DNA of 64,000 nt, taken from the NCBI RefSeq assembly GCF_016772475.1, contig NZ_CP068595.1, forward strand, positions 1,302,001-1,366,000, read 5' to 3'. This DNA is from Paenibacillus sonchi. Lineage in GTDB: Bacteria; Bacillota; Bacilli; Paenibacillales; Paenibacillaceae. Position numbers and translations under genes: made by a program. Shown in pieces: positions 1 through 64,000 of this stretch (positions within the stretch are counted from its first letter, which is position 1; the number at the start of each line of letters is the position of its first letter). Below the pieces are notes generated by a model, which did no database searches, was not told the origin of the DNA, and saw only the letters and a list, made by a program, of their open reading frames with translations.

Positions 1-692
1 ATCCAGCAAAATATTATGGAACAGCAGAAATCAACGAAGCTCTGACCCACGCCCTGGAAGGAGAGCCGGCAGAAGTTGTTGATGCTGTATACGGCATTAT
101 AGAATCCAACTTTATCGTAGATGGAAACGTAAATGACGAGGAGAAACGGAAAGCACTGCTCGAAATGGGACTTTCACAGTCCAAATATATTGCAAAAAAT
201 TATATGGAAGGTGAGCAGGCGGACAAGTTCCTAAAGACAATGAATACAATTGCAGCTGTCGCTTCTACCCGGTCTACCGATCCGGTAACAGGTGACATCA
301 GTTATAAATTGCCGTCAAGCCGTCCGGTAGGTGCTCCCGAGGATTATATAAATCCTTCCGAATTAATGAAACAAACTGACCCGGAAACGTACAGCCGATT
401 TAAGAACGACATTTCCCTCGGAGGCAATGGACTGGATATACTTCTTGATTTCGTGAAAAAGGTTCCCCAGCATCCGGAGTGGACAGATACATTCAAGGAA
501 CAAACTGCGCAGAATGATCAACTACTAAACAATACACATATTCAGAACCGGTTCGACACTGCAGACACCAGCTCTGCTGCGGCATTTTTGGAGAGCATGC
601 AAAGTATTTTGGCTGATTCATCTCTGAAGGATGATGCTTATCTTCAAAATATGCATGGATTCTATAAAACCCTCGGCATCGTTAAATCATGA
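1..692 (+). CDS. unknown protein, 5'-truncated by window edge
   Basis: The reading frame is open from the first full codon at base 3 to a TGA ending at 692, about 229 residues. It clearly continues upstream, so an ATG at 165 is internal and should not be taken as the start. The visible part is hydrophilic and acidic, with no membrane segment, signal peptide or Cys cluster. It has a charged helical stretch near the visible N-terminus and ends in a short helical tail. I do not recognise a family and assign no function. It is the only plus-strand gene in the window and faces the convergent cold-shock gene, so it is outside the glycan and flagellar operons. Confidence 0.7.
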   Translation, partial: PAKYYGTAEINEALTHALEGEPAEVVDAVYGIIESNFIVDGNVNDEEKRKALLEMGLSQSKYIAKNYMEGEQADKFLKTMNTIAAVASTRSTDPVTGDISYKLPSSRPVGAPEDYINPSELMKQTDPETYSRFKNDISLGGNGLDILLDFVKKVPQHPEWTDTFKEQTAQNDQLLNNTHIQNRFDTADTSSAAAFLESMQSILADSSLKDDAYLQNMHGFYKTLGIVKS

Positions 693-766
693 GATGGGAG
701 AAACGACAAGCGGAAAATTAAATACATCCTTGCCAAAAGTCTTATTCAGCCACCCCTGCAACTGTT

Positions 767-817
767 GTCTCTGCGCCCAGTGTCCCTGAATATCCTTGGG
801 CACCGGGGTGCAGAGAC
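767..817. other. long imperfect inverted repeat
   Basis: GTCTCTGC at 767-774 pairs with GCAGAGAC at 810-817, with further pairing inside (GCCC/GGG and GTGTCCC/GGGCAC). There is no T-run on either side, so it is not a convincing Rho-independent terminator. It lies 75 nt beyond the stop of the truncated gene. The rest of the stretch between 693 and 1133 shows no gene. Confidence 0.45.
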
Positions 818-1133
818 ACTGTCCACAGACCCGAACAGCATGCTCGCCTCCAGTATTCCTGTCATTATTCCACGCTATTTCTTTGTCATTCTGTTCTTAT
901 TCTTCCTGAGTGTTTGATGGGCATAGGCATGCTGCATCACTCCAGAGCACCTATCCCCTTCAAAAGCCATACGACTAAGCAAAAAGAAAGTACGCCGAGG
1001 CAAAATAGAACGCCCAACGTTTCATTACCCAAATATTAGGACTTTTTAACGTTTTCCCGTAAAATAATTTTACACAATGACTAATTTTAGTTTAAATTGG
1101 CCACATTTGAGTTGACTTTTTGTAAAAAAGCCA

Positions 1134-1165
1134 TAAAAAAGACCCTGGAGAAAATCTCCAGGATC
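1134..1165 (-). terminator. Rho-independent terminator of the cold-shock gene
   Basis: Read on the minus strand, GATCCTGGAGA, a short loop and TCTCCAGGGTC form a stem of about 10 bp followed at once by TTTTTT. It lies 64 nt after the cold-shock stop codon. Confidence 0.85.
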
Positions 1166-1228
1166 TATGCTAGCGTTGTCTCAATTGCTAACCATCTACC
1201 ATATATGTAGGTCGGCTGCGCCGGATGA

Positions 1229-1426
1229 TTATAATTTGATGACGTTAGCTGCTTGTGGTCCGCGTGCACCTTCAACGATGTCGAACTCTACGGATTGGCC
1301 TTCATCCAATGTTTTGAAACCATCAGTTTGAATCGCGGAGAAGTGTACGAATACGTCGCCACCGTCGGCAGTTTCGATGAAACCATAACCTTTTTCTGCG
1401 TTAAACCATTTTACTTTACCTTCCAT
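1229..1426 (-). CDS. cold-shock protein (CspA/CspB family)
   Basis: A 65-residue single OB-fold protein of normal length for bacterial cold-shock proteins. These bind single-stranded RNA and DNA and melt mRNA structure in the cytoplasm. RNP1 (KGYGFIE, residues 13-19) and RNP2 (VFVHF, residues 26-30) are both intact, as is the WFN motif at residues 8-10. The ATG start has an AAGGGA Shine-Dalgarno 10 nt upstream. The gene is monocistronic, with its own sigma-A promoter and terminator. The leader between promoter and ATG is only about 50 nt, short for a classic cold-shock leader. Which paralogue it is cannot be told from this window. Confidence 0.95.
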
Positions 1427-1479
1427 TGATTAAACATTCCCTTCGTCATCAGATGAACGTGAGTCTTGCTCACAACTCG

Positions 1480-1509
1480 ACTATACCACCGCTGCTTCTC
1501 CATTGTCAA
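1480..1509 (-). promoter_or_regulatory. sigma-A promoter of the cold-shock gene
   Basis: The minus strand reads TTGACA (1504-1509), 18 nt, TATAGT (1480-1485), about 50 nt before the cold-shock ATG. The -35 is a perfect consensus and the -10 matches 5 of 6. Confidence 0.8.
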
Positions 1510-1677
1510 TTGGAAAAGAAAATGTTTACTTTCAATAAATTACCACCTAAATATTAACTTATTTTTTTCAACATTATTCTACAAAAGACCTTATCAAAAG
1601 ACCGTGTGGGTTGTCGTTTAAGAGTGTTTAACCAGAAGGATTGCTTATGAAACATAAAAATATTAATCCATAGAATT

Positions 1678-2739
1678 TCAATCAAATAATTTTAATCTTT
1701 CAATAGAAGGAGCGTAATCGAAGCCTTTTGCATATAAATATTGCTGCTTTGCTTTATCTGTATCACCAATCACCTCGTAATATACACCTAAATTATGGTG
1801 GGCAGCGAAGCTACCTGTCCCTATGACACTTCCCTCTTGTTCCGTTTCACCAATCTCAAGCGCCCTTAAGTAAAAACGTTCGATATACGGAATCAGATCA
1901 CTATATTGATCAGGATCGCTAAGGATGAGCTCCAGAAGAAAAAGAGCAGAGACAAAATAAAAATCCGCAGACTCACTGAGAAAATCCTGCTCCGCTTCAA
2001 CTATGGCCAGTCCCTCATCCAAATGACCTGAAGCAATGATCGCATACAAAAAATTAACGATAAGACTCGGAGCATATCCTTCTTTATGGGTGATTTTACT
2101 ATATGCCTGTTTCAATGAAGCATACGTTTTATCATGTTCGTCTATTCCACGATATTCCTTGGCAATTTGATAGTAGTAATATGGGTCTTGAGGATTCTCC
2201 TCAATTACCTGTAAGAGTATTGGAATATTTCTGTCTGACTTCTTTTTTTCAAAGTAACCATCATGCTGAATCTCTACATCCACTCTCACTCTGGGCAGGT
2301 CAGATACTATCTGTTCATGAATTTTCCCGGAATATCGGCAACTGGATGGGAAAAGACGTGAGATGTAGCTTTGCTCAAAGCTCACTCCATCTTTCGACAT
2401 AAATTTATCTATTCTTTTTATTTGGCCTATGGCAGGAGAATGAGTAATAAAGCTATAAATTTCATCTGCACAGTCGTTAGAAATGTATTCATCAGCGTCC
2501 AGTACCAGGCTCCACTCGCTGGTCGTCTGCTCCAAAGCAAAATTGCGGGCAGCCGCGAAGTCGTTGGTCCACTCGTATTCGAATATCTTGGCATGATAGT
2601 CAGAAGCTATTTGTTTGGTATTGTCTGTGGATCCCGTATCTACAATAATAATTTCGTCCACAAGAGTAAAGACGCTGTCCAGACAGCGTCTTAAGGTTTG
2701 TTCTTCGTTTTTTACGATCATGACTAGGGATATATTCAT
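1678..2739 (-). CDS. GT2 glycosyltransferase with C-terminal TPR-like helices
   Basis: 353 residues. The N-terminal ~90 residues are a GT-A fold GT2 domain: MIVKNEE near residue 7, VDTGSTDNT near 34 and the metal-binding LDADEY near 80. After residue ~180 the protein is all-helical and tyrosine-rich, with TPR-like pairs. The architecture and N-terminal motifs closely match the broken GT2-TPR gene at 18278-20247, so the two look paralogous and bracket the island. It probably transfers a sugar to a protein or glycan acceptor in the cytoplasm. Flagellin is a candidate from context only. A short leader with no clear terminator separates it from the upstream phosphotransferase-like gene, so co-transcription is possible. 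Confidence 0.85.
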   Translation of the reverse strand: MNISLVMIVKNEEQTLRRCLDSVFTLVDEIIIVDTGSTDNTKQIASDYHAKIFEYEWTNDFAAARNFALEQTTSEWSLVLDADEYISNDCADEIYSFITHSPAIGQIKRIDKFMSKDGVSFEQSYISRLFPSSCRYSGKIHEQIVSDLPRVRVDVEIQHDGYFEKKKSDRNIPILLQVIEENPQDPYYYYQIAKEYRGIDEHDKTYASLKQAYSKITHKEGYAPSLIVNFLYAIIASGHLDEGLAIVEAEQDFLSESADFYFVSALFLLELILSDPDQYSDLIPYIERFYLRALEIGETEQEGSVIGTGSFAAHHNLGVYYEVIGDTDKAKQQYLYAKGFDYAPSIERLKLFD

Positions 2740-2816
2740 TTATCCTCCTCAAGAGATATTATTAAGTTACGAGTAGGCACTATAATTTCTACCATATGAC
2801 TAATGATTCAAATGAT

Positions 2817-4337
2817 TTATTCTCTTTGAAACAAACACTCTTTAATAGAGGCGAAAACTTTTTCACCTGACGTTCCGTCGGCATTTGCATATACATTAGC
2901 CGCAATATTAATACGATTCTTAGCCAAAGGGTCATACCCGGTAGGGAATTTTTTTACCAGTTCATACCACGGTTCAGATCGATCGAAAGCATAATAGAAA
3001 ACATCAGGAGGAAGGAGTGAGCCTTTTGGCTCCTTCTCATCCCAAAACAACACTTTTTTCCCTGTTAGTAAGTATGAGCGAAGCAATGAGCCATCAGAAG
3101 ATATCAATACGTCGGCTACCTTTAGAGCAGGTATATAATCTTCAGCTTCATCCAGAATAACCCCGCTGTAAAGTTTATCTTTTCCCTTTATATATTTTTC
3201 AGTTAAATTCACATAATAATCCAAAAGATAGGGGGCATATTTCATTATAGAAATTTTTGTGAGTGGATGAGGACGCCAAATAACAACACTTTGATCGTCA
3301 ATCTTAGGAATACTTAAAAAGTCTACCAATCTTTCCAACGCCTCAAAAGGTATACCTGCGAAAAACATACAACCAGTATTGATTAGGTATACTGTTTTGC
3401 CTTCTACCCTTTCGGCCCACCCATTAGGCAATGGAATGTCCTTCCCCATAGCATTAACTATAGCATCCAACTTTGGTGAACCAAGAACAAGGAGCTTCTC
3501 AGATGGAATTCCATCATGAATAGCTGCCTTTTTTAGATAGTCCCCAACCAATACAATCTTGTCTACATTTTCCACCGTCGGAATGTCATAAGCCAAGCTA
3601 TGCGTATCTGCTTTTGGTGCAACAAATGACGAAATATGATAAGGAACATAAACAAGCATCTCTGTATAATTCCTTAGATTCGAAGTGAAGAACTGCTCAT
3701 GCACACGTGTAAGAGTATTATACTCATCATAAATATTGTGTAAAAACACGATATCCGGTTGTTCTTCCTCCAAAATATAGTCATTGTAATGTGTTATTGG
3801 GATATCCGTGGGAAAGAGTTCACCTTCATAAGTAGGTATAGCCTCGTCTTTTGACAACTTATAATATGGAATAGGAACAACATGAGCCACACAATCCTCA
3901 TCTTTTGCAGCAGTTTTATAAATAGTCTCCAAACTATCCCACATAGAAGCTTTATAGGGGAAAAACACAACATTCAGCTTGACTTGAATTTCTTCTTCAA
4001 AAGATATTTTAAGAGCCGATAGCTGTTTGTCTATGGGGATAATTGAGCTTTTTTCTATATATGCTAAACCTTTAAGAGCTGTAAAAGAGGAATGAATACT
4101 CTGAAGCAGATCTATAGTTTTTTTAGGAGTAGGATTCTCTTGAGATACTTGAAATAAAATAGCTTCTGTTGCTGCCAGACAATCAGAGACTGCATTAGAA
4201 GGATTACTTAATTTGGCCAATAGCTCCTGCATCTGTGAAATGGTATCAATTAACTTTGAAATTCTTTTTTTCTGTTCAAAAACAAAATGATCCCACCTTA
4301 AATGTTTTTTGCTATATAGCATACAAAACAGTTTCAA
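2817..4337 (-). CDS. CDP-glycerol glycerophosphotransferase-like protein
   Basis: 506 residues if started at TTG 4337; an ATG five codons later (4322) is an equal alternative, and neither has a strong ribosome-binding site. The frame overlaps the end of the FkbM gene by 26 nt, suggesting coupled translation. An N-terminal ~110-residue coiled-coil-like region precedes a GT-B-like body. Visible marks are YKASMWDS (~128), the LGSPKLD loop (~283), IWRPHP (~350) and ISSDGS (~410), a pattern seen in TagF/CDP-glycerol phosphotransferase relatives. Such enzymes move polyol-phosphate from a CDP donor. With LicD and a cytidylyltransferase in the same cluster, a phospho-polyol decoration is likely, but donor and acceptor are not shown. 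Confidence 0.7.
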   Translation of the reverse strand: MKLFCMLYSKKHLRWDHFVFEQKKRISKLIDTISQMQELLAKLSNPSNAVSDCLAATEAILFQVSQENPTPKKTIDLLQSIHSSFTALKGLAYIEKSSIIPIDKQLSALKISFEEEIQVKLNVVFFPYKASMWDSLETIYKTAAKDEDCVAHVVPIPYYKLSKDEAIPTYEGELFPTDIPITHYNDYILEEEQPDIVFLHNIYDEYNTLTRVHEQFFTSNLRNYTEMLVYVPYHISSFVAPKADTHSLAYDIPTVENVDKIVLVGDYLKKAAIHDGIPSEKLLVLGSPKLDAIVNAMGKDIPLPNGWAERVEGKTVYLINTGCMFFAGIPFEALERLVDFLSIPKIDDQSVVIWRPHPLTKISIMKYAPYLLDYYVNLTEKYIKGKDKLYSGVILDEAEDYIPALKVADVLISSDGSLLRSYLLTGKKVLFWDEKEPKGSLLPPDVFYYAFDRSEPWYELVKKFPTGYDPLAKNRINIAANVYANADGTSGEKVFASIKECLFQRE

Positions 4338-5411
4338 TCGTATAGTTACTATAATGCCTGATATAAAATTTATAATCAGGAATCAAGCTTTGCAGATAAA
4401 GAGGAATTTCTATAATATCCTCTGGTTTATGATAGATACAAATCGCCAACCTCGGGCGATATTTTAAAATAGTATCTTTTGCTCCTTTTAAAGCTTCAAG
4501 TTCAGCACCTTCAATATCCATTTTTATAAATGAAGCCCTTTGACCATTTAAAACACTATCCAAACTAACCACATTAACATTACTGGTTCCATCCATTTCG
4601 ATAGACGAACCACCACTTCCATCAGCATTAAAGTGAAGAGTTGTGTTTTCACTCCATAAACCGGCATTAATCATCTCAACGTTTTTAACGCCTTTTTCAA
4701 GAATAACTTCTTTACATTTTTTGTAGTTTAATGGATCAGGTTCAAATGCATAAATTTTTTCATAGCTATTATTAGACCATTTTTTAAATACGAGCGAGTT
4801 GCCGAAATCAAAACATCCGGCATCTACAAAAACCTCATTTTCATTTGGTGCTACTATAGATTCTTCAAAATACTGCTTTTCATTTAAAAAATGTGTCAAG
4901 GAGTACGGATCACTATTGAAAAAGAGAATATTTTCTTTACTGAAGCCTAATTCGATTAGTTCACTATATATTTCATTGTTGTATTGTAAAGTAGCAATTA
5001 CAACAATGTCATCTTTATGATTTGTTATTAATTGCTCTGGAGATATTACGGGGAGACCACAATAGTTCTCCTTTTGTTTGATTGGGTTTTTATCACAAAA
5101 AAACTCCATTTAATGCCAATTGATAAAATGGAGTGCAGATATTTGCCCCATCCTCCTGCTCCATAAATGATAAGGTTTTTCTGTTTGAAGACATGCTCCT
5201 GGCATTTAGTTGCCAATTCGATATGTGGATGAATATTTAAAGATGAAAAATCAGGAATTATTGATATAAGTTCCTTAATATACTTCCAATCTGATGTTAG
5301 ATTAAAGAGCAATCTTAATGCAAACAGTTTTTTAGATTCTTTGTCCATTAGACTTTCATAAATTTTATTAGCATTTGGAAAGACCATTTTCAATACGTTT
5401 TCATTTATCAT
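4312..5411 (-). pseudogene. FkbM-family methyltransferase, frame broken in a T7 run
   Basis: Two frames form one gene of about 366 residues. The upstream part (ATG 5411, AGGTGG ribosome-binding site) holds a Rossmann-like IIYGAGGWGKYLHSIL segment and then drifts out of frame. The downstream part resumes at FFCDKNP and continues with GLPVISPEQL and an FkbM domain: VFVDAGCFDFGNS for SAM binding and FIKMDIEGAELEALKGA near the C-terminus. Adding one T to the seven T of the minus strand (plus-strand A at 5097-5103) rejoins them. FkbM proteins O-methylate sugars or aglycones in the cytoplasm. The break is either an assembly undercall, real phase variation, or -1 slippage on T TTT TTT. Confidence 0.8.
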
Positions 5412-5527
5412 TAGAATCTCAACCACCTATCGTCACTTTATATTACTGACATCTACGATTATTCTACTAGTGATCTTTAGCTATCACACATTGGATAGGA
5501 AATCTTAGAGATTGTTTTAGGTCTTTT

Positions 5528-7194
5528 TTATTTCTCTTTGGAATACTCTAGTTCTCTAAGTCTGATACGTAACATTGCATTTTCTTTCTTCACTTCGTTC
5601 AATTCATCATTAGCCCCTGAAATATTTAATAAAGATGACAGAGTTGTTTTCTTGATAACCGAATACCCCTCTCCCCCAGTTCACTTGTAAAATCGTGAGT
5701 ACATACATGCGGCTCCGGTTTCAAAGATGTTGGGGTCGTTATATCACAAACCATAACATCTGGGGAAAAAACAGTAATGGGATAATCAATAAGATTGTTC
5801 ACTTCACTTTTCGGGACTTCATATCTCTCTACAGTGTCTTTAATCTTATTCCTCAGAAAATCCAAAGAATACTTAAATCGATCTGCATTTTTGTATGTTT
5901 CTAAGATTTCACTCATAGCCTCATTTTCGGAAATACCACCAAATACCCAATCAGAGTAGGTTTCTTCGTCCAATAGGGCGAAGAAGGCCCTGCAGTAACG
6001 AACATAATTAAAGGGTCTATCAATAATAATTCGTCTATCTAAATAGATACCTCCTTCTTTCAAAATAAACTTCAAAGCAAAATATCCATTCAAAAAATCA
6101 AAATCATTATTCTCATAAGCTTCTTTCAAAATCTCCAGTTCGTTTATATCACAATTTTTTTCATTTAAAATAGTTATAGTACAACTATCATAAAATGCAT
6201 TCTCCTTACAACTCCTAATAAATCCGTCAGATAATTCCACTCCGATACCTCCTATAAAAATATTACGGGGTATTGGCACATTGGAGATTTCGGCAAACTT
6301 CTCTAATCTTCTATAAAGATACTCATCACTTTTCAGAATTTTGTTATCTTTTAGTTCTACCCATATATCTTTTAATTGCTCAATGAATCTATCGGTAAAA
6401 ATCCATCTTTTTCTAAAATCGCTGTTAATATGACGAGCAACGTAAGCAGCAACATATTCTTTGTACTCTGGATTACACTTATCAAGTGCATATTGTCTTG
6501 CTTGAATTGTATCTAAATTTCGCAATGTAAATACATTGTTACTATCAGAACCAAATCTTTTCATATAATAGTAAACAGGATATTCAATGTATCCAATTTT
6601 TCTAGCATAAGAATGTAAGACAAGTGAATATCCCAAATCTTCTAAACTGACATTTTCCGGCATTCTTCCGACTTTATTTAGTAATCTCTTGTGAATTATT
6701 TTATTCCATAAGTACACTTGACCATTCAAAATAAGTGTCTCGGTTGAAATTGGTTCTTTTAATTGTCCGTATAAAACCCTTTTATCCCCATTCACGTGAA
6801 ACGCAGGAGCGCAAACAATGTCATAATCTTTTTCCTTAGCTTTACAATAAAGCAATTCCATAGAATGGACATCCATTACATCGTCAGCGTCACAAAATCC
6901 AATATAATCAGCCCGTGCTTTCTCGATTGCAAAGTTTCTTGGTGCGCCAGCACCATGTACATGCGGAATTGTGTAAATAATAACCTTCCCAGGGAATTTT
7001 TTCTTATAATCTTCTAAAATAGCTAACGATTCATCAACAGATCCATCATCAACAGCTATGATTTCAATGTTGTCTAACGACTGACTTACAAGCGAATCTA
7101 AACATATTCTCAAATATTTTTCAGAGTTATATACTGGCACAACGATAGTAACCAAAGGTTTTTCTCCATAATATAAAGATCCCTCCTTCATCAC
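5528..7194 (-). pseudogene. GT2 glycosyltransferase with long C-terminal region, frame broken in a G5 run
   Basis: An N-terminal GT2 domain is clear: VTIVVPVYNSEKYL (~15), VDDGSVDES (~46) and the CDADD metal motif (~97). From about residue 310 there is a second region with KEGGIYLDRR, resembling the DXD-containing sugar-binding segment of TcdB/OCH1-type transferases. The called frame stops at 5626. One extra G in the five-G run (plus-strand C at 5673-5677) extends it by about 50 residues through a coiled coil (NDELNEVKKENAML) to a TAA at 5528, giving about 555 residues. ATG 7194 follows AAGGGGG. Acceptor and sugar are unknown; the cluster suggests flagellar or surface glycan. Confidence 0.8.
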
Positions 7195-7240
7195 TGCCCC
7201 CTTAAAAAAATATTTTCACAAAAAAATATAATAAATAACT

Positions 7241-8584
7241 TTAAGAGCTTCTACCTTCATAATAGTTACAAATATCAAAAACAGTTTGGTTGAATTTATT
7301 TATCAGTAACATAACATCATTAGATGAATAATCTATACCCTCTATATCATTTAAAGAGTTCACCCATTTAACTGGGGGTACATTAAATAAAACTTTGTCA
7401 ATCTCCTGCTTAGTAGTAACATAAGGAAACCCCGCAGATTTCAATTGTTTCACAATTTCCGTTGGAATTCGGGTTGCTACAATTATAAGTGTGTTATCTT
7501 TCTCTTTTTCAAGTTCTTCAGGAGAGATACAGGTTATATTATCAAAGAGATATCCCCACTTCCCAGGGTTATTATCAGAAAATGAATCTACTGTAATGAG
7601 CTTACTTCGTAGCTCTTCGTAGAGTCGAATTCCGTATTCCCCCGCACAAAAAATGCTTATTTTCCTCGTCTGCCCATTGGTGAGCTCCTTTATGAACCCC
7701 TTCAGATACAAAAGTTTTTCCGTAAGATCATCAGGAATACTAGAACTTTGAAATTTGTGATTAGCAAATTGATAGGCTTTGGTCATATTGCCTCCTTTAA
7801 AAAAACAAAACATCTTATGATAAAAATTATATGCACTTCCGTACATAGATACTAATTCTTCTTCTGTTAGTGCATTTATAAATCCAACCCGCAACTGACT
7901 CTGCTCAGATTTATAATAATCCAAATTACTTGAAGTATGTGTCCCCTGTTCTTTGTGCAGTCGGATTAATATAAGCGGTTCATTAATATAAAGTGTTCTC
8001 TGATATCGCATCATTCGAAACCAAAGATCATAATCCTGTGTAGTTTTTAAACTTTCCTCAAAAATCCCAACTCGTTCAAAATGACTTTTGTGTATAAGAA
8101 GACTACAGCCATGAATTACCCCTTGTAGCACAGGAAAAACCGAATTCTCCATTTGCTCCATTGGGTACATTTCACTTTGAAAAACATGTGTAATCTCCTG
8201 GTTGTTAGCATTTAGTAAATCATAATCACTGTGGACAATGGCCGTTAGATCACCATGTTCCTGCAACGCCTGCATTTGCCTTTTAATCTTATTTGGATAA
8301 TACATATCATCGTGGGATAGCCAAGAAAAGTACATCCCCTTCATCTTTTGAATGGCCACATTAAGTGCAGTGGCAACCCCACCATTTTCTTTAACATAAT
8401 AACGAATTTTCTCACCATATGATAAAGCAATTTCCTCAGTTACTCCATTATCACACGAGCCATCATTCACTACTATTATCTCTATGTTTGGGTACGTTTG
8501 TGCAAGAGCACTATCAATTGCTTCTCTTAGATAATTTCCCCCGTTATATACAGGGATAATAATTGAAACCAATGGTTCACTCAT
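7241..8584 (-). CDS. GT2 glycosyltransferase, paralogue B (N-terminal half identical to its neighbour)
   Basis: 447 residues from the ATG at 8584, which follows GGAGG. The GT2 domain spans about residues 1-215: IIIPVYNGGNYL, VNDGSCDNG, LSHDDMY and the QDYDLWFRM acceptor-side motif. A helical linker follows, then a Rossmann-like module (IFCAGEYGIRLYEEL ... FSDNNPGKWG ... ISPEELE ... LIIVAT) at about 300-400. Its first ~205 codons are almost base-for-base identical to those of the gene upstream, while the C-terminal halves differ. This suggests two transferases with the same catalytic start but different partners or acceptors. It follows the other copy in the same operon. Confidence 0.88.
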   Translation of the reverse strand: MSEPLVSIIIPVYNGGNYLREAIDSALAQTYPNIEIIVVNDGSCDNGVTEEIALSYGEKIRYYVKENGGVATALNVAIQKMKGMYFSWLSHDDMYYPNKIKRQMQALQEHGDLTAIVHSDYDLLNANNQEITHVFQSEMYPMEQMENSVFPVLQGVIHGCSLLIHKSHFERVGIFEESLKTTQDYDLWFRMMRYQRTLYINEPLILIRLHKEQGTHTSSNLDYYKSEQSQLRVGFINALTEEELVSMYGSAYNFYHKMFCFFKGGNMTKAYQFANHKFQSSSIPDDLTEKLLYLKGFIKELTNGQTRKISIFCAGEYGIRLYEELRSKLITVDSFSDNNPGKWGYLFDNITCISPEELEKEKDNTLIIVATRIPTEIVKQLKSAGFPYVTTKQEIDKVLFNVPPVKWVNSLNDIEGIDYSSNDVMLLINKFNQTVFDICNYYEGRSS

Positions 8585-8595
8585 AAAAATCCTCC
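7977..8595. repeat. 619-bp direct repeat, copy B
   Basis: This block matches 9223-9841 at a constant offset of 1246 with, by eye, two substitutions: one gives QSE versus QSK, and one is silent at a Gly-Ser codon pair. It runs from the ribosome-binding site to codon ~203 of the GT2 gene. Flanking DNA is different on both sides. Confidence 0.9.
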
Positions 8596-8606
8596 TTCCC
8601 ATCACT

Positions 8607-9830
8607 TCATTTAAAAATCTTACTTAAAGGTGGCAGGTAGAAAAGCCCCCTATCAATCTCTTGTTTAGTAGTTAGGTAAGGAAAATCGAGTTTTTTTAAT
8701 TGTTCAACAATTATTTCAGGAGCTCGATTTGCCACGATTACTAAGGTATTATCTTTCTCCCCTTTGAGTTGTTCGGGAGGTATACAAGGAACTCCACCAT
8801 AGCCTTCCGCCCATCTCTGAGAGTTATTGTCCGAAAACCAATCTATTTGAATACGCTTATTCTTTAACTCTTGGTATAACTCAATTCCATATTCACCCAC
8901 ACAGAAAATGCACGTTTTAGTAGCTTTCCCATGAGAAATATTAGATATATAATTTTTAAAATTTGTTACACTCTCCTCAATATCGTGAGGAATAGTAGAA
9001 TCATTATATTTATTCATTGCGTAAAGATACGCTTCTTCCATCAATTGTTTTCCGAAAAATTTACTCATTCTATAAAAAAAGTTATTTGCACTACCATACA
9101 TAGACTCCATTTCATCTTCGGTTAATGAATCTAAGAATCTAATATGCAGTTGACATTGTTCAAATTGATGGGAAATCACTGTTTTACTTCCCTGTGTATT
9201 GTGAATTCTGGCTATTAGTAATGGTTCATTAATATAAAGTGTTCTCTGATATCGCATCATTCGAAACCAAAGATCATAATCCTGTGTAGTTTTTAAACTT
9301 TCCTCAAAAATCCCAACTCGTTCAAAATGACTTTTGTGTATAAGAAGACTACAGCCATGAATTACCCCTTGTAGCACAGGAAAAACCGAATTCTCCATTT
9401 GCTCCATTGGGTACATTTTACTTTGAAAAACATGTGTAATCTCCTGGTTGTTAGCATTTAGTAAATCATAATCACTGTGGACAATGGCCGTTAGATCACC
9501 ATGTTCCTGCAACGCCTGCATTTGCCTTTTAATCTTATTTGGATAATACATATCATCGTGGGATAGCCAAGAAAAGTACATCCCCTTCATCTTTTGAATG
9601 GCCACATTAAGTGCAGTGGCAACCCCACCATTTTCTTTAACATAATAACGAATTTTCTCACCATATGATAAAGCAATTTCCTCAGTTACTCCATTATCAC
9701 ACGAACCATCATTCACTACTATTATCTCTATGTTTGGGTACGTTTGTGCAAGAGCACTATCAATTGCTTCTCTTAGATAATTTCCCCCGTTATATACAGG
9801 GATAATAATTGAAACCAATGGTTCACTCAT
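8607..9830 (-). CDS. GT2 glycosyltransferase, paralogue A
   Basis: 407 residues. The same GT2 catalytic domain as its downstream neighbour occupies residues 1-207. The C-terminal half then diverges but keeps the order: a linker and a Rossmann-like module with IFCVGEYGIELYQEL, FSDNNSQRW, IPPEQLK and LVIVANR. The ATG at 9830 has GGAGG 7 nt upstream, part of the duplicated block. Only 22 nt separate it from paralogue B, so they are co-transcribed. It is likely a cytoplasmic transferase using a nucleotide-sugar; the specific sugar cannot be read from sequence. Confidence 0.88.
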   Translation of the reverse strand: MSEPLVSIIIPVYNGGNYLREAIDSALAQTYPNIEIIVVNDGSCDNGVTEEIALSYGEKIRYYVKENGGVATALNVAIQKMKGMYFSWLSHDDMYYPNKIKRQMQALQEHGDLTAIVHSDYDLLNANNQEITHVFQSKMYPMEQMENSVFPVLQGVIHGCSLLIHKSHFERVGIFEESLKTTQDYDLWFRMMRYQRTLYINEPLLIARIHNTQGSKTVISHQFEQCQLHIRFLDSLTEDEMESMYGSANNFFYRMSKFFGKQLMEEAYLYAMNKYNDSTIPHDIEESVTNFKNYISNISHGKATKTCIFCVGEYGIELYQELKNKRIQIDWFSDNNSQRWAEGYGGVPCIPPEQLKGEKDNTLVIVANRAPEIIVEQLKKLDFPYLTTKQEIDRGLFYLPPLSKIFK

Positions 9831-9841
9831 AAAAATCCTCC
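9223..9841. repeat. 619-bp direct repeat, copy A
   Basis: Partner of 7977-8595. The near identity ends sharply at GGTTCATTAAT on the left and just past the CCTCC (ribosome-binding site) on the right, as expected for a recent duplication or gene conversion. Confidence 0.9.
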
Positions 9842-9856
9842 ATTTGGTTAATCACT

Positions 9857-11076
9857 TTATCGATTTAAAATTTCTTCATAGAGAGAGACATGTCTATTCA
9901 AGTAATCCTCATATCGATACAACTTGTTCGCAAGTTCCTTCCCTTTTTCCCCCGCCATTTACATTCATCAGGGCTGTGCATAAGACGGCACACCTCGAAT
10001 TTTAACGCATCAGCATTTTTATAAGGAACCGCAATCCCACATTCAGGTGCATGGGTTATCTCCACTAACACTGTATTATCAAATACAATCACTGGACATC
10101 CTGCTGCCATAGCTTCAACAGCCATTAATCCAAAGGATTCAGCAAGTGAGGGCATAAGGAAAACATCAGAAGCAGCATAAAAATCACATAACAGCTCTTG
10201 ATCATTCTCCCAGCCCAGTTCAATAACTTGAAACTTTCCAATCAAATAAGCAGGTAAAGGTTCATGCCCAAGAGTCAGTATTGTCACTGGTAAACTCCCA
10301 TCCAGTTCGTCCAACATTTCAATTATAAACTTAAGTCCTTTAACTTCATTTGGCTCCGCCCGAAACGATATTACAAAGTTACTCTCAGGGATGCTCCAAC
10401 TGCTTCTGACTTCCCATTTATCCGATAACTGAAATTGTTCTACTTTAATACCAAATGGAATTTTGTGTACTCTATTAAAATGAGATGTTAACGGACTCTC
10501 AGTTATATATTTCTCCATAAAATCAGAAGCAACTACAATATCAACTTTAAGGTTTTGATAGACATCTTTTTTTATATTCCACATTTGTGAGGCTTTATCA
10601 ACCTGCATAGGAAAAGTGGGATCCTCAACCTTGGGGCAATTATGACAACCATTCATCCACCCTGAACATTCACACGGATGAATGCAGTGTCCAGTAATTA
10701 TCCATGGATCATGAACGGTCCAAACCGATGGTTTATTGCTAGTAAGTTGAGGAAAATCAAGAATTGATAAAAAATGATTGTGAATTAAATGGTAGTGAGC
10801 AATGTCTGCCTTTTGAAATATAGAATGCTCACTTAACAGTTTTCCGAATGGATAAATCAAACTATTCATACTTAACAGATATTCAAGATTTTTCAAACGA
10901 CTCCTAACAAACAATTCACTATTACTTAGTAATGGTATAGTCGTCGACTCTTTCCCTGATTTTTCCAGAACTATTTGATATGCATTATGACCTTGTTCGT
11001 TCAGTGATACTTGCAAATCATGGCCATTGAATCTTCGCCCTACTAGATCACAATTATTAATTTGAAGTATATTCAT
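9857..11076 (-). pseudogene. GT4 glycosyltransferase, frame broken near its 3' end
   Basis: The called frame (392 residues, stop at 9898) shows a GT-B fold GT4 enzyme: WTVHDPWIITGHC followed by a CxC...CxxC cluster (~125-150), and ESFGLMAVEAMAAGCPV (the E-x7-E nucleotide-sugar motif, ~316). The last ~25 residues look random. Adding one A at AAA (plus 9958-9960), or one base in the adjoining runs down to 9944, restores a normal tail (GEKGKELANKLYRYEDYL) and a TAA at 9857, giving about 406 residues. The relatives I recall are capsule and LPS transferases. Position in the operon suggests a step in the island's oligosaccharide. Confidence 0.82.
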
Positions 11077-11124
11077 AAAATTCCTCCAACTAAAGGAAAC
11101 AACATCCGGAATCCCAAAATTTAC

Positions 11125-12249
11125 CTACTTCCCCCAAACCTTCTTATCAATAATTCTGGTATAACTCTGTATAATACGAATTACAGTTGAGGAAACTTTC
11201 ATTTCAGAATAGTCGGGAACTATCGAGCCAAAATCATCATCTTCCCCCATCCCAACAGCAATCTCTACAGATTGCAGCAATTGCTCCTTCGTAATCCCTC
11301 CAATAACAAAGCAACCTTTATCGAGTGCTTCAGGTCGTTCTGTAGAGGTTCTAATACTAACTGCGGGAAAATTGCACATAGCACTTTCCTCAGGCAAAGT
11401 TCCACTATCAGAAACAACACAAAATGCATTTTGTTGTAGTGAACTATAATCCGTAAAGGAAAATGGAGCAAGCTTCTGAACAAGAGGATGAAATTGAAAC
11501 TCTCGTTGTTCTATTAACCGTGCACTGCGCGGATGCATGGAGTAAATCACTGTCATCTGGTACTTCTCTGCTAAGGCATTTACAGCGTTCATTAAGCTAA
11601 AAAAATTCTCTTCGATATCCACGTTCTCTTCCCGATGAGCAGAGAGTAAGATATACTTGCCCTTCTCAAGCGATAGTTTTTCTAAAATCCTACTACTTTC
11701 TATCTCAGCTCTGTGAGCAAAAATCACTTCAGCCAGTGGTGAACCTGTAACATAAATATGTTCTTTGCGTACTCCTTCTGCCAACAAATAACGTCTAGCA
11801 TGCTCAGTATATGGAAGACTGATATCTGCAATATGATCCACAATACGACGGTTAGTTTCTTCCGGGAGGTTCTCGTCAAAGCAGCGATTGCCTGCTTCCA
11901 TATGGAAGATTGGGACTTTCAGCCTTTTCGCAGAAATTGCCGAAAGCGCAGAATTAGTATCACCAAGGATTAATAAGGCATCAGGTTTAATATCTCTCAT
12001 TAACTCATATGACTTGGAAATGATACTTCCCATAGTCTGCCCTAAATGCTCACCTACCACATTGAGGTAGTAATCGGGAGTACGAAGTTTCAGGTCAGTA
12101 TAGAATATTTCATTCAAATGATAATCATAATTTTGACCCGTATGCACAAATACATGTTCGAAATATTGATCAGCTTTTTTGATGATTTCAGACAAACGTA
12201 TCATTTCTGGTCGTGTCCCTACAATCGTCATTAGTTTTAATTTATTCAA
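11125..12249 (-). CDS. UDP-N-acetylglucosamine 2-epimerase family (CapG/FnlC-like)
   Basis: 374 residues, normal for the WecB/MnaA fold. GTRPEMIRLSEI (~11) is the nucleotide-sugar loop, and EAGNRCFDENLPEETNRR (~118) carries the catalytic Glu/Asp set. The NRCFD...PEE variant is the form I associate with CapG/FnlC epimerases acting on 6-deoxy sugars rather than plain WecB. SAHREEN and SDSGTLPEE are also present. The start appears to be TTG 12249, after GGGGGAT; an ATG six codons later is possible. It directly follows the dehydratase and reductase genes, so it should be the third step (C2 epimerisation) of a UDP-2-acetamido-2,6-dideoxy-L-hexose pathway. It could alternatively supply UDP-ManNAc to TagA. 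Confidence 0.88.
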   Translation of the reverse strand: MNKLKLMTIVGTRPEMIRLSEIIKKADQYFEHVFVHTGQNYDYHLNEIFYTDLKLRTPDYYLNVVGEHLGQTMGSIISKSYELMRDIKPDALLILGDTNSALSAISAKRLKVPIFHMEAGNRCFDENLPEETNRRIVDHIADISLPYTEHARRYLLAEGVRKEHIYVTGSPLAEVIFAHRAEIESSRILEKLSLEKGKYILLSAHREENVDIEENFFSLMNAVNALAEKYQMTVIYSMHPRSARLIEQREFQFHPLVQKLAPFSFTDYSSLQQNAFCVVSDSGTLPEESAMCNFPAVSIRTSTERPEALDKGCFVIGGITKEQLLQSVEIAVGMGEDDDFGSIVPDYSEMKVSSTVIRIIQSYTRIIDKKVWGK

Positions 12250-12263
12250 TCAATATCCCCCAC

Positions 12264-13115
12264 TTAAAAATAATGTGGATAGAGCTCTTTATGAGCATCA
12301 ATCCACTCCTTTGTTCCTTTGATCATTTGTTCATATGATGGTACCCTGAAATTGAAATCCGTTCTAGTATTTATTAAAGACTTATCAACTTGTAGTGAAT
12401 CACTTTCAATAATATCAATCTGTTCCTTCTTTAAATATCGGTTAAAAAGCTGCAATAGCTTATACTTACTAATAGTCTCATTGTTAACAAGATGATAAAG
12501 CCCACTCAAATTATGCACCAATGCATGTTCAATAGCTTGTGCTAAAGTTATAGTTGAAACCCCTGTCCAAATAGCTGAAGCAAATCCATTCACAGGATCT
12601 TTTTGTTTTAGAAACCAATTTAACAGCCCAGTGCCATTCTCTTTGATATCCGGTCCAATGATAGATGTTCTAATTGTAAGGTTTTTAGAATCGTTGATTT
12701 CTCCTAAGGATTTAGATCTACCATAGAACGAATCCGAATCCTTGAAGCTATCCTCAAGGTACCCTCCAATTCTGCCGGAGAATACACAGTCTGTGCTTAA
12801 ATGAACAAACTTTGTTTTTGTTTCTTTCAAGATATCTGCTACAAAATGCGGAAGATAGCTGTTCAGAAAAATGCCATTAGAAAGATGCTCATCGACCTCT
12901 TTATTCAATACACCTATACAGTTAATCACCGCATCAAATAAATCGCTGCTAATCACAGCCTTCAAAGTTTCCTTATTTAAAGCATCACCTAAAAGAGTAT
13001 CACAGTAGGAAAGGTTATTTTTGGCAAACCCTATAACTTCATGCCCTTTTTCAAGTAAAGATATGGTAGCAATATGACCTGCCATCCCACCGGCACCAAG
13101 CACTAAAATCCTCAT
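12264..13115 (-). CDS. RmlD-like NAD(P)H sugar-nucleotide reductase
   Basis: 283 residues, an extended SDR. The N-terminal cofactor loop is LGAGGMAGH (~6), and the catalytic YGRSK sits near 129. STDCVFSG is the RmlD-type active-site strand. It lacks the C-terminal cupin domain of CapF (which is about 370 residues), so it resembles the RmlD-like reductases used for UDP-L-QuiNAc/RhaNAc more than CapF. The start overlaps the upstream stop as ATGA, indicating translational coupling. Predicted role: 4-keto reduction of the product of the upstream dehydratase. The exact stereochemistry cannot be read from sequence. Confidence 0.82.
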   Translation of the reverse strand: MRILVLGAGGMAGHIATISLLEKGHEVIGFAKNNLSYCDTLLGDALNKETLKAVISSDLFDAVINCIGVLNKEVDEHLSNGIFLNSYLPHFVADILKETKTKFVHLSTDCVFSGRIGGYLEDSFKDSDSFYGRSKSLGEINDSKNLTIRTSIIGPDIKENGTGLLNWFLKQKDPVNGFASAIWTGVSTITLAQAIEHALVHNLSGLYHLVNNETISKYKLLQLFNRYLKKEQIDIIESDSLQVDKSLINTRTDFNFRVPSYEQMIKGTKEWIDAHKELYPHYF

Positions 13116-14116
13116 ATTCTCAGCTCACTTTGAACGTAATCGAGTTGTAATAACTTCTCTTTTACCTGCGCTACATTTAAAACGGTGGTATTATTAGAAT
13201 TAAACTCTGTAAGAGGCGATTTCTCCGTCTTTCCAACTTCAAAATATTGAGCATAATTTAAATCACGATTATCTGCAGGAACTTGATAGTAATTCCCCAA
13301 GTCTCTTGCATGCAGACATTCCTCTTGTGTAAGCAAGGTTTCATATGTCTTTTCTCCATGCCTAATCCCAATATATTGAATTTCAGCATTGGAGTTGAAG
13401 ATTTCCTTTAAAGCTTGTGCTAGAACACCAATTGTTGAGGCCGGGGCTTTTTGCACCATTATATCCCCCGGTTGTGCATTCTCAAAAGCAAACAAAACCA
13501 GTTCTACTGCTTCTTCTAAACTCATGATGAATCGTGTCATATTAGGATCAGTGATAGTAAGCGGCTTATTCTGTTTAATCTGCTCTATAAATAAAGGAAT
13601 GACTGAACCTCTTGAACCCATAACGTTTCCGTATCTTGTTCCACTTATCACTGTTCTATCAGTAGTGCGTGATTTAGCAACAAATACTCGCTCCATCATA
13701 GATTTACTTATTCCCATAGCGTTTATTGGATACGCGGCTTTATCCGTAGACAAGCAAATTACTTTTTTAACCCCTTCTGCTATTGCTGCTGTAAGGACAT
13801 TTTCTGCGCCAATCACGTTAGTTTTGACAGCCTCCATTGGAAAAAATTCGCATGATGGCACTTGTTTTAGAGCTGCTGCGTTAAATACGTAGTCAACGCC
13901 ATACATCGCATTTTGAACACTGTGCAAATCACGAACATCTCCAATATAAAATTTAAGTTTATTGCTTTTATATTTACGTCTCATATCATCCTGTTTCTTC
14001 TCATCTCTGGAGAAAATACGAATTTCTTTAATGCCTGTATCTAAAAAACGTTTCAATACTGCATTGCCAAAAGACCCTGTTCCACCAGTAATCATTAAAG
14101 TCTTATCTTTAAACAA
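13112..14116 (-). CDS. UDP-N-acetylglucosamine 4,6-dehydratase/5-epimerase (CapE/FlaA1 type)
   Basis: 334 residues from TTG 14116, chosen because AAGGAG lies 9 nt before it and FKDKTLMITGGTGSFG is where CapE proteins begin. GGTGSFG is the NAD(P) loop. STDKA followed by NAMGISK shows the catalytic Tyr replaced by Met, typical of this short FlaA1/CapE/PseB subgroup. SGTRYGNVMGSRGSV is also present. It converts UDP-GlcNAc to a 4-keto-6-deoxy sugar with C5 inversion. A PseB role in the pseudaminic acid route is the main alternative, but no PseC/PseF/PseI homologue lies in this cluster, whereas a reductase and a C2-epimerase follow directly. Confidence 0.88.
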   Translation of the reverse strand: MFKDKTLMITGGTGSFGNAVLKRFLDTGIKEIRIFSRDEKKQDDMRRKYKSNKLKFYIGDVRDLHSVQNAMYGVDYVFNAAALKQVPSCEFFPMEAVKTNVIGAENVLTAAIAEGVKKVICLSTDKAAYPINAMGISKSMMERVFVAKSRTTDRTVISGTRYGNVMGSRGSVIPLFIEQIKQNKPLTITDPNMTRFIMSLEEAVELVLFAFENAQPGDIMVQKAPASTIGVLAQALKEIFNSNAEIQYIGIRHGEKTYETLLTQEECLHARDLGNYYQVPADNRDLNYAQYFEVGKTEKSPLTEFNSNNTTVLNVAQVKEKLLQLDYVQSELRI

Positions 14117-14164
14117 ATGCACACGCTCCTTCTTCAAAAATCACTTTTCAATTTCATTCATAAA

Positions 14165-15517
14165 TTAATATTTCATAGTAAGTGTTTTTTCATTATTCAA
14201 AAACGACTCAATAATCCCTGTGATCACAATAGACTCTTTAGGGGTCAATTTAAACCCTTTCTTCTCATTGCCATAAATCATCGAAATAAAATCACTTAAT
14301 TCATATCGTAATCCTTCAGCCGCAAACTTCGAGAAGAACTTTTCATTATGTTCAGGTTGTTCATGCCTCACTTCGAAATACTGTGTTTTCCACCAAGGTG
14401 CTTCCACGTATATATAGCCCTGGGTCCCAGAAATCAGCAATTGCCCCTCTGATTTAACCCCTAACCCTATCTTGGCGGTAGAAACTGCATTCTCATAATT
14501 CAGGTAAATCTTTGTGTACAAATCAACGTTGTTACCATCAACAAAGGTTTCAAATCTTACATTCTTATAATCAGTGCCTAATAGCTTCACTATAGCCATG
14601 AGGGGATAGCTTGCAAGTTCAGTAACACTGCCGCCATTTTCTTCTCTACTTAATTCCCGGAGATCTCCGGATACCAGCTTGGTAAAGCTAGCCTCCACAT
14701 CCCGGATGCGGCCAATCCTGCCGCTTTTTGCAATAGCCAAAAGCTTGAGAAAGCCTGGAGCGTAAGCCGTTTTAATTGCTTCTAACAAGACAAGATCTTT
14801 ATCTTTAGCCAAATGATAGAGCTCTTCAGCCTGGGCAGTCTGCAGGACCATCGGTTTCTCACATAAGACATGCTTTCCCTGTTCCAGTGCTTTTCGAATA
14901 TACTCATAATGTGTGTTGTGCGGAGAAGCAATATATACAGCATCAACCTTATCGAAAAATGTATCAAGATCATCCGTATAAAATTTCAACTCGAACTGTT
15001 CTGCATACTTTCTAGCACTCTCTATTCGAGGATTGTAAACCCCTTCAAGATTGGTTCCACTTACATATTTAACTTCTGGTGCAAAACGCACAGCAATCCT
15101 TCCACTCCCAATGACACCGAGCCTGATAATACTATAATTCTGCTGTCTAATCATGGTGCTGGAGATCCCCTTGGTGCGCTCTAAATAAACAACTTCACAA
15201 TATTGCTGCAAGAAATCAAATTTTCCATACCAATCCGAACCGACAGTGAAAATATCCACTCCATATTTTTGAATATCCTCAACCTTTTGCCCTTCATGAT
15301 CCTCTATTACAATCTCATCAGCAAAGCCTGTTTGTTTGATATTTTCAATTCTCTCCATAAGAGAATTTATAACATTCATCTTCCCCCGATATTCGTCATA
15401 TTGCTGAGTTGTTACTCCAACAATAAGATAGTCCCCAAGCTCTTTGGCACGTTGCAATAATCTATAGTGACCCTCATGAAACAAATCAAAAGATCCATAG
15501 GTAATTACTTTCTTCAT
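14165..15517 (-). CDS. fused cytidylyltransferase (TagD-like) and Gfo/Idh/MocA oxidoreductase
   Basis: 450 residues, two domains. Residues 1-~128 are a TagD-type nucleotidyltransferase: TYGSFDLFHEGHY contains the H-x-G-H site, and RTKGISSTMIR is the C-terminal signature. Residues ~132-450 are a Gfo/Idh/MocA oxidoreductase: LGVIGSGRIA (cofactor loop), CEKPMVL with the EKP motif, and the central beta-sheet domain. Both halves look intact and the frame is continuous. The likely chemistry is reduction of a keto or aldehyde polyol-phosphate precursor and its activation with CTP to a CDP-polyol. Neighbouring LicD and the CDP-glycerol phosphotransferase-like protein would use it. CDP-glycerol is the default guess; CDP-2-glycerol or a longer alditol is equally open. 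Confidence 0.85.
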   Translation of the reverse strand: MKKVITYGSFDLFHEGHYRLLQRAKELGDYLIVGVTTQQYDEYRGKMNVINSLMERIENIKQTGFADEIVIEDHEGQKVEDIQKYGVDIFTVGSDWYGKFDFLQQYCEVVYLERTKGISSTMIRQQNYSIIRLGVIGSGRIAVRFAPEVKYVSGTNLEGVYNPRIESARKYAEQFELKFYTDDLDTFFDKVDAVYIASPHNTHYEYIRKALEQGKHVLCEKPMVLQTAQAEELYHLAKDKDLVLLEAIKTAYAPGFLKLLAIAKSGRIGRIRDVEASFTKLVSGDLRELSREENGGSVTELASYPLMAIVKLLGTDYKNVRFETFVDGNNVDLYTKIYLNYENAVSTAKIGLGVKSEGQLLISGTQGYIYVEAPWWKTQYFEVRHEQPEHNEKFFSKFAAEGLRYELSDFISMIYGNEKKGFKLTPKESIVITGIIESFLNNEKTLTMKY

Positions 15518-15539
15518 TCGTCACACTCCAATCTCTGAA

Positions 15540-16379
15540 TTACTCATCATCAGGCTGCAGAAGCCGATAATGTGTAGAAGCATGTCCTTGACGCTGTTCC
15601 AATGGAGGAAATTCAAGATATTTCCCAAACTTAAAAGTCAAATAGCCATCGTAATCCTTTGCAGCCGGAAAGTAATGACCTTCAAATTCTATATCCGCTA
15701 ATTCAACATACCATTTTTTGTAATAACCATAGTATCCATTATTCGGAGTAGGAAAGGTTAAGATTCGGACAAGCTGCGTAGGTTTCTTATTACTCTGCCG
15801 CATTAATTTATCATACAGCGAAAATACGAAGTCTCTCGAGAAAAGTGAAAGGCCTCGGTATATACCACGCATCATTAGCTTTGAGTCCGATTTCGCTCCA
15901 ACTTCAGACCACAGCATTTTTCGAATTACAGTACATGCAAGATTATGAATTCGACGAACAATAAGATTATCTGGCACATTATCTAATGGAAATATATCAA
16001 TAAAAACTCCCGTTCTATAAGGCATATGTTCTTGTCCTTTTCTTACAAACTCTGTTCCAACACGTCGGATCTTGCCGTAACCCCAGCGATACCCGGGTGT
16101 GTTGGCATGAGTTTGCAAGTAAAAGCGTGTCTGGTCCAATTCCTCCTCACAAGCTTTACAAAACTTTTCATACTCAGGACGGAGCATAGCTACATCAGCA
16201 TCATCATCCCAAGGAATATACCCTTTATGACGCACTGCTCCTAGTGTGGTGCCCGCTATGATACAATATCGTATGTCACGCTTCTTACAGATGCGATCGA
16301 CTTCCAGAAGCATTTCAAGCTGTATCAGTTGCATCTGCCTTAGATCTTCAGGAGGCATTGCTCTATACTCCATCACCAT
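15540..16379 (-). CDS. LicD-family phosphotransferase
   Basis: 279 residues. The LicD nucleotidyltransferase-fold core is clear: CIIAGTTLGAVRHKGYIPWDDD (~38-60) with the DDDAD metal motif, then GVFIDIFPLD (~123). LicD proteins transfer phosphocholine or other phospho-alcohols from CDP donors to glycans; fukutin-type relatives transfer ribitol- or glycerol-phosphate. ATG 16379 follows GGAGG by 7 nt. It is the first gene of the long minus-strand glycan operon, behind a sigma-A-like promoter, and lies next to the gene that probably makes the CDP donor. Confidence 0.9.
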   Translation of the reverse strand: MVMEYRAMPPEDLRQMQLIQLEMLLEVDRICKKRDIRYCIIAGTTLGAVRHKGYIPWDDDADVAMLRPEYEKFCKACEEELDQTRFYLQTHANTPGYRWGYGKIRRVGTEFVRKGQEHMPYRTGVFIDIFPLDNVPDNLIVRRIHNLACTVIRKMLWSEVGAKSDSKLMMRGIYRGLSLFSRDFVFSLYDKLMRQSNKKPTQLVRILTFPTPNNGYYGYYKKWYVELADIEFEGHYFPAAKDYDGYLTFKFGKYLEFPPLEQRQGHASTHYRLLQPDDE

Positions 16380-16445
16380 AGTTTTACCTCCCCTTCTATT
16401 TAGACATCATATTATCATCCAGACCTTATTTTCGATTATCGTTTC

Positions 16446-16473
16446 ATTATATAAATTCGACATAAAAATACAA
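16446..16473 (-). promoter_or_regulatory. sigma-A-like promoter of the licD glycan operon
   Basis: The minus strand reads TTGTAT (16468-16473), 16 nt, TATAAT (16446-16451), about 66 nt before the licD ATG. The -10 is perfect and the -35 weaker. No sigma-D-like motif was seen here. Confidence 0.55.
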
Positions 16474-16595
16474 AACCCTCATATTTATGATTAATCGCTA
16501 CATTTTTTTTAATTTTCTTATCTATATTATCGGTCTTTTTGTGTTGAACATTAAGACCATGCATATTTAGTAATGTAGTAATTGCTTCCATTTAC

Positions 16596-16731
16596 CCAAG
16601 TAACAAAATCACCCTAACAGGTGAATAAGGTTGCTTACTTGGAATTGAGTCTACTCCTCTGAAGTAAATGAGTACACACAGTAGAATAGAAAAAAATAAC
16701 CAAGTCAGGCACATGCCTGGCGGGTTATTTT
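16596..16731 (+). ncRNA. candidate structured RNA with terminator, intergenic
   Basis: The gap 16380-17018 has no gene. Within it, CCAAGTAA (16596-16603) pairs with TTACTTGG (16635-16642), enclosing a second stem TCACC/GGTGA, and CATTTAC/GTAAATG flanks the pair. About 50 nt further on, AAAATAACC ... CAGGC-ACAT-GCCTG ... GGTTATTTT (16693-16731) forms a terminator-like hairpin, usable on either strand. A weak TTGAAC lies about 45 nt upstream on the plus strand. This is a candidate only. 16741-16960 shows nothing I recognise. Confidence 0.3.
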
Positions 16732-16960
16732 ATATATGCTCTAAACTCAAATCCCTCCCGGATGAACTGGACTCCTGCTATCTTGAATAGAGTCTGGGGA
16801 TATCCTACTATGCTACCTTAATCCATTATACGCCCTTCTGGGTCGTCCTTCAGTCGGAACCAGACGCATCCCTTAGACTGTAACAGGACTACGACGAGGA
16901 ACACTGTATCACTCCCCAGGACTTTGTATATAATACTCAAATAATTCACTCCTCAAAATT

Positions 16961-16988
16961 AAAAACCCCACCATTGCTGGTAGGGTAT
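16961..16988 (-). terminator. terminator of the Pro-Thr linker protein gene
   Basis: The minus strand reads ACCCTACC, loop AGCAAT, GGTGGGGT followed by TTTTTAATTTT. It lies about 30 nt past the stop codon at 17019. Confidence 0.7.
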
Positions 16989-17018
16989 AGTGCTCGTTAC
17001 TGGAACAACGTGTAAATA

Positions 17019-17972
17019 CTATTTCGCAGAATATTCGTCTACGCTGAAGGTAAGGATCTTATCAAAAATCACATAGTCTTTTCTGCTGGTAAATGGTCCT
17101 TTGTTATTGTCGTGCTTATCAATGGCATACGATGCCTTCCCTGTACCGGCTTGCTTATTCTCATACCAGTTGATAAAGGAATTCACTTCATCCATGCTCA
17201 GGTCAAATTCTTTTTCAAGGCCGGTGTTCATCGTTACGACCAAGATCGCTCGGTCACCTGTTGGCTGCTCTGGAGTCGGAGACGGGGTTACAGTTGGTGT
17301 TGGTGTTGGTGTTGGTGTTGGTGTTGGTGTTGGTGTTGGTGTTGGTGTTGGTGTTGGTGTTGGTGTTGGTGTCGCTGTTGGCTCAATAGTTGGTTCTGGT
17401 GTAGCAGTAGGTTCTACCGTTGCAGTTGCTGTTGGTTCTATTGTTGGTGTAACATCCGGTGTTACGGTTGGTGATGGCTCTGGAATCGCACTGTATAAAT
17501 TCACCTCAGCAACATGATATGTAGTACTCCCCTGCTGGAATAACTCAAATTTTTTAACGCCTTCAATTGGACTAGGTAGGTAATGAATTTGATCATCACC
17601 TACATTAGGGCTCAAATTAATTTGAGAAATCAATGAACCGGAACTGTTATAAAATTTAATATATACTGGCCCCGCATCATAATTAGTTACATGAACTTTA
17701 TAACCTCTTACCGTTAGAGCATTTTGAAATACGTAGGCAAGTACGTCTACAACACTTGAATCTGATCTTTGAGTGACCATGTCAAACACAGTTGTATTGT
17801 CATTATCGGTCACTTTTGTGGTGTTTCCAAGTATATTAGAAATGCTAGAACCAGTTAACATCGTTACTCCATCCAATAACCCTACAGGTTGTTCTGCTGC
17901 TTTTGTTGCTCCTGGTATAAGCACAAACAAAAGCGTACATAAAACCAAGAACCCTGCTATCTTCTTCTTCAA
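17019..17972 (-). CDS. secreted protein with Pro-Thr repeat linker
   Basis: About 317 residues from TTG 17972, preferred because AAAGGAG lies 9 nt before it and the product then begins [15 protein letters not shown], a standard signal peptide cut near ATKAA. Residues ~25-160 form a beta-rich domain resembling carbohydrate-binding or discoidin-like folds. A PT/PTPTP linker of ~75 residues follows. The C-terminal ~75 residues (from [18 protein letters not shown] to the end) are a compact domain containing [18 protein letters not shown] text that I believe recurs in Paenibacillus surface proteins, from memory. The linker is encoded by a perfect hexanucleotide repeat and could vary in length without breaking the frame. 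Function unknown. It lies between two glycan operons. Confidence 0.8.
17292..17372. repeat. GGTGTT hexanucleotide repeat coding for Pro-Thr
   Basis: About 13 uninterrupted copies of GTTGGT on the plus strand (ACCAAC on the coding strand), giving alternating Pro and Thr. Any gain or loss of units stays in frame. Confidence 0.95.
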
Positions 17973-18237
17973 TTCGTCCACTCCTTTAATATACATGCAT
18001 CAAGCTTACACTAAATAAAGGCGAACAAACAGTCTGTTTCTCGACAGAAATTTACAATACACTTAAGGGTTGTTGAGGAAATATGTGGATTGAAATCCAA
18101 GGGTTTCGAACTCCATACTACTGGCTAACAGCAGTCTTTTGTCCGCTAGCTCTTTTTTCTCACCAAGGTGCCATTTCTAGCTCTTCCTCCTTCCATGGCT
18201 CCTAGCAGATCCCATTTATGTTTGTTATCCTATCAAA

Positions 18238-18266
18238 AAAGACGCATCCACTGGATACGTCTTAGA
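18238..18266 (-). terminator. terminator after the fliD-operon glycosyltransferase
   Basis: The minus strand reads AAGACGTATCC, a short loop and GGATGCGTCTT followed by TTTTGA, 12 nt beyond the stop. It marks the end of the flaG-fliD-fliS-fliT-glycosyltransferase unit. The 18019-18237 stretch downstream holds no gene. Confidence 0.8.
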
Positions 18267-18277
18267 GCAATATTATA

Positions 18278-20247
18278 TTAAGCTTTTTTTGCATTATTTA
18301 AAAAGTTATGAACAAATGAAATACCACCATACTCGGGGAATTGCAAGTTAAACTTATCTATAAAGTATTGCTTTTGTTCCCTAGTTGCATGCTGTATTAA
18401 TGAGTAATATAGATGTTTGGCTTTAGGCTGCTTATCTATCGCTTCATTAAGGAACTCAACGGCATCAGAGTAGTAGCCTTGATTTGCATGATATAACCCA
18501 AGATTTACTAGACTATTAAAATCCAGCTCCTTCTGGGACAATAATATACTATAGTAATTCATGGCCATGTCGGTTAGGTTTAAGGTGTAAAAATAATTCG
18601 CCAGTTGGTTGATTATACCAGGTAATTTGCAAAGCTGAATAAATTGATCAAATTTCTCAAACTCTTTTATTAGGAATAGCTGTTTGCTAACTAAAAACAA
18701 TGAACTGGAATAATGTTTTAATAATCCTTCTTCCACAGATGAATTTTCAAAAAACAGCTTCTCCACAATTGAAGTCAACTGAGTGATATCATCATGATCC
18801 AAGATTCGCGTGATTTCATGAAGTCTTTGAAGGGAATTCCACTTAAGAGCACCCACAACCATCTGAACCCAAATCTGAAGTTTCCAATCCACGTCATTAT
18901 TCACTTCAGGAATTGAAAGGGACATCCATTCTTCTTGTTTATCTGTTAAAATTGCGTAGCGAAACTGATCCAGAATATTAATATTATCCAACTTAGTCAG
19001 GTATTTTTCGTAATAATTAACCAACTCAGCCTGACCTAATACCAGCGATATTTTAAATAAAAGATTACATTCTGCTTCATTTCTCACATCATATATTTTA
19101 TCTAGAAATCCTATTATTGCAGCAGGTTCTTCATTCTGACACAGCCATTCCACCAATTTTAATAACACTTTTGGATTTCTGTTATTTTTATTCAAGAGCT
19201 TGGACAACCAATATATAGCCTGCTGATTATCATTTAAACGAAAATAAATATCTACGAGCTGCTGCACCGGTGTCTCGAAACTGTACATCGGATCAACAAG
19301 CCAAATCTCTTGATTTCTTTTTGCTCTTTGTTCTGCGGTGTTAATTGCCTGTAAGTAAGATGCTATTGCATCGTCAAAAAAACCCAAGGTCTCAAAATGA
19401 ATTCCCTTAATGGTATGATATTCTGAAAAATCCTTATATTTATATAATTCTTTTTCAGTCCAGCGCCATGAGGAGTCCAAACGACCATTCTTAAAGTACA
19501 AGCTTATAAGTCCCATCAAACAATGCGAGTACCATGCCTCTTTAGCCGTTGCACCTTTTGCTGCGCGTTCATAACATTGAAGCGCCTCCTCATCCTCCTT
19601 TCCAAAGCGATATTGGTTACCAAGTGTAAACCAATCGTAGGCGCTCAGTTTGTTAGCCTTCTTCATTTCATTAAAGATCGACATGTTCCGTTCATGCTTG
19701 CTCTTTTCTGTTACGCGTTGAAGCTGATACCCTGTATGATAAATCTCAAGAGAAATTTTTTTATGCAATAACTTCTCTTTACCGCCCCTTGTTAATTGTT
19801 CGTGAATAGGACGTTCAAAGTGTATTCCTTTAAAGTTTGGAAACAGACGTGTTACTGGAGCTGTCGTCATTTCCTCCTGATAATCTTTTTCCCGGTAAAA
19901 TTAATGACTGGCAGTGTATAGGCAAGATGGGCCTGCGGCTTCTCCTTCTGGAGAAATTCGATCCATTTCGAATGATCATTTGAACCCAAATATTCATCCG
20001 CATCAAGTACTAAAATCCACTTTCCAGCAGCATGACGAAGCGATTCATTTCGGGCAGCAGCAAAATCATTGGACCATACGTAATCATAGATCTTTGCACC
20101 GTAGTTTTCCGCAATCTGTTTGGTTCTATCAGTTGATCCGGTATCAACGATAATAATCTCGTCAGCAATTCCTTTCACACTTTCCAAACAGCGTGACAAA
20201 AGAGCTTCTTCATCCTTCACGATCATACAAACACTAAGTTGCGTCAT
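18278..20247 (-). pseudogene. GT2-TPR glycosyltransferase of the fliD operon, frame split in an A5 run
   Basis: Two frames make one protein of about 656 residues. The first, ATG 20247, is a GT2 domain: MIVKDEEALLSRCLESV, VDTGSTDRT, LDADEYLGS. It stops with TGA at 19867. The second continues with TRLFPNFKGIHFERPIHEQ, the usual end of this GT2 domain, and then ~500 residues of TPR-like helices. Adding one A to five A (plus-strand T at 19886-19890) joins them as GKKDYQEEMTTAP. Alternatively AGGAGG beside an ATGA stop-start could allow re-initiation, though its spacing (2 nt) is too tight to be good. The gene starts 21 nt after the fliT-like stop, so it is in the fliD operon. That context argues for a flagellin-modifying transferase. 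Confidence 0.82.
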
Positions 20248-20268
20248 AAAAATAATCAGCCCTTTAAG

Positions 20269-20607
20269 TTAATTCTTTTGGTCAAAAAACAAACTATTTG
20301 CTGCGTACTGTGAGGTATATGCATTTTTTTGAACTTTAATGGCCCCTTGTTTTTCCAACCAGTCGCTGGCATTCTGTCTATAGTACTCCATCTTGGAAAG
20401 AATTATCTTATCAAATTCACTTAATTTCCGCAACCGGAGCTTATATTCAGTTGTAAGCAACCCCTTTTGAGATTCAATTGAAAAAACAAGCTGCTCTCTT
20501 TGTTCAGAGAAGGCAGCAAGTTGTTCATACCCTATTTGATCTATTGAGCGAACGATCTCTGCAGTCAGCAATTCCAACTCATTGATATACTTCTCCAGCG
20601 TACTCAT
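20269..20607 (-). CDS. fliT: FliT-like flagellar chaperone
   Basis: 112 residues, all helical and charged, with no catalytic motifs. It is identified mainly by position: it overlaps the fliS stop by 4 nt, exactly where fliT sits in Bacillus. FliT binds the cap protein FliD before export. Sequence conservation in this family is low, so the name rests on gene order, length and helical pattern (EKYINELELLTAEIV; KMEYYRQNASDWLEK). It is followed by the glycosyltransferase gene. Confidence 0.7.
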   Translation of the reverse strand: MSTLEKYINELELLTAEIVRSIDQIGYEQLAAFSEQREQLVFSIESQKGLLTTEYKLRLRKLSEFDKIILSKMEYYRQNASDWLEKQGAIKVQKNAYTSQYAANSLFFDQKN

Positions 20608-20993
20608 TGAGCTTGTTCCGCAGTTGAATTCATTGATTTACTGGCTTCATACCATGCTTCACGTAATTCCATCAGATACTCAAGCACCTCAGTGGCGGGT
20701 TTCTTATCTTTCTTGAGATTTGACTGAATTAATTGAAAAATCATATATTCATAGACTTGATACAAACTTTTGGAAACGGGATAATCATGGTTTAGCGCTG
20801 CTATTAGCTCATTAATTACTGCCTGGGCTTTACATAAATTCGTATTAGCTTTTTCGTAATTTTTCTCGTCAATACCGGAGGTTCCCATGCGAATAAATCG
20901 AATGGCACCATCATAAAGCATCAACAGAAGTTGCGCCGGAGATGCTGTCTGTAATTGAGTCTGTTGATATTTTTGATAGGGTGAAGTAATCAA
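20604..20993 (-). CDS. fliS: flagellar export chaperone FliS
   Basis: 129 residues, normal for FliS, a four-helix cytoplasmic chaperone that keeps flagellin from polymerising before export. The N-terminal YQKYQQTQLQTASPAQLLLM and LYDGAIRFI are classic FliS text, and a helix resembling VYEYMIFQLIQSN follows. It lies between fliD and fliT, overlapping fliT by 4 nt. B. subtilis FliS also interacts with FliW/CsrA control, whose genes lie 3 kb away. Confidence 0.93.
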   Translation of the reverse strand: MITSPYQKYQQTQLQTASPAQLLLMLYDGAIRFIRMGTSGIDEKNYEKANTNLCKAQAVINELIAALNHDYPVSKSLYQVYEYMIFQLIQSNLKKDKKPATEVLEYLMELREAWYEASKSMNSTAEQAQ

Positions 20994-21013
20994 AGAAACT
21001 CCTCCTTGTTGGA

Positions 21014-22462
21014 TTAAGATAACATACTCGTCAAACTTGAGGAAGTGCTGTTATACTTGTTCATAGCGGTTTCCATGGCAGTAAACTGTTTATAATACTG
21101 AGTTTCCTTCATAGTAAGCCTTTTATTTAAATCTGCAATTTTCGTTTCAAAATCCCTTAATTGATCGCCCATTTGACTGGATACCATAAAAGCAGTGGTT
21201 AAATCACTACTCACCTGCGAAGTCCCTGCTTTTTCATACATAGACGCTAGAGCAACATTATCGATTTTTTTCAGACGGTTAAACAGACCATCTTTAGGAG
21301 TAAAATCTGTTTTAGTTGAATAGTCGGTTTGTCCAAATAGAGCAGAGACTTTCTCAGGATCAGCATCCAGAGCAGCACGTAACTTTGTTTCGTCCAGAAC
21401 TAGTTTTCCATTTTCACTGTATTTCCCTGTTGTAATACCTATTTGTGTCATATTAATTTTGGACCCATCTGGAAGTACAACATCCGTTATCATAGCCGAT
21501 CTCATATCACTGAGTGATTTGTCAATAATCGAGTCATTTCTGAGCATACCACTTTTTGCTTTGGTCTCCCAGAGTTTGATCTCATCCTCTTTCATATCTC
21601 CCTTTTGTTCCGCGCTTAACGGCAAAAATTTCCTGAAACGTTCCTCAGATGTTTTTTGGTTCAGAGTGGCTATTGTCGCGTTATACGATTCCACAAAGGA
21701 TTTAACCGTTTCGACCATCTTATCTACGTCCTGGGACACTTGGATCTGAGATGTTTCTCCAGCAGGTGTAGCGCCCTTCAAGGAAATGTTCACACCATTG
21801 ATCGTGAAGTTATTGGATGACTGCTTTGTGGTTAACCCATTAATCTCAACAACAGCGTCCATCCCTTTGTTGACCGTAGTCATTCCAAGACTAGTTAGCA
21901 AATCACCTGATAATGTTATATTCTTTTCCCCTGTCTCCCTATTGGTAAAAGACATTTTACCAGAGGCAGTGTCATACACCGCAGTAACTCCCGTATTTTT
22001 ATCGTTATTGATTTTCTTGACAAGTGAATCAATGGTTTCATCAGCCGAAAAATTAATTGTTGCTGTACCAATGGTAATACTACCCGCTCCATTAGAGTAA
22101 ACCTCGGATATTTTCGTTGCATTAGCTACCCCGTTTGTGGATACAACGGAAGAAGCCGTTGCCAGATTGGAAACCTTAATATTCAAAACTGAGTTGGCTG
22201 CCGCTCCGGTAGCTGTAGCAGTTACGTTGGAAGCTCCTGTAACAGTAGCTTTTTTAGAGTTAATAGAATCGGTTCTACCAAAGGTAGTGAGCTTGTCGTT
22301 AAAACCAACCAAGGTCGTACTTATTGTACGGTAACCTTCTCTTTTCCACTCCAACTGTTGTTTTTGCTGATTCAGCTTATCCAAAGGAACTCTGGCTGCC
22401 GTCATTAATTTTTTTACCATTGAATCAATATCCATACCTGATGCCAGTCCGCCAATTCTCAT
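21014..22462 (-). CDS. fliD: flagellar filament cap protein FliD
   Basis: 482 residues. RIGGLASGMDIDSMVKKLM at the start is the FliD N-terminal signature. The middle carries the D1-D3 domains with a NLATASSV motif and a flagellin-hook IN-like repeat. The C-terminus (residues ~420-482) is the long coiled coil that docks on the filament end. It caps the growing filament outside the cell and folds flagellin. It follows flaG by 15 nt and precedes fliS by 20 nt. ATG 22462 has a GGAGG ribosome-binding site 5 nt upstream. Confidence 0.95.
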   Translation of the reverse strand: MRIGGLASGMDIDSMVKKLMTAARVPLDKLNQQKQQLEWKREGYRTISTTLVGFNDKLTTFGRTDSINSKKATVTGASNVTATATGAAANSVLNIKVSNLATASSVVSTNGVANATKISEVYSNGAGSITIGTATINFSADETIDSLVKKINNDKNTGVTAVYDTASGKMSFTNRETGEKNITLSGDLLTSLGMTTVNKGMDAVVEINGLTTKQSSNNFTINGVNISLKGATPAGETSQIQVSQDVDKMVETVKSFVESYNATIATLNQKTSEERFRKFLPLSAEQKGDMKEDEIKLWETKAKSGMLRNDSIIDKSLSDMRSAMITDVVLPDGSKINMTQIGITTGKYSENGKLVLDETKLRAALDADPEKVSALFGQTDYSTKTDFTPKDGLFNRLKKIDNVALASMYEKAGTSQVSSDLTTAFMVSSQMGDQLRDFETKIADLNKRLTMKETQYYKQFTAMETAMNKYNSTSSSLTSMLS

Positions 22463-22477
22463 ATTAACCTCCTGATT

Positions 22478-22837
22478 TTATGCCTTTTCGTCCACAATTA
22501 GTCCGCTTAACTCCATCATATTTGCAGCTACATCTAGTAACTTCTCTGGTGGGATTTCCCGTATTAAATCACCTGTTTGCTTATCAAACACCTTAACCAT
22601 TATGGCATGTGTCTGTTCATGAATAGATATTTTAAATGTTTTCTCCGGTCCTTGCACCGCTCGAATTGCCTTCTCTAACTGTTGAATCAGTTGATCTCTT
22701 TCAACAGGCAAACTTGCTGTCTCTAAAGCCAGTTCACTGCTTTTTAATGAGGTATCATTTTCACTGCTGCCCTTCGTTGGAAACACAACTCCCTGTACTG
22801 CAGCAGGAGTATTGCTGGGTACGATTTTGTTGCTCAA
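22478..22837 (-). CDS. flaG: FlaG family protein
   Basis: 119 residues from TTG 22837, chosen because GGGGAGG lies 7 nt upstream; the longer frame to 22867 has no ribosome-binding site. The C-terminal half shows FlaG text: FKISIHEQTHAIMVKVFDKQTGDLIREIPPEKLLDVAANM. FlaG (YvyC in B. subtilis) influences filament length but its mechanism is unclear. It is first in the fliD operon, behind a sigma-D-like promoter. Confidence 0.9.
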   Translation of the reverse strand: MSNKIVPSNTPAAVQGVVFPTKGSSENDTSLKSSELALETASLPVERDQLIQQLEKAIRAVQGPEKTFKISIHEQTHAIMVKVFDKQTGDLIREIPPEKLLDVAANMMELSGLIVDEKA

Positions 22838-22897
22838 AGAATATACCTCCCCACATGTATTGAGCATCCATCTAGTAATTCAAGTTCGTTACTTTAT

Positions 22898-22925
22898 ATA
22901 TCGGATTATAAGAAGTGAATATGTA
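22898..22925 (-). promoter_or_regulatory. sigma-D-like promoter of flaG-fliD-fliS-fliT-glycosyltransferase
   Basis: The minus strand reads TACA (22922-22925), 16 nt, TCCGATAT (22898-22905), against TAAA-N15-GCCGATAT. The -10 matches 7 of 8. It lies about 60 nt upstream of the flaG start and just past the flagellin terminator. Confidence 0.6.
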
Positions 22926-22939
22926 GTCGGAGAGTATAA

Positions 22940-22975
22940 GAAAAAGAAAAGAGGCCTTGAAATTCAAGGCCTCTT
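22940..22975 (-). terminator. flagellin gene terminator
   Basis: The minus strand reads AGAGGCCTTG, loop, CAAGGCCTCT followed by TTTCTTTTTC. The stem is 10 bp and GC-rich, and starts 19 nt after the hag stop. Confidence 0.9.
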
Positions 22976-22993
22976 CCCAAAAAACTATGAAGA

Positions 22994-23764
22994 TTAACGA
23001 AGTACAGACAGGATACCTTGTGGAGCGGAGTTTGCTTGTGCCAACATAGATTGCGAAGCTTGCAGCAAGATGTTGTTCTTGGACAGAGCAACCATTTCCT
23101 TAGCCATATCCGTATCACGAATACGGGATTCTGCAGCAGACAAGTTCTCTACAGTAGTACCAATGTTATTCGACGTATATTCCAAGCGGTTTTGAACTGC
23201 CCCCAGTTTAGCACGCTCGGAAGAAACGTTCTTGATTGCTACTTCTACATTAGCAAGAGATGTAGTTGAACTCAAACCAGTAATCCCAGTAACTGTGATT
23301 GAACCAATCGAAATTGTACTAGTTGCTTTATCATTAACAGTAATATCTGCGCCAGCTGTGATGCTGATACCGTTAAAGGTAGTTTTCGTCATGATTTCGT
23401 CGATTTGATCACCCAGTTGATCCAACTCTTTGTCAATGTTGGCTTTATCACTTGTGCTGTAGGTTCCGCTTGCTTTTTGAACATTCAGTTCCTTCATACG
23501 AGTCAGCATGGAGGATACTTCGTTCATTGCACCTTCAGCAGTTTGTACGAACGAGATACCATCTTGAGCATTGCGTTGTGCCTGTTCCAAACCACGGATT
23601 TGACCGCGCATCGATTCGGAGATGGACAAACCAGCTGCATCGTCAGCTGCACGGTTGATGCGCAGACCGGAAGACAATTTCTCCATGTTTTTGCTAGTTG
23701 CATTAGTGTTCAGACCCATGTTGCGGTGTGTGTTTAAAGCCGGAATATTGTGGTTGATAATCAT
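22994..23764 (-). CDS. hag: flagellin
   Basis: 256 residues, a short flagellin. The N-terminal D0/D1 (MIINHNIPALNTHRNM, KLSSGLRINRAADDAAGLS) and C-terminal D1/D0 (RIRDTDMAKEMVALSK, QANSAPQGILSVLR) are standard. The central part, residues ~135-175, is a small Ser/Thr-rich segment (TSTISIGSITVTG) with no large D2/D3 domain. This is the likely surface for O-glycosylation, if any. It is exported by the flagellar type III system and polymerises into the filament. It has its own sigma-D-like promoter, CsrA-type leader and terminator. Shine-Dalgarno AGGGAGG lies 9 nt before ATG 23764. Confidence 0.97.
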   Translation of the reverse strand: MIINHNIPALNTHRNMGLNTNATSKNMEKLSSGLRINRAADDAAGLSISESMRGQIRGLEQAQRNAQDGISFVQTAEGAMNEVSSMLTRMKELNVQKASGTYSTSDKANIDKELDQLGDQIDEIMTKTTFNGISITAGADITVNDKATSTISIGSITVTGITGLSSTTSLANVEVAIKNVSSERAKLGAVQNRLEYTSNNIGTTVENLSAAESRIRDTDMAKEMVALSKNNILLQASQSMLAQANSAPQGILSVLR

Positions 23765-23773
23765 TTGATATTT

Positions 23774-23809
23774 CCTCCCTGAAATTATATTGTTCCCACA
23801 TCCATGTGG
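23774..23809 (-). promoter_or_regulatory. CsrA-type binding sites in the flagellin leader
   Basis: On the mRNA strand CCACATGGATGTGG (23796-23809) forms a 5-bp stem with TGGA in the loop, matching the CsrA SELEX core ACARGGAUGU. Sixteen nt downstream, the Shine-Dalgarno AGGGAGGA (23773-23780) holds further GGA motifs. B. subtilis hag has the same plan: an upstream site plus the ribosome-binding site. CsrA would block translation until FliW sequesters it. Confidence 0.7.
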
Positions 23810-23859
23810 TTAGCGTCTTCACAGGTCGGCCGCCCTGAAGAATTACCGCTCTAAATTAT

Positions 23860-23886
23860 ATATCGACCTTCTACTTGATATTGTTA
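23860..23886 (-). promoter_or_regulatory. sigma-D promoter of flagellin
   Basis: The minus strand reads TAAC (23883-23886), 15 nt, GTCGATAT (23860-23867), one mismatch in each element against TAAA-N15-GCCGATAT. The mRNA leader would be about 90 nt and would include the CsrA hairpin. Confidence 0.8.
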
Positions 23887-23938
23887 ATAGTAGACTTCAT
23901 ATTTTTTCTTGAATTCGGTATTTTTCTTTGAAACTACG

Positions 23939-23952
23939 CCCAAATATTTGGG
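23939..23952. other. perfect 14-nt palindrome downstream of csrA
   Basis: CCCAAATATTTGGG lies 10 nt past the csrA stop and 53 nt upstream of the flagellin promoter -35. There is no T-run. It could be a protein-binding site or a weak processing hairpin. Confidence 0.4.
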
Positions 23953-23961
23953 TCATAAGGC

Positions 23962-24204
23962 TCACCCTTTTTTGTTATCCCCGTAACTTATACTCATTAT
24001 CGCCTTCTGTACAGACTCCAGATCCATTACGGCACTCTGATTATTCTGCTGAATGGAATCAAATATCTCTTTACGATAGATATCAATATCCTTTGGTGCT
24101 GAAATTCCAATCTTTACGACATCTCCCTCAACAGCAAGGACGGTAACCACAATATCATTCTGAATCACAATGGATTCACCTTTTTTCCGGCTTAGTACCA
24201 GCAT
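23962..24204 (-). CDS. csrA: carbon storage/translational regulator CsrA
   Basis: 80 residues. [14 protein letters not shown] is the invariant CsrA start, and [19 protein letters not shown] contains the RNA-binding strand and helix. CsrA binds GGA motifs and represses flagellin translation in Bacillus. The ATG overlaps the fliW stop by one base (TGATG), so both are translated together, which suits their antagonism. No terminator follows it apart from the palindrome at 23939. Confidence 0.96.
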
Positions 24205-24653
24205 CAGGAATCACCGCCTTCATCAGTCTTTGGGGAATCTGTCCATAAGGGATGTTTGGTTGTGTACGTAGTGTTCTGAAGCACAATTTGTTTGCCTTTA
24301 CGGTCTACTGTGTTAAAAATGAGTGGAGCCAGCAGATTGACCGATACCTTCGAACGATCACTGTGCCAGGTGACTATACAGCGTACAGAAACTTGTTTCT
24401 CATCCTTCACTCCTAGCTCGTAAATGGTATCCTCCGGCAGAATAAATTCATAATCCGGAACAAAATCAAATGGATTAACTGTAATGAAGGTTACCTCCGG
24501 TTGGTCTGCTGCACTCAGCAAACTAAATATATCGTTGTGTTCCTTCAGTGAAAATTCTTTTAACTGTTCGAAGCCGGGCAAGCCTTTAGAAAAGAAATAT
24601 GCCGGTGTATTGGTTTCTAAAGTGATCTCTTGAGGTACACGATCTTGGGTCAT
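24204..24653 (-). CDS. fliW: flagellar assembly factor FliW
   Basis: 149 residues from ATG 24653, chosen because CTAGGAGG lies 9 nt upstream. The longer frame to 24707 would start inside a hairpin. FliW text includes [26 protein letters not shown] and [12 protein letters not shown]. FliW binds both flagellin and CsrA: when flagellin is exported, FliW is released and frees hag mRNA from CsrA. Its gene is coupled to csrA and follows flgL. Confidence 0.94.
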
Positions 24654-24683
24654 TTGTCTCATCCTCCTAGGAATACTAGCAAA

Positions 24684-24714
24684 AGAAGCTATGGACTTCG
24701 TGTCCATAGCTTCT
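24684..24714 (-). terminator. 13-bp hairpin between flgL and fliW
   Basis: The minus strand reads AGAAGCTATGGAC, loop ACGAA, GTCCATAGCTTCT followed by TTTGCT. The stem is perfect but the U-tract is short, so it may attenuate rather than end transcription. It would lower fliW-csrA relative to the flgM-flgL genes. Confidence 0.55.
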
Positions 24715-24739
24715 CATTTCGATTTCAAAGAATCAAGGC

Positions 24740-25647
24740 TTATCTCATAAAATCCATCAACGAGGGCTGTAATATCGAAGCAGAGGACTTTAGAGCAGCT
24801 TCATAAATAGTCTGTGCTGTTGTAGATTTAATCATTACTTCAGCAATATCCGCATCCTCAATCTTAGCCTGCAGCGTCGTCAGATTCAATTCCCGTTCAT
24901 TCAAACGGCCCTGCACCAGTTCAACACGGTTAGTACGGGCTCCTACTTCAGATAGTGCTGCTTGCATTTTAGTAGACCTGGATTCAATTTTGCCAGCTTG
25001 CGCTGCAATACCTGTGTAGTTTTCACTACCTAGTGCTGAAATCAGATCGTCCATTACCTTATAAATATTATCACTGTCTGTAGATGCCCAAAAAATTCGC
25101 TGCCCGGTGTGTTCACCTGAAATGTCGACTGATCTCCAATCGCGTATTTCACTGCGCCAGAATCCGTATCAATCTGAGCGAAGTTGGTAACCGTGCCTGA
25201 TAACTCATATGGAGGTTTGTCAAAATTTTGTCCGTTAAAAATATATTTCCCTCTAATTTGGGCATTTCCAATATTGCCTAATTGATCTTTAAGTTGTTCC
25301 ACTTCCAGTTTGATTGCATCCAACCCGGACTTCGGGACGGTTGAACTTGAAGCCTGAACAGTCAGTTCCTTTAGACGTTTCATTACATCTGTGGCCTGCT
25401 GCATTGTGCTGTCGGTGAAATCTAGCCAGCTAACAGCAGCATCAGCATTTGTCTGAAACTGCTCATTTGAAGCTAGTTCTGCTCTATAACGCAGTGAATA
25501 GGTCACACCCACCGGGTTATCAGAGGGTTTATTGATCTTACGTCCGGTGGAGGCCTGATCGGCCAAGTCACTTCTAACACTGTTATTTCTGTTCAGGTTG
25601 CTGAGCGTCTGCATGCTCATCATCCCTTGGGTTACGCGAATAGACAT
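24740..25647 (-). pseudogene. flgL: hook-filament junction protein FlgL, frame broken at a G3 run
   Basis: Restored length about 302 residues, normal for FlgL. The first frame (ATG 25647) has the N-terminal flagellin-like helix MSIRVTQGMMSMQTLSNLNR and runs to TPGSEFFG, then drifts. The second frame resumes with the text ASTDSDNIYKVMDDLISAL and ends in a D0 helix (TAQTIYEAALKSSASIL). Adding one G at plus-strand C 25087-25089 joins them. FlgL and FlgK link hook to filament outside the cell. A motile strain would need it intact, which supports an assembly error. Confidence 0.88.
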
Positions 25648-25668
25648 GAATTCCCCTCCTTCCTCAGA

Positions 25669-27249
25669 TTAGAGACCTACCCGGCCTGTTCCGTTAATTA
25701 GTTTATTTAGAAGCTCGTCAAATGTGGTCATAAATCTGGAAGCTGCACTGTAAGCATGCTGAAATTTAATCAGATCAGTCATTTCCTCATCCAGTGATAC
25801 ACCACTAACCGAAGCTCTGTTCAATTCCACTTGCTCTGTCAGCTGTTCTGCATTTTTCGCCTGGCGTTCCGCTTCCTGCGTCTGAACACCTAGTTGTCCT
25901 ACTATAGAGGCGAAATAATCATCCATGGTTCCTGGCGTGGACAAGGCAGATCCAAAATCAAATTTGGCTGTCTTTAGCCCTGCCATAATCAGGGCCATAT
26001 CGTTATTTCCGATAACAACCTTCTCGTTAGTGGTGCCAACTCCGGTGACACGCATAGAAGTGGAGATTTTGTTAGGGTCAGCTGCAATTAACGGATTGAG
26101 CGTAATATTGCCCGCTGTAATTGCTCCGCTATCCTTGGTAGTGAAGAGTGCTAGCCCTTTCTCCGGTGTTGCGCCGCTAACAGTGTAACCCAATTGCAGC
26201 AATCCATTAATTCCTTTGACGGTTACTTTGGTGTCCGCTGTTATGGTCCGGTTATTATTCGCATTCGAATATGTAACAGGTGTGCCATTGGCTCCGGTAT
26301 TCAGGACAGTTCCTTCCGGTAAAACTGTTCCGGCAGGCAAAGTAATTTCGATGTCGCCATTAGCAAGTGTATTGGCAAGTTGGTTCATCTGATTCTTATA
26401 ATCGGTTACGTATTTATCCCGGGACATAAACATACCATAGACTTCTCCGCCGGTAAGTGTCCCTCCGTCGTATGCCGCCTTTAGTCCATCCGCCGTTACT
26501 GCGGTTACCTGATCACCAGTCACAACCAATTGACCGCTCAAAGTCACTTGGTAACCGTCACTGAGCTGGGTAACCTGAACATTGGCCAGCTTGGAGAGCT
26601 TGTCGATGGCCAAGTCACGTTGGTCCCGGAGATCGTTAGGATTATCCCCCAGGCCTTCCAGCTTAGTAATGTTGTTATTAAGATCTGCTACTGTCTGTAA
26701 TAGCGAGTTGATCTCTGTAGTTTTTAGAGAAATATTGCTGGTCAGGTCAGTGGTCAAAGCATCCAATTGCGTGCTGACTTGATTCATAGCATCTGTAAGC
26801 GCCTTTGTTGTTTCTTTGACGATTTTGCGGTTGGTAATATTCTCGGGATCCTGACTCAGGTCAGACCAGGCATTCCAGAAATTATCCAGAACCTTGCGGA
26901 TACCGGTATCTGAGGGTTCATTCACAATAGATTCGAGCTTCTTCAAGGTGTCGAATCTGACATCCCAGCTTCCTGAATTTGAGCTTTCATTGCGGTATTG
27001 GTCATCCAGAAAACTCTGTCTCACCCGTTCAATCGACGTGAAATCGACCCCAGTGCCCATTTGTCCGGCTGCTGTAGAGCGCAAGAAACCATAGGCTTCC
27101 ATAGGAAGAGAGGCTTGCATCTTCACGACTTGTCTTGAATATCCTTCTGTATTGACATTAGCAATGTTATGTCCTGCCGTGTTTAGTGCAGCCGTCTGGG
27201 TGTTCAGGCTTCGCTTGGCGGTTTCTATACTATGGAATGTTGAGGTCAT
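25669..27249 (-). CDS. flgK: hook-associated protein FlgK
   Basis: 526 residues. It starts FHSIETAKRSLNTQTAALNTAGHNIANVNTEGYSRQ, the FlgK/FlgG-type N-terminal helix with the NxANxxTxGYxR motif, and ends with the usual C-terminal helix (LIKFQHAYSAASRFMTTFDELL). The central portion is a beta-rich variable domain. It is exported and forms the first hook-filament junction ring. It lies 17 nt after flgN and 21 nt before flgL. Confidence 0.95.
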   Translation of the reverse strand: MTSTFHSIETAKRSLNTQTAALNTAGHNIANVNTEGYSRQVVKMQASLPMEAYGFLRSTAAGQMGTGVDFTSIERVRQSFLDDQYRNESSNSGSWDVRFDTLKKLESIVNEPSDTGIRKVLDNFWNAWSDLSQDPENITNRKIVKETTKALTDAMNQVSTQLDALTTDLTSNISLKTTEINSLLQTVADLNNNITKLEGLGDNPNDLRDQRDLAIDKLSKLANVQVTQLSDGYQVTLSGQLVVTGDQVTAVTADGLKAAYDGGTLTGGEVYGMFMSRDKYVTDYKNQMNQLANTLANGDIEITLPAGTVLPEGTVLNTGANGTPVTYSNANNNRTITADTKVTVKGINGLLQLGYTVSGATPEKGLALFTTKDSGAITAGNITLNPLIAADPNKISTSMRVTGVGTTNEKVVIGNNDMALIMAGLKTAKFDFGSALSTPGTMDDYFASIVGQLGVQTQEAERQAKNAEQLTEQVELNRASVSGVSLDEEMTDLIKFQHAYSAASRFMTTFDELLNKLINGTGRVGL

Positions 27250-27266
27250 TTTTTACTCCTCCAAAA

Positions 27267-27767
27267 TTAGGCCCGAGAATCAAAAAGTCCGGAGCGTTGC
27301 ACTCCAGCTGTTTTTCCCGCCGGGTGATGATAAGTAGCTTCTGTCTCAGAATAATAAGACATGCTTTCAATAGAAAAGTCTATATAGGAGAGCGCCTGTT
27401 CAAGAAGCTGTTGATTCAGCGTATTAGCTTCCTTCAGCCGCTGCAATGTGCCGGACAGCTTACGCTGCATATGGAATAACTGCTGTTTCTCTTCAGGGTC
27501 AAATACAAGCCTGGACAATTCAGTCAGGTTCAAATTCAGGTTGGAACGTATCCCCACTCCCTGCAAAAAAGCATATGCCGCTTGCATACGTTCTTCCTCC
27601 AACTGCTCGATCAGCTTCATGTGCTTAGACTCTTTATTAAGAAGTTGAATAAGATAATCTACTTGATTTGTCTTAATAGCGTCTTTCTTAACAGCGGCCA
27701 GATCCAGCATTTGCAAATGTGCTTCGTCCAGCCGCTCGAGTACTTCCAGCAAGGTTGTCAATGTCAT
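27267..27767 (-). CDS. flgN: FlgN-like export chaperone
   Basis: 166 residues from ATG 27767, chosen for the TAGGTGA ribosome-binding site 8 nt upstream; a GTG at 27779 is the alternative. It is helical throughout, with FlgN-type text (LLEVLERLDEAHLQMLDLA ... KKDAI; LNQQLLEQALSYIDFSIES). FlgN binds FlgK and FlgL for export. The start of translation overlaps the end of flgM, which suggests coupling. Confidence 0.85.
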   Translation of the reverse strand: MTLTTLLEVLERLDEAHLQMLDLAAVKKDAIKTNQVDYLIQLLNKESKHMKLIEQLEEERMQAAYAFLQGVGIRSNLNLNLTELSRLVFDPEEKQQLFHMQRKLSGTLQRLKEANTLNQQLLEQALSYIDFSIESMSYYSETEATYHHPAGKTAGVQRSGLFDSRA

Positions 27768-27779
27768 GGATGGATTCAC

Positions 27780-28067
27780 CTAATTCTCGGAGGATTGCTT
27801 AAAGTAGGGGGCGAGTGAGGCTGCGAGCTTGGCTGCGTCAACTTGGTAGGTACCTGCGGAAACTTGTTGTTTCAAGCTTTCTATTCTGCTGGCGCGTTCA
27901 GCGTCAACTTCCCCGCTCTTCTGTGCCTGCAGCAGCTTTATCGCTTCATCAGAGATCGAAACCTCATCCTTGCGTGTGCTTTTCTTCAGTTGTTCCTGTC
28001 TTTGCGTTTCTGCGTTGCGTTGATACGGGTTAATCGCATTAATACGTCCGGTCTCGTTAATTTTCAT
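27780..28067 (-). CDS. flgM: anti-sigma-D factor FlgM
   Basis: 95 residues from ATG 28067, preceded by GGAAGGTGGAAG. The longer frame to 28127 would begin inside the terminator hairpin and lacks a ribosome-binding site. MKINETGRINAINPYQ is the usual FlgM N-terminus, and DEVSISDEAIKLLQ and VDAERASRIESLKQQV form the sigma-binding helices. FlgM holds sigma-D inactive until hook completion. It has its own sigma-D-like promoter, so it feeds back on its regulator. Confidence 0.93.
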   Translation of the reverse strand: MKINETGRINAINPYQRNAETQRQEQLKKSTRKDEVSISDEAIKLLQAQKSGEVDAERASRIESLKQQVSAGTYQVDAAKLAASLAPYFKQSSEN

Positions 28068-28090
28068 AACTTCCACCTTCCTTCTGGTAT

Positions 28091-28124
28091 AAAAAAGCCG
28101 ATAATCTTTACTAAGTTTATCGGC
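28091..28124 (-). terminator. terminator after yvyF-like gene
   Basis: The minus strand reads GCCGATAA, 12-nt loop, TTATCGGC followed by TTTTTTAT. Its left arm is also the -10 of the putative flgM promoter. Confidence 0.75.
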
Positions 28125-28144
28125 CATCTTTGAAACATTTTTTA
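28117..28144 (-). promoter_or_regulatory. sigma-D-like promoter of flgM
   Basis: The minus strand reads TAAA (28141-28144), 16 nt, GCCGATAA (28117-28124), against TAAA-N15-GCCGATAT. It overlaps the terminator stem. B. subtilis also has a sigma-D promoter before flgM. Confidence 0.65.
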
Positions 28145-28173
28145 TAGCTGCAAGCGTTTTTTTACAGATTTAA

Positions 28174-28581
28174 TTATTCGCGGAGCTTGTCAACGGCCCG
28201 GTATGCGCCTTCTCCAGGCTTTTTCTCGGCCTCTGCTGGAGCAATTTCTTTGGCTGCATTCGAAAGATCTTTACGCAACCGGCTGCGGCAGCTGTCGCAC
28301 ATGTGACCTTCCCGGATCAAGGTTCCGCAGACTTCACAAGGGTACATCATATTCGGCGCATTCGCTATAGAAATCCGGCCTTCACGGATAAAACGGGTGA
28401 TTTCCTTAATCGGAATCTCCGTTGCATCGGACAGTTCCTGAATATTGGTGCCTCTGTTTTCACGCAAATAATTTACACAGATTTCATATTGATGCTCCAA
28501 ATCCTTAACACAAGGCTGGCACAGCTCCATGATGTTTTTGACGTATAACCGGCCGCACCGCGGGCAATTATCCAGATTCAT
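28174..28581 (-). CDS. yvyF: YvyF/TIGR03826-family flagellar operon protein
   Basis: About 135 residues from ATG 28581 (an upstream ATG at 28608 is possible). Two zinc-ribbon-like modules flank a helix-turn-helix: CPRCGRLY...CQPC (~5-25), ELSDATEIPIKEITRFIREGRI (~50-72) and CEVCGTLIREGHMCDSC (~80-100). Gene order (comFC-yvyF-flgM) is the same as in B. subtilis. A regulatory role in motility is suspected for the family but not proven. Confidence 0.9.
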   Translation of the reverse strand: MNLDNCPRCGRLYVKNIMELCQPCVKDLEHQYEICVNYLRENRGTNIQELSDATEIPIKEITRFIREGRISIANAPNMMYPCEVCGTLIREGHMCDSCRSRLRKDLSNAAKEIAPAEAEKKPGEGAYRAVDKLRE

Positions 28582-28750
28582 TTTCAGCAGCGGCTCCCTT
28601 CCATACATTTTGTGCTGCGTATAAATATCTTATGCTCCTAGATTACATGATTGCTGAGGCTTCGTCTATGATTAGTATCGGTTATATATACGTTATGTTT
28701 ATATCAGTTTTACAAAAATATACTAAATACCTATGGAGAATATTCTTGAT

Positions 28751-29614
28751 TTAAGATCGGGCCCAGGTCAAGCTGTAGATTTCCGCAGTACAGCCTAAGC
28801 TGGCGGCCAATAATGTTATGGTTTCCGCACAGGCACGGATCGTGCTTCCTGTTGTATAGATATCATCAACAATAATGATCTGCAAAGGCAGTGCCCCTCT
28901 CCCTTGTCCGGATGATTCAAGCCAATGGGCAAACTGTGAGCCAACTGCCGGGTCCGGATTGACTGCAAAAGCATGCTTCATATCCGCCAGCCGTTCGGCC
29001 CGGCTTTTAAAGCTCTGTTTGCCGGTATGATGGGTGCGGACCAGCAGCGGCAGCTGCGGAACCCCTCTGCACCGGGACAAAAAGTCCGCAAGCCGCTCCG
29101 CCTGATTGAATCCTCGTTCAGCAAACCGGGAATCACTGACGGGAACCGGAACCAGCAGATCGGCTTGCCATAAGCGGTTGCGTTTGCTTTTGAACGCAGG
29201 AATTAATGGATGTAGTTGCTTAGAACCTCCATCACGCGGCATCTGCCCCCGTTCTGATTGAAGGATGGAATAGGCCTGATCCAGCATCAATCCCAATACG
29301 GGCGCCAGACGTTCATTCCCGCGATATTTATACTGTCCCAGCACTTCACGCATCCCGCTGGTGTAGGCCACAGCACTGCGGTTGCAGACAATCGGAACCG
29401 GGTCGCTGCTGCGGCTGCAATCGGGACAGCCTACATGGCGGCCGCATTTGGGGCATCGCGGATGGCGAATCCAGGGGATTGAAGTTTGACAGCTCTTGCA
29501 GACTCCCGGAAGCTCTGAGGAAATTCCACTTTTTTTACCGCAGATGAGGCAGTCCGAAACGGACGAAGCCAGCAAAGAGTGGGTTATCTTCAACCATCTA
29601 CTCATTAAGTTCAT
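28751..29614 (-). CDS. comFC: ComFC, phosphoribosyltransferase-fold competence protein
   Basis: About 287 residues from ATG 29614, with GGAAGG 6 nt upstream. The frame to 29707 would overlap comFA and lacks a ribosome-binding site. N-terminal CLIC...CKSC and CPKCGRHVGCPDC form zinc sites. The C-terminal half is a PRTase fold: LVPVPVSDSRFAERGFNQAE and the PRPP loop IIIVDDIYTTGSTI. It works with ComFA in moving single-stranded DNA into the cell during transformation. It follows comFA by 11 nt. comFB, between them in B. subtilis, is absent. Confidence 0.93.
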   Translation of the reverse strand: MNLMSRWLKITHSLLASSVSDCLICGKKSGISSELPGVCKSCQTSIPWIRHPRCPKCGRHVGCPDCSRSSDPVPIVCNRSAVAYTSGMREVLGQYKYRGNERLAPVLGLMLDQAYSILQSERGQMPRDGGSKQLHPLIPAFKSKRNRLWQADLLVPVPVSDSRFAERGFNQAERLADFLSRCRGVPQLPLLVRTHHTGKQSFKSRAERLADMKHAFAVNPDPAVGSQFAHWLESSGQGRGALPLQIIIVDDIYTTGSTIRACAETITLLAASLGCTAEIYSLTWARS

Positions 29615-29625
29615 CTTCTTCCTTC

Positions 29626-31646
29626 CTATTCTAAGTACCCCTGTCTTCGGGCAATCGTATTCATAGTCCGGATCTGCGCAACCGCGCCCCGTTGTGATTT
29701 CGTCCATTGCGGAGAAAGAAAAATAACGGTTCCGGCCGGATCTTCTTTGGAGCGTCCAGCCCTTCCGGCCATCTGCACCAGTGAAGCTTCGTCAAAGAGG
29801 CTGCTGTCCGCATCCATAATCAACACATCACTGCGGGGGACGGTAACTCCCCTTTCAAGTATGGTGGTGGTGACGAGAAGCGAGATTGAGCGGCTGCGGA
29901 AAGCCGCAACCTTCTCCGTTCTTGCCGGGTCCTGTGAGGAGGTGCCCTCCATGGCCGCTCCGGGAAAGCTCTGGTGGAGAAGGGCCAGCAATCTTTCAAT
30001 GTGGGCTATCCGCGACACAAAGAGAAAGATTTGTGCCTCACGGGCGAAGGATTTGCGAAGTGCCTGCAGCAGCTTTGCGGGCAATGCCCCGCGCTTCAAA
30101 GATATCTGGAGCGGAGGCACTTCCAAATGCTGCGGCACCGGCAATGGATGCCCGTGGAAGCGGACAGGCACCCTGGCATGCGGCAGCTTGCCGGAACGGG
30201 CCAAACGCTGCAGCTCTTCCGGCGGTGTAGCCGACAGGTAGATGAATGATCCGCCCGGTTTGCAGGCATGCTCCGCCGCAAATGCCAGCATGGGGTCGTT
30301 ATGATAAGGATAGGCGTCAAGCTCGTCGATGATGACAAGGTCAAAGCTCTGGTGGAAGCGCAGCAGCTGATGAGTGGTGGCCAGGGTCAGCTGGCCAGGG
30401 GTCCAGCGGTCTGCGCTGCCGCCATACAGGACGGCGAGTGTCTCCGCCGGGAATGCCCCTGCGAGCCGCGGCGCCAGCTCCAGCACGACGTCGCGCCGCG
30501 GCGTTGCGACGAGTGCGCGGCCTCCGGCGGCGAGCACCGCCTCCAGGAGCGGGAACGTGATCTCCGTTTTCCCCGCTCCCGTGACGGCCCAGAGCAGGAA
30601 CCGCTCTGGGCTGAATGCGGCGGAGCGCTGCCGCGGCTCCGCCAGGAACCCCAGCGCAGCGCCGGCGGCTCCCGCCTGCGCCGCGCTTAGCCCCCACCGG
30701 CGTGCCGCCACGGTGGGGAACCCCCGGCCGTGCACCGCACGGCCGGGGAGGCCGCGCTGCGCAGCAGCAGCGCGCAAGCCCGGCTGCGCCCGAGTGCGAG
30801 GCAGGCCTCGCAATAGGCGCAGCCCGCAAGGCCGCACGCGGCGCAGGCCGTGCGGCCCGTGGCAGCGCTGCCGCAGCGCAGGCAGCGCAGCTCCGCGCGG
30901 CGGGCGGCAGCGCCGCGCCGGGGCAGGCGCAGCTGCGGCAGGCGGAGCGCCGCAGCGTGCAAGAAGCGGCCGGCGAGGGCAGGAAGCCGGCCACCGCCTG
31001 CGCTGCGAAGCGCAGGCGCTTTACCCACAGCGGCCTCCAATCTCAGCCGCCCCTGCAGCTGGGCAAGCTGAGCTGCTGCACGCCACTGTCCAGCCAGTCC
31101 GGGAAGCCGTTCCGCAAGGAGTGCTTCCACTTCAGGCTCCAGCAGGGAGCGGCCCTCCAGCACTTTCACCAATAGTTCTGCCGCAGCTCCAAGATCCAGG
31201 TGTCTTCCGCCAACTTCAGCGTCTATCGCCGGTCTGTACTTTTCTGCTTCCATATACGCCTTCCCATGTTGTACAGCGATAACCTTCGCTGTATTAACCA
31301 ATGTACAGACAGTAACTTCTTGATATAATCTCTCCTCGCACCAGCCTCCGCCTGCAGCCCGTTCCCCGGCAATCTCTCCCTTAAGAACCTCTGTCATATA
31401 TTTTCCCCAGTCTTCTACCTGCCATTGCCGCCCGGCTCGGGTTGAACTCCAGCTCTCTCTCAGCTTCACGGCCCAACCCAGGGGAAGCGCGGAAGAGAGA
31501 ATTACCAGTTTGTCCGCGGTCCTGGTATTCCAGCCCTCCCGTTCTTCTCCCGTCCCGCTCCACCATAATCTGTCTACATCCATTTCGAGTGAAACCCGAA
31601 TCTCCCAGTCCCCGTTAAGCTCTACTGCGTATACTGCTGCCTGCAA
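29626..31646 (-). pseudogene. comFA: ComFA DNA-uptake helicase, frame broken in GC-rich DNA
   Basis: Two frames overlap between 30687 and 30837 and make one protein of about 673 residues, longer than B. subtilis ComFA (463) because of a ~250-residue N-terminal extension. TTG 31646 follows AGGAGG. A four-Cys zinc finger (CLRCGS ... CAACGLAGCAYC) precedes the helicase: VTGAGKTEI (Walker A), IIDELDAYP (motif II), LSATPP (III) and QMAGRAGRS (VI). One added base, in the C4 near 30747 or the C5 (G5 on the coding strand) at 30721-30725, restores the frame. It is a DEAD-like ATPase pulling ssDNA inward. The region 30.4-31.0 kb is much richer in GC than its surroundings. Confidence 0.88.
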
Positions 31647-31846
31647 TCGCTCCGCCTCCTAAAATTTTGCTATCCTAATTTCTTTGAATCAGCTTGGGCG
31701 AAACCAGCATCGAATACCAAACTTAAGTTGCATCATCTTCCTGAAGATTCCGCTCCACAACTCAGCTCTTGAACTTCCTGCTGAACCATAAATAAGAATA
31801 CAATCACACTAATGGGTAGATAAGGGATTATGCCTACACGCCCGCA

Positions 31847-32037
31847 TATGTTGTACAATATGCAAGATCTGTGTCAATTTGGTGTGCTTAGGCAACATAT
31901 TGTTGTACAATCTGCAGGATTTTTTGTTAATTTGGCGCACTCAGGACACAGAGTGTTGTATAACGTACAAGATCTTCGCCATTTTGGACTGCTTAAGACA
32001 TACATTGTTGTATACCATGCAAGATTTTTGATGATTA
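31847..32037. repeat. four degenerate tandem repeats, period 52-53 nt
   Basis: Units start at 31851, 31903, 31956 and 32008 with TTGTACAAT, TTGTACAAT, TTGTATAAC and TTGTATACC, each followed by GCAAGAT- or GCAGGAT-like text and a T-rich (A/T)TTTGG segment. The intergenic 31647-32122 shows no gene; a 119-codon plus-strand frame over it is only the repeat translated. Confidence 0.8.
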
Positions 32038-32122
32038 ACGGCAGCCAGGAGAACCCAGGCTTATTTGTGCTAGATTTCTTAGCTTCTTACTTTTTTTTGA
32101 AATGTACATTTCCCCAAAATAA

Positions 32123-32160
32123 CAAAAAAGCACACTCCCCCAAATTTGGAGAGTGTGCTT
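32123..32160 (-). terminator. terminator of the small membrane protein gene
   Basis: The minus strand reads AAGCACACTC, loop, GAGTGTGCTT followed by TTTTG, starting about 34 nt after the stop. The 10-bp stem is perfect. Confidence 0.85.
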
Positions 32161-32194
32161 CACCCGTTTCTTGCATTGCTTGCATATGATATGA

Positions 32195-32626
32195 TTATTC
32201 GCCTCGCTTTGATCTGCATCCCTTGCTCCACGGCTTTTGCAGAAAAGGCAGAGGAACAGCTTGCCCCGGCTCTCTTAAATCCACTATGATGCCTGGCTGA
32301 AGCTTGCGGTCTGATTCCAAAAAGCCGATAGGAACAGCCGGGGCAAATTCCAGTGCCGAACCGCCCAGGGCAAGCCGTAAGGCTACATCCATCGTCGCAT
32401 CACTTGACCCGTCATCCATTAAGGTTACCCGAAGCCTCTTTCCGCTCAGCAAAGCATGGAAGGTCAGCGCCCGGATATACCACTCCACCACATATTCATG
32501 ATTACGGGTGATCAGAATGTAATGAAGCCGTTTGCCAGACTGGCCCCGCTCCCCTTTGTGCAGAATATGAACCAGTAATACCGCAATAGCATAGATGGCC
32601 GCAATCCATATTAACTGGGCTACCAT
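32195..32626 (-). CDS. small membrane-anchored protein with GT2-like core
   Basis: 143 residues. One N-terminal membrane segment (LIWIAAIYAIAVLLVHIL) is followed by a soluble part. HYILITRNHEYVVEWYIRAL and TLMDDGSSDATMDVALRLA resemble the first strand and VDDGSxDxT motif of GT2 enzymes, but the domain is too short to be a full transferase and no catalytic Asp motif is seen after it. ATG 32626 follows GAGGAGG. It lies between degU and comFA, where B. subtilis has a DegV-family gene; this is unrelated. Function unknown. Confidence 0.75.
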   Translation of the reverse strand: MVAQLIWIAAIYAIAVLLVHILHKGERGQSGKRLHYILITRNHEYVVEWYIRALTFHALLSGKRLRVTLMDDGSSDATMDVALRLALGGSALEFAPAVPIGFLESDRKLQPGIIVDLREPGQAVPLPFLQKPWSKGCRSKRGE

Positions 32627-32854
32627 GGAGATACACCTCCTCTTATACCGACACTATATGCCGATGATAAAAGGTCGGTGACTGCCCAGAGCAGACCCGC
32701 GCCTGCCTTCCTGCCTCACAATATACGGTTTCATCCATTCAGCCTGTACGTATACAGGGGGCTGCCTTTCATCCTTACAGGTACAACAACAATACTCTGA
32801 CTGCAGCAGGGCAGCTGCAATCATTATATGTAATATTCAAAAACCAGCGGCGGA

Positions 32855-33577
32855 TTAGAGGGTGACCCACCCATATTTAATCGAATTAATGACAGCCTGC
32901 GTACGATCGTCAACCTCCATTTTTTGCAGGATGCTGCTAACATGGTTTTTGACGGTTTTTTCGCTGATAAAGAGGTATTCCCCAATCATCTTATTGCTCT
33001 TGCCCTCCGCCATCAGCCGCAGTACTTCCGCTTCACGCCGGGTCAGGGGATTGTTGTCGCCAGCGACAAATTTGACACCAGCCTCTTTAACTGCAGTTTC
33101 TGCAATAGCTCCTGTCTCATTGAGGTACGTCATGCGGCGCAGCTGGTTAATCAGCTTCCCGGTGACCTTCGGATGAATGAAGGCATGTCCTTCACAGACA
33201 GAACGGATAGCATTGATCAGCGATTCTGCCTCCATATCCTTCAGCAGGTATCCATTGGCCCCCTTGCGCAGTGTTTCAAACACATAGCTCTCATCATCAT
33301 GAATCGATAAAATGATCACTTTGACATCAGGGAACATTTCCCGCAGCTTTTGCGTGGCTTCCACACCATTTTCAATCGGCATGTTGATGTCCATCAGTAC
33401 GATATCCGGTTTGTTCTCATTGCAGAATTCAAGCACCTGGATCCCGTCACCGCATTCCCCAATAACCTCAATATCTTCCTCCATATTTAAAATCCGCTTA
33501 AGCCCTTCACGAAACAACTGATGATCGTCGGCCAAAAGAACTTTGATGGGCGACTTGCCAATACTCTGGTTTTCCAT
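32855..33577 (-). CDS. degU: response regulator DegU
   Basis: 240 residues from ATG 33577, with AAAGGAG 7 nt upstream; the ORF extension to 33604 overlaps degS. It has an N-terminal receiver ([15 protein letters not shown]; phospho-acceptor Asp in [21 protein letters not shown]) and a LuxR-type helix-turn-helix ([39 protein letters not shown]). In Bacillus it controls exoenzymes, competence and flagellar genes, the systems encoded around it. It follows degS by 4 nt. Confidence 0.96.
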
Positions 33578-33581
33578 CACA

Positions 33582-34754
33582 TTACTCCTTTCCTTTTTCC
33601 ACATTCGTCGGAATGTGAATTACGATTGTTGTGCCTTGATTCTCGGCTGACAGGATCTCCATTCTTCCTTCGAGCAGTTCCACGCGTTCCCGCATGCCGA
33701 CCAGCCCAAAGCTTTCGCGGTTTGCCTGTTCACTGGTTTTTTTCACATTGAAACCTAACCCGTTATCCTTCACAACAATCTTGATCAGCTGTGCCTGATA
33801 GGTGATTTCCACCAATACGTAACTTGGAAAAGCATGCTTGGCCGCATTCGACAACGCCTCCTGCACCAGACGGTATACCGCTGCCTCCATGGCGGATGAC
33901 AGCCTGTGCTCCTTACCCCTTGTTTCAAAAGAGGTTCGGATTTTCGTCTTTTCCTCGTAATCATGCACGTATTTTCGAAGTGTCGGAATTAGTCCTAAAT
34001 CGTCGAGCGCCATCGGGCGCAGATTAAAGATCACCTTCCGCATTTCCTCCAGGCTGTACCTTACCTGCCCTTTCAAGTCTAGTACTTCGTCCTGTACCAA
34101 CCCAAATTCCTGCTTTACCAGCATTCTTTCTACAATTTCCGTCCTTAGGACTAGATTCGCCAGCATTTGAGCAGGACCGTCATGAATTTCCCGGGCAATT
34201 CTCTTCCGTTCCTCTTCCTGAGCCAGGATTATTTTTAGTCCGATCATCTGTCTGTTTTTCGCAGATTCGACAATTCTAGTCACTTGTCCTAGTTCTCCGG
34301 ACAGATATTCCAAAACAACGCTCATTTGCGAACCGATGGATTCAGCACGCTCTACCGAATTTTCGACACTGCGGACACGCATCTGCAGTTCATCGCGCCT
34401 GCTCCGAAGATAGACCTCCCGCTCCCTAGTCATCATGAGCTCAAGCTGAAGTTCTGTTGCTTTCTCATAAGCGACCCGGATATCCTTCTCGGAGTAGCGG
34501 ACAAAATCCCGGCTGACCTCCGTCAGCCGGATCCGGGAGCGGTGGTACTGAAGCTCCAGCTTATCTACCTTTTGCAATGTTTCATCCGTTTCTTCCATAA
34601 CCCGCTGCAGTTCTTTGGTGAGTGCAACAAGCTCATCCCGTGCAACCTGCAATATTTCAAATATCTGATACTTGCTGCTCTCCATCACGTCGATGGTATT
34701 CTTAATGACGCGATCTATCGCATCGGCTTGAAATTCCACGGATGCTTGCCCCAT
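33582..34754 (-). CDS. degS: sensor histidine kinase DegS
   Basis: 390 residues, cytoplasmic, with no membrane segment. A long coiled coil fills residues ~20-170. The HisKA_3 phospho-acceptor is in IAREIHDGPAQMLANL (~190), and the ATPase has LSNAAKHAF, KDNGLGF and FGLVGMRERVE. It phosphorylates DegU, whose gene starts 4 nt after the degS stop. The start ATG 34754 has a weak ribosome-binding site. Confidence 0.95.
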   Translation of the reverse strand: MGQASVEFQADAIDRVIKNTIDVMESSKYQIFEILQVARDELVALTKELQRVMEETDETLQKVDKLELQYHRSRIRLTEVSRDFVRYSEKDIRVAYEKATELQLELMMTREREVYLRSRRDELQMRVRSVENSVERAESIGSQMSVVLEYLSGELGQVTRIVESAKNRQMIGLKIILAQEEERKRIAREIHDGPAQMLANLVLRTEIVERMLVKQEFGLVQDEVLDLKGQVRYSLEEMRKVIFNLRPMALDDLGLIPTLRKYVHDYEEKTKIRTSFETRGKEHRLSSAMEAAVYRLVQEALSNAAKHAFPSYVLVEITYQAQLIKIVVKDNGLGFNVKKTSEQANRESFGLVGMRERVELLEGRMEILSAENQGTTIVIHIPTNVEKGKE

Positions 34755-34797
34755 TTCTATCGGATCGTATTAAAGGCTTTCCTTCAATATTACCATA

Positions 34798-37527
34798 TCA
34801 CGATTCGATAGTTACGGTCTTCGTTTTCTGTTCCCATTTTACGGTTAATCCCAGCTGTTCCGAAACTAATCTTAGCGGTACTAAAGTCCTGCCCTGTAGG
34901 ATTAAAGGCGCTACTTCAGCAGTTTGGCGTTTACCATTCAGTACAAATTCCTTTTTGTTAACCGTCAGGTCAAGCGCCTTGGCGCCACGGAGCACCATAA
35001 TTTTCTTGGTGTTTTTATCCCATGCCGCACTGCCGCCAAAGGCATCCAAAACGACTTTAATCGGCACATAAGTGCTTGCATCTTTGACAATTGGAGCCAC
35101 ATCGATCGCCTTCTTTGCACCGTTGACCGTTATGGACTTGGAGCCGATGCTCATTGCAGCGGTTCCCTTCGGAAGTCCGGCTTCACTGGAGAGCGAAGGC
35201 ATTACGAACGATATATTGTCAAAAGCAACCGTACCTGTCTTGGCCCGCTCATCCTGGCCTTCTTCCACATTGACCACATACAGGCGCTTCAGCGCTGCCG
35301 GGAATTTGATGCCGGAGCCTGACAGATCAATACTGAGGCTCTTCCAGCCGTTCCAATCGATTACTTTGGCCAGATCGATATAGGATATTTTTCCGCTTCC
35401 ATCTACCACCTCAGCCCGAAGCCAGTTAAGACTCATATCCCCCATCACATCAAGCGACATGGAGGTTGCCGCAGCAGGAATGTTTTTGCCGCTGGTTCCA
35501 TTAAGTTGGGCATAAGCGTACATCTTACCGCTGCCGGCTGTCATATCATAGCTGAGTGACAGCACTTTGGAGCCAGCCTTCTCTGCGCTGCCGGCCACCA
35601 CTCCAGCTGTTCCGGTCACACCGTTAACATTGGATGTAAATGCAATAGGATAGCTTACGTTTTCGAAATTCTCCCATGGGGTGGACGCTGCTGCTGATAG
35701 TACAACTGCAGTGCTGAATCCGTCATAACGGGCGATAGCATAACCTGTCGTCACTCCAGGGTCTACCGAATCAACCGTCAATTTGCCGTCCTGCACACTG
35801 CCCTTAAAGCCAACAAGCTCCCATTTCAAGGATGCCGGCGGAACGGTAAGCGAGGCTCCATTTTCTGCCAAGGCTGTCACCGGCACTGATACTGATGCTC
35901 CGGGGGTGAGCGGCGCTGTAGCTGTCCCCACCGTCAGGCTGGATAAATTCTCACCACCCAGTACCGTTACCTCGGTCGAGGCACTGGCTGCGCCGCTGGC
36001 AGCCTTTATGGTCGCTGTACCGGCTTTGACTGCAGTGGCTTCCCCGCCATTTACAGTTACGCTGCCGTTGCTTGCAGTCCAGGAAGGGTTGCCTGCTGCT
36101 ACATCAATTGGATTGTAGTAAGTGTCATAACCTTTTAAAGAGTACGTTGCCTTTTGCCCGATCAGCAGTACTGTGCTGCCGCTAATCTTGATTCCTTTCA
36201 CTTCCCCCTTGGGAGCCGAGGTATAGACACCCAGGCCATTGACGATACTGCGCTGTTCTGTGCCGTATTCAGTATTGAAGGTAAGTGTGGCAGAGGTTTC
36301 AGCAAGCGGGCGGTCTACCATCGTTGTAGAGCCTCCTCCGTCCAGATTCATTCCTTTCCAGACACCGATGTTCGCCATGAAGTTTTGCAGCTCAGTCAGC
36401 GACATGCCGGCGCTGTTGGCATTATCCTCCACTGCGACCACGTACACATACTGTCCACTCTGCGAATAACCCAGTGCTGTACGGGCACGGAAGCCGCCGA
36501 TACTGGAAGTCGAACGGGAAAAAGATGTCGCCTTTCCATCGTTCACCAGAATGGTATGCCCTCCGATCATCATCTGCAGGCTGGCCGGATCAAGCTCCTG
36601 CTGCGTGGATTTGGACTTCAGGGTGTAGGCACTGCTGAGCTTTTGCCCTACAGCGAGGTGATTTTTCACAAACTGTGCCCCAAGCCCGTGTGTCCGCAAG
36701 ATGTAGGCTCCTTTGGGAACAGCCATGGACAAGGCCTTATCTGCTGAAATCTGGGTAATGATATCATTCTCTACAAGCACTTCTGTAGGGGTAGTAGAGC
36801 TGTTCTTAGGACGCTCCAGCGCGGTCCAGGCATCTGTATAGATGTAAGCCGCATTGGCATGACTATACGTTGAGCTGCCGTCCTCGGGGCTGTATGCACC
36901 CTTATTGATGCCTGCCAGCGGAAACTGCGCTCCGTCCTCAGCAGTAAGCAGCCCCTCGAACGAATACTGGTCGATTACGGGCTTGCGGTCCTTGGTCACA
37001 GCAAAGGCATACATTCCGTTAAGCTGCGAAGGTGTAGATACTACAACCCCGCCGGATACCTGTCCCCCGATTGGGGCGCCTTCACCGCCTGTATTGAAAT
37101 AGTCGCCGTTTACCGCAGCTACCGCTCCGGTCTCCGCAGCCATGCCGCCGGTGCTTTGCCGTGTAGTTAATTTGCCGCCTTTGCCGGTCATTACATCTAG
37201 GGATACGTAAGGATTATTTAGATCTACGCGGATCACATCTGCCAGACCGGTCGCCGTTTTTCCGGAACGGACCGTAGTGAATTTATACTTCATCATAATA
37301 GCCCCTGAGGTAATAACCTCTTCACCCAGCTTGGTTACGTTCAGGGAGGAGGCTGCTTGGGCAACAGAGGCCGGTCCCGAAGCCCATTGCGGCAGCCCCT
37401 CACTGCCCAGGACAGGCATGATCCACAACACGCCGGCTAATGAGGCAGCAACCCACTTTTTAGCCGGCAGCTTTTTCATTCCCCGTAACTGCTCTTTGTT
37501 TTTCTTCCCCATGAAAACTTCATTCAT
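34798..37527 (-). CDS. phosphodiester glycosidase (NAGPA) family with stalk domain
   Basis: 909 residues. A signal peptide near 25-60 (WVAASLAGVLWIMPVLGS...AQA) is followed by an NAGPA/DUF2233 domain (~90-440) with AVNGDYFNTGGEGAPIGG and MNLDGGGSTTMVD, the family's active-site motifs. After an Ig-like domain (~450-530) and a carbohydrate-binding-like region, two copper amine oxidase N-terminal 'stalk' repeats (ending in VPIKVVLDAFGG...ILQGRTLVPLRLVSEQLG) close the protein. Relatives cleave sugar-1-phosphodiesters, and in Gram-positives may act on teichoic-type polymers. The substrate here is unknown. It is exported and lies upstream of degS with no strong terminator between. Confidence 0.85.
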   Translation of the reverse strand: MNEVFMGKKNKEQLRGMKKLPAKKWVAASLAGVLWIMPVLGSEGLPQWASGPASVAQAASSLNVTKLGEEVITSGAIMMKYKFTTVRSGKTATGLADVIRVDLNNPYVSLDVMTGKGGKLTTRQSTGGMAAETGAVAAVNGDYFNTGGEGAPIGGQVSGGVVVSTPSQLNGMYAFAVTKDRKPVIDQYSFEGLLTAEDGAQFPLAGINKGAYSPEDGSSTYSHANAAYIYTDAWTALERPKNSSTTPTEVLVENDIITQISADKALSMAVPKGAYILRTHGLGAQFVKNHLAVGQKLSSAYTLKSKSTQQELDPASLQMMIGGHTILVNDGKATSFSRSTSSIGGFRARTALGYSQSGQYVYVVAVEDNANSAGMSLTELQNFMANIGVWKGMNLDGGGSTTMVDRPLAETSATLTFNTEYGTEQRSIVNGLGVYTSAPKGEVKGIKISGSTVLLIGQKATYSLKGYDTYYNPIDVAAGNPSWTASNGSVTVNGGEATAVKAGTATIKAASGAASASTEVTVLGGENLSSLTVGTATAPLTPGASVSVPVTALAENGASLTVPPASLKWELVGFKGSVQDGKLTVDSVDPGVTTGYAIARYDGFSTAVVLSAAASTPWENFENVSYPIAFTSNVNGVTGTAGVVAGSAEKAGSKVLSLSYDMTAGSGKMYAYAQLNGTSGKNIPAAATSMSLDVMGDMSLNWLRAEVVDGSGKISYIDLAKVIDWNGWKSLSIDLSGSGIKFPAALKRLYVVNVEEGQDERAKTGTVAFDNISFVMPSLSSEAGLPKGTAAMSIGSKSITVNGAKKAIDVAPIVKDASTYVPIKVVLDAFGGSAAWDKNTKKIMVLRGAKALDLTVNKKEFVLNGKRQTAEVAPLILQGRTLVPLRLVSEQLGLTVKWEQKTKTVTIES

Positions 37528-37698
37528 TTCAACGTAACTCTCCCATCTCTATTTTCAAATATATGCGTCTTTCAAAGGCTGGAAACGTGTTCCTAGTTTC
37601 CTGCTATACCTTTAATAGACTGATTTTGAGAGGAAAAGTTGCGAATATTGCTAGACTGGGTTCAATTTGGCAGCTGACTGAAACAGTTCCCGGCATGC

Positions 37699-37726
37699 AA
37701 AAAGGCCCCGTATCCACGGAGCCTCA
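37699..37726 (-). terminator. terminator of the Ig-SLH surface protein gene
   Basis: The minus strand reads GGCTCCGT, loop GGAT, ACGGGGCC followed by TTTTT. It starts just past the stop at 37742. Confidence 0.8.
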
Positions 37727-37741
37727 GTACAACATGATTTT

Positions 37742-40700
37742 TTATAAATATCCGGCCATGGTAAGCATCCGCTGCAGCATAACTGCAGCTTGGGCACGTG
37801 TGGCATTCCCCTGGGGCTGGAATTCAGTGGTTGTCATCCCCAGAATAATCCCTTGCTGCACAGCCTTCGCCACAAATTCGGCAGCCTGGTTCTGAATCTT
37901 GGAGCGGTCCTTAAATGCAGCCAATGCGGTAGCAGAAGTTCCATTTAGGGTTATTGGGTGTCCGGTGTACTCCATAGCCCGGATAATCATAATCGCCAGC
38001 TGCTCGCGGGTGATATTATCATTGGGACGGAATGTCGCATCCGTGTTTCCGGTAATGATCCCCGCTTTGGCAGCTGCACCAATATAATCACCGGTTTGTG
38101 TGGAAGGCTGCACATCTCTAAACCGCTGGGCCGTCTCACGGCTGCCAAGCAGCCCCAGCCCACGGCTCAGCATGACCGCAAACTCTGCACGGGTAATCTT
38201 TTGCTCGGGCTTGAAGGTACTGCCATAGCTGCTGTCGATTATATTCTTGGCGGCAAGCTGGGATACAATAGATTTGCTCCAATGGCTATTCATATCTGTA
38301 AAGCTCCGGGTCGAGAGAAATGTGCCCACGACCTGGTTGCCTACAGTACTGGCTGTAATCACTGTATAACTGCCAGCCGAACTCAGCTTGCTAGGGAGAT
38401 AAGCGGCATCATAGTAGGCAAGATCCAGCCGGGCCGCCGAAGCCTGATCACTATTCAGCGTAGCTGTCGTACGGACCGCATATTCTGCTGGTACGCTCAG
38501 TGCGGTAGTGTTGGCATAATTGCTGCTCACCGCAGCGCTCAAGCGGATATCCATGAGTCCAGTGACGGTCTGAAGCCCCTGTGACTGAAGCTTCTGCTCG
38601 AACGGTGTAAAGGTTCCCGCAGGGACTTTTTCCAGCCGCAGCACAAGCGAAATGTTATTGCTGTCCGCAATCAAAGTCGCGGCAAGGCTGTTCATATTCA
38701 CATCATTCAGCGCAAGACGGTATAAATGGTCGCCATGTCGCAGAAGAAAAGCAGCTTTACTGTCACGGTTGACTGCATCCAGCAGCGGCTTGAGCGGCAC
38801 ACTCACATAAGCTGACAGATCGGTTGAAGGCACCTCAAATGCTAATGCAGAGGTACCTTGTTTGTATACATAATCATAACCGGCAGCCAGGCGTTCAGCG
38901 GTCAGGTTATATCTTTTTACGGATTGGCTGTATACTGAACGGTCATCTGCTGCTGTAGCGGAATCCGTTTTGAGCAGAGGATATTCTTTTCCGAACTCAC
39001 TCGCTGCCAGCGTTCCCAGATATGATGGACGGCCAGCTGTTGAGGAATTCCCTGCCACCCCCGTCATATTCTGCACCGACAGCGCGGTGAAGGGAGTTAA
39101 GAGATTCCCGTTTTGATCCGAGATCGTCCCTGAACCTGACATGTAGGATAAATCAACCGTTTGACCGCTCTTCACAACACTGGATAACATCAATTTAAGC
39201 GTACTGCCCGAGATGTAGTAGGATTGTATACCAACCGTGCTGCCGTCAAATCTGACTCCAAATTGATTGGCGTTCAGCCCTGAAGAAGCTTGCATGGTTT
39301 TGCTGAATGTCACCAGCAGTTCGTCGCCCGTTATTGTTGCTGAACTGATATCTGAAACTGTGGTTCCCGAAATGTTCACGGACTGCTGATTCAAATAGGG
39401 AGCGCGGTTACCGTTAAGATCGGCGATCCCCGAAGTCCCCGGTACATATGAAACTGTAGTCGGCTGATTAACCGCCAGCGCACTCTGGAGCGTCAAGGTG
39501 ACTTGAGTGCCGCCTGCGGCTACTGCCGTAACGTAGTTAGGTTTACTGCCAACCAGAACGGAGAATTGGCTGTTCATTGGAAGACTGCCTGAGGATATTC
39601 CCTCGTTATACGTCAGTACAATTTTGTTGCCGGAACCGGCCGCACTCTGAAACACCGGTGGCACATTATCAGCACTGTTGCGGATATAAAAATCGCTAAA
39701 ATTTGCTACACTCTGCCCATTCGTATCCACTACGGGATAAGAGCCCGCAGAGTAGGCTACACGGATTACCTGGGTGTTCGTTGCAGCGTTATCTAAACTT
39801 AAATTCAGCTTTGCGCCACTCGACGATATAGCGTTGACCCCAAGAGAATAACCATCCGCATAGACGCTGAACTGGCTGTAGGCATTAGGATTGACCGCTT
39901 GCAGGGTATCATTAAAATTCAGCAATACGGTTTTCCCGGTAAGCGTCCCGTCCTTTATAGTAGTCAGTGCGGACTGGACTCCATTCGTTACCTGATACTG
40001 CGAGAAGGTACTGGCATTATTCCCGCTCAAATCCTGAATGGGGCGCAGTCCGCCTGAATAGCTGACTTTGATAATCTGGCCAACAGTAACCCCTGTACTC
40101 AATTTGATATAAATACTGGCTCCCTGAATAGAAATACTGTCAATAGCGCGCTTCTCATCATTAACAGTAACTGCAAAGCTGGAGGGCAGCAGCGCTGCCT
40201 CCGTTTTCAGCGCCTCGTCATAATTCAGACGGATCGTGCGGTTATTATCCACCAGGGCCGACTTGAGCACGGGAGCAGTCTTGTCCAGAGAATAGGTCTG
40301 GAAGCTCCAGGCATTTTTGCCGCTTAGTCCACTGTAGATCACTTGGCTGTTATTGGCATCCACAAAGGCGCCATTCGCAATATCCAAGTAGTACGTCGTA
40401 TTATTATCTAACGCTGCAGCGGGAGTTACGATGAACTCTTTGGCTGAGGAACCCACTGAGAGGGTTGATTCCAGCTTCGTTCCATCGCCTTTATACAGGA
40501 TTACCGGACCGGCCACCGCATTATTAAGAACAACATTCCGGTTAAAGGTAATTTTGATCGGCGGATTTAGACTTACTGATTCGCTGCGGTCTGCCGGAGA
40601 AAGGGTCTCGATGCCAAACCCCTTGACTTCACTTGTTGTATAACTCCATGTAAGCGGACCTGACGCCGGGAACAAATTTCCATCCTGGTCATGAAAGGCT

Positions 40701-41767
40701 CCCTGCGGCACAGTAACGGTATACATAGTTTTTTCCAGCAGGGTATTCGCTTCTGAGGCCGCATCTACTGTAATTGTCGGCGTACCGCCTCCGGTAACCG
40801 CTGTAGAATTGACGTTAAAATATCTGGCTCCCCCCGTAGCGTTAACCGGTGTCAGCGAGATCACCCCGCATTCGGCATCATCGGACGGTCAAAACCTAGC
40901 TGAAGATCACTAGCAGGATTTACTCCAGTAGAACCCCCGGTAGGAGAAACGTTGGCGACTGCTCCGGTGCTTTTGGCTGTGAAGCTCCACATGCTGCCGC
41001 TGGAAACCCCGGAAAATGTCCGATTCTCATCATCTTTTAACGCATAGTTATCAATTAATACATAATATGTACTCCCTGGGTTCAGCTTACTGGCCAATGT
41101 CATACTTACAGTAGTGGTAGTCCCATCGGTCTGCACATTAACATTAGGTTCTCCGTCCCTGAATTTGAACTCCTGAACAAGCGTGTTATCTGCTGAAGAG
41201 ATAAGTTTGGCGGACCCTCCACCTTTTTGCAATTTTTTGCCCAGCTTGAAGCTTAACTGATTTCAGGGCCGCAGAATCCGGCCGCGAGTTGTTCACCGGC
41301 GAGAACTCCGTTATCGATACTCCCTGGCTTGTTTCCGGAGAAGTGGTAAACTCCCATGAAGCCGCTGATGACTCAGCTCCAGACCCGTCTTTGAACAATC
41401 CCTTAGGGATCGATACGGTATAGCTCTTGTTAGGCTCTAACGGCTTGTCAGCCCCCCATCTGATTTCATAGTAATTAGAGCTGCCGACCAAACCCAGAGT
41501 GCCAACAGATACAGTGACAAAGGGGTTCCCTGCCTGAGTTATTGTGATCTCCCCGCTCTGCGGGTTTACCACACGGTCAAAACTCAATTTGATCGAGGAA
41601 CCTAAGCTGATATTTTTTTCTCCTGCAGCCGGCGAAGTTGCCGACATTCCAAATTCGCCCGCAGCATAAACTGCCGGTGTCCCAAGTCCAAGTGATGGGG
41701 AGACAGTCCCCAAGAGCAAATCCCCTGCCAGAATGAGTGCTGCCCATATGGTAATTTTCCTTTTCAT
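37742..41767 (-). pseudogene. Ig-like and SLH surface protein, broken by two frameshifts
   Basis: Three successive frames make about 1341 residues. From ATG 41767: a signal peptide (KRKITIWAALILAGDLLLG), SbsA-type Ig-like (Ig_5) domains (SATSPAAGEKNISLGSSIKLSF), and many similar domains. Three SLH repeats are at the C-terminus (ITRAEFAVMLSRGLG, ITREQLAIMIIRAMEY, ATRAQAAVMLQRML). Break 1, at 41221-41260, needs one base fewer. Break 2, at plus-strand C 40864-40867, needs one more G and joins PMMPNAG to ISLTPVNA. Total length then stays a multiple of three. It would bind the pyruvylated secondary wall polymer. Function beyond anchoring is unknown. Confidence 0.85.
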
Positions 41768-41906
41768 GTGGTGATAGACTCCTCTCAAGCCAAACTTTCG
41801 TTTTTACATATATTCTTTTATTTCGGTTAAAAGGCTTCCAAAGTTTAGAAGACGTCCCAGGTGAAACAAGGCAAATAGAAATCAGTGAATTTTCAGGTAC
41901 GCAAAA

Positions 41907-41957
41907 AAACCCGCAGCAGCTGGCTCCAATGATCGAAGCGCTGTCCTGCGGGCTTGC
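41907..41957 (-). terminator. metK terminator
   Basis: The minus strand reads GCCCGCAG ... CTGCGGG followed by TTTTTTG, with an inner CAGC/GCTG pairing. It starts about 30 nt after the metK stop. Confidence 0.75.
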
Positions 41958-41989
41958 ATATAATAAGGAATATAAAAACCTACAATAGC

Positions 41990-43192
41990 TTATAATCCAG
42001 CCTGACCCCTCAGCATTTCTGCTTTATCCACGCGCTCCCAAGGAAGATCAACATCCGTCCGTCCAAAATGACCATAAGCGGCGGTTTGTCTATAGAGTGG
42101 TTTGCGCAGATCCAGCATTGAGATAATACCGGCTGGCCGCAGATCAAAATTGCTGCTGATCAGCTCAGCCAGCTTTTCTTCACTGATTTTGCCTGTTCCG
42201 TATGTATCTACATTAATCGAGACAGGGTTAGCTACACCAATCGCATACGCCAATTGAATCTCGCATTTGTCAGCAAGCCCTGCAGCTACCAGATTCTTAG
42301 CCACATAACGGGCTGCATAAGCTGCGGAACGGTCGACTTTGGTCGGATCTTTCCCTGAAAAAGCCCCGCCTCCGTGACGGGCATACCCGCCATAGGTATC
42401 GACAATTATTTTGCGCCCGGTTAGACCGGCGTCTCCTTGCGGACCGCCAATGACGAAACGGCCAGTAGGGTTAATGAAATATTTAGTGTTCTCGTCAAGC
42501 AGTTCCGACGGGACCACCGGCAAAATAACATATTCCTTAATATCCGCCTGAATTTGTTCAAGCGAGATTTCTTCGGCATGCTGGGTAGAGACAACTATCG
42601 TATCCACGCGCACCGGTCTTTCATTATCATATTCAATTGTGACCTGGGTTTTGCCGTCCGGACGAAGATAATTGAGCGTTCCATCCTTGCGCACCTCAGA
42701 GAGGCGGCGGGCAATACGGTGAGACAAGGCAATCGGCAGCGGCATTAATTCAGGCGTTTCATTTGTCGCAAAACCAAACATCAGCCCTTGGTCACCCGCA
42801 CCGATATTCGCCGTTTCCTCGGCAACTTGGGCAGGGTCACGATTTTCCAATGCAGCGTTTACACCTTGTGCGATATCCGCCGATTGCTCATTCAGCGAGG
42901 TCAACACTGCACAGGTATTGTAGTCAAAACCATATTTTGCGCGGGTGTAACCAATCTCCTTGAGGGTATTGCGCACAATTGCCGGGATATCTACATACTC
43001 CGACTTGGTGCTGATTTCCCCAATAACCAACACCAGACCGGTGGCAACAGCTACTTCGCAGGCTACACGGGCATTGGGATCATTAGCCAAAAATGCATCA
43101 AGGACTGCATCGGATATCTGATCGCAGATTTTATCGGGATGCCCTTCCGTTACGGACTCTGAAGTAAACAAATGACGTCCTTTAATAGACAA
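41990..43192 (-). CDS. metK: S-adenosylmethionine synthetase
   Basis: 400 residues, normal for Met[18 protein letters not shown] (ATP and Mg site), [12 protein letters not shown] and the [19 protein letters not shown] signature are intact. It makes SAM from methionine and ATP in the cytoplasm; SAM would supply the FkbM methyltransferase among others. ATG 43192 follows GGGAGG. Monocistronic. The ~200-nt leader shows no S-box (SAM-I) core, which many Firmicute metK leaders carry. Confidence 0.97.
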
Positions 43193-43330
43193 TACAACAA
43201 CCTCCCATATTGTTAGTCTGACACTGTATAAGGGGATGCTTCAACGGCTGCCGGATCAGATGAATTGTGTAATATATAGAACCGGCAGATCCGCTTCCAA
43301 CTTGAATTTATCTATTCCCCAGACTCAATA

Positions 43331-43360
43331 ATCATAGTTGATATTGTCAGATAAGTTCAA
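43331..43360 (-). promoter_or_regulatory. sigma-A promoter of metK
   Basis: The minus strand reads TTGAAC (43355-43360), 18 nt, TATGAT (43331-43336), about 138 nt before the metK ATG. It abuts the SASP terminator. Confidence 0.6.
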
Positions 43361-43390
43361 AAAATGAACCTTTTCCGATTGGAAAAGGTT
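43361..43390 (-). terminator. terminator of the SASP gene
   Basis: The minus strand reads AACCTTTTCC, loop AATC, GGAAAAGGTT followed by CATTTTTT, 64 nt past the SASP stop. Confidence 0.8.
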
Positions 43391-43454
43391 TATGGCTTTC
43401 CACAAAAGTCATATTATCTTATTTACCGGATGGTGTCAATTCAACCCATTCTTA

Positions 43455-43721
43455 TTAAAAAAGAGACTGTTCTGCCTGCTTCACAAGCCTCTTGGTAATT
43501 TCTCCCCCAACAGATCCATTGTCCCGGGAAGTGAGATGTCCCAGATATGGAGTACCATACCCTATCGAGCTGCCTGTCACCCCAAGCTCAGAAGCAAATT
43601 CAGTATCAGCCCCTCCGCCATAAGAAGCACCATATAAACCAAACTCAGAAGCAATCTCATACTGCATTTGTTTCAGCATTGCCCGGCTTTCCGGTACCAC
43701 AGTGCGATTATTACGTGCCAT
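43455..43721 (-). CDS. alpha/beta-type small acid-soluble spore protein
   Basis: 88 residues from ATG 43721, which follows CAGGAGGTG; the frame to 43796 has no such site. EIASEFG (residues 22-28) and the C-terminal GGEITKRLVKQAEQ are classic for this family. These proteins coat spore DNA and are cut by GPR at germination. An insert of ~20 residues carries a second GPR-like site, EFASELG (residues 41-47). Expression would be in the forespore (sigma-G). It shows that the host sporulates. Confidence 0.93.
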   Translation of the reverse strand: MARNNRTVVPESRAMLKQMQYEIASEFGLYGASYGGGADTEFASELGVTGSSIGYGTPYLGHLTSRDNGSVGGEITKRLVKQAEQSLF

Positions 43722-43897
43722 GTCTATTGCACCTCCTGAAGATTTTAAGAATACAGGAGTATTGTGTGCCGGCATTGCTGCATTCAGTCGTATCAATCTT
43801 TGTTAGCAGTGGTAATGAGTGCCGCTCAGGTATGATTTTTGCTTAAACAGGCAACATTATTATAGAAGCAGGTCATGTCGAATCATAAGATGAAAAA

Positions 43898-44452
43898 TTA
43901 TTTTAATGTATATCCACCACGAACCATTACGACAAGTCCTAAGGTCTGGCCATCTTGCACTTTGATCCCCCGCCCATCGCGAGGAAAAGATAATAGATGA
44001 TTCATGGGAGCAGCTTGTCCATTGGCCAGATCCTTGCCATCGGTCAAATCAGCTACACCATTGGCCGCTTCCGAAAAAATCACGGCTTTGCCTGCACGTA
44101 CAATAAATTCAGCACCGGCAGATCCAAATAAAGTCTGTCCTGGTTTGACATCTACAATCACAGCTTCGTTGCTGTTGGCAGGTGCAGAAGTCTGTGGACT
44201 TGATGATGAAGTGGCCGTTGGTGCCGGAGATGCTGTGGCAGTGGCTGCAGGAGGGTTCGTTGCAGTTGTTCCGCCTCCTAATGCTTTCTGAATCTGTTGA
44301 TCCACATAGCTCTTGGTGACAACCGGATCATCGGCGGTACCCGGCTGATTCCCTACACTTGCGCCTTCTGCGGTAAGATTCATCACTGATCCTGCCCATA
44401 CGGCTCCACCCAACAAGACAACCGCCATCGATACTTTCATTGCTGGTTTCAT
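43898..44452 (-). CDS. secreted protein of unknown function
   Basis: 184 residues. A signal peptide (MKVSMAVVLLGGAVWAG), a Pro/Ala/Thr/Ser linker (~60-95) and a ~85-residue C-terminal domain (VDVKPGQTLFGSAGAEFIVRAG ... QTLGLVVMVRGGYTLK). ATG 44452 follows GGAGG. It lies after the SLH protein's terminator and just upstream of the SASP gene. The C-terminal domain is repeat-like and beta-rich; I do not recognise it. It may sit at the wall, given the surface-protein neighbours. Confidence 0.8.
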   Translation of the reverse strand: MKPAMKVSMAVVLLGGAVWAGSVMNLTAEGASVGNQPGTADDPVVTKSYVDQQIQKALGGGTTATNPPAATATASPAPTATSSSSPQTSAPANSNEAVIVDVKPGQTLFGSAGAEFIVRAGKAVIFSEAANGVADLTDGKDLANGQAAPMNHLLSFPRDGRGIKVQDGQTLGLVVMVRGGYTLK

Positions 44453-44480
44453 TGCTTTCCTCCTTCAGGGATGGAAAATG

Positions 44481-44515
44481 ATTAAAAAAAGAATAGCCTC
44501 CGAAGAGGCTATTCT
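44481..44515 (-). terminator. terminator of the N-terminal-SLH protein gene
   Basis: The minus strand reads AGAATAGCCTC, UUCG-type tetraloop TTCG, GAGGCTATTCT followed by TTTTTT. It is a strong stem of 11 bp, about 29 nt after the stop. Confidence 0.92.
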
Positions 44516-44543
44516 TTGCTTCGGTAATACACGAGGAACAGTA

Positions 44544-47231
44544 TTATTTACCGGATACTTCAGTTCCAGTAGTAACTTTGTTTCCTTCGTTGTCAGTGAT
44601 GCTTTGTACGTATCCAGTGGAAGGATCATTTTCTTTAACCTTAACAGTAATTGTGTTGATGTTGTTAGCGTTAAGGTCTTGAGCACCAACAGATGCGGAA
44701 GCATCAATATCCTTTTTATTGAATGTAACGTACCATTTATCAGTACTGTTACCAACCTTATCAAAGGTAAGAGGAGATACCAGCTTATCATTGATACGGA
44801 ATTGCAGATCATCTTTTTGAATGTCTTTAACATTCTCGGAGAAGGTTACGATCAGGACAGCAGAATCTGTAGACGATACAGCAGCAGAAGACAGCTTAGG
44901 AGCTACAGTATCATACAGTTTGATTGCTACTTCATTGTGAGCTTCAGCACCGTTACCAGCAGTATCAGCTACACCGTTAGCCAAGAACTTATAGTCCTTA
45001 GTTTCACTGATTGATGATTTTGGAATATGCAGATACGCGATTCTAGTAGTTGCATTATCGGCAGCAGTATTCAAGGTGATGTAAGTTCCTGTAGGAAGTG
45101 CCTTGCTATCCATTGTGTAGCTGTTGACATCCATCAAAGATGCAACAGAAACCCCTGAATTGTCACTTACAGTTACTTCAACGATGTAATCATTAGTAGT
45201 AGGCGTTCCATAAACAATGCTGGTTACTTTTGGTCTGTCGGAATCGGAAGAAGTACTGCTTCCTGTTACCGCAACCGATGTAGCAGCAAGTTTATTTTTA
45301 GCAAAGCTCGCATCAATTACCAAGCCTTCTGGCAGACGCAGTGTATGTGCACCCACAACACCAGCAGGGGTTGCAAATGTCAAAGATTTACCATCTTTAG
45401 AAGTTGCAACTGGAGTAGAATTCAGAGTAACACCAACACCAGTAGAATCTTTAATCAGTGTAAGGCCAGTCACGCCAGCTACAGCTTTCACTTCTTCAGA
45501 GAACTTAACTACCAGACCGCTTCCGCTCTTGTAAGTAACGCCAGTTACTGTTGGAGCTACAGTGTCTTTATTGAAGGTAATAGGTTGAGTTACTGCTGTA
45601 CCCAGGTTATTGCCAATGGTATCACGAACAGTTGCACCGAATACGATGCTACCGGAGAATGTACCAGTGGATGGCAATGAGCCAAGAGGGCTAGTCAGTT
45701 TGAAAGTTTTGGTGTCGCTCGTAGTGTTAATTGTGAATACGCCTTTGCTTTCACCGTTTGCATCCAACAGACGAACATTACCTACCAAAGAGTTGTAATC
45801 CACTGCTTTGTTGAATACTACTTCAACTGTTTTGTCACCAATTGCAGTCACTTTTTGAACTACAGGTGCTTGAACATCAGAAGTTACCGTAACAGTTGTT
45901 TTAACTGGGTTAGGTGTAGCCAGGTTGCCAGCGTAATCCGAAAGGTTAGTCAGGGACACATCATACGAAGTTCCGCTGTTCAACGTGCCAGTAGTCAGTG
46001 TTACTTCATCCAGTGGCTGGTAAGTATCACGGGAAACACTTGCAGACGCACCGTTAACATAAGCAATCAATCCAGCAGTTTTAACTGGCTCGCTCAGTTT
46101 AACATATACTTTATTCGTAGTTGTTTTTGCAACAGCAGATACGGAAACCACTGTTGGTGCAACGACATCAGCTACAGGCAACAAATTAGTGTAAGCAGGA
46201 ATCGCTTCACCAGCAGTTGTTTTAATTGTGTCGTTGATTACTACAGTATAGTTACCTTTAAGGAAAGTATTTCCATCCAGGGAAATTGTAGCTTGAGTTG
46301 CATCATCGCTGATAACAACCTTAGCATCTTTAGCTACATCAACTGTTTTGCCAACTTCAGTTAATTTAACTACACCTTCGATCAGAGTATTAGTCTCAAC
46401 CAAAGTATCTTTGTCGATAGCACGGTTGAACTTCACAACTACCTGTTTGGAGTTTGGAGCTGTAACACTAACAACCTTAGGCGCTTGCAGTGTTACTTTC
46501 ACAGTGTACTCTTTTTCCAGGTGTTTGAAAGTTACTGGAGTTTCAACGCCTGCTACCAGAGCAGTTGTCAGATCAACGTTTGCAGTTGTTTTATCAGAGA
46601 ATGTTACAACTACTTTGGTTGGGCTTACTGCTTCAGCAGAAGCTACAGTCAGAGTAGGAGCTACAGTCTTTTGATCAACTGCATAAGCTGTTTCAACTAC
46701 CAAAGAGCGAGTAGCGTTACCTTTGAAGTTGGTTGTTTGAGCAACCAGACCAGCGTTGATAACTGCTTGAGCATAGCCTTTAGCCCATGCGGATGCGGAG
46801 TTATCAGTTGTAGCAGGTTGTTCCAGTTTCAGAGCGCGGAACAATACAGCCGCTACTTCTTGAACTGTTACTTTACCGTTGTAGTTGAAGATACCTCTAA
46901 CAGTATCTTGACCTTGCATATAACCAGCTGCAGTTACAGCTTCGATGTAAGGCACTGCCCAGTTCTTGGCAGTATAACCTTTGTCTTTGTAAGACAATTT
47001 GCCGGTTACTTCAGTAAGACCGAACAATTTAGTAACGATCTTAGCGAATTCAGCGCGAGTCAGATCTTTTTCAAGATGTGCTTGACCATCTGGGTAGCCG
47101 TTAAGGATACCTTTTGCTGCCAAAGCATCAAATTTTGCTTGTGGAGTTGTTGCAGTTTCACCAAACGCTACAGAGGCAAACATCGAGAATGCCATTGCTG
47201 TAGATAATGCTACGGATAAAATTTTCTTCAT
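44544..47231 (-). CDS. S-layer-type protein with N-terminal SLH domains
   Basis: 895 residues from the ATG at 47231, where a signal peptide begins (KKILSVALSTAMAFSMFAS). SLH-type repeats span ~30-200 (KGILNGYPDGQ, LTRAEFAKIVTKLFG, VQEVAAVLFRALK). The rest is a chain of Ig_5/Big-type domains (PTVVSVSAVAKTTTNKVYVKL). It is a candidate major surface-layer protein, anchored by the CsaB-modified polymer. An upstream in-frame ATG at 47300, with AAAGGGGGTG 9 nt before it, would add 23 residues. The nearer ATG has AAGGAGG at a wide 13 nt. Codon use is even and strong, with a strong terminator. Confidence 0.9.
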   Translation of the reverse strand: MKKILSVALSTAMAFSMFASVAFGETATTPQAKFDALAAKGILNGYPDGQAHLEKDLTRAEFAKIVTKLFGLTEVTGKLSYKDKGYTAKNWAVPYIEAVTAAGYMQGQDTVRGIFNYNGKVTVQEVAAVLFRALKLEQPATTDNSASAWAKGYAQAVINAGLVAQTTNFKGNATRSLVVETAYAVDQKTVAPTLTVASAEAVSPTKVVVTFSDKTTANVDLTTALVAGVETPVTFKHLEKEYTVKVTLQAPKVVSVTAPNSKQVVVKFNRAIDKDTLVETNTLIEGVVKLTEVGKTVDVAKDAKVVISDDATQATISLDGNTFLKGNYTVVINDTIKTTAGEAIPAYTNLLPVADVVAPTVVSVSAVAKTTTNKVYVKLSEPVKTAGLIAYVNGASASVSRDTYQPLDEVTLTTGTLNSGTSYDVSLTNLSDYAGNLATPNPVKTTVTVTSDVQAPVVQKVTAIGDKTVEVVFNKAVDYNSLVGNVRLLDANGESKGVFTINTTSDTKTFKLTSPLGSLPSTGTFSGSIVFGATVRDTIGNNLGTAVTQPITFNKDTVAPTVTGVTYKSGSGLVVKFSEEVKAVAGVTGLTLIKDSTGVGVTLNSTPVATSKDGKSLTFATPAGVVGAHTLRLPEGLVIDASFAKNKLAATSVAVTGSSTSSDSDRPKVTSIVYGTPTTNDYIVEVTVSDNSGVSVASLMDVNSYTMDSKALPTGTYITLNTAADNATTRIAYLHIPKSSISETKDYKFLANGVADTAGNGAEAHNEVAIKLYDTVAPKLSSAAVSSTDSAVLIVTFSENVKDIQKDDLQFRINDKLVSPLTFDKVGNSTDKWYVTFNKKDIDASASVGAQDLNANNINTITVKVKENDPSTGYVQSITDNEGNKVTTGTEVSGK

Positions 47232-47355
47232 AACCTTTTTTTCTCCTCCTTGGACGTTCATGAACTGAGATTCTTCTTTAGTTGGGTAGCTCATGTCACT
47301 CATTAGCCGATGCACCCCCTTTCCCGAGTTGAGCATATTAAGTATAAATAATGTC

Positions 47356-47371
47356 TGTGACGGGTATCACA
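47356..47371. promoter_or_regulatory. CRP/FNR-type operator in the S-layer gene leader
   Basis: TGTGACGGGTATCACA is a perfect TGTGA-N6-TCACA inverted repeat. It is 125 nt before the proximal start and about 60 nt downstream of the main promoter -10, and it overlaps the -35 of a possible second promoter (TGATAC-N17-TATACT). Confidence 0.5.
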
Positions 47372-47428
47372 GAAACTTGTAAGCAGCTTCAAGGCATAGC
47401 AATACTAGATTCCTAATTCTACCTAAGT

Positions 47429-47457
47429 ATTATACAATGTGCCTCAAGTCACGTAAA
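47429..47457 (-). promoter_or_regulatory. sigma-A promoter of the S-layer-type gene
   Basis: The minus strand reads TTTACG (47452-47457), 17 nt, TATAAT (47429-47434), giving a long leader of about 190 nt. The rest of 47232-47782 shows no gene. Confidence 0.55.
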
Positions 47458-47776
47458 GCTAATTTTTCCATTTGGCGTTGTAATTCAATATCATGATGAT
47501 TAACAATGCCTTATGCAAGTGACTCTACATCTTAAACGCAGGAGTTTCTAGAAAGTTGCGCTTTGTTCAAAAAAAAATTTAAAATTATGTTGCGACTGAA
47601 CCCCGTCCCAATTAGAAGAGACAATATGTATGTTCTACTAACTATTGTTAATGATGGGTGGCTACGGGAAACAGTATAGCATACAGACTTTCCAAACGTC
47701 ATTAAGCAATATTTGTTAAGTAAATAAACATAATCATCCATTTTCAAACCATCTTACCTAATAGTTCTTCAGGACA

Positions 47777-47805
47777 AAACAAAAGGCGCCGTTTCCGGCG
47801 CCTTT
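47777..47805 (-). terminator. terminator of the small coiled-coil gene
   Basis: The minus strand reads AAGGCGCCG, loop GAAA, CGGCGCCTT followed by TTGTTTTG, 10 nt after the stop. Confidence 0.88.
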
Positions 47806-47814
47806 ATCTAAAGT

Positions 47815-48156
47815 CTAACGTATCTTCATGGATAGTTGAATCAGCTCCTGGCGTTTCTCAGGACTTGAATTTACATTCTCGTACATGGCGTCTATTGCAC
47901 CGCGGTTCTCCCGGTAGGTCTTCTCATGTTTGATCGTGGTATGCGACCATTCAATTAAAGCATTCTCTGCAGTTACAAGATCATTGTATGCATCATGGAA
48001 CCCGGTAACCTGTACAAGCTCTTCCATAACCTCCTGCGTGATCTCCTGAAGTGCCCGTTTTGCAGCAATCTCCTTCTCCATTACCTTTGCTCTATTCTCA
48101 AACGAATTCTTTGCTTTCATGTAATCCAGCTGTGCTTTTGATAAAATCGGTTTCAT
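47815..48156 (-). CDS. small helical protein of unknown function
   Basis: 113 residues, almost wholly helical and charged, likely a coiled coil, with no signal peptide or Cys. ATG 48156 follows AAAGGTGAAA. It stands alone with its own terminator between two surface-protein genes. I do not recognise a family; a cytoplasmic role is likely. Confidence 0.75.
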   Translation of the reverse strand: MKPILSKAQLDYMKAKNSFENRAKVMEKEIAAKRALQEITQEVMEELVQVTGFHDAYNDLVTAENALIEWSHTTIKHEKTYRENRGAIDAMYENVNSSPEKRQELIQLSMKIR

Positions 48157-48260
48157 CGATGGCTTTCACCTTTCAGAAAATATTATTTTCTAAGTTATTG
48201 TAACGTAAAATGGTGCAGATTACAAAGTTTATGTCGAAGACTTTGTAAATTAATTACAAA

Positions 48261-48295
48261 CAACAGGCCCGCGTACAGCTTTCGCGGACCTGTTG
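48261..48295 (-). terminator. hairpin after the large SLH protein gene
   Basis: The minus strand reads CAACAGGTCCGCG, loop, CGCGGGCCTGTTG followed by TTTGTAA. The stem is strong but the T-run weak. Confidence 0.65.
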
Positions 48296-48309
48296 TTCTT
48301 TTGATTAGC

Positions 48310-51300
48310 TTAATTAAAGGTTTTTGGGAAGATGCTTGTACTCTTCTTTAAAAGTGCTACAGCAATCTTTCCGGCTTCCGCTCTAGTCATTTTACCCTTT
48401 GGATTAAAATTATATACCGGTTTGGTTTGACCTGTAATGGTTACTGCGCTGCCCTCCATGATTTTGGCTTTGGACACCGCGTCAATCGCTGGTTTCGAAT
48501 AGAAATCCATGCTTCCCGTATCCACAAATGATTTGGCGAGGGTAGCCTGCAGTTTGGCATCATTAGTAGCCATTTTCAGCTTCAAGGCTCTGGCAATCAT
48601 GACAGCACCCTGCTCTCTTGTGAGCGGCTGGTCCGGACCGAAGAACCCGTCACTTAAGCCGGTGACAATCCCTGCTCTAGCCGCAGTCTCGATATGTTTG
48701 AAATCCCAAGTTGTAGACACCGCCTCAGGCACGATATCAAAGAAGGTCTGCTGATTATTATTATAGTTCAAAGGAATATTCAGCCCTTTCACCAGCAAAG
48801 TGGCAAATTCACCGCGTGTCGTTGTATCATCCGCTCCAAATTGGTCAAATCTCAGATTTTCCATAATACCTTTGGAGTACAGGCCGTTAAGAATGTTTCT
48901 TGCCCATGGGTGGTTAGTGATATCCGTGTATCCACGACGCAGCTTCATTACTGTATAATACCCAAACTGATCAAAAGGTACTGAGATCGTATGTTTCTTC
49001 GTATCCACCTCACCGCCAATGTTCTCCCACTGTCCCGAATCGGTATAACGGAACACTGTGATTGTCGACCCCACTTCATCCACAATGCTTGAATTAAAAG
49101 TCAATGTGAGTTTTCCCCGCTGGGAAGGAACAATTTTTCGTTCGGCTTCAATTTGCGTAAAGTTTCCTTCTATTGAGTAAGGAGCAATACCATTAGTGGC
49201 TGGTTTATAAAGAGCACTGCCTTGGGGTCCTTTTTCACCAAGTCCGCCGCTAAGCCAATAAATATCCGAAACGCGGGAGAAATTATTGGTTTCTACTGTC
49301 GAGTTAAACCGCAACACTAAATCTGAAGGAATCAGCAGTGTACCGAGGCCGCCAGGTGTACGGGCATCAGCATCCACATTAATTGTATTGCCATAATCAT
49401 TTTTACGTTCGACGACCCCATCTACAGGATCGGCAATACCGAACAGCAGCTTGGTGTCAGGATAGTACTTCGCTGCACCAGAGGTAGTAAAGCCCTTCAT
49501 CAATGTCCCTTTCGGGAACGTGAGCTCAAGCCCTTTGTTAAACACAGTATATTTAGCAGCAACTTTCTCTGCCATAAATTGCGTGTCTATCTGAACAGCA
49601 CTTGCATAATAAACAGTGACAGTATCATTTAAGGTTGAATTAGCCCGCACAATTTTAATTTTGATTGAAGTAGCTTTATCCGGTTTTAGTCCTACATAAT
49701 CCAACGTGAACCGGTTCGGCAAGTCAGTGCGTTTCACAGCATCAAATTTGTCGATTACTACTTTAGTGGCACCTTCAGCCTCAATATCGAAACGGACAAA
49801 ATTCTTATTAACAACGATTTGTTTCCCTACAGTGGCAACTGGAGATAATATCCGGTATGGAGAAACTTCACGTACTACTTCCATGCGCTGATTCGTGCGT
49901 GCGCCAGTTTCATTGATAAGCTCCAGATTATAAACAATACTGCCTGCAGTTTCAGCCGGAATATCCAAAATCCGCAGGATAAAATCTTTGCTGCTGCCTA
50001 CAAAATCATAGTAGTAAGTCTTTCCTTTATAGTCAAATTTTTGTGTTGCCTTTTGGATTGAAGTATCACCCAGTACTGCGTTATCTAATGAAAGAAACAG
50101 CTCTGATCCCTGATATAGATTAAGCTTGTTTGCAGCTCCGCCTCTAAGAACCAAGTCATAGCTGGTCTGGCTTGTAACAAACTTGTCGTCCTTGAACGTG
50201 AATTCCGCAGTTAATCCAAGGATATCATTAAGCTCTTTGTCGGTGTAATCCTTAATGTCTGTGTGAGAGAACGCTGCTCTGCCTTTGGACAGCTTGGGAT
50301 GGAATTGCGACAGGTTGGATACATTGGTATCTACAATATAGAATTTCAGTTCTTTGCGTATTTCTCTTTTGTTGCTTGCATTGTCCATGGAGGTTCCGGT
50401 GAAGACAAGTTTGTTTTCTCCGTATACCAGTGGCCCGGAAGCTGATATGGTCAAATCAAAGGAGAAAATCGATTTATTCATCGGATTAAAATCAAGATTG
50501 CTAACCTCTGTCGACTTCAGTTTATCGTTTGAAATTCCGTTCACAAAAAATTGAGCATTACTGAGTTTCTCAAATCCGATATATTCACCTGAGACTTTCA
50601 AAATATTAGAACTATTAGCCGAGCTAAACGTATAGGTTTGTCCATCATTTAAGTTGGCAACATAGATATAATTCTTCGAAACATAGGAAATGTCCGCATT
50701 ATAGAAGGATTGCGAATCTAAATATTGAAATTTCACTTTCTGTTGTCCATTGGAGAATCCAAATATTTTATATACAACCTCATTCCCCGCCAGCCCTGAT
50801 ACATTAGTCTGTTTTTCCAGTTTAAGTGAAGCGCCTAATGGCAGATATGAAGCCAGTAAGTCTTTGGTTGGTATAGCACTCGACTTAACCAGAATGTAGA
50901 AATCTGATTTCTCAACCTGAGCACCGTTCAAAGCCAGCTTGGAAAGTCCGGTACTGGCAATAGCTTCACCATTATATCCAGACAAATAGTACATTTCGGT
51001 TATAACATTTTCACCTGATAAAAATTTGTAGTTTTCTTTTACAGACGTACTGTACGTTCCGTATTTAATTCCGACGGTTACGCTGGATGATCCCGCTGTG
51101 AGGGTGAATGGTGCCGTTGTCTTGAAGGCAATCAGCCGGTATTGAGGGGTTACGCCATCCGGAGCCGGAATTACAGTCTCATTCTGTGGTGTAGTACCCG
51201 GAACCTCAGAGACGGTACCATCAGCTGCAACATCATAAGACTGAAGCACATTCACTGAAACCACTGTATCGTTAATCTTCACTTCATGGTCATCATTGAA

Positions 51301-52221
51301 GGACTTGGTACTAGCATTATATGGCAAAAGCACTTGCCCCATAATAGTAGCAGTGGTGTCTGTTGCCGTAAGCGTAGGGACATTATCAAGTATATTGTAC
51401 GCTTTATTACCGTGAACAATTTTCAGATCGGTAAAAGGCTTGTTGGTGTCAAAATAATAAACCGAGCGTTTGATTGATATAGAGTCCGCTGCATTCTGCA
51501 CAACGATGTCCAGCGTGTTCTCTCCGGACTTCAATGTTAATGCCGGCGTAAAAAAGGTGCCGTCCTCAAGGAGAGAGGTTTGCATCGCGGAACCACCGTT
51601 GAGCGATACGCTGACTTTAGTAGCATTCGTCACTTTACCCTGGAGCGTAATCTGCTGATTCGGTACAACAACCTTTGTACCTTCATTTAAGTTAATGGCA
51701 GCAGGGCCTCCTCCAAGCACTTGCAGCGAAGTGACATAAGGAACCTTATCATACAGAACATAAAACGATTCAGAGCGCTGCAATGTCCCCTGCATCCCTG
51801 AGAAGGTGATTTTATTAAATCCTGTGAACAAGGTGAGTCCGCTTGCAACAAACCGGTTATCCGGGTTAGTAGTGTCGGTAGTTACTGCACCCGTAGTGGA
51901 ATGTGTATCATCTGTCACCCATTTGTCCCCACTCTGCGTCATCTGTTGTACAGTAACCTTCATTGTGGAGGCTGTTACCTGTGCGTAAGTACCTGAAATG
52001 GAAAAGTTGGGGGCACTTGTCTTATACACGGTACTTCTTGTAATAGAATCCTTGACATCCATTTGAAGTGCCGCCGTATTCCGCAGCGTGAGATCATCCG
52101 GACTGAAATAGGTCGTAGACGCGGTTGCCGCCGCGGCCTGCGGCGTGTATTTGCCTGGGAACATGGAAACGATTAGAGCCGCCAGCAGCAGCCAAACGAA
52201 TGGTCTCTTAAAGCGTAACAT
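48310..52221 (-). CDS. large surface protein with C-terminal SLH domains
   Basis: 1303 residues from ATG 52221, which follows AAAGGAGAG. Signal peptide LRFKRPFVWLLLAALIVSMFPG. Residues ~40-1050 are serial beta-rich domains without a known enzyme motif. Three SLH repeats lie at ~1110-1300 (TTRGEFATLLVKGLN, LTREQGAVMIARALK, MTRAEAGKIAVALLK). It would be held by the same wall polymer as the other SLH proteins. It precedes its own terminator and follows the tagO terminator. Confidence 0.9.
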   Translation of the reverse strand: MLRFKRPFVWLLLAALIVSMFPGKYTPQAAAATASTTYFSPDDLTLRNTAALQMDVKDSITRSTVYKTSAPNFSISGTYAQVTASTMKVTVQQMTQSGDKWVTDDTHSTTGAVTTDTTNPDNRFVASGLTLFTGFNKITFSGMQGTLQRSESFYVLYDKVPYVTSLQVLGGGPAAINLNEGTKVVVPNQQITLQGKVTNATKVSVSLNGGSAMQTSLLEDGTFFTPALTLKSGENTLDIVVQNAADSISIKRSVYYFDTNKPFTDLKIVHGNKAYNILDNVPTLTATDTTATIMGQVLLPYNASTKSFNDDHEVKINDTVVSVNVLQSYDVAADGTVSEVPGTTPQNETVIPAPDGVTPQYRLIAFKTTAPFTLTAGSSSVTVGIKYGTYSTSVKENYKFLSGENVITEMYYLSGYNGEAIASTGLSKLALNGAQVEKSDFYILVKSSAIPTKDLLASYLPLGASLKLEKQTNVSGLAGNEVVYKIFGFSNGQQKVKFQYLDSQSFYNADISYVSKNYIYVANLNDGQTYTFSSANSSNILKVSGEYIGFEKLSNAQFFVNGISNDKLKSTEVSNLDFNPMNKSIFSFDLTISASGPLVYGENKLVFTGTSMDNASNKREIRKELKFYIVDTNVSNLSQFHPKLSKGRAAFSHTDIKDYTDKELNDILGLTAEFTFKDDKFVTSQTSYDLVLRGGAANKLNLYQGSELFLSLDNAVLGDTSIQKATQKFDYKGKTYYYDFVGSSKDFILRILDIPAETAGSIVYNLELINETGARTNQRMEVVREVSPYRILSPVATVGKQIVVNKNFVRFDIEAEGATKVVIDKFDAVKRTDLPNRFTLDYVGLKPDKATSIKIKIVRANSTLNDTVTVYYASAVQIDTQFMAEKVAAKYTVFNKGLELTFPKGTLMKGFTTSGAAKYYPDTKLLFGIADPVDGVVERKNDYGNTINVDADARTPGGLGTLLIPSDLVLRFNSTVETNNFSRVSDIYWLSGGLGEKGPQGSALYKPATNGIAPYSIEGNFTQIEAERKIVPSQRGKLTLTFNSSIVDEVGSTITVFRYTDSGQWENIGGEVDTKKHTISVPFDQFGYYTVMKLRRGYTDITNHPWARNILNGLYSKGIMENLRFDQFGADDTTTRGEFATLLVKGLNIPLNYNNNQQTFFDIVPEAVSTTWDFKHIETAARAGIVTGLSDGFFGPDQPLTREQGAVMIARALKLKMATNDAKLQATLAKSFVDTGSMDFYSKPAIDAVSKAKIMEGSAVTITGQTKPVYNFNPKGKMTRAEAGKIAVALLKKSTSIFPKTFN

Positions 52222-52310
52222 GTGTATATCTCTCCTTTGAGTTATGTTCTCGTTATCCCTCACTTTGTTCTTTATCGGTCAATGCGGCGGGATTTTTTAG
52301 AAATATCACA

Positions 52311-52342
52311 AAAAAGCTCACCCTTTTGTAGGGTGAGCTTTG
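52311..52342 (-). terminator. tagO terminator
   Basis: The minus strand reads AAAGCTCACCCT, loop, AGGGTGAGC followed by TTTTTTG, 42 nt past the tagO stop. Confidence 0.88.
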
Positions 52343-52383
52343 TCAGATAAGGAAGATAATTGCATGACGCAAATAGATGCACT

Positions 52384-53511
52384 TTATGATTTGGAGCCGC
52401 GTTCCGGATTAGCCTTCACCCGCATTCTAAGCAGGAAATCAATCAACGGACGTTTGGTCTTGCTGATGACACCGGTAATCTCTGCGCCGATCTGCAGGAA
52501 GAAGAGCATGACGCAAATGACGACGAAGGTCACCCAGTTGGCTTCATAGAGAGAAGCTGACGTCTGAATTACAGCCAAGATTCCAAAGAAACCGGCAATA
52601 CCGTATATAATTAATACCGTCTGGCGGTGACTAAAGCCAAGCTCGCGCAAGCAGTGATGCAGATGACCTTTGTCCGGAGCAAAGATTGGTTTCTTCTGCA
52701 GCTTCCGGCGGACGATGGCAAAAAACGTATCCGACAGCGGAACCCCGATAATTAAGAGTGGTGTGATAAAGGAGACTACCGCAATCTGCTTAAAGCCGAG
52801 CAGCGCAAGCAGCGCAAGGCAGAAGCCCAAGAACAGCGAACCTGTATCACCCATGAAAATTTTGGCGGGATGGAAGTTGAAGAACAGGAAACCCAGGATA
52901 CTGCCAAGCAGGAGCAGGCAAAGCAAGGCAACCATGGTATTGCCCATCAAAAATGCCATGACAGCAATCGTAGCAATCGCAATGCCGGATACTCCGGCAG
53001 CAAGCCCGTCCAACCCGTCAATCAGGTTAACGGCGTTCGTAACCCCGACAATCCAGAAGATCGTCAGCGGAATGGCAATCCAGCTTTCTAATGAGGAATA
53101 CGTATCATTAAATGGAATGTTTACAAAATCAACGGTAATCCCGAATCCGAAAACAACGATGCACGCTGCGGCAATCTGGCCCAGCAGCTTCACCTTCGCC
53201 GAAAGTTCAAACCGGTCATCCAGTGCACCGATAAGAACGATCAGTCCGCCGCCAGAGAGCAGCGCTTTGATGAAACTTACCTCCCGCGGAGTAAAATCAT
53301 AAGGAATGATCGGCAATACGGCAAGCAGGCCCAACACAAACGCCAGAAAAATACCTAATCCGCCAAGGCGGGGCATAATCTTAGTATGCACTTTACGGGC
53401 ATTCGGCACATCTGTGGCACCAATCTTAACCGCGAATTTCTTCACGAGCGGTGTCAAAAGCAGTGCAAGTCCCATGCACACGACGAATCCGGCGATGTAT
53501 ATGATTAACAT
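52384..53511 (-). CDS. tagO: undecaprenyl-phosphate GlcNAc-1-phosphate transferase (TagO/WecA)
   Basis: 375 residues from ATG 53511 (a TTG at 53523 has no spaced ribosome-binding site). A polytopic membrane protein of the MraY family: NAVNLIDGLDGLAAG and FMGDTGSLFLG hold the catalytic Asp residues, and HLHHCLRELGFSHRQTV is the cytoplasmic loop. It starts wall teichoic acid or secondary wall polymer on undecaprenyl phosphate. It follows tagA by about 116 nt. Confidence 0.94.
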   Translation of the reverse strand: MLIIYIAGFVVCMGLALLLTPLVKKFAVKIGATDVPNARKVHTKIMPRLGGLGIFLAFVLGLLAVLPIIPYDFTPREVSFIKALLSGGGLIVLIGALDDRFELSAKVKLLGQIAAACIVVFGFGITVDFVNIPFNDTYSSLESWIAIPLTIFWIVGVTNAVNLIDGLDGLAAGVSGIAIATIAVMAFLMGNTMVALLCLLLLGSILGFLFFNFHPAKIFMGDTGSLFLGFCLALLALLGFKQIAVVSFITPLLIIGVPLSDTFFAIVRRKLQKKPIFAPDKGHLHHCLRELGFSHRQTVLIIYGIAGFFGILAVIQTSASLYEANWVTFVVICVMLFFLQIGAEITGVISKTKRPLIDFLLRMRVKANPERGSKS

Positions 53512-53627
53512 TTGATCAGTCAACCCCCATTTCTCTACCGCATTGAATTATACGCTGAACGTAAAACAAATTCCAATTCCGTTTTTAGGCTGTTGCACGG
53601 ATTTTTACGGTAAATATCGTCGTTTTG

Positions 53628-54383
53628 CTATCCTTTTGTCACTTTATCTTTCTCACGCAGCACTTTTACTGCGAATTTCGGCAACGCAAGCATTCTTTTG
53701 TAGCGGGTAGGCTCCTTTAGAAGGCGGTATAACCACTCTGCGCGGAGTTTCTGGAAGGCTTTTGGGGCCCTGCGGCTCTTGCCCGAGATGACATCAAAGC
53801 TCCCGCCGACACCCATCATTACCGGTATGTTCAGCCGGGATTTGTATTTGGCGATCCAAGGCTCCTGACTATCGGCTCCTCTGGCGACAAAAAGGAGGTC
53901 AGGCTGAGCTTCGATAATTTCACTCACAATTTCCTCGTCCGCTTCCGGCCCGAAAAAGCCGTCATGATATCCCGCTATAATGATACCGGCATACTGAGAT
54001 TGTAACCGGGAGGCGGTCTCGCGAATCACCTCAGGTGTAGACCCCAGCAAATATACCCTCCAATTATAGCTTTCGCCCTGGCGAAGCAATTCATGTAACA
54101 AATCAAAACCAGCAACACGTTCAGCAACTGGCTGTTGGCAATACTCGGCAGCCCATACAACCCCTGTTCCGTCAGGAACCACCAGTTCGGCCGATTTCAT
54201 AATCTCCATATAAGCCGGATTATCCAGGGCGGTCATCACCATGATCGGATTGGCTGTAATGACCTGATGCGGTTCACGCCTTTGGACGGCTTCGGTCAAA
54301 TAGGAAACCGTAGCTTTCATATCGACTCTGGATACCCGGATGCCGAAAATCGGCACCGTGGGGATCACACTTTCTGCTTTCAC
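53628..54383 (-). CDS. tagA: N-acetylmannosaminyltransferase (TagA/WecG)
   Basis: 251 residues from GTG 54383, with AAAGGGTGA 8 nt upstream; a TTG at 54416 overlaps csaB. TagA text: TANPIMVMTALDNPAYMEIM, VVPDGTGVVWAAEY, FVARGADSQEPWIAKYK and GVGGSFDVISGKSRRAPKAF. It adds ManNAc to undecaprenyl-PP-GlcNAc, the second step after TagO. It starts 7 nt after the csaB stop, so it is co-transcribed. Confidence 0.93.
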   Translation of the reverse strand: MKAESVIPTVPIFGIRVSRVDMKATVSYLTEAVQRREPHQVITANPIMVMTALDNPAYMEIMKSAELVVPDGTGVVWAAEYCQQPVAERVAGFDLLHELLRQGESYNWRVYLLGSTPEVIRETASRLQSQYAGIIIAGYHDGFFGPEADEEIVSEIIEAQPDLLFVARGADSQEPWIAKYKSRLNIPVMMGVGGSFDVISGKSRRAPKAFQKLRAEWLYRLLKEPTRYKRMLALPKFAVKVLREKDKVTKG

Positions 54384-54390
54384 GTATCTA

Positions 54391-55557
54391 TCACCCTTTA
54401 CGGCGGAAATATTCAATAATTTGCCGGGCTGGCGCTTCGGCCTCCTGGACTAAAGAAGCAATTAACGGCTCACGCTCACGCTTCCATTCATCCCCTGACT
54501 CCAAAAGCTGAAGCACTCCGGCAGCAAGCTTGCCGCCGTCCAGAGAGGTCGTATCCCCGATAGGCCGGCAGCCCACCCGCTCCAGAAAATGATCAATCTT
54601 CGGATCATAGGAGATACCGATAAGCGGCACCCGTCTTCCTGCGGCATAAATCAGGCTGTGCAGCCGCATTCCGATCAAGACGTCACATCTTCCTACCTCC
54701 CGCAGCATCTGCTGCGGATGCTCAGCATCCTCACATATGCTGATTATTCCACCGTTCTGCGACATCCCCTTTTCCAGCTTCTCCATGATATAACGTGAAG
54801 GTTCATGGTCAGAAGGATGGTGAAAAGGCAGAAAACGCACATGAAGCGGAGTTCGGGCGCTTGCTTGCAGCAGACCATCGGCGACAGCATCCAGTTCCTC
54901 CCGGGATTGCTCCCAAAAGCGGACCGAAACCCCTACAACCGGAAGAACAGGCCGGGATAACGGAGTCTTCTGAGGAGATGATTCGCCGCCTGCTTCTGTG
55001 CTGCTTCCCTGTCCATCCTCGGGAAGGCTTAATCCCATGACCGGGTCGGGAACGACATCAATCTTGTTCCCGCCCAGCCCCATGGATTGCAGCAGGTCGC
55101 GCGACTGCTCATCTCTTACAGAGATATAGCTGCATTTGCGGAAAACCGCTTTAATTAAGGGATGAAAAAGCTTGCGGTTAACCGGACCAATACCTTGGGC
55201 ATAGATAAAGGTAGGCTTGCCCATCCATTGAGCCAGCTTGATGATGCCCAGGTAATATGGGATGGATTTGCTCCCGGTCACATCCTGCAGCAGACTGCCG
55301 CCCCCGCTGATCAAACCGGCACTTTCCGAAATTGCGCTGCGCACTTCGCTAAGTTTCATACGGTGTACAGCCTTCACTCCATAGGTCGCTGTCGTCCATT
55401 CCGGATCTATTGACAGCACAACAGGCTCAATGACTGTTCCCGTTGCCAGCGAATGCTTCTGCAGCGCATTTAGAATGGACTGCAGCACCGCCTCATCTCC
55501 GCTGTTCCGGAAACCGTAATAGCCGGAGATGATTATTTTTTGAGAAGCGGCGACCAT
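54391..55557 (-). CDS. csaB: polysaccharide pyruvyl transferase CsaB
   Basis: 388 residues from ATG 55557, which overlaps the DUF5693 gene by 25 nt. ISGYYGFRNSGDEAVL opens the family, and SAGLISGGGSLLQDVTG, GIGPVNRKLF and GMRLHSLIYAAGRRVPLIGISYDPKI follow. CsaB adds pyruvate ketal to the secondary wall polymer, which SLH domains then bind. Three SLH proteins lie within 20 kb. Confidence 0.93.
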   Translation of the reverse strand: MVAASQKIIISGYYGFRNSGDEAVLQSILNALQKHSLATGTVIEPVVLSIDPEWTTATYGVKAVHRMKLSEVRSAISESAGLISGGGSLLQDVTGSKSIPYYLGIIKLAQWMGKPTFIYAQGIGPVNRKLFHPLIKAVFRKCSYISVRDEQSRDLLQSMGLGGNKIDVVPDPVMGLSLPEDGQGSSTEAGGESSPQKTPLSRPVLPVVGVSVRFWEQSREELDAVADGLLQASARTPLHVRFLPFHHPSDHEPSRYIMEKLEKGMSQNGGIISICEDAEHPQQMLREVGRCDVLIGMRLHSLIYAAGRRVPLIGISYDPKIDHFLERVGCRPIGDTTSLDGGKLAAGVLQLLESGDEWKREREPLIASLVQEAEAPARQIIEYFRRKG

Positions 55558-57569
55558 CGTCTCCAACACCCCTCTGCAAGCTGCCATATTCCTACCGCAA
55601 TCAGCCCGATAATCAGACCAAGACCCAGTCCCAGCAGACCACGGACCAGCGAGATCAGAACCGGAGAGTGAATATGGGCGAAGGTATCAACCATGGAAAG
55701 CTGCCCGATCACAGCGATGATCATAATAAATGCGGCATTCCGGTATTTATAGGCCATAAAGGCCCCCAGTATAAATAGCGGATGAGCCAGCAGGAATTCT
55801 TTGTTGCGCGGCCGGACCCCCGCTGTATCTTCCAAAAAGGTGCGAAGAATTTTTTCCGGTGCACTCACACTGCCGCTGTTGCCCGTCCGGCTCAAATAAT
55901 ACATCCCGACAATCCCCAGAACACCGGCTGCAATGACCCAAGCCAGCGTAATGGGTGTCCGTAGAAGCTTGCCTGTTTTGTTAAGGACAAACTCACCACG
56001 ATAGAGCAGTACGTATACAGCAATCAGTGCAATAGGCGCCAAGTGCAGCAGACTGACACCACGGAACTGGTTAAGGACCAGACTGTAGGTGATATTGTTC
56101 AGGAGTGCAATCACAAACGGCACCGCACTCAGCGAAATCAGCGCTGTTTTGACGTAAAGCACGAGACTGTGAGCCAGGCGGCGCTGCGGAGTCATAACCG
56201 CATAGGTCAAGGAGTTCGCCCGGAGCGGAGGACCCTTCTCATTTATTTTGCGTACCGCCAGTATCATTGCCACTGCCGGTGCGCTGATGGCTACTGCAAG
56301 TGCCAGGGCCTGCTCGAACAGCTGCGGCTTAATCAGCATCAGTCCGGCGCTTCCTACCAGACCAAGCACCCAGGCAGGCAGCGTAAGCCATGGAATGAAG
56401 TAGGAAACCAGAAGGGCCACCATGGCTACAGCACCGATGACTGCAATTAATTTAAAATAACGCTGGAATGAAGAGTCCACAACATCAAACGCGGTCGCTT
56501 GCCCCAAGGTAAAGCCGTTGCTCTCGATTTTCTCTACCGCACCCCCAGGCTCGCTAAGGCTGGTGATCAGATTTTCCAGAGTATCCTTAATCTGCGCCTT
56601 TGAAGTGTCCCGCGACGGAATCGTGTTGAGATAGATCATGCGGATGTTGCGGTCTTTCGTTGCCAGTGCAAAGCGGTCCGCTATCGTTTCCGGAGGAAGG
56701 GCGGAATCACCTTCACTGAGCGAGTACAGCCGGGTCACGTTGTAATCCAGCAGATAAGCTAATTTATTGAATCCTTTCTGCTGTGCTTTGATATTCTCAA
56801 TGGCGGCAATCCCGATTCCGCGTTCCTTAAGAAGACCGGCAAAAGCTGTAATGCTGTTCAAATCAGCATCATCATTAAATCCTTTAACCGACTCGCCTTC
56901 AAAAAGCAGACGTTTGACTCCAAGCTCCTGATAGCGGTCCAGCAGCTTGGTAACGGCGGCCTCATTGTAAGGCAGGGAATCTACAAGACGGGGTACAATG
57001 TTAAACCCTTTGCTATGCAGCATTTCCAGGGTGAACGGGTCCGGCTGCATCGGCTTCAGTGTGGCATCCTCCAGCGGAGTTTTGACAATAAGCCCCTGTT
57101 GCCCGCGGAAACTCCAGTTTTCGGTCGCTATATCCAGGCTGCTGAAAGTATCACGGATAATCGGCGCGAGGGCTTCACTATTCTCCGGACTGGTAAAGAG
57201 GACATATGTATAGTTCTCATTCTCCGGAATCACGGTATCCGTCAGGTTGGCAATATCAGCCGCTCCCCATATCATCAGCCGGCGGGCCTTGCGGTAATCC
57301 TCCAGCGTGTTTTCATAAATAGCCATGCTGCCTACGCCGGCAGATTTTAAGAGGTCAAGCTGCTCTGAAATATAATCCTGCGGATTCGCCCGGTAGCTGG
57401 CCGCTTCCACCAGGTCACGGTAATCAAAAACAAATTCAACCGTTTTGGAAGATTTCTCCGTCTGCAGACGGTCATAGACGACTGGCAATGCGGCAAGCAC
57501 ACCAATCACCACAACTATCCATAACCACTTCCTTGAAGCGATGTTCCAACGTTGCCATTTCTGCTGCAC
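55533..57569 (-). CDS. DUF5693-family membrane protein
   Basis: 678 residues from GTG 57569, which follows GAGGAGG by 9 nt. One N-terminal membrane segment (WLWIVVVIGVLAALPVVY) is followed by an extracellular domain of ~340 residues (VEFVFDYRDLVEAASYRANPQDYISEQLDLL; VKTPLEDATLKPM). At least seven C-terminal membrane segments occupy ~370-670. I recall this family next to csaB in other Paenibacillus, so a part in polymer export or modification is likely, but unproven. Confidence 0.85.
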   Translation of the reverse strand: MQQKWQRWNIASRKWLWIVVVIGVLAALPVVYDRLQTEKSSKTVEFVFDYRDLVEAASYRANPQDYISEQLDLLKSAGVGSMAIYENTLEDYRKARRLMIWGAADIANLTDTVIPENENYTYVLFTSPENSEALAPIIRDTFSSLDIATENWSFRGQQGLIVKTPLEDATLKPMQPDPFTLEMLHSKGFNIVPRLVDSLPYNEAAVTKLLDRYQELGVKRLLFEGESVKGFNDDADLNSITAFAGLLKERGIGIAAIENIKAQQKGFNKLAYLLDYNVTRLYSLSEGDSALPPETIADRFALATKDRNIRMIYLNTIPSRDTSKAQIKDTLENLITSLSEPGGAVEKIESNGFTLGQATAFDVVDSSFQRYFKLIAVIGAVAMVALLVSYFIPWLTLPAWVLGLVGSAGLMLIKPQLFEQALALAVAISAPAVAMILAVRKINEKGPPLRANSLTYAVMTPQRRLAHSLVLYVKTALISLSAVPFVIALLNNITYSLVLNQFRGVSLLHLAPIALIAVYVLLYRGEFVLNKTGKLLRTPITLAWVIAAGVLGIVGMYYLSRTGNSGSVSAPEKILRTFLEDTAGVRPRNKEFLLAHPLFILGAFMAYKYRNAAFIMIIAVIGQLSMVDTFAHIHSPVLISLVRGLLGLGLGLIIGLIAVGIWQLAEGCWRRWSPLLKK

Positions 57570-57616
57570 TCCAAAGTACCTCCTCTTTCACGTAAAGCCT
57601 TCTCAAGGCTAATTTC

Positions 57617-57664
57617 AAGCAGAAACGGATGCGCGTCCATAGAGGAGCAGTATCCGTTTCGCTT
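57617..57664. other. intergenic inverted repeat between pgcA and the DUF5693 gene
   Basis: AAGCAGAAACGGAT (57617-57630) pairs with ATCCGTTTCGCTT (57652-57664), with a 21-nt loop. No T-run follows on the minus strand, so it is not a clear terminator. It may be a processing or regulatory element. Confidence 0.45.
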
Positions 57665-57685
57665 AAATTCTGTATCTTCTATTAT

Positions 57686-59404
57686 TTATTTCCCGTCAAC
57701 GCGTGACATAACCTGCTGCGTGAGCGCGGCAACCTTGTCCTTGGCGTTCTGCAGCGATTCTCCGCGCACTGCAAAATACACCTTGATCTTCGGCTCGGTG
57801 CCCGACGGGCGCAAGCAGAACCAGGAACCGTCAGACAGCAAATATTTCAGCACGTTTTCCTTAGGAAGTCCGTTCAGCCCCAGCGAATAATCCAGAACCT
57901 CGCTTACTGCTGCACCGGCAATCTCCTGTGGAGGATTGCTCCGCCAGTCATTCATAATCCCCTGAATCTGCGCCACACCGTCCTTGCCCTTCAATGTGCG
58001 TGATTCCAGGCTTTCCAGGAAATAGCCGAACTGCTCATACAGCTCCTGAAGCACGTCGTACAGCGTTTTCCCTTGGGCTTTGTAATAGGCTCCAGCTTCA
58101 GCAATCAGCATGGAGGCCAGCACGGCATCCTTGTCACGGGCATAATTCCCGGCGAGGTAGCCGTAGCTCTCTTCGTAGCCGAACAGGTAGGTGTATTCAC
58201 CAGACTGCTGGAACTGGGTCATTTTTTCACCGATATATTTGAATCCTGTAAGCGTGTTGAATACGGTAGCACCATAATGCTCAGCGACAGCTGCACCCAT
58301 TTCACTGGTGACAATGGTTTTTACGACAGCACCATTGCTTGGCAGCTTGCCTTGCTCCTGCAGGCGGCTCAAGTAGTAATGAATCATCAGTGCTCCGGAC
58401 TGATTGCCGGAGAGAACAACGAACTTGCCTTCATTGTCGCGCACTACAGCACCCATACGGTCTGCATCCGGGTCCGTACCGATCAGCAGATCGGCGCCCA
58501 GCTCCTCTCCCAGCTTGATTGCCAGGGTGAAGGCTTCCCGCTCTTCAGGATTTGGCGATTTTACGGTAGAAAACTCCGAATCAGGCAACTCTTGCTCCGG
58601 AACCACATGCACCTGAGTAAAGCCGATTTTGCTCAAAACGCTGCGGACGGGAAGATTGCCTGTCCCGTGTAGCGGTGTATAAACAATTTTGAAATCACGT
58701 CCCAGTGTAGATGTAATTTCATCACGGGCAACGCTGACAGCCGCTACTGTATCCGTGAAAGCTTCATCTTCCGGCTCTCCCAGCCAATGCAGGAGCCCTC
58801 CAGCTTCTGCCTCTTCCTGAGACATGCGTTTTACGCCATTAAAGGAATCCACCTCCAAGATGTAGGAGATGACTTTTTCAGCCTCATGCGGAACAAGCTG
58901 TCCGCCTTCAGCATTGTACACCTTGTAGCCGTTGTACTCCGGAGGATTATGGCTTGCAGTAATGACTACACCCCCGGTAGCCTTCAGATGACGGACTGTA
59001 AAAGACAGCTGCGGCGTGGAGCGCAAGGAAGGGAACAGATGAGCCTCAATCCCGTTTCCGGCCAATACCAGTGCAGCCTCAAGGGTGAACTCCGGAGAAA
59101 AGCGGCGGGAGTCATGCGCAATGACAACGGAAGGTCTGCCTTCACCAGTATGCTGTTCAAGGATATAATTCGCAAAGCCTTGAGTCGCTCTGCCCACTGT
59201 ATACCGGTTAATCCGGTTACTGCCTGCTCCTATAACCCCGCGCAAGCCGCCTGTGCCGAACTCCAGATCTCTGTAGAAACGTTCTTCCAGTTCCTGCGGC
59301 TCATTCGCAAGCAGATTCAGTTCTGCCTTCGTGTTCTCGTCAACCGATGGGTCCTGCAGCCAGCGTGACAGTGTTTCTGCGGCTTTTGGGCTTAATTGAG
59401 TCAT
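57686..59404 (-). CDS. pgcA: phosphoglucomutase/phosphomannomutase family (PgcA-like)
   Basis: 572 residues from ATG 59404, with AAGGAGAG 7 nt upstream. VITASHNPPEYNGYK holds the phospho-Ser, GTDPDADRMGA the Mg site, GYEESYGY the sugar loop and LRPSGTEPKIKVYF the phosphate loop. It interconverts glucose-6-phosphate and glucose-1-phosphate, giving UDP-glucose for wall polymers, and perhaps other hexose phosphates. It lies upstream of the DUF5693-csaB-tagA genes. Confidence 0.93.
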   Translation of the reverse strand: MTQLSPKAAETLSRWLQDPSVDENTKAELNLLANEPQELEERFYRDLEFGTGGLRGVIGAGSNRINRYTVGRATQGFANYILEQHTGEGRPSVVIAHDSRRFSPEFTLEAALVLAGNGIEAHLFPSLRSTPQLSFTVRHLKATGGVVITASHNPPEYNGYKVYNAEGGQLVPHEAEKVISYILEVDSFNGVKRMSQEEAEAGGLLHWLGEPEDEAFTDTVAAVSVARDEITSTLGRDFKIVYTPLHGTGNLPVRSVLSKIGFTQVHVVPEQELPDSEFSTVKSPNPEEREAFTLAIKLGEELGADLLIGTDPDADRMGAVVRDNEGKFVVLSGNQSGALMIHYYLSRLQEQGKLPSNGAVVKTIVTSEMGAAVAEHYGATVFNTLTGFKYIGEKMTQFQQSGEYTYLFGYEESYGYLAGNYARDKDAVLASMLIAEAGAYYKAQGKTLYDVLQELYEQFGYFLESLESRTLKGKDGVAQIQGIMNDWRSNPPQEIAGAAVSEVLDYSLGLNGLPKENVLKYLLSDGSWFCLRPSGTEPKIKVYFAVRGESLQNAKDKVAALTQQVMSRVDGK

Positions 59405-59452
59405 ATCAAATCTCTCCTTCTCCATCTATAATATATGATTTTATAACAGGTT

Positions 59453-59875
59453 CTAGCTGAGTGCGAACATAATTTCCCCGGAAGCGACCACTTTGCCCTC
59501 CACCTTCGCGGTAGCCTGCCCTTTGCCAATGCTGCCCTTTAGGCGGGTAATTTCCACTTCAAGCACAAGCGTGTCCCCCGGAACCACCTGGCCACGGAAA
59601 CGGAAGCCGTCTAAGCCTGCCAAAAAACCGATCTTCCCCTTGTTGGCTTCAACTCCCAGTATGGCAACAGCGCCAACCTGAGCCAGCGCCTCGGTGATGA
59701 GAACACCCGGCATTACCGGAAATCCCGGAAAATGGCCGACAAAAAACGGTTCATTCACCGTTACATTCTTGATGCCGACGGCCCGCTTGCCCATTTCTAT
59801 TTCGGTAATTTTGTCCACCAGCAGAAATGGAGGCCGATGGGGGATTATTTCTTGGATTTCATTGATATTCAACAT
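59453..59875 (-). CDS. fabZ: 3-hydroxyacyl-ACP dehydratase FabZ
   Basis: 140 residues from ATG 59875, with GAAGGGAG about 10 nt upstream. The ORF's 75-residue extension to 60100 does not resemble FabZ and should be dropped. [12 protein letters not shown] and [24 protein letters not shown] carry the His and Glu of the hotdog-fold active site. It acts in fatty-acid elongation. B. subtilis has the same gene near mbl-flhO-flhP. Confidence 0.95.
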
Positions 59876-60117
59876 GGATACAAAGCTCCCTTCGCATATT
59901 AACCGCACCCTGGTAATCTGTCTGCCGCTGCAGCGTTTTAGTTTTATTTCCGGCCTGCCTGCATAAATATGGACAGCTTCGGCAAAAACTATAATATCCT
60001 TCACCACCTGCAGCAGTGGAGGTTGAGATAAGGGGCTTTCTCCACCGAATAAGGCAACATGGCGGAGAGGGCCCTTTTTGCTCTCAGGGGCCTCCATCAT
60101 TATACATTTTCCAGTAT

Positions 60118-60151
60118 AAAAAAGAAAACTCCCTTGTACAACAAGGGAGTT
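60118..60151 (-). terminator. terminator of the flhO-flhP-epuA unit
   Basis: The minus strand reads AACTCCCTTGT, loop TGT, ACAAGGGAGTT followed by TTCTTTTTT, 13 nt past the EpuA-like stop. The 59876-60117 stretch holds no gene. Confidence 0.88.
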
Positions 60152-60164
60152 CTAATATGAACAG

Positions 60165-60407
60165 TTATGGCGCAAACACCAGATCATACACATGCTTCCA
60201 TGTGCTCCACTGAAGCACATCGCTGAATTCTTTTTTGCCCAGAACGACATACCCGGCAACCATGCCACCGCACAGTGCTGCCACCAGCAGCACAGGAATT
60301 AGAAACCACTGAACGATCGTCCATTTGGAAATTCCGCGCCGCCGTACGGGCTGATGCTGTTCCGCTTCATGTGTTGCTTCCGGCTTACTGTTGTTCTGAC
60401 GAGCCAT
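60165..60407 (-). CDS. EpuA-like (DNA-directed RNA polymerase subunit beta family) small membrane protein
   Basis: 80 residues: a basic N-terminus (QPVRRRGISKWTIVQ), one membrane segment (FLIPVLLVAALCGGMVAGYVVLG) and a short extracellular tail. It matches what databases name after the RNA polymerase beta subunit (EpuA, DUF). The name is misleading, since there is no polymerase domain. It starts 8 nt after flhP. Function unknown. Confidence 0.8.
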   Translation of the reverse strand: MARQNNSKPEATHEAEQHQPVRRRGISKWTIVQWFLIPVLLVAALCGGMVAGYVVLGKKEFSDVLQWSTWKHVYDLVFAP

Positions 60408-60415
60408 TCCTTCAC

Positions 60416-61231
60416 CTACCCGCGCATGTTATTAGCCAGGCCGAGCATCTGATCACTTGAGGTGAGTGCCCGGGCGGCAAGCTGATAAGTGCGTTGAATT
60501 TGCATCATTTCTGCGATTTCCTTGCTTAAATCCACATTCGATTGTTCCAGGTATCCGGCCCGGACGCCTATAGTGGAAGGCTCCCCTGCTCCCTTGAACG
60601 CCTGCTGAGCCGTGACTCCGTCAGCAAGCACAAAGAAATTCCCGTCCACCGCCTGCAGCGCACTCTTGCTGAGGGGCTCCACGATCATGATGGTGCCAGC
60701 TACCCGGGCAGGCGCATTCTCAGCCGTTTTCGTCCATACCTGTCCGTTCTCATCAATGGCGGCACTTACGTCTGCGGGAACGGTCAAAGGGTTGCCTTGC
60801 GTGTTCAGCACAGGATTCCCTGTGTTGTCCACCAGCATCATTCTATCCGGGTTCGCACTATCGGGAACAAAGTGAAAATCCCCTTGGCGTGTATACGCAG
60901 TAGCCCCGTTCACCTGGACGCCAAACAACCCGTTGCCTTGAATGGCCAAGTCTGTCGGATTTCCCGTCTCCTTGAGGGGGCCTTCCTCCCAGTTGGTTGT
61001 CACCGTAGGAACACGGACCCCAAAGCCGATATTAAAACCGAGCGGTGTGCTGCGGCCCGGCTGATCATAATCCTTGGACTGCTGCTGAACACGGGTCAGC
61101 ACATCCTCAAAGGAGCCTTGCTTGCTCTTGTAGCCATCGGTATTCATATTGGCAACATTGTCGGCTATAATATCCAGACGCTGCTGGAGACTGGACATAG
61201 AGACGGCTGCGCCTATCGTTGAGTTGTTCAT
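60416..61231 (-). CDS. flhP: flagellar hook-basal body protein FlhP
   Basis: 271 residues. It starts MNNSTIGAAVSMSSLQQRLDIIADNVANMNTDGYK, the rod/hook N-terminal helix, and ends QIQRTYQLAARALTSSDQML. TPLGFNIGFGVRVPT is the FlgG-type loop. In B. subtilis FlhP and FlhO build part of the rod. It follows flhO by 17 nt. Confidence 0.92.
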   Translation of the reverse strand: MNNSTIGAAVSMSSLQQRLDIIADNVANMNTDGYKSKQGSFEDVLTRVQQQSKDYDQPGRSTPLGFNIGFGVRVPTVTTNWEEGPLKETGNPTDLAIQGNGLFGVQVNGATAYTRQGDFHFVPDSANPDRMMLVDNTGNPVLNTQGNPLTVPADVSAAIDENGQVWTKTAENAPARVAGTIMIVEPLSKSALQAVDGNFFVLADGVTAQQAFKGAGEPSTIGVRAGYLEQSNVDLSKEIAEMMQIQRTYQLAARALTSSDQMLGLANNMRG

Positions 61232-61248
61232 ACGTTACTCCTCCTGTC

Positions 61249-62124
61249 CTAGATTCTGCCGACTTCGTTTACAGCCTTCTGCAAGCTGCTGTCATAAAAC
61301 TGGACAACCTTCTGATTCGCTTCATACGCCCGGTAAGCCGCATTCATATCCACGGTCACCTTGGTTGCATCAACATTGGAATTTTCCAGATAGCCCTGCC
61401 GCACCTGCAGATTGTCCGTCCCATTGGCAAAACGGATATCCGCGTTCTCCACATCGTCGGCGTGGAAGACACCGTTACCGTCACGAACCAGCTCCTGGGG
61501 TCTTGTGACCACACTGATGCCTAATCGGGTTCCTGAAGGAAGTCCTGTTGCAGGATTCAACAGGTTACCCTGTCCGTCTACTTTAAGATTGTCCTGCGAA
61601 CCTGTCAAGATAAGCGGGTTGCCGTTGCTGTCAACCACCTTGAATCCGCCTGCGCTGAGCACTTCTCCCGCCGCGTTTACTGTGAAGCTGCCGTTGCGGG
61701 TATACAATTGATTACCGTCATTATCCTGAACCGTAAAAAAAGCCTGCGGCCGGTAGATGACCTCGCCATCAGGAGTAATATACTTGCCTGAGCCGTCAAA
61801 ATTAATATTGGCACCCGTCGCCGGGTCCGCTACCTGCAGATCGGTGGATAATGCAAAATCCGCCGGCTTGCCGCTTTCAATGAGATCTCCCTGCAGATAT
61901 TGGGAAACGGACTGTTCGGCAAATACCCCTGTATTCATTCGGCCTACAGGCTTTATTGTGCCGCCGCTCATTGCAGAAATGAGCACCTCGGGAAAAGCAT
62001 GGCTGACACTGTCCACCTGCTTATACCCCGTTGTATTCAGATTGGCAATGTTCTGCGTTGCTGTATCATGTCTGCGCTGCTGCGTCACCATTCCGGCAGC
62101 CGCCGTATATAATCCTCTAAGCAT
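61249..62124 (-). CDS. flhO: flagellar hook-basal body protein FlhO
   Basis: 291 residues. MLRGLYTAAAGMVTQQRRHDTATQNIANLNTTGYKQ opens the rod/hook family, and VDMNAAYRAYEANQKVVQFYDSSLQKAVNEVGRI closes it. The central beta-rich part has GSFTVNAAGEVLSAGGFKVVDSNGNPL. It follows mbl, with the same order as in B. subtilis. Confidence 0.92.
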   Translation of the reverse strand: MLRGLYTAAAGMVTQQRRHDTATQNIANLNTTGYKQVDSVSHAFPEVLISAMSGGTIKPVGRMNTGVFAEQSVSQYLQGDLIESGKPADFALSTDLQVADPATGANINFDGSGKYITPDGEVIYRPQAFFTVQDNDGNQLYTRNGSFTVNAAGEVLSAGGFKVVDSNGNPLILTGSQDNLKVDGQGNLLNPATGLPSGTRLGISVVTRPQELVRDGNGVFHADDVENADIRFANGTDNLQVRQGYLENSNVDATKVTVDMNAAYRAYEANQKVVQFYDSSLQKAVNEVGRI

Positions 62125-62174
62125 GAGGGTTAATCCCCTTCCTGATTGAGCTGTTAACTTATATTATCGGCAGC

Positions 62175-63172
62175 CTAGAATTTTTTCTTAACGTTCTTAT
62201 CCAAATGATCAAGCATTATTCCGGTTCCTTTAACCACACAATGCATCGGATCCTCGGCTACCCACACCGGAACGTGCAGCTCCTCAGAGAGCAGCTCGTC
62301 CAATCCGTTAAGCAGTGCCCCTCCGCCGGTCAATACAACACCCCGGTCGATAATGTCCGCAGACAGCTCCGGCGGTGTGCGCTCCAGCACCGATTTGGCC
62401 GCAGCCACAATGGAGGAAACCGGGTCCCACAGCGCTTCTTTTACCTCACCCGAAGAAATAGTCAGCGTCTGGGGAAGCCCACTTACCATATCGCGGCCGC
62501 GGATATCCATTTCGGACTTCATGCCGCCCGGACGAACCGATCCGATGTTCAACTTAATATCCTCAGCCGTACGCTCGCCGATCAATAGCTTGTACTTCTG
62601 TTTAATATATTTTAAAATGGCCTCGTCGAACTTGTCCCCGCAATTTTGATCGAGGAGGCGGTAACGACGTCGCCCATGGACAGCACGGCTACATCCGTCG
62701 TTCCGCCGCCAATATCGACGACCATATTTCCACTTGGCTGATAAATGTCCATACCCGCGCCTATCGCTGCCGCTTTGGGCTCTTCTTCCATAAAAACTTC
62801 CTTGGCCCCGCTGCGTTCGGCTGCTTCCCGAATTGATTTCTGCTCAACTGAAGTAATATTTGTGGGGGCGCAGATCAAAATACGGGGCCTTGCGTACCAG
62901 GAACGGCCGCCTACGCGGTCAATAAAAGATTTCAGCATCATTTCCGTAATCGCAAAATCAGCAATGACACCATCCCTAAGAGGACGGATCGTCATAATAT
63001 TTCCCGGTGTGCGGCCTACCATCCGGCGTGCCTGTTCGCCTACAGCAAGGACCTTCTTCGTATCACTTTCGAGCGTGACCACGGAGGGTTCATCCAGAAC
63101 GACTCCCCTTCCCTTGACATGTATGAGCACATTGGCCGTGCCGAGATCGATTCCGATATCCTTGCTAAGCAT
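62175..63172 (-). pseudogene. mbl: MreB-like Mbl, frame broken at a G4 run
   Basis: Restored length about 332 residues, the normal size. The first frame (ATG 63172) runs from KDIGIDLGTANVLIHVKGRG to VVTASSIKIAG, and the second from the GERTAEDIKLNIGSV segment to the end. The missing text is the usual GDKFDEAILKYIKQKYKLL-type helix, recovered by adding one G at plus-strand C 62636-62639. VVDIGGGTTDVAVLS is the ATP-binding motif. Mbl forms membrane-bound filaments guiding cell-wall synthesis. The same defect type occurs in flgL and the SLH gene. Confidence 0.9.
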
Positions 63173-63452
63173 AATGAAAGAGCCCCCAAAGTGTTATTTT
63201 AAAATAAAAGAAAGTATAAGTTCACATATACTTTAACCTTCTATTTTCTCACTGGAACGGATACCTGAAAGCGGTACGTAGTAGCGCTGCATCGGAAGCA
63301 TATACTTCTTTGATGACGGCGCAGCCGTTACCTCATAAATGAGCGTAATAGTTAGTTAGTCCCAAATTTAAAAATACCATACTTTAGGGGATTGATACAA
63401 TAAAATAAACCTGAATTATTGCTTAAATTCCGACAATCTTATGGCTTTGAGG

Positions 63453-63725
63453 CTACGGCAACCTCGCGTTTTTTTCCTGTTGTTTTTTTATATTTAATTT
63501 TTGTGGCTTCTCCCCCCGAAGATGACGAATGGATTTGTGATATTCGAGAATGTGCTTCACCTGATCGGCCAGATCAGGGTTGATCTCGGGCAACCGCTCC
63601 GTTAAATCTTTATGCACCGTGCTCTTCGAAACGCCAAATTCCTTGGCTATGGTCCGGACCGTATGCCTGGTTTCCACGATGCAGCGTCCGATTTTAATCG
63701 TCCGTTCCTTGATGTAATCGTGCAC
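63453..63725 (-). CDS. spoIIID: sporulation transcription factor SpoIIID
   Basis: 90 residues from GTG 63725, with GGGAGGCGGGAG just upstream; B. subtilis SpoIIID also starts MHDYIKERTIKIG. The helix-turn-helix is TVRTIAKEFGVSKSTVHKDLTERLPEI, and a conserved basic tail follows (YHKSIRHLRGE). It controls mother-cell genes with sigma-E. It lies between the SpoIIQ-like protein and mbl, as in B. subtilis. Confidence 0.95.
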   Translation of the reverse strand: MHDYIKERTIKIGRCIVETRHTVRTIAKEFGVSKSTVHKDLTERLPEINPDLADQVKHILEYHKSIRHLRGEKPQKLNIKKQQEKNARLP

Positions 63726-63875
63726 GCTCCCGCCTCCCAACTGTGGATAGTTTGGTACATTATATGAGAGGCGGGCCTATATATTCGCGCTTTCAGGACG
63801 TGACAAGCTTCTGAAGGCTCATTTTATTTCCTGGACAACCTAAAAATGCCCATACGGACGATGGAATGAGCGAAA

Positions 63876-63902
63876 AGCAGGAGGCTCGGCAGCCTCCTGC
63901 TC
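63876..63902 (-). terminator. terminator of the SpoIIQ-like gene
   Basis: The minus strand reads AGCAGGAGGCT, loop GCCG, AGCCTCCTGCT followed by TTTC, 11 nt past the stop. The U-tract is short. Confidence 0.7.
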
Positions 63903-63913
63903 CATTCCCCGGC

Positions 63914-64000
63914 TTACCGCTGAGGCAGCAAATCGGAAGGGTTGACCAGCTTGCCATCCTCGTACACTTCGAAGTGCACATGGTTGCCAAGATTCTTCTC
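63914..64000 (-). CDS. M23-family peptidase (SpoIIQ-like), 3' end only
   Basis: The frame open from the window edge reads EKNLGNHVHFEVYEDGKLVNPSDLLPQR then TAA. GNHVHFEV is the HxH metal motif of M23 peptidases. Position directly upstream of spoIIID, as in the spoIIQ-spoIIID-mbl region of Bacillus, suggests SpoIIQ, the forespore half of the SpoIIQ-SpoIIIAH channel. Only 28 residues are visible, so the identity is tentative. Confidence 0.75.
   Translation of the reverse strand, partial: EKNLGNHVHFEVYEDGKLVNPSDLLPQR

Follow-up and report, generated by a model that had tools for sequence, protein, structure and literature searches.

A putative flagellin-glycosylation cassette with CDP-polyol-type phosphotransfer genes, exchanged beside the late flagellar genes of a Paenibacillus

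Why do enzymes of the teichoic-acid type lie next to a flagellin gene? Phosphate-linked small-alcohol chemistry is best known from cell-wall teichoic acids, and LicD, TagD and TagF-like enzymes are classically associated with wall polymers, capsule and S-layer glycans. Here, we analysed a stretch of 64,000 nucleotides (the window) from a soil bacterium, a Paenibacillus close to P. jilunlii. A minus-strand block of 18.6 kb (1678..20247) between fliT and a cold-shock gene adjoins flagellin and the late flagellar genes and contains two GT2-TPR proteins, three GT2, one GT4, LicD, a TagF-like protein, FkbM and nucleotide-activating enzymes. Gene families were called by Pfam, ten proteins also by NCBIfam. 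The enzyme families listed in the first-pass annotation were recovered, with the correction that two of the genes are split over two frames. The features are:

1232-1426, cold-shock gene (PF00313, 110 bits)
1678..2739 (-), GT2-TPR protein A, 353 aa (PF00535, 88 bits)
2817..4337 (-), TagF-like (CDP-polyol phosphotransferase-like) protein, 506 aa (profile and fold)
4312..5109 (-), FkbM methyltransferase domain (PF05050, 62 bits)
5046..5426 (-), N-terminal part of FkbM, in another frame
5626..7194 (-), GT2 with an extra C-terminal domain, 522 aa (PF00535, 116 bits)
7241..8605 (-), GT2, 454 aa, tandem paralogue (PF00535, 106 bits)
8607..9830 (-), GT2, 407 aa, tandem paralogue forming a repeat with the preceding gene (PF00535, 105 bits)
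9898..11076 (-), GT4 glycosyltransferase (PF00534, 68 bits)
11125..12249 (-), UDP-HexNAc 2-epimerase of WecB/QnlB/FnlC type (TIGR00236, 230 bits, cut-off 210)
12264..13115 (-), RmlD-like 4-keto reductase (PF04321, 71 bits)
13112..14137 (-), UDP-GlcNAc 4,6-dehydratase/5-epimerase, FnlA-like (PF02719, 343 bits)
14165..15517 (-), fusion of a TagD-type cytidylyltransferase with a Gfo/Idh/MocA oxidoreductase (PF01467 and PF01408)
15540..16379 (-), LicD-family phosphotransferase, first gene of the cassette (PF04991, 132 bits)
16527..16553 (-), flagellar sigma-type promoter-like element, CCGATAA at 16533-16527
18278..19870 (-), GmaR-like glycosyltransferase, TPR part (Pfam)
19867..20247 (-), GmaR-like glycosyltransferase, GT2 part, in another frame (PF00535, 82 bits)
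20269..22867 (-), fliT, fliS, fliD and flaG (the last three by Pfam)
22898..22904 (-), CCGATAT element upstream of flaG-fliD-fliS-fliT-GmaR-like
22994..23764 (-), hag, flagellin of 256 aa, the presumed acceptor

An Rfam scan of positions 1-28000 at gathering scores gave no matches. With a probability of roughly 0.7, we read this block as a horizontally exchanged flagellin-glycosylation cassette whose product would carry a cap added from a CDP-polyol by LicD and/or the TagF-like enzyme. We infer the acceptor, the sugar identities, the order of steps and the CDP-linked group as follows. The GmaR-like GT2-TPR protein would start the glycan by attaching a sugar, probably GlcNAc, to Ser/Thr of the short flagellin centre, in the cytosol before export, and the GT2, GT4 and second GT2-TPR proteins would lengthen the glycan. 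A sugar of L-QuiNAc or L-FucNAc type, from the FnlA-like, RmlD-like and epimerase enzymes, may be among the building units. The TagD-Gfo/Idh fusion would produce a CDP-activated glycerol-like polyol, whose phosphate LicD and/or the TagF-like protein would transfer to the glycan, and FkbM would methylate the glycan.

The exchange was computed from the comparison with two sister species (G030 and G048). The flanks are 90-97% identical to both, and the interior is replaced, with one border near position 2755 and the other at 16.3-16.5 kb. GT2-TPR protein A forms the conserved distal edge (91-96% identity to the sister copies), and remnants of the LicD/TagD-Gfo start persist in both sisters. The cassette has a GC content of 36.3%, compared with 49.0% at 27-64 kb.

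Is the link of such genes to the flagellar locus a common feature of the genus? TagD is present in 13 of 100 sampled genus genomes and absent from 87, and 10 of the 13 carriers have it no more than 10 kb from fliS; LicD occurs in 13/100 (7 of them with a distance to fliS of up to 27 kb), and PF04464 at a score of at least 100 bits in 14/100 (near fliS in 9). Thus, LicD, TagD and strong PF04464 genes concentrate at fliS in the genus beyond chance. In another genus, Cohnella panacarvi has homologues of LicD (76% identity to the window), TagD-Gfo (85%), GT2 (63%) and the TagF-like protein (60%), which adjoin hag-fliD-fliS and a GmaR-like gene. Not all islands of this kind include the phospho part, since one of the nine genomes nearest by FliS (G035) has no TagD, LicD or PF04464 match. 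A Pse/Leg-Maf island was rejected for the window, as Pfam finds no NeuB match in its island; a locus of another clade (L013) carries Maf, PseB-type and NeuB genes at the same place. TagD-Gfo genes also occur elsewhere: 65 of 80 loci have no flagellar genes within 10 kb, 38 of the 80 stretches being incomplete, and one genus genome (G077) has a non-flagellar copy of the TagD-Gfo/TagF-like/LicD toolkit.

The sugar enzymes at 11125-14137 belong to the families Epimerase_2, RmlD-like and Polysacc_synt_2. The FnlA-like protein has TIGR04130 as its best match (526 bits, under the cut-off of 730), and the RmlD-like reductase, in which no cupin domain was found, scores 70 bits in NCBIfam against a cut-off of 224. 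The gene set suggests 2-acetamido-2,6-dideoxy-L-hexose, of the L-QuiNAc or L-FucNAc type, as the sugar made, rather than the plain 6-deoxy-L-hexose of the first-pass annotation.

What could the CDP-linked group be? Residues 1-126 of the TagD-Gfo fusion align to the glycerol-3-phosphate cytidylyltransferase 1coz (E 3.5e-34), yet the TagD half reaches 106 bits against the curated equivalog, below its cut-off of 165 (NCBIfam). LicD has a WDDD-D motif that is invariant across six aligned sequences. The protein described earlier as CDP-glycerol phosphotransferase-like is TagF-like by profile and fold, but has no Pfam match of its own: for PF04464 (cut-off 22.1), relative L074 scores 30.6 bits, L072 scores 15.4 bits, and L064, like the window protein, has no match. 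Its fold fits TagF/TarL but is equally close to UDP-GlcNAc 2-epimerases, and its 506-aa sequence gave no matches in a search against PDB. Flagellin might be glycosylated with a CDP-linked group that is no polyol, but an oxidised or other compound (e.g. glyceric acid) or an amino-acid derivative. We consider this rather unlikely. It would suit the fusion of TagD to an oxidoreductase, the GroA-2-phosphate of the P. alvei S-layer glycan, for which a CDP-glycerol phosphotransferase domain origin is predicted (in the part of PMC2943079 used here), and the models for C. difficile and P. aeruginosa, in which a TagF-like enzyme moves phospho-N-methylthreonine or its dimethyl form (in the parts of PMC10714395 and PMC11833859 used here). 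Against it stand the alignment of the cytidylyltransferase half to a glycerol-3-phosphate enzyme, with the sub-cut-off score given above, and the Pfam calls on the island ORFs, which include no phosphoserine-phosphatase-like gene and FkbM as the sole methyltransferase.

A different explanation for the locus would be that the island was once functional and is now decaying in this strain, its flagella being unmodified or absent. The GmaR-like gene, FkbM and FlgL (25054-25647 and 24740-25054) are each spread over two frames. The relatives are intact: the L007 homologues of FkbM are single ORFs of 370-378 aa, the GmaR-like gene occupies one ORF of 656 aa in both G030 and G048, and the copies of the window and G048 differ in length by one base. 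When frames were surveyed over 40 kb of G048 past hag, the same type of break was seen in the window for 5 of 30 G048 genes with a close match there, FlgL among them. Indel errors of the assembly explain the breaks better than decay does, and we regard decay as improbable.

The presumed acceptor bears out what was claimed at first, a short flagellin with a Ser/Thr-rich centre near the island: Hag has 38% Ser/Thr in residues 126-175 and 16% elsewhere. It is the only flagellin found in the genome, the other Flagellin_N match being FlgL. The neighbouring fliT has no Pfam match and was called from its position and from homologues beside fliS. A transferase indeed lies within the fliD operon itself, as first annotated, now as two overlapping ORFs, and this GmaR-like gene adjoins fliT in 9/9 genomes nearest by FliS. 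Its intact relatives have an N-terminal GT2 of GmaR type followed by TPR, and residues 4-194 of an intact relative match Listeria GmaR (22ao) at E 1.1e-39. Listeria GmaR is described, in the part of PMC9638930 used here, as a flagellin O-GlcNAc transferase that moves GlcNAc onto flagellin and doubles as MogR antirepressor; it has the GT2 and TPR architecture in common with the intact relatives, whereas in the window a cassette of further enzymes follows the GmaR-like gene. Because the fliD-operon transferase is homologous to GmaR, we take flagellin as the probable acceptor. It is very improbable that another exported protein, such as FliD/FlgK or the (TP)n protein at 17019-17996, serves instead. 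The latter, a secreted-looking protein without Pfam match that is not a glycan enzyme, does sit within the island and has a counterpart in G030 (89%), but was not found in the matching stretch of G048, which retains the GmaR-like gene and a cassette.

The promoter element also ties the cassette to the flagellum. In 13 of 15 loci, the window included, the -10 core CCGATA[AT], picked post hoc after inspection of the sites, lies upstream of the first island gene at a distance of at most 200 bases; the corresponding counts are 28/50 for flagellar starts and 14/273 for intergenic controls. All of the initial ten islands have it (10/10); five more were added, with the core present in L013, L014 and L018, which belong to another clade, and absent from L008, one of the nine nearest, and from L026, the latter a LicD-bearing island. 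The ten islands are not independent and represent about four lineages, judged from the aligned sites; the per-lineage count is 4/4 (p about 7e-6 against the control rate, for these first ten islands, without L008 and L026). The full sigma-D consensus TAAA-N15-GCCGATAA with at most 2 mismatches is weak on its own, since it occurs 14 times in the window compared with 7 expected and 2 of 100 shuffles reach 14. With N16 there was no excess in the window (6 compared with 6.2 expected), nor in a generic promoter scan (65 compared with 73 expected).

Least probable of all is that the cassette makes a wall polymer, capsule or S-layer glycan beside the flagellar genes by accident: in a few genus genomes (G077, and G049, whose cluster has two 9-TM proteins) LicD/TagD/TagF-like genes do form clusters that lack flagellar genes, but here no flippase/ABC exporter, polymerase or lipid-carrier transferase family was called among the island ORFs (Pfam) and no convincing transmembrane segment was found in the cassette enzymes, a flagellar-type promoter core lies upstream, the location is retained despite replacement of the content and also in another genus, and a profile search of the genome gave no second LicD, no second TagD and no PF04464 match, the last being a limited argument because the island's own diverged TagF-like protein escapes that profile. 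Taken together, the computed gene families, GmaR homology, cassette replacement, promoter core, membrane-free enzymes, lack of LicD, TagD or PF04464 matches elsewhere in the genome and link to the flagellar locus support the flagellin-glycosylation reading first proposed, as far as sequence can indicate it.

How does a flagellin-glycosylation cassette of this kind relate to known systems, as presented in the parts of the papers cited here? In the model for C. difficile 630 Type A (CD0240-CD0244; PMC10714395), a glycosyltransferase acts on flagellin, a cytidylyltransferase makes a CDP-activated group and a TagF-like phosphotransferase transfers it. Shared with the window are genes predicted for these three activities, including a TagF-like enzyme that also resembles UDP-GlcNAc 2-epimerase. 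Type A differs in its N-methylthreonine group, the phosphatase-like CD0241 and the methyltransferase CD0243, and the window in its TagD-oxidoreductase fusion, LicD, extra glycosyltransferases and deoxy-amino-sugar pathway. The P. aeruginosa PAO1 b-type system (PA1088-PA1091), modelled as a single flagellin deoxyhexose with a phosphodiester-linked group (PMC11833859), follows the same modelled logic but with N,N-dimethylthreonine and four genes only. Geobacillus flagellin islands are likewise variable and low in GC beside flagellar genes, with FkbM in some and tagD in one strain, but make Pse, rhamnose and other sugars (PMC5109656); the main text of that paper has 0 occurrences of 'LicD' and 'phosphotransferase'. 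The P. alvei S-layer glycan (WsfC) comes from the same genus and is a protein-linked glycan bearing glyceric acid phosphate, but involves lipid-linked assembly, membrane transferases, an ABC exporter and a different acceptor (PMC2943079). Flagellin glycosylation in P. alvei, same in genus and presumed acceptor, is cited as required for motility (Janesch 2016, in PMC5109656 and PMC13317340).

The system would thus be a variant of known phospho-linked flagellin glycans that follows their modelled logic but uses a different CDP donor. The earlier claim that the combination is undescribed does not hold in full, since models of related glycans exist for C. difficile and P. aeruginosa and tagD is present in one Geobacillus flagellin island. 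In the open-access literature (titles and abstract starts), no phosphoglycerol-modified flagellin was among the matches listed, LicD occurred together with flagellin glycosylation only for Campylobacter genomes, and the matches for CDP-glycerol phosphotransferase and flagellin included the C. difficile Type A model; for a cytidylyltransferase-oxidoreductase fusion we found no paper. Judging from these searches, polyol-phosphate flagellin is undescribed in the open-access literature searched.

We tentatively propose, at somewhat less than even odds, that Paenibacillus has recruited teichoic-acid chemistry to the flagellum: TagD would be mainly a flagellar-locus gene, flagellin would carry a polyol-phosphate cap, the cassettes would be driven by the flagellar sigma factor and swapped between species and genera, and related modules would decorate the flagella of some Cohnella, Lachnospiraceae and other Firmicutes. 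The cap is perhaps glycerol- or glyceric-acid-phosphate, and by related modules we mean the TagD-Gfo/Idh fusion with TagF-like, LicD and GmaR-like proteins. If true, phospho-linked flagellin glycans would extend from two amino-acid examples to polyols, the clustering of TagD, LicD and TagF-like genes at flagellin in a genus mostly without TagD would be explained, and promoter mark and gene set would offer a means to recognise such islands. Charged, fast-changing flagellar surfaces may also bear on motility, flagellotropic phages and plant recognition.

The gene set that the first-pass annotation had described between the cold-shock gene and fliT is present in the window's gene order, and that account of the content holds overall, with corrections required on three points: which genes are split, what type of sugar is made, and what the 506-aa protein (here called TagF-like) is.

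Genes of the island and its surroundings, and copies of a flagellar sigma -10 core
22994-23764, minus strand: hag, then flaG, fliD, fliS and fliT in reading order
20247-18278, minus strand: GT2-TPR gene after fliT, split over two frames
17019-17996, minus strand: secreted-looking (TP)n protein, between the GT2-TPR gene and LicD
minus strand: LicD, then the TagD-Gfo/Idh fusion, in order after the (TP)n protein
minus strand: FnlA-like, RmlD-like and 2-epimerase enzymes, in order after the fusion
minus strand: GT4, then three GT2, in order after the 2-epimerase
minus strand: FkbM, in two frames, after the three GT2
minus strand: TagF-like protein, second GT2-TPR protein and cold-shock gene, at the distal end
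16533-16527, minus strand: CCGATA[AT], preceding LicD
22904-22898, minus strand: CCGATA[AT], preceding flaG-fliD
28123-28117, minus strand: CCGATA[AT], 337 bases upstream of an ORF starting at 27779

A role of the island in flagellin glycosylation is well supported, and its phospho-polyol part is a likely prediction. In all nine genomes nearest by FliS, the fliD operon's GT2-TPR gene adjoins fliT (55-98% identity), and the intact 656-aa copy in G048, one of the two nearest sisters, matches Listeria GmaR over residues 4-194 (E 1.1e-39). According to PMC9638930, GmaR adds GlcNAc to flagellin, which its TPR part is proposed to recognise. Hag is short, with a Ser/Thr-rich centre (38% vs 16% elsewhere). 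By Kyte-Doolittle analysis the cassette enzymes have no convincing transmembrane segment, the two hits (GT4, RmlD-like protein) being read as buried Rossmann strands; this fits glycan assembly directly on a cytosolic protein rather than lipid-linked polymer synthesis.

The site is conserved and its content is exchanged. A FliS match is present in every one of the 100 genomes of the genus that were searched (the window's genome among them), and for 58 of the remaining 99 we retrieved 20 kb around fliS, giving 60 stretches (the extra two from G048 and the other nearest sister, G030, whose FliS is 98% identical to the window's). The flanks of both sisters match the window at 90-97%, with gaps, to ~2755 on one side and from ~16.3-16.5 kb on the other, and between them lies another cassette, which retains at its start a short run of window LicD and TagD-Gfo fragments; both also hold a whole TagD-Gfo gene of ~62% identity. 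GC content is 36.3% in the window cassette, compared with 49.0% at 27-64 kb. In another genus, Cohnella panacarvi carries LicD (76% identity), TagD-Gfo (85%), one GT2 (63%) and the TagF-like protein (60%) adjoining hag, fliD, fliS and a GmaR-like gene. At this position, another Paenibacillus clade has a pseudaminic-acid-type set that includes Maf, PseB-type and NeuB (L013:10346-15821), from which we infer that the site serves flagellin glycosylation beyond the window's clade.

An alternative cassette was seen in P. jilunlii (L004:3888-6194, L042:6417-8825, L042:3166-5204). It codes for a fusion of NTP_transferase and SHMT, a protein combining spermine-synthase-like and cytidylyltransferase domains, a GDPD and a calcineurin-like phosphoesterase; this would be further phospho-chemistry, possibly a phospho-amino-acid group. 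Within the window, the tandem GT2 genes 7241-8605 and 8607-9830 have nearly identical N-terminal halves (95% over 300 bases by repeat search) and diverged C-termini, a pattern that suggests recent duplication or gene conversion. The (TP)n protein has an 89% copy in G030, was not found in the fetched G048 stretch and is followed by a terminator-like site at 16986-16965.

Joining a TagD-type cytidylyltransferase to an oxidoreductase in one protein, which the first-pass annotation did not spell out, is common: both domains occur in all but one of the 120 proteins listed among at least 7999 scored candidates. Among 80 public loci of the fusion, the best-scoring of at least 587 confirmed matches and one of them (L082) G030's own, a TagF-like neighbour occurs in 45, LicD in 47 and at least one of the two in 61, and flagellar genes lie within 10 kb in 15 (12 of the 42 full-length stretches); on these counts the toolkit is not flagellum-specific. 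Its flagellar version accompanies GmaR-like transferases (at least 60 bits), found at 11 of these best 80 loci, 10 of them flagellar. Polytopic membrane ORFs occur at 0/15 flagellar vs 17/65 other loci of the same 80.

The window genome has one LicD and one TagD match, both in the island, and no PF04464 match. Across the 100 genomes, TagD (E 1e-10) gives 16 matches in 13, of which 10 have it no more than 10 kb from fliS (2.4-8.2 kb); LicD gives 20 in 13, with 11 matches in seven genomes within 27 kb; and PF04464, counted at 100 bits or more, gives 20 in 14, nine within 27 kb. LicD or PF04464 lies near fliS in 15/100 genomes, some others being on separate contigs of fragmented assemblies, where distance cannot be judged. 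The other three of the 13 TagD genomes are G063, G077 and G049. G063 and G077 have two LicD and TagD-Gfo in a cluster on another contig than fliS, with a TagF-like gene seen in G077, the one of the two that was fetched; the TagD of G049 belongs to a cluster of capsule-like type that includes two 9-TM proteins. A second TagD of G047 lies at a distance of 52 kb. The G077 cluster (L146/L147) also contains several soluble GTs, adjoins two 8-9 TM proteins and has no flagellar genes.

Of the nine nearest genomes, six have TagD and a PF04464 protein after the GmaR-like gene, on the opposite strand; G035, also among the nine, has no match for TagD, PF04464 or LicD. At L006:6481-7971 the PF04464 CDP-glycerol phosphotransferase domain is fused to TPRs, next to TagD and the GmaR-like gene. 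The terminal TPRs were scanned in L006 alone, with which the genes of L007 and L009-L012 align, and this protein is a candidate flagellin-directed phosphotransferase.

The flagellar sigma -10 core CCGATA[AT], chosen after a first look at the sites, is found no more than 200 bases ahead of the first island gene at 13 of the 15 loci: in the window, in L004-L007, L009-L012 and L064, and, from another clade, in L013, L014 and L018. It is missing there in L008 and L026. Six of these 13 have a longer stretch of sequence in common, L004/L005 are sisters and L013/L014 have equal distances, so that independent cases number far fewer than 13; the L064 gene start is a tblastn match, not a start codon. 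In the fetched loci the core occurs at 28/50 flagellar gene starts vs 14/273 intergenic control starts. Up to 28.5 kb in the window, the minus strand has three further copies, all within genes.

Of 30 genes compared with G048, five are split over frames in the window, probably by indel errors of assembly: FlgL (24740-25647) and 29614-31652, 37745-41788, 62178-63172 and 63442-63740, each in one frame in G048 and in at least two here.

The island would work like the Type A flagellin glycan system of C. difficile but is not counted as a member, because the phosphatase-like and N-methyltransferase genes of Type A were not found among its scanned ORFs. In PMC10714395 (C. difficile) and PMC11833859 (P. 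aeruginosa b-type flagellin), the same logic is modelled, namely a CDP-activated group and TagF-like transfer to a flagellin-bound sugar. Thus, the kind of system that the island probably encodes is already known, and its version would be new.
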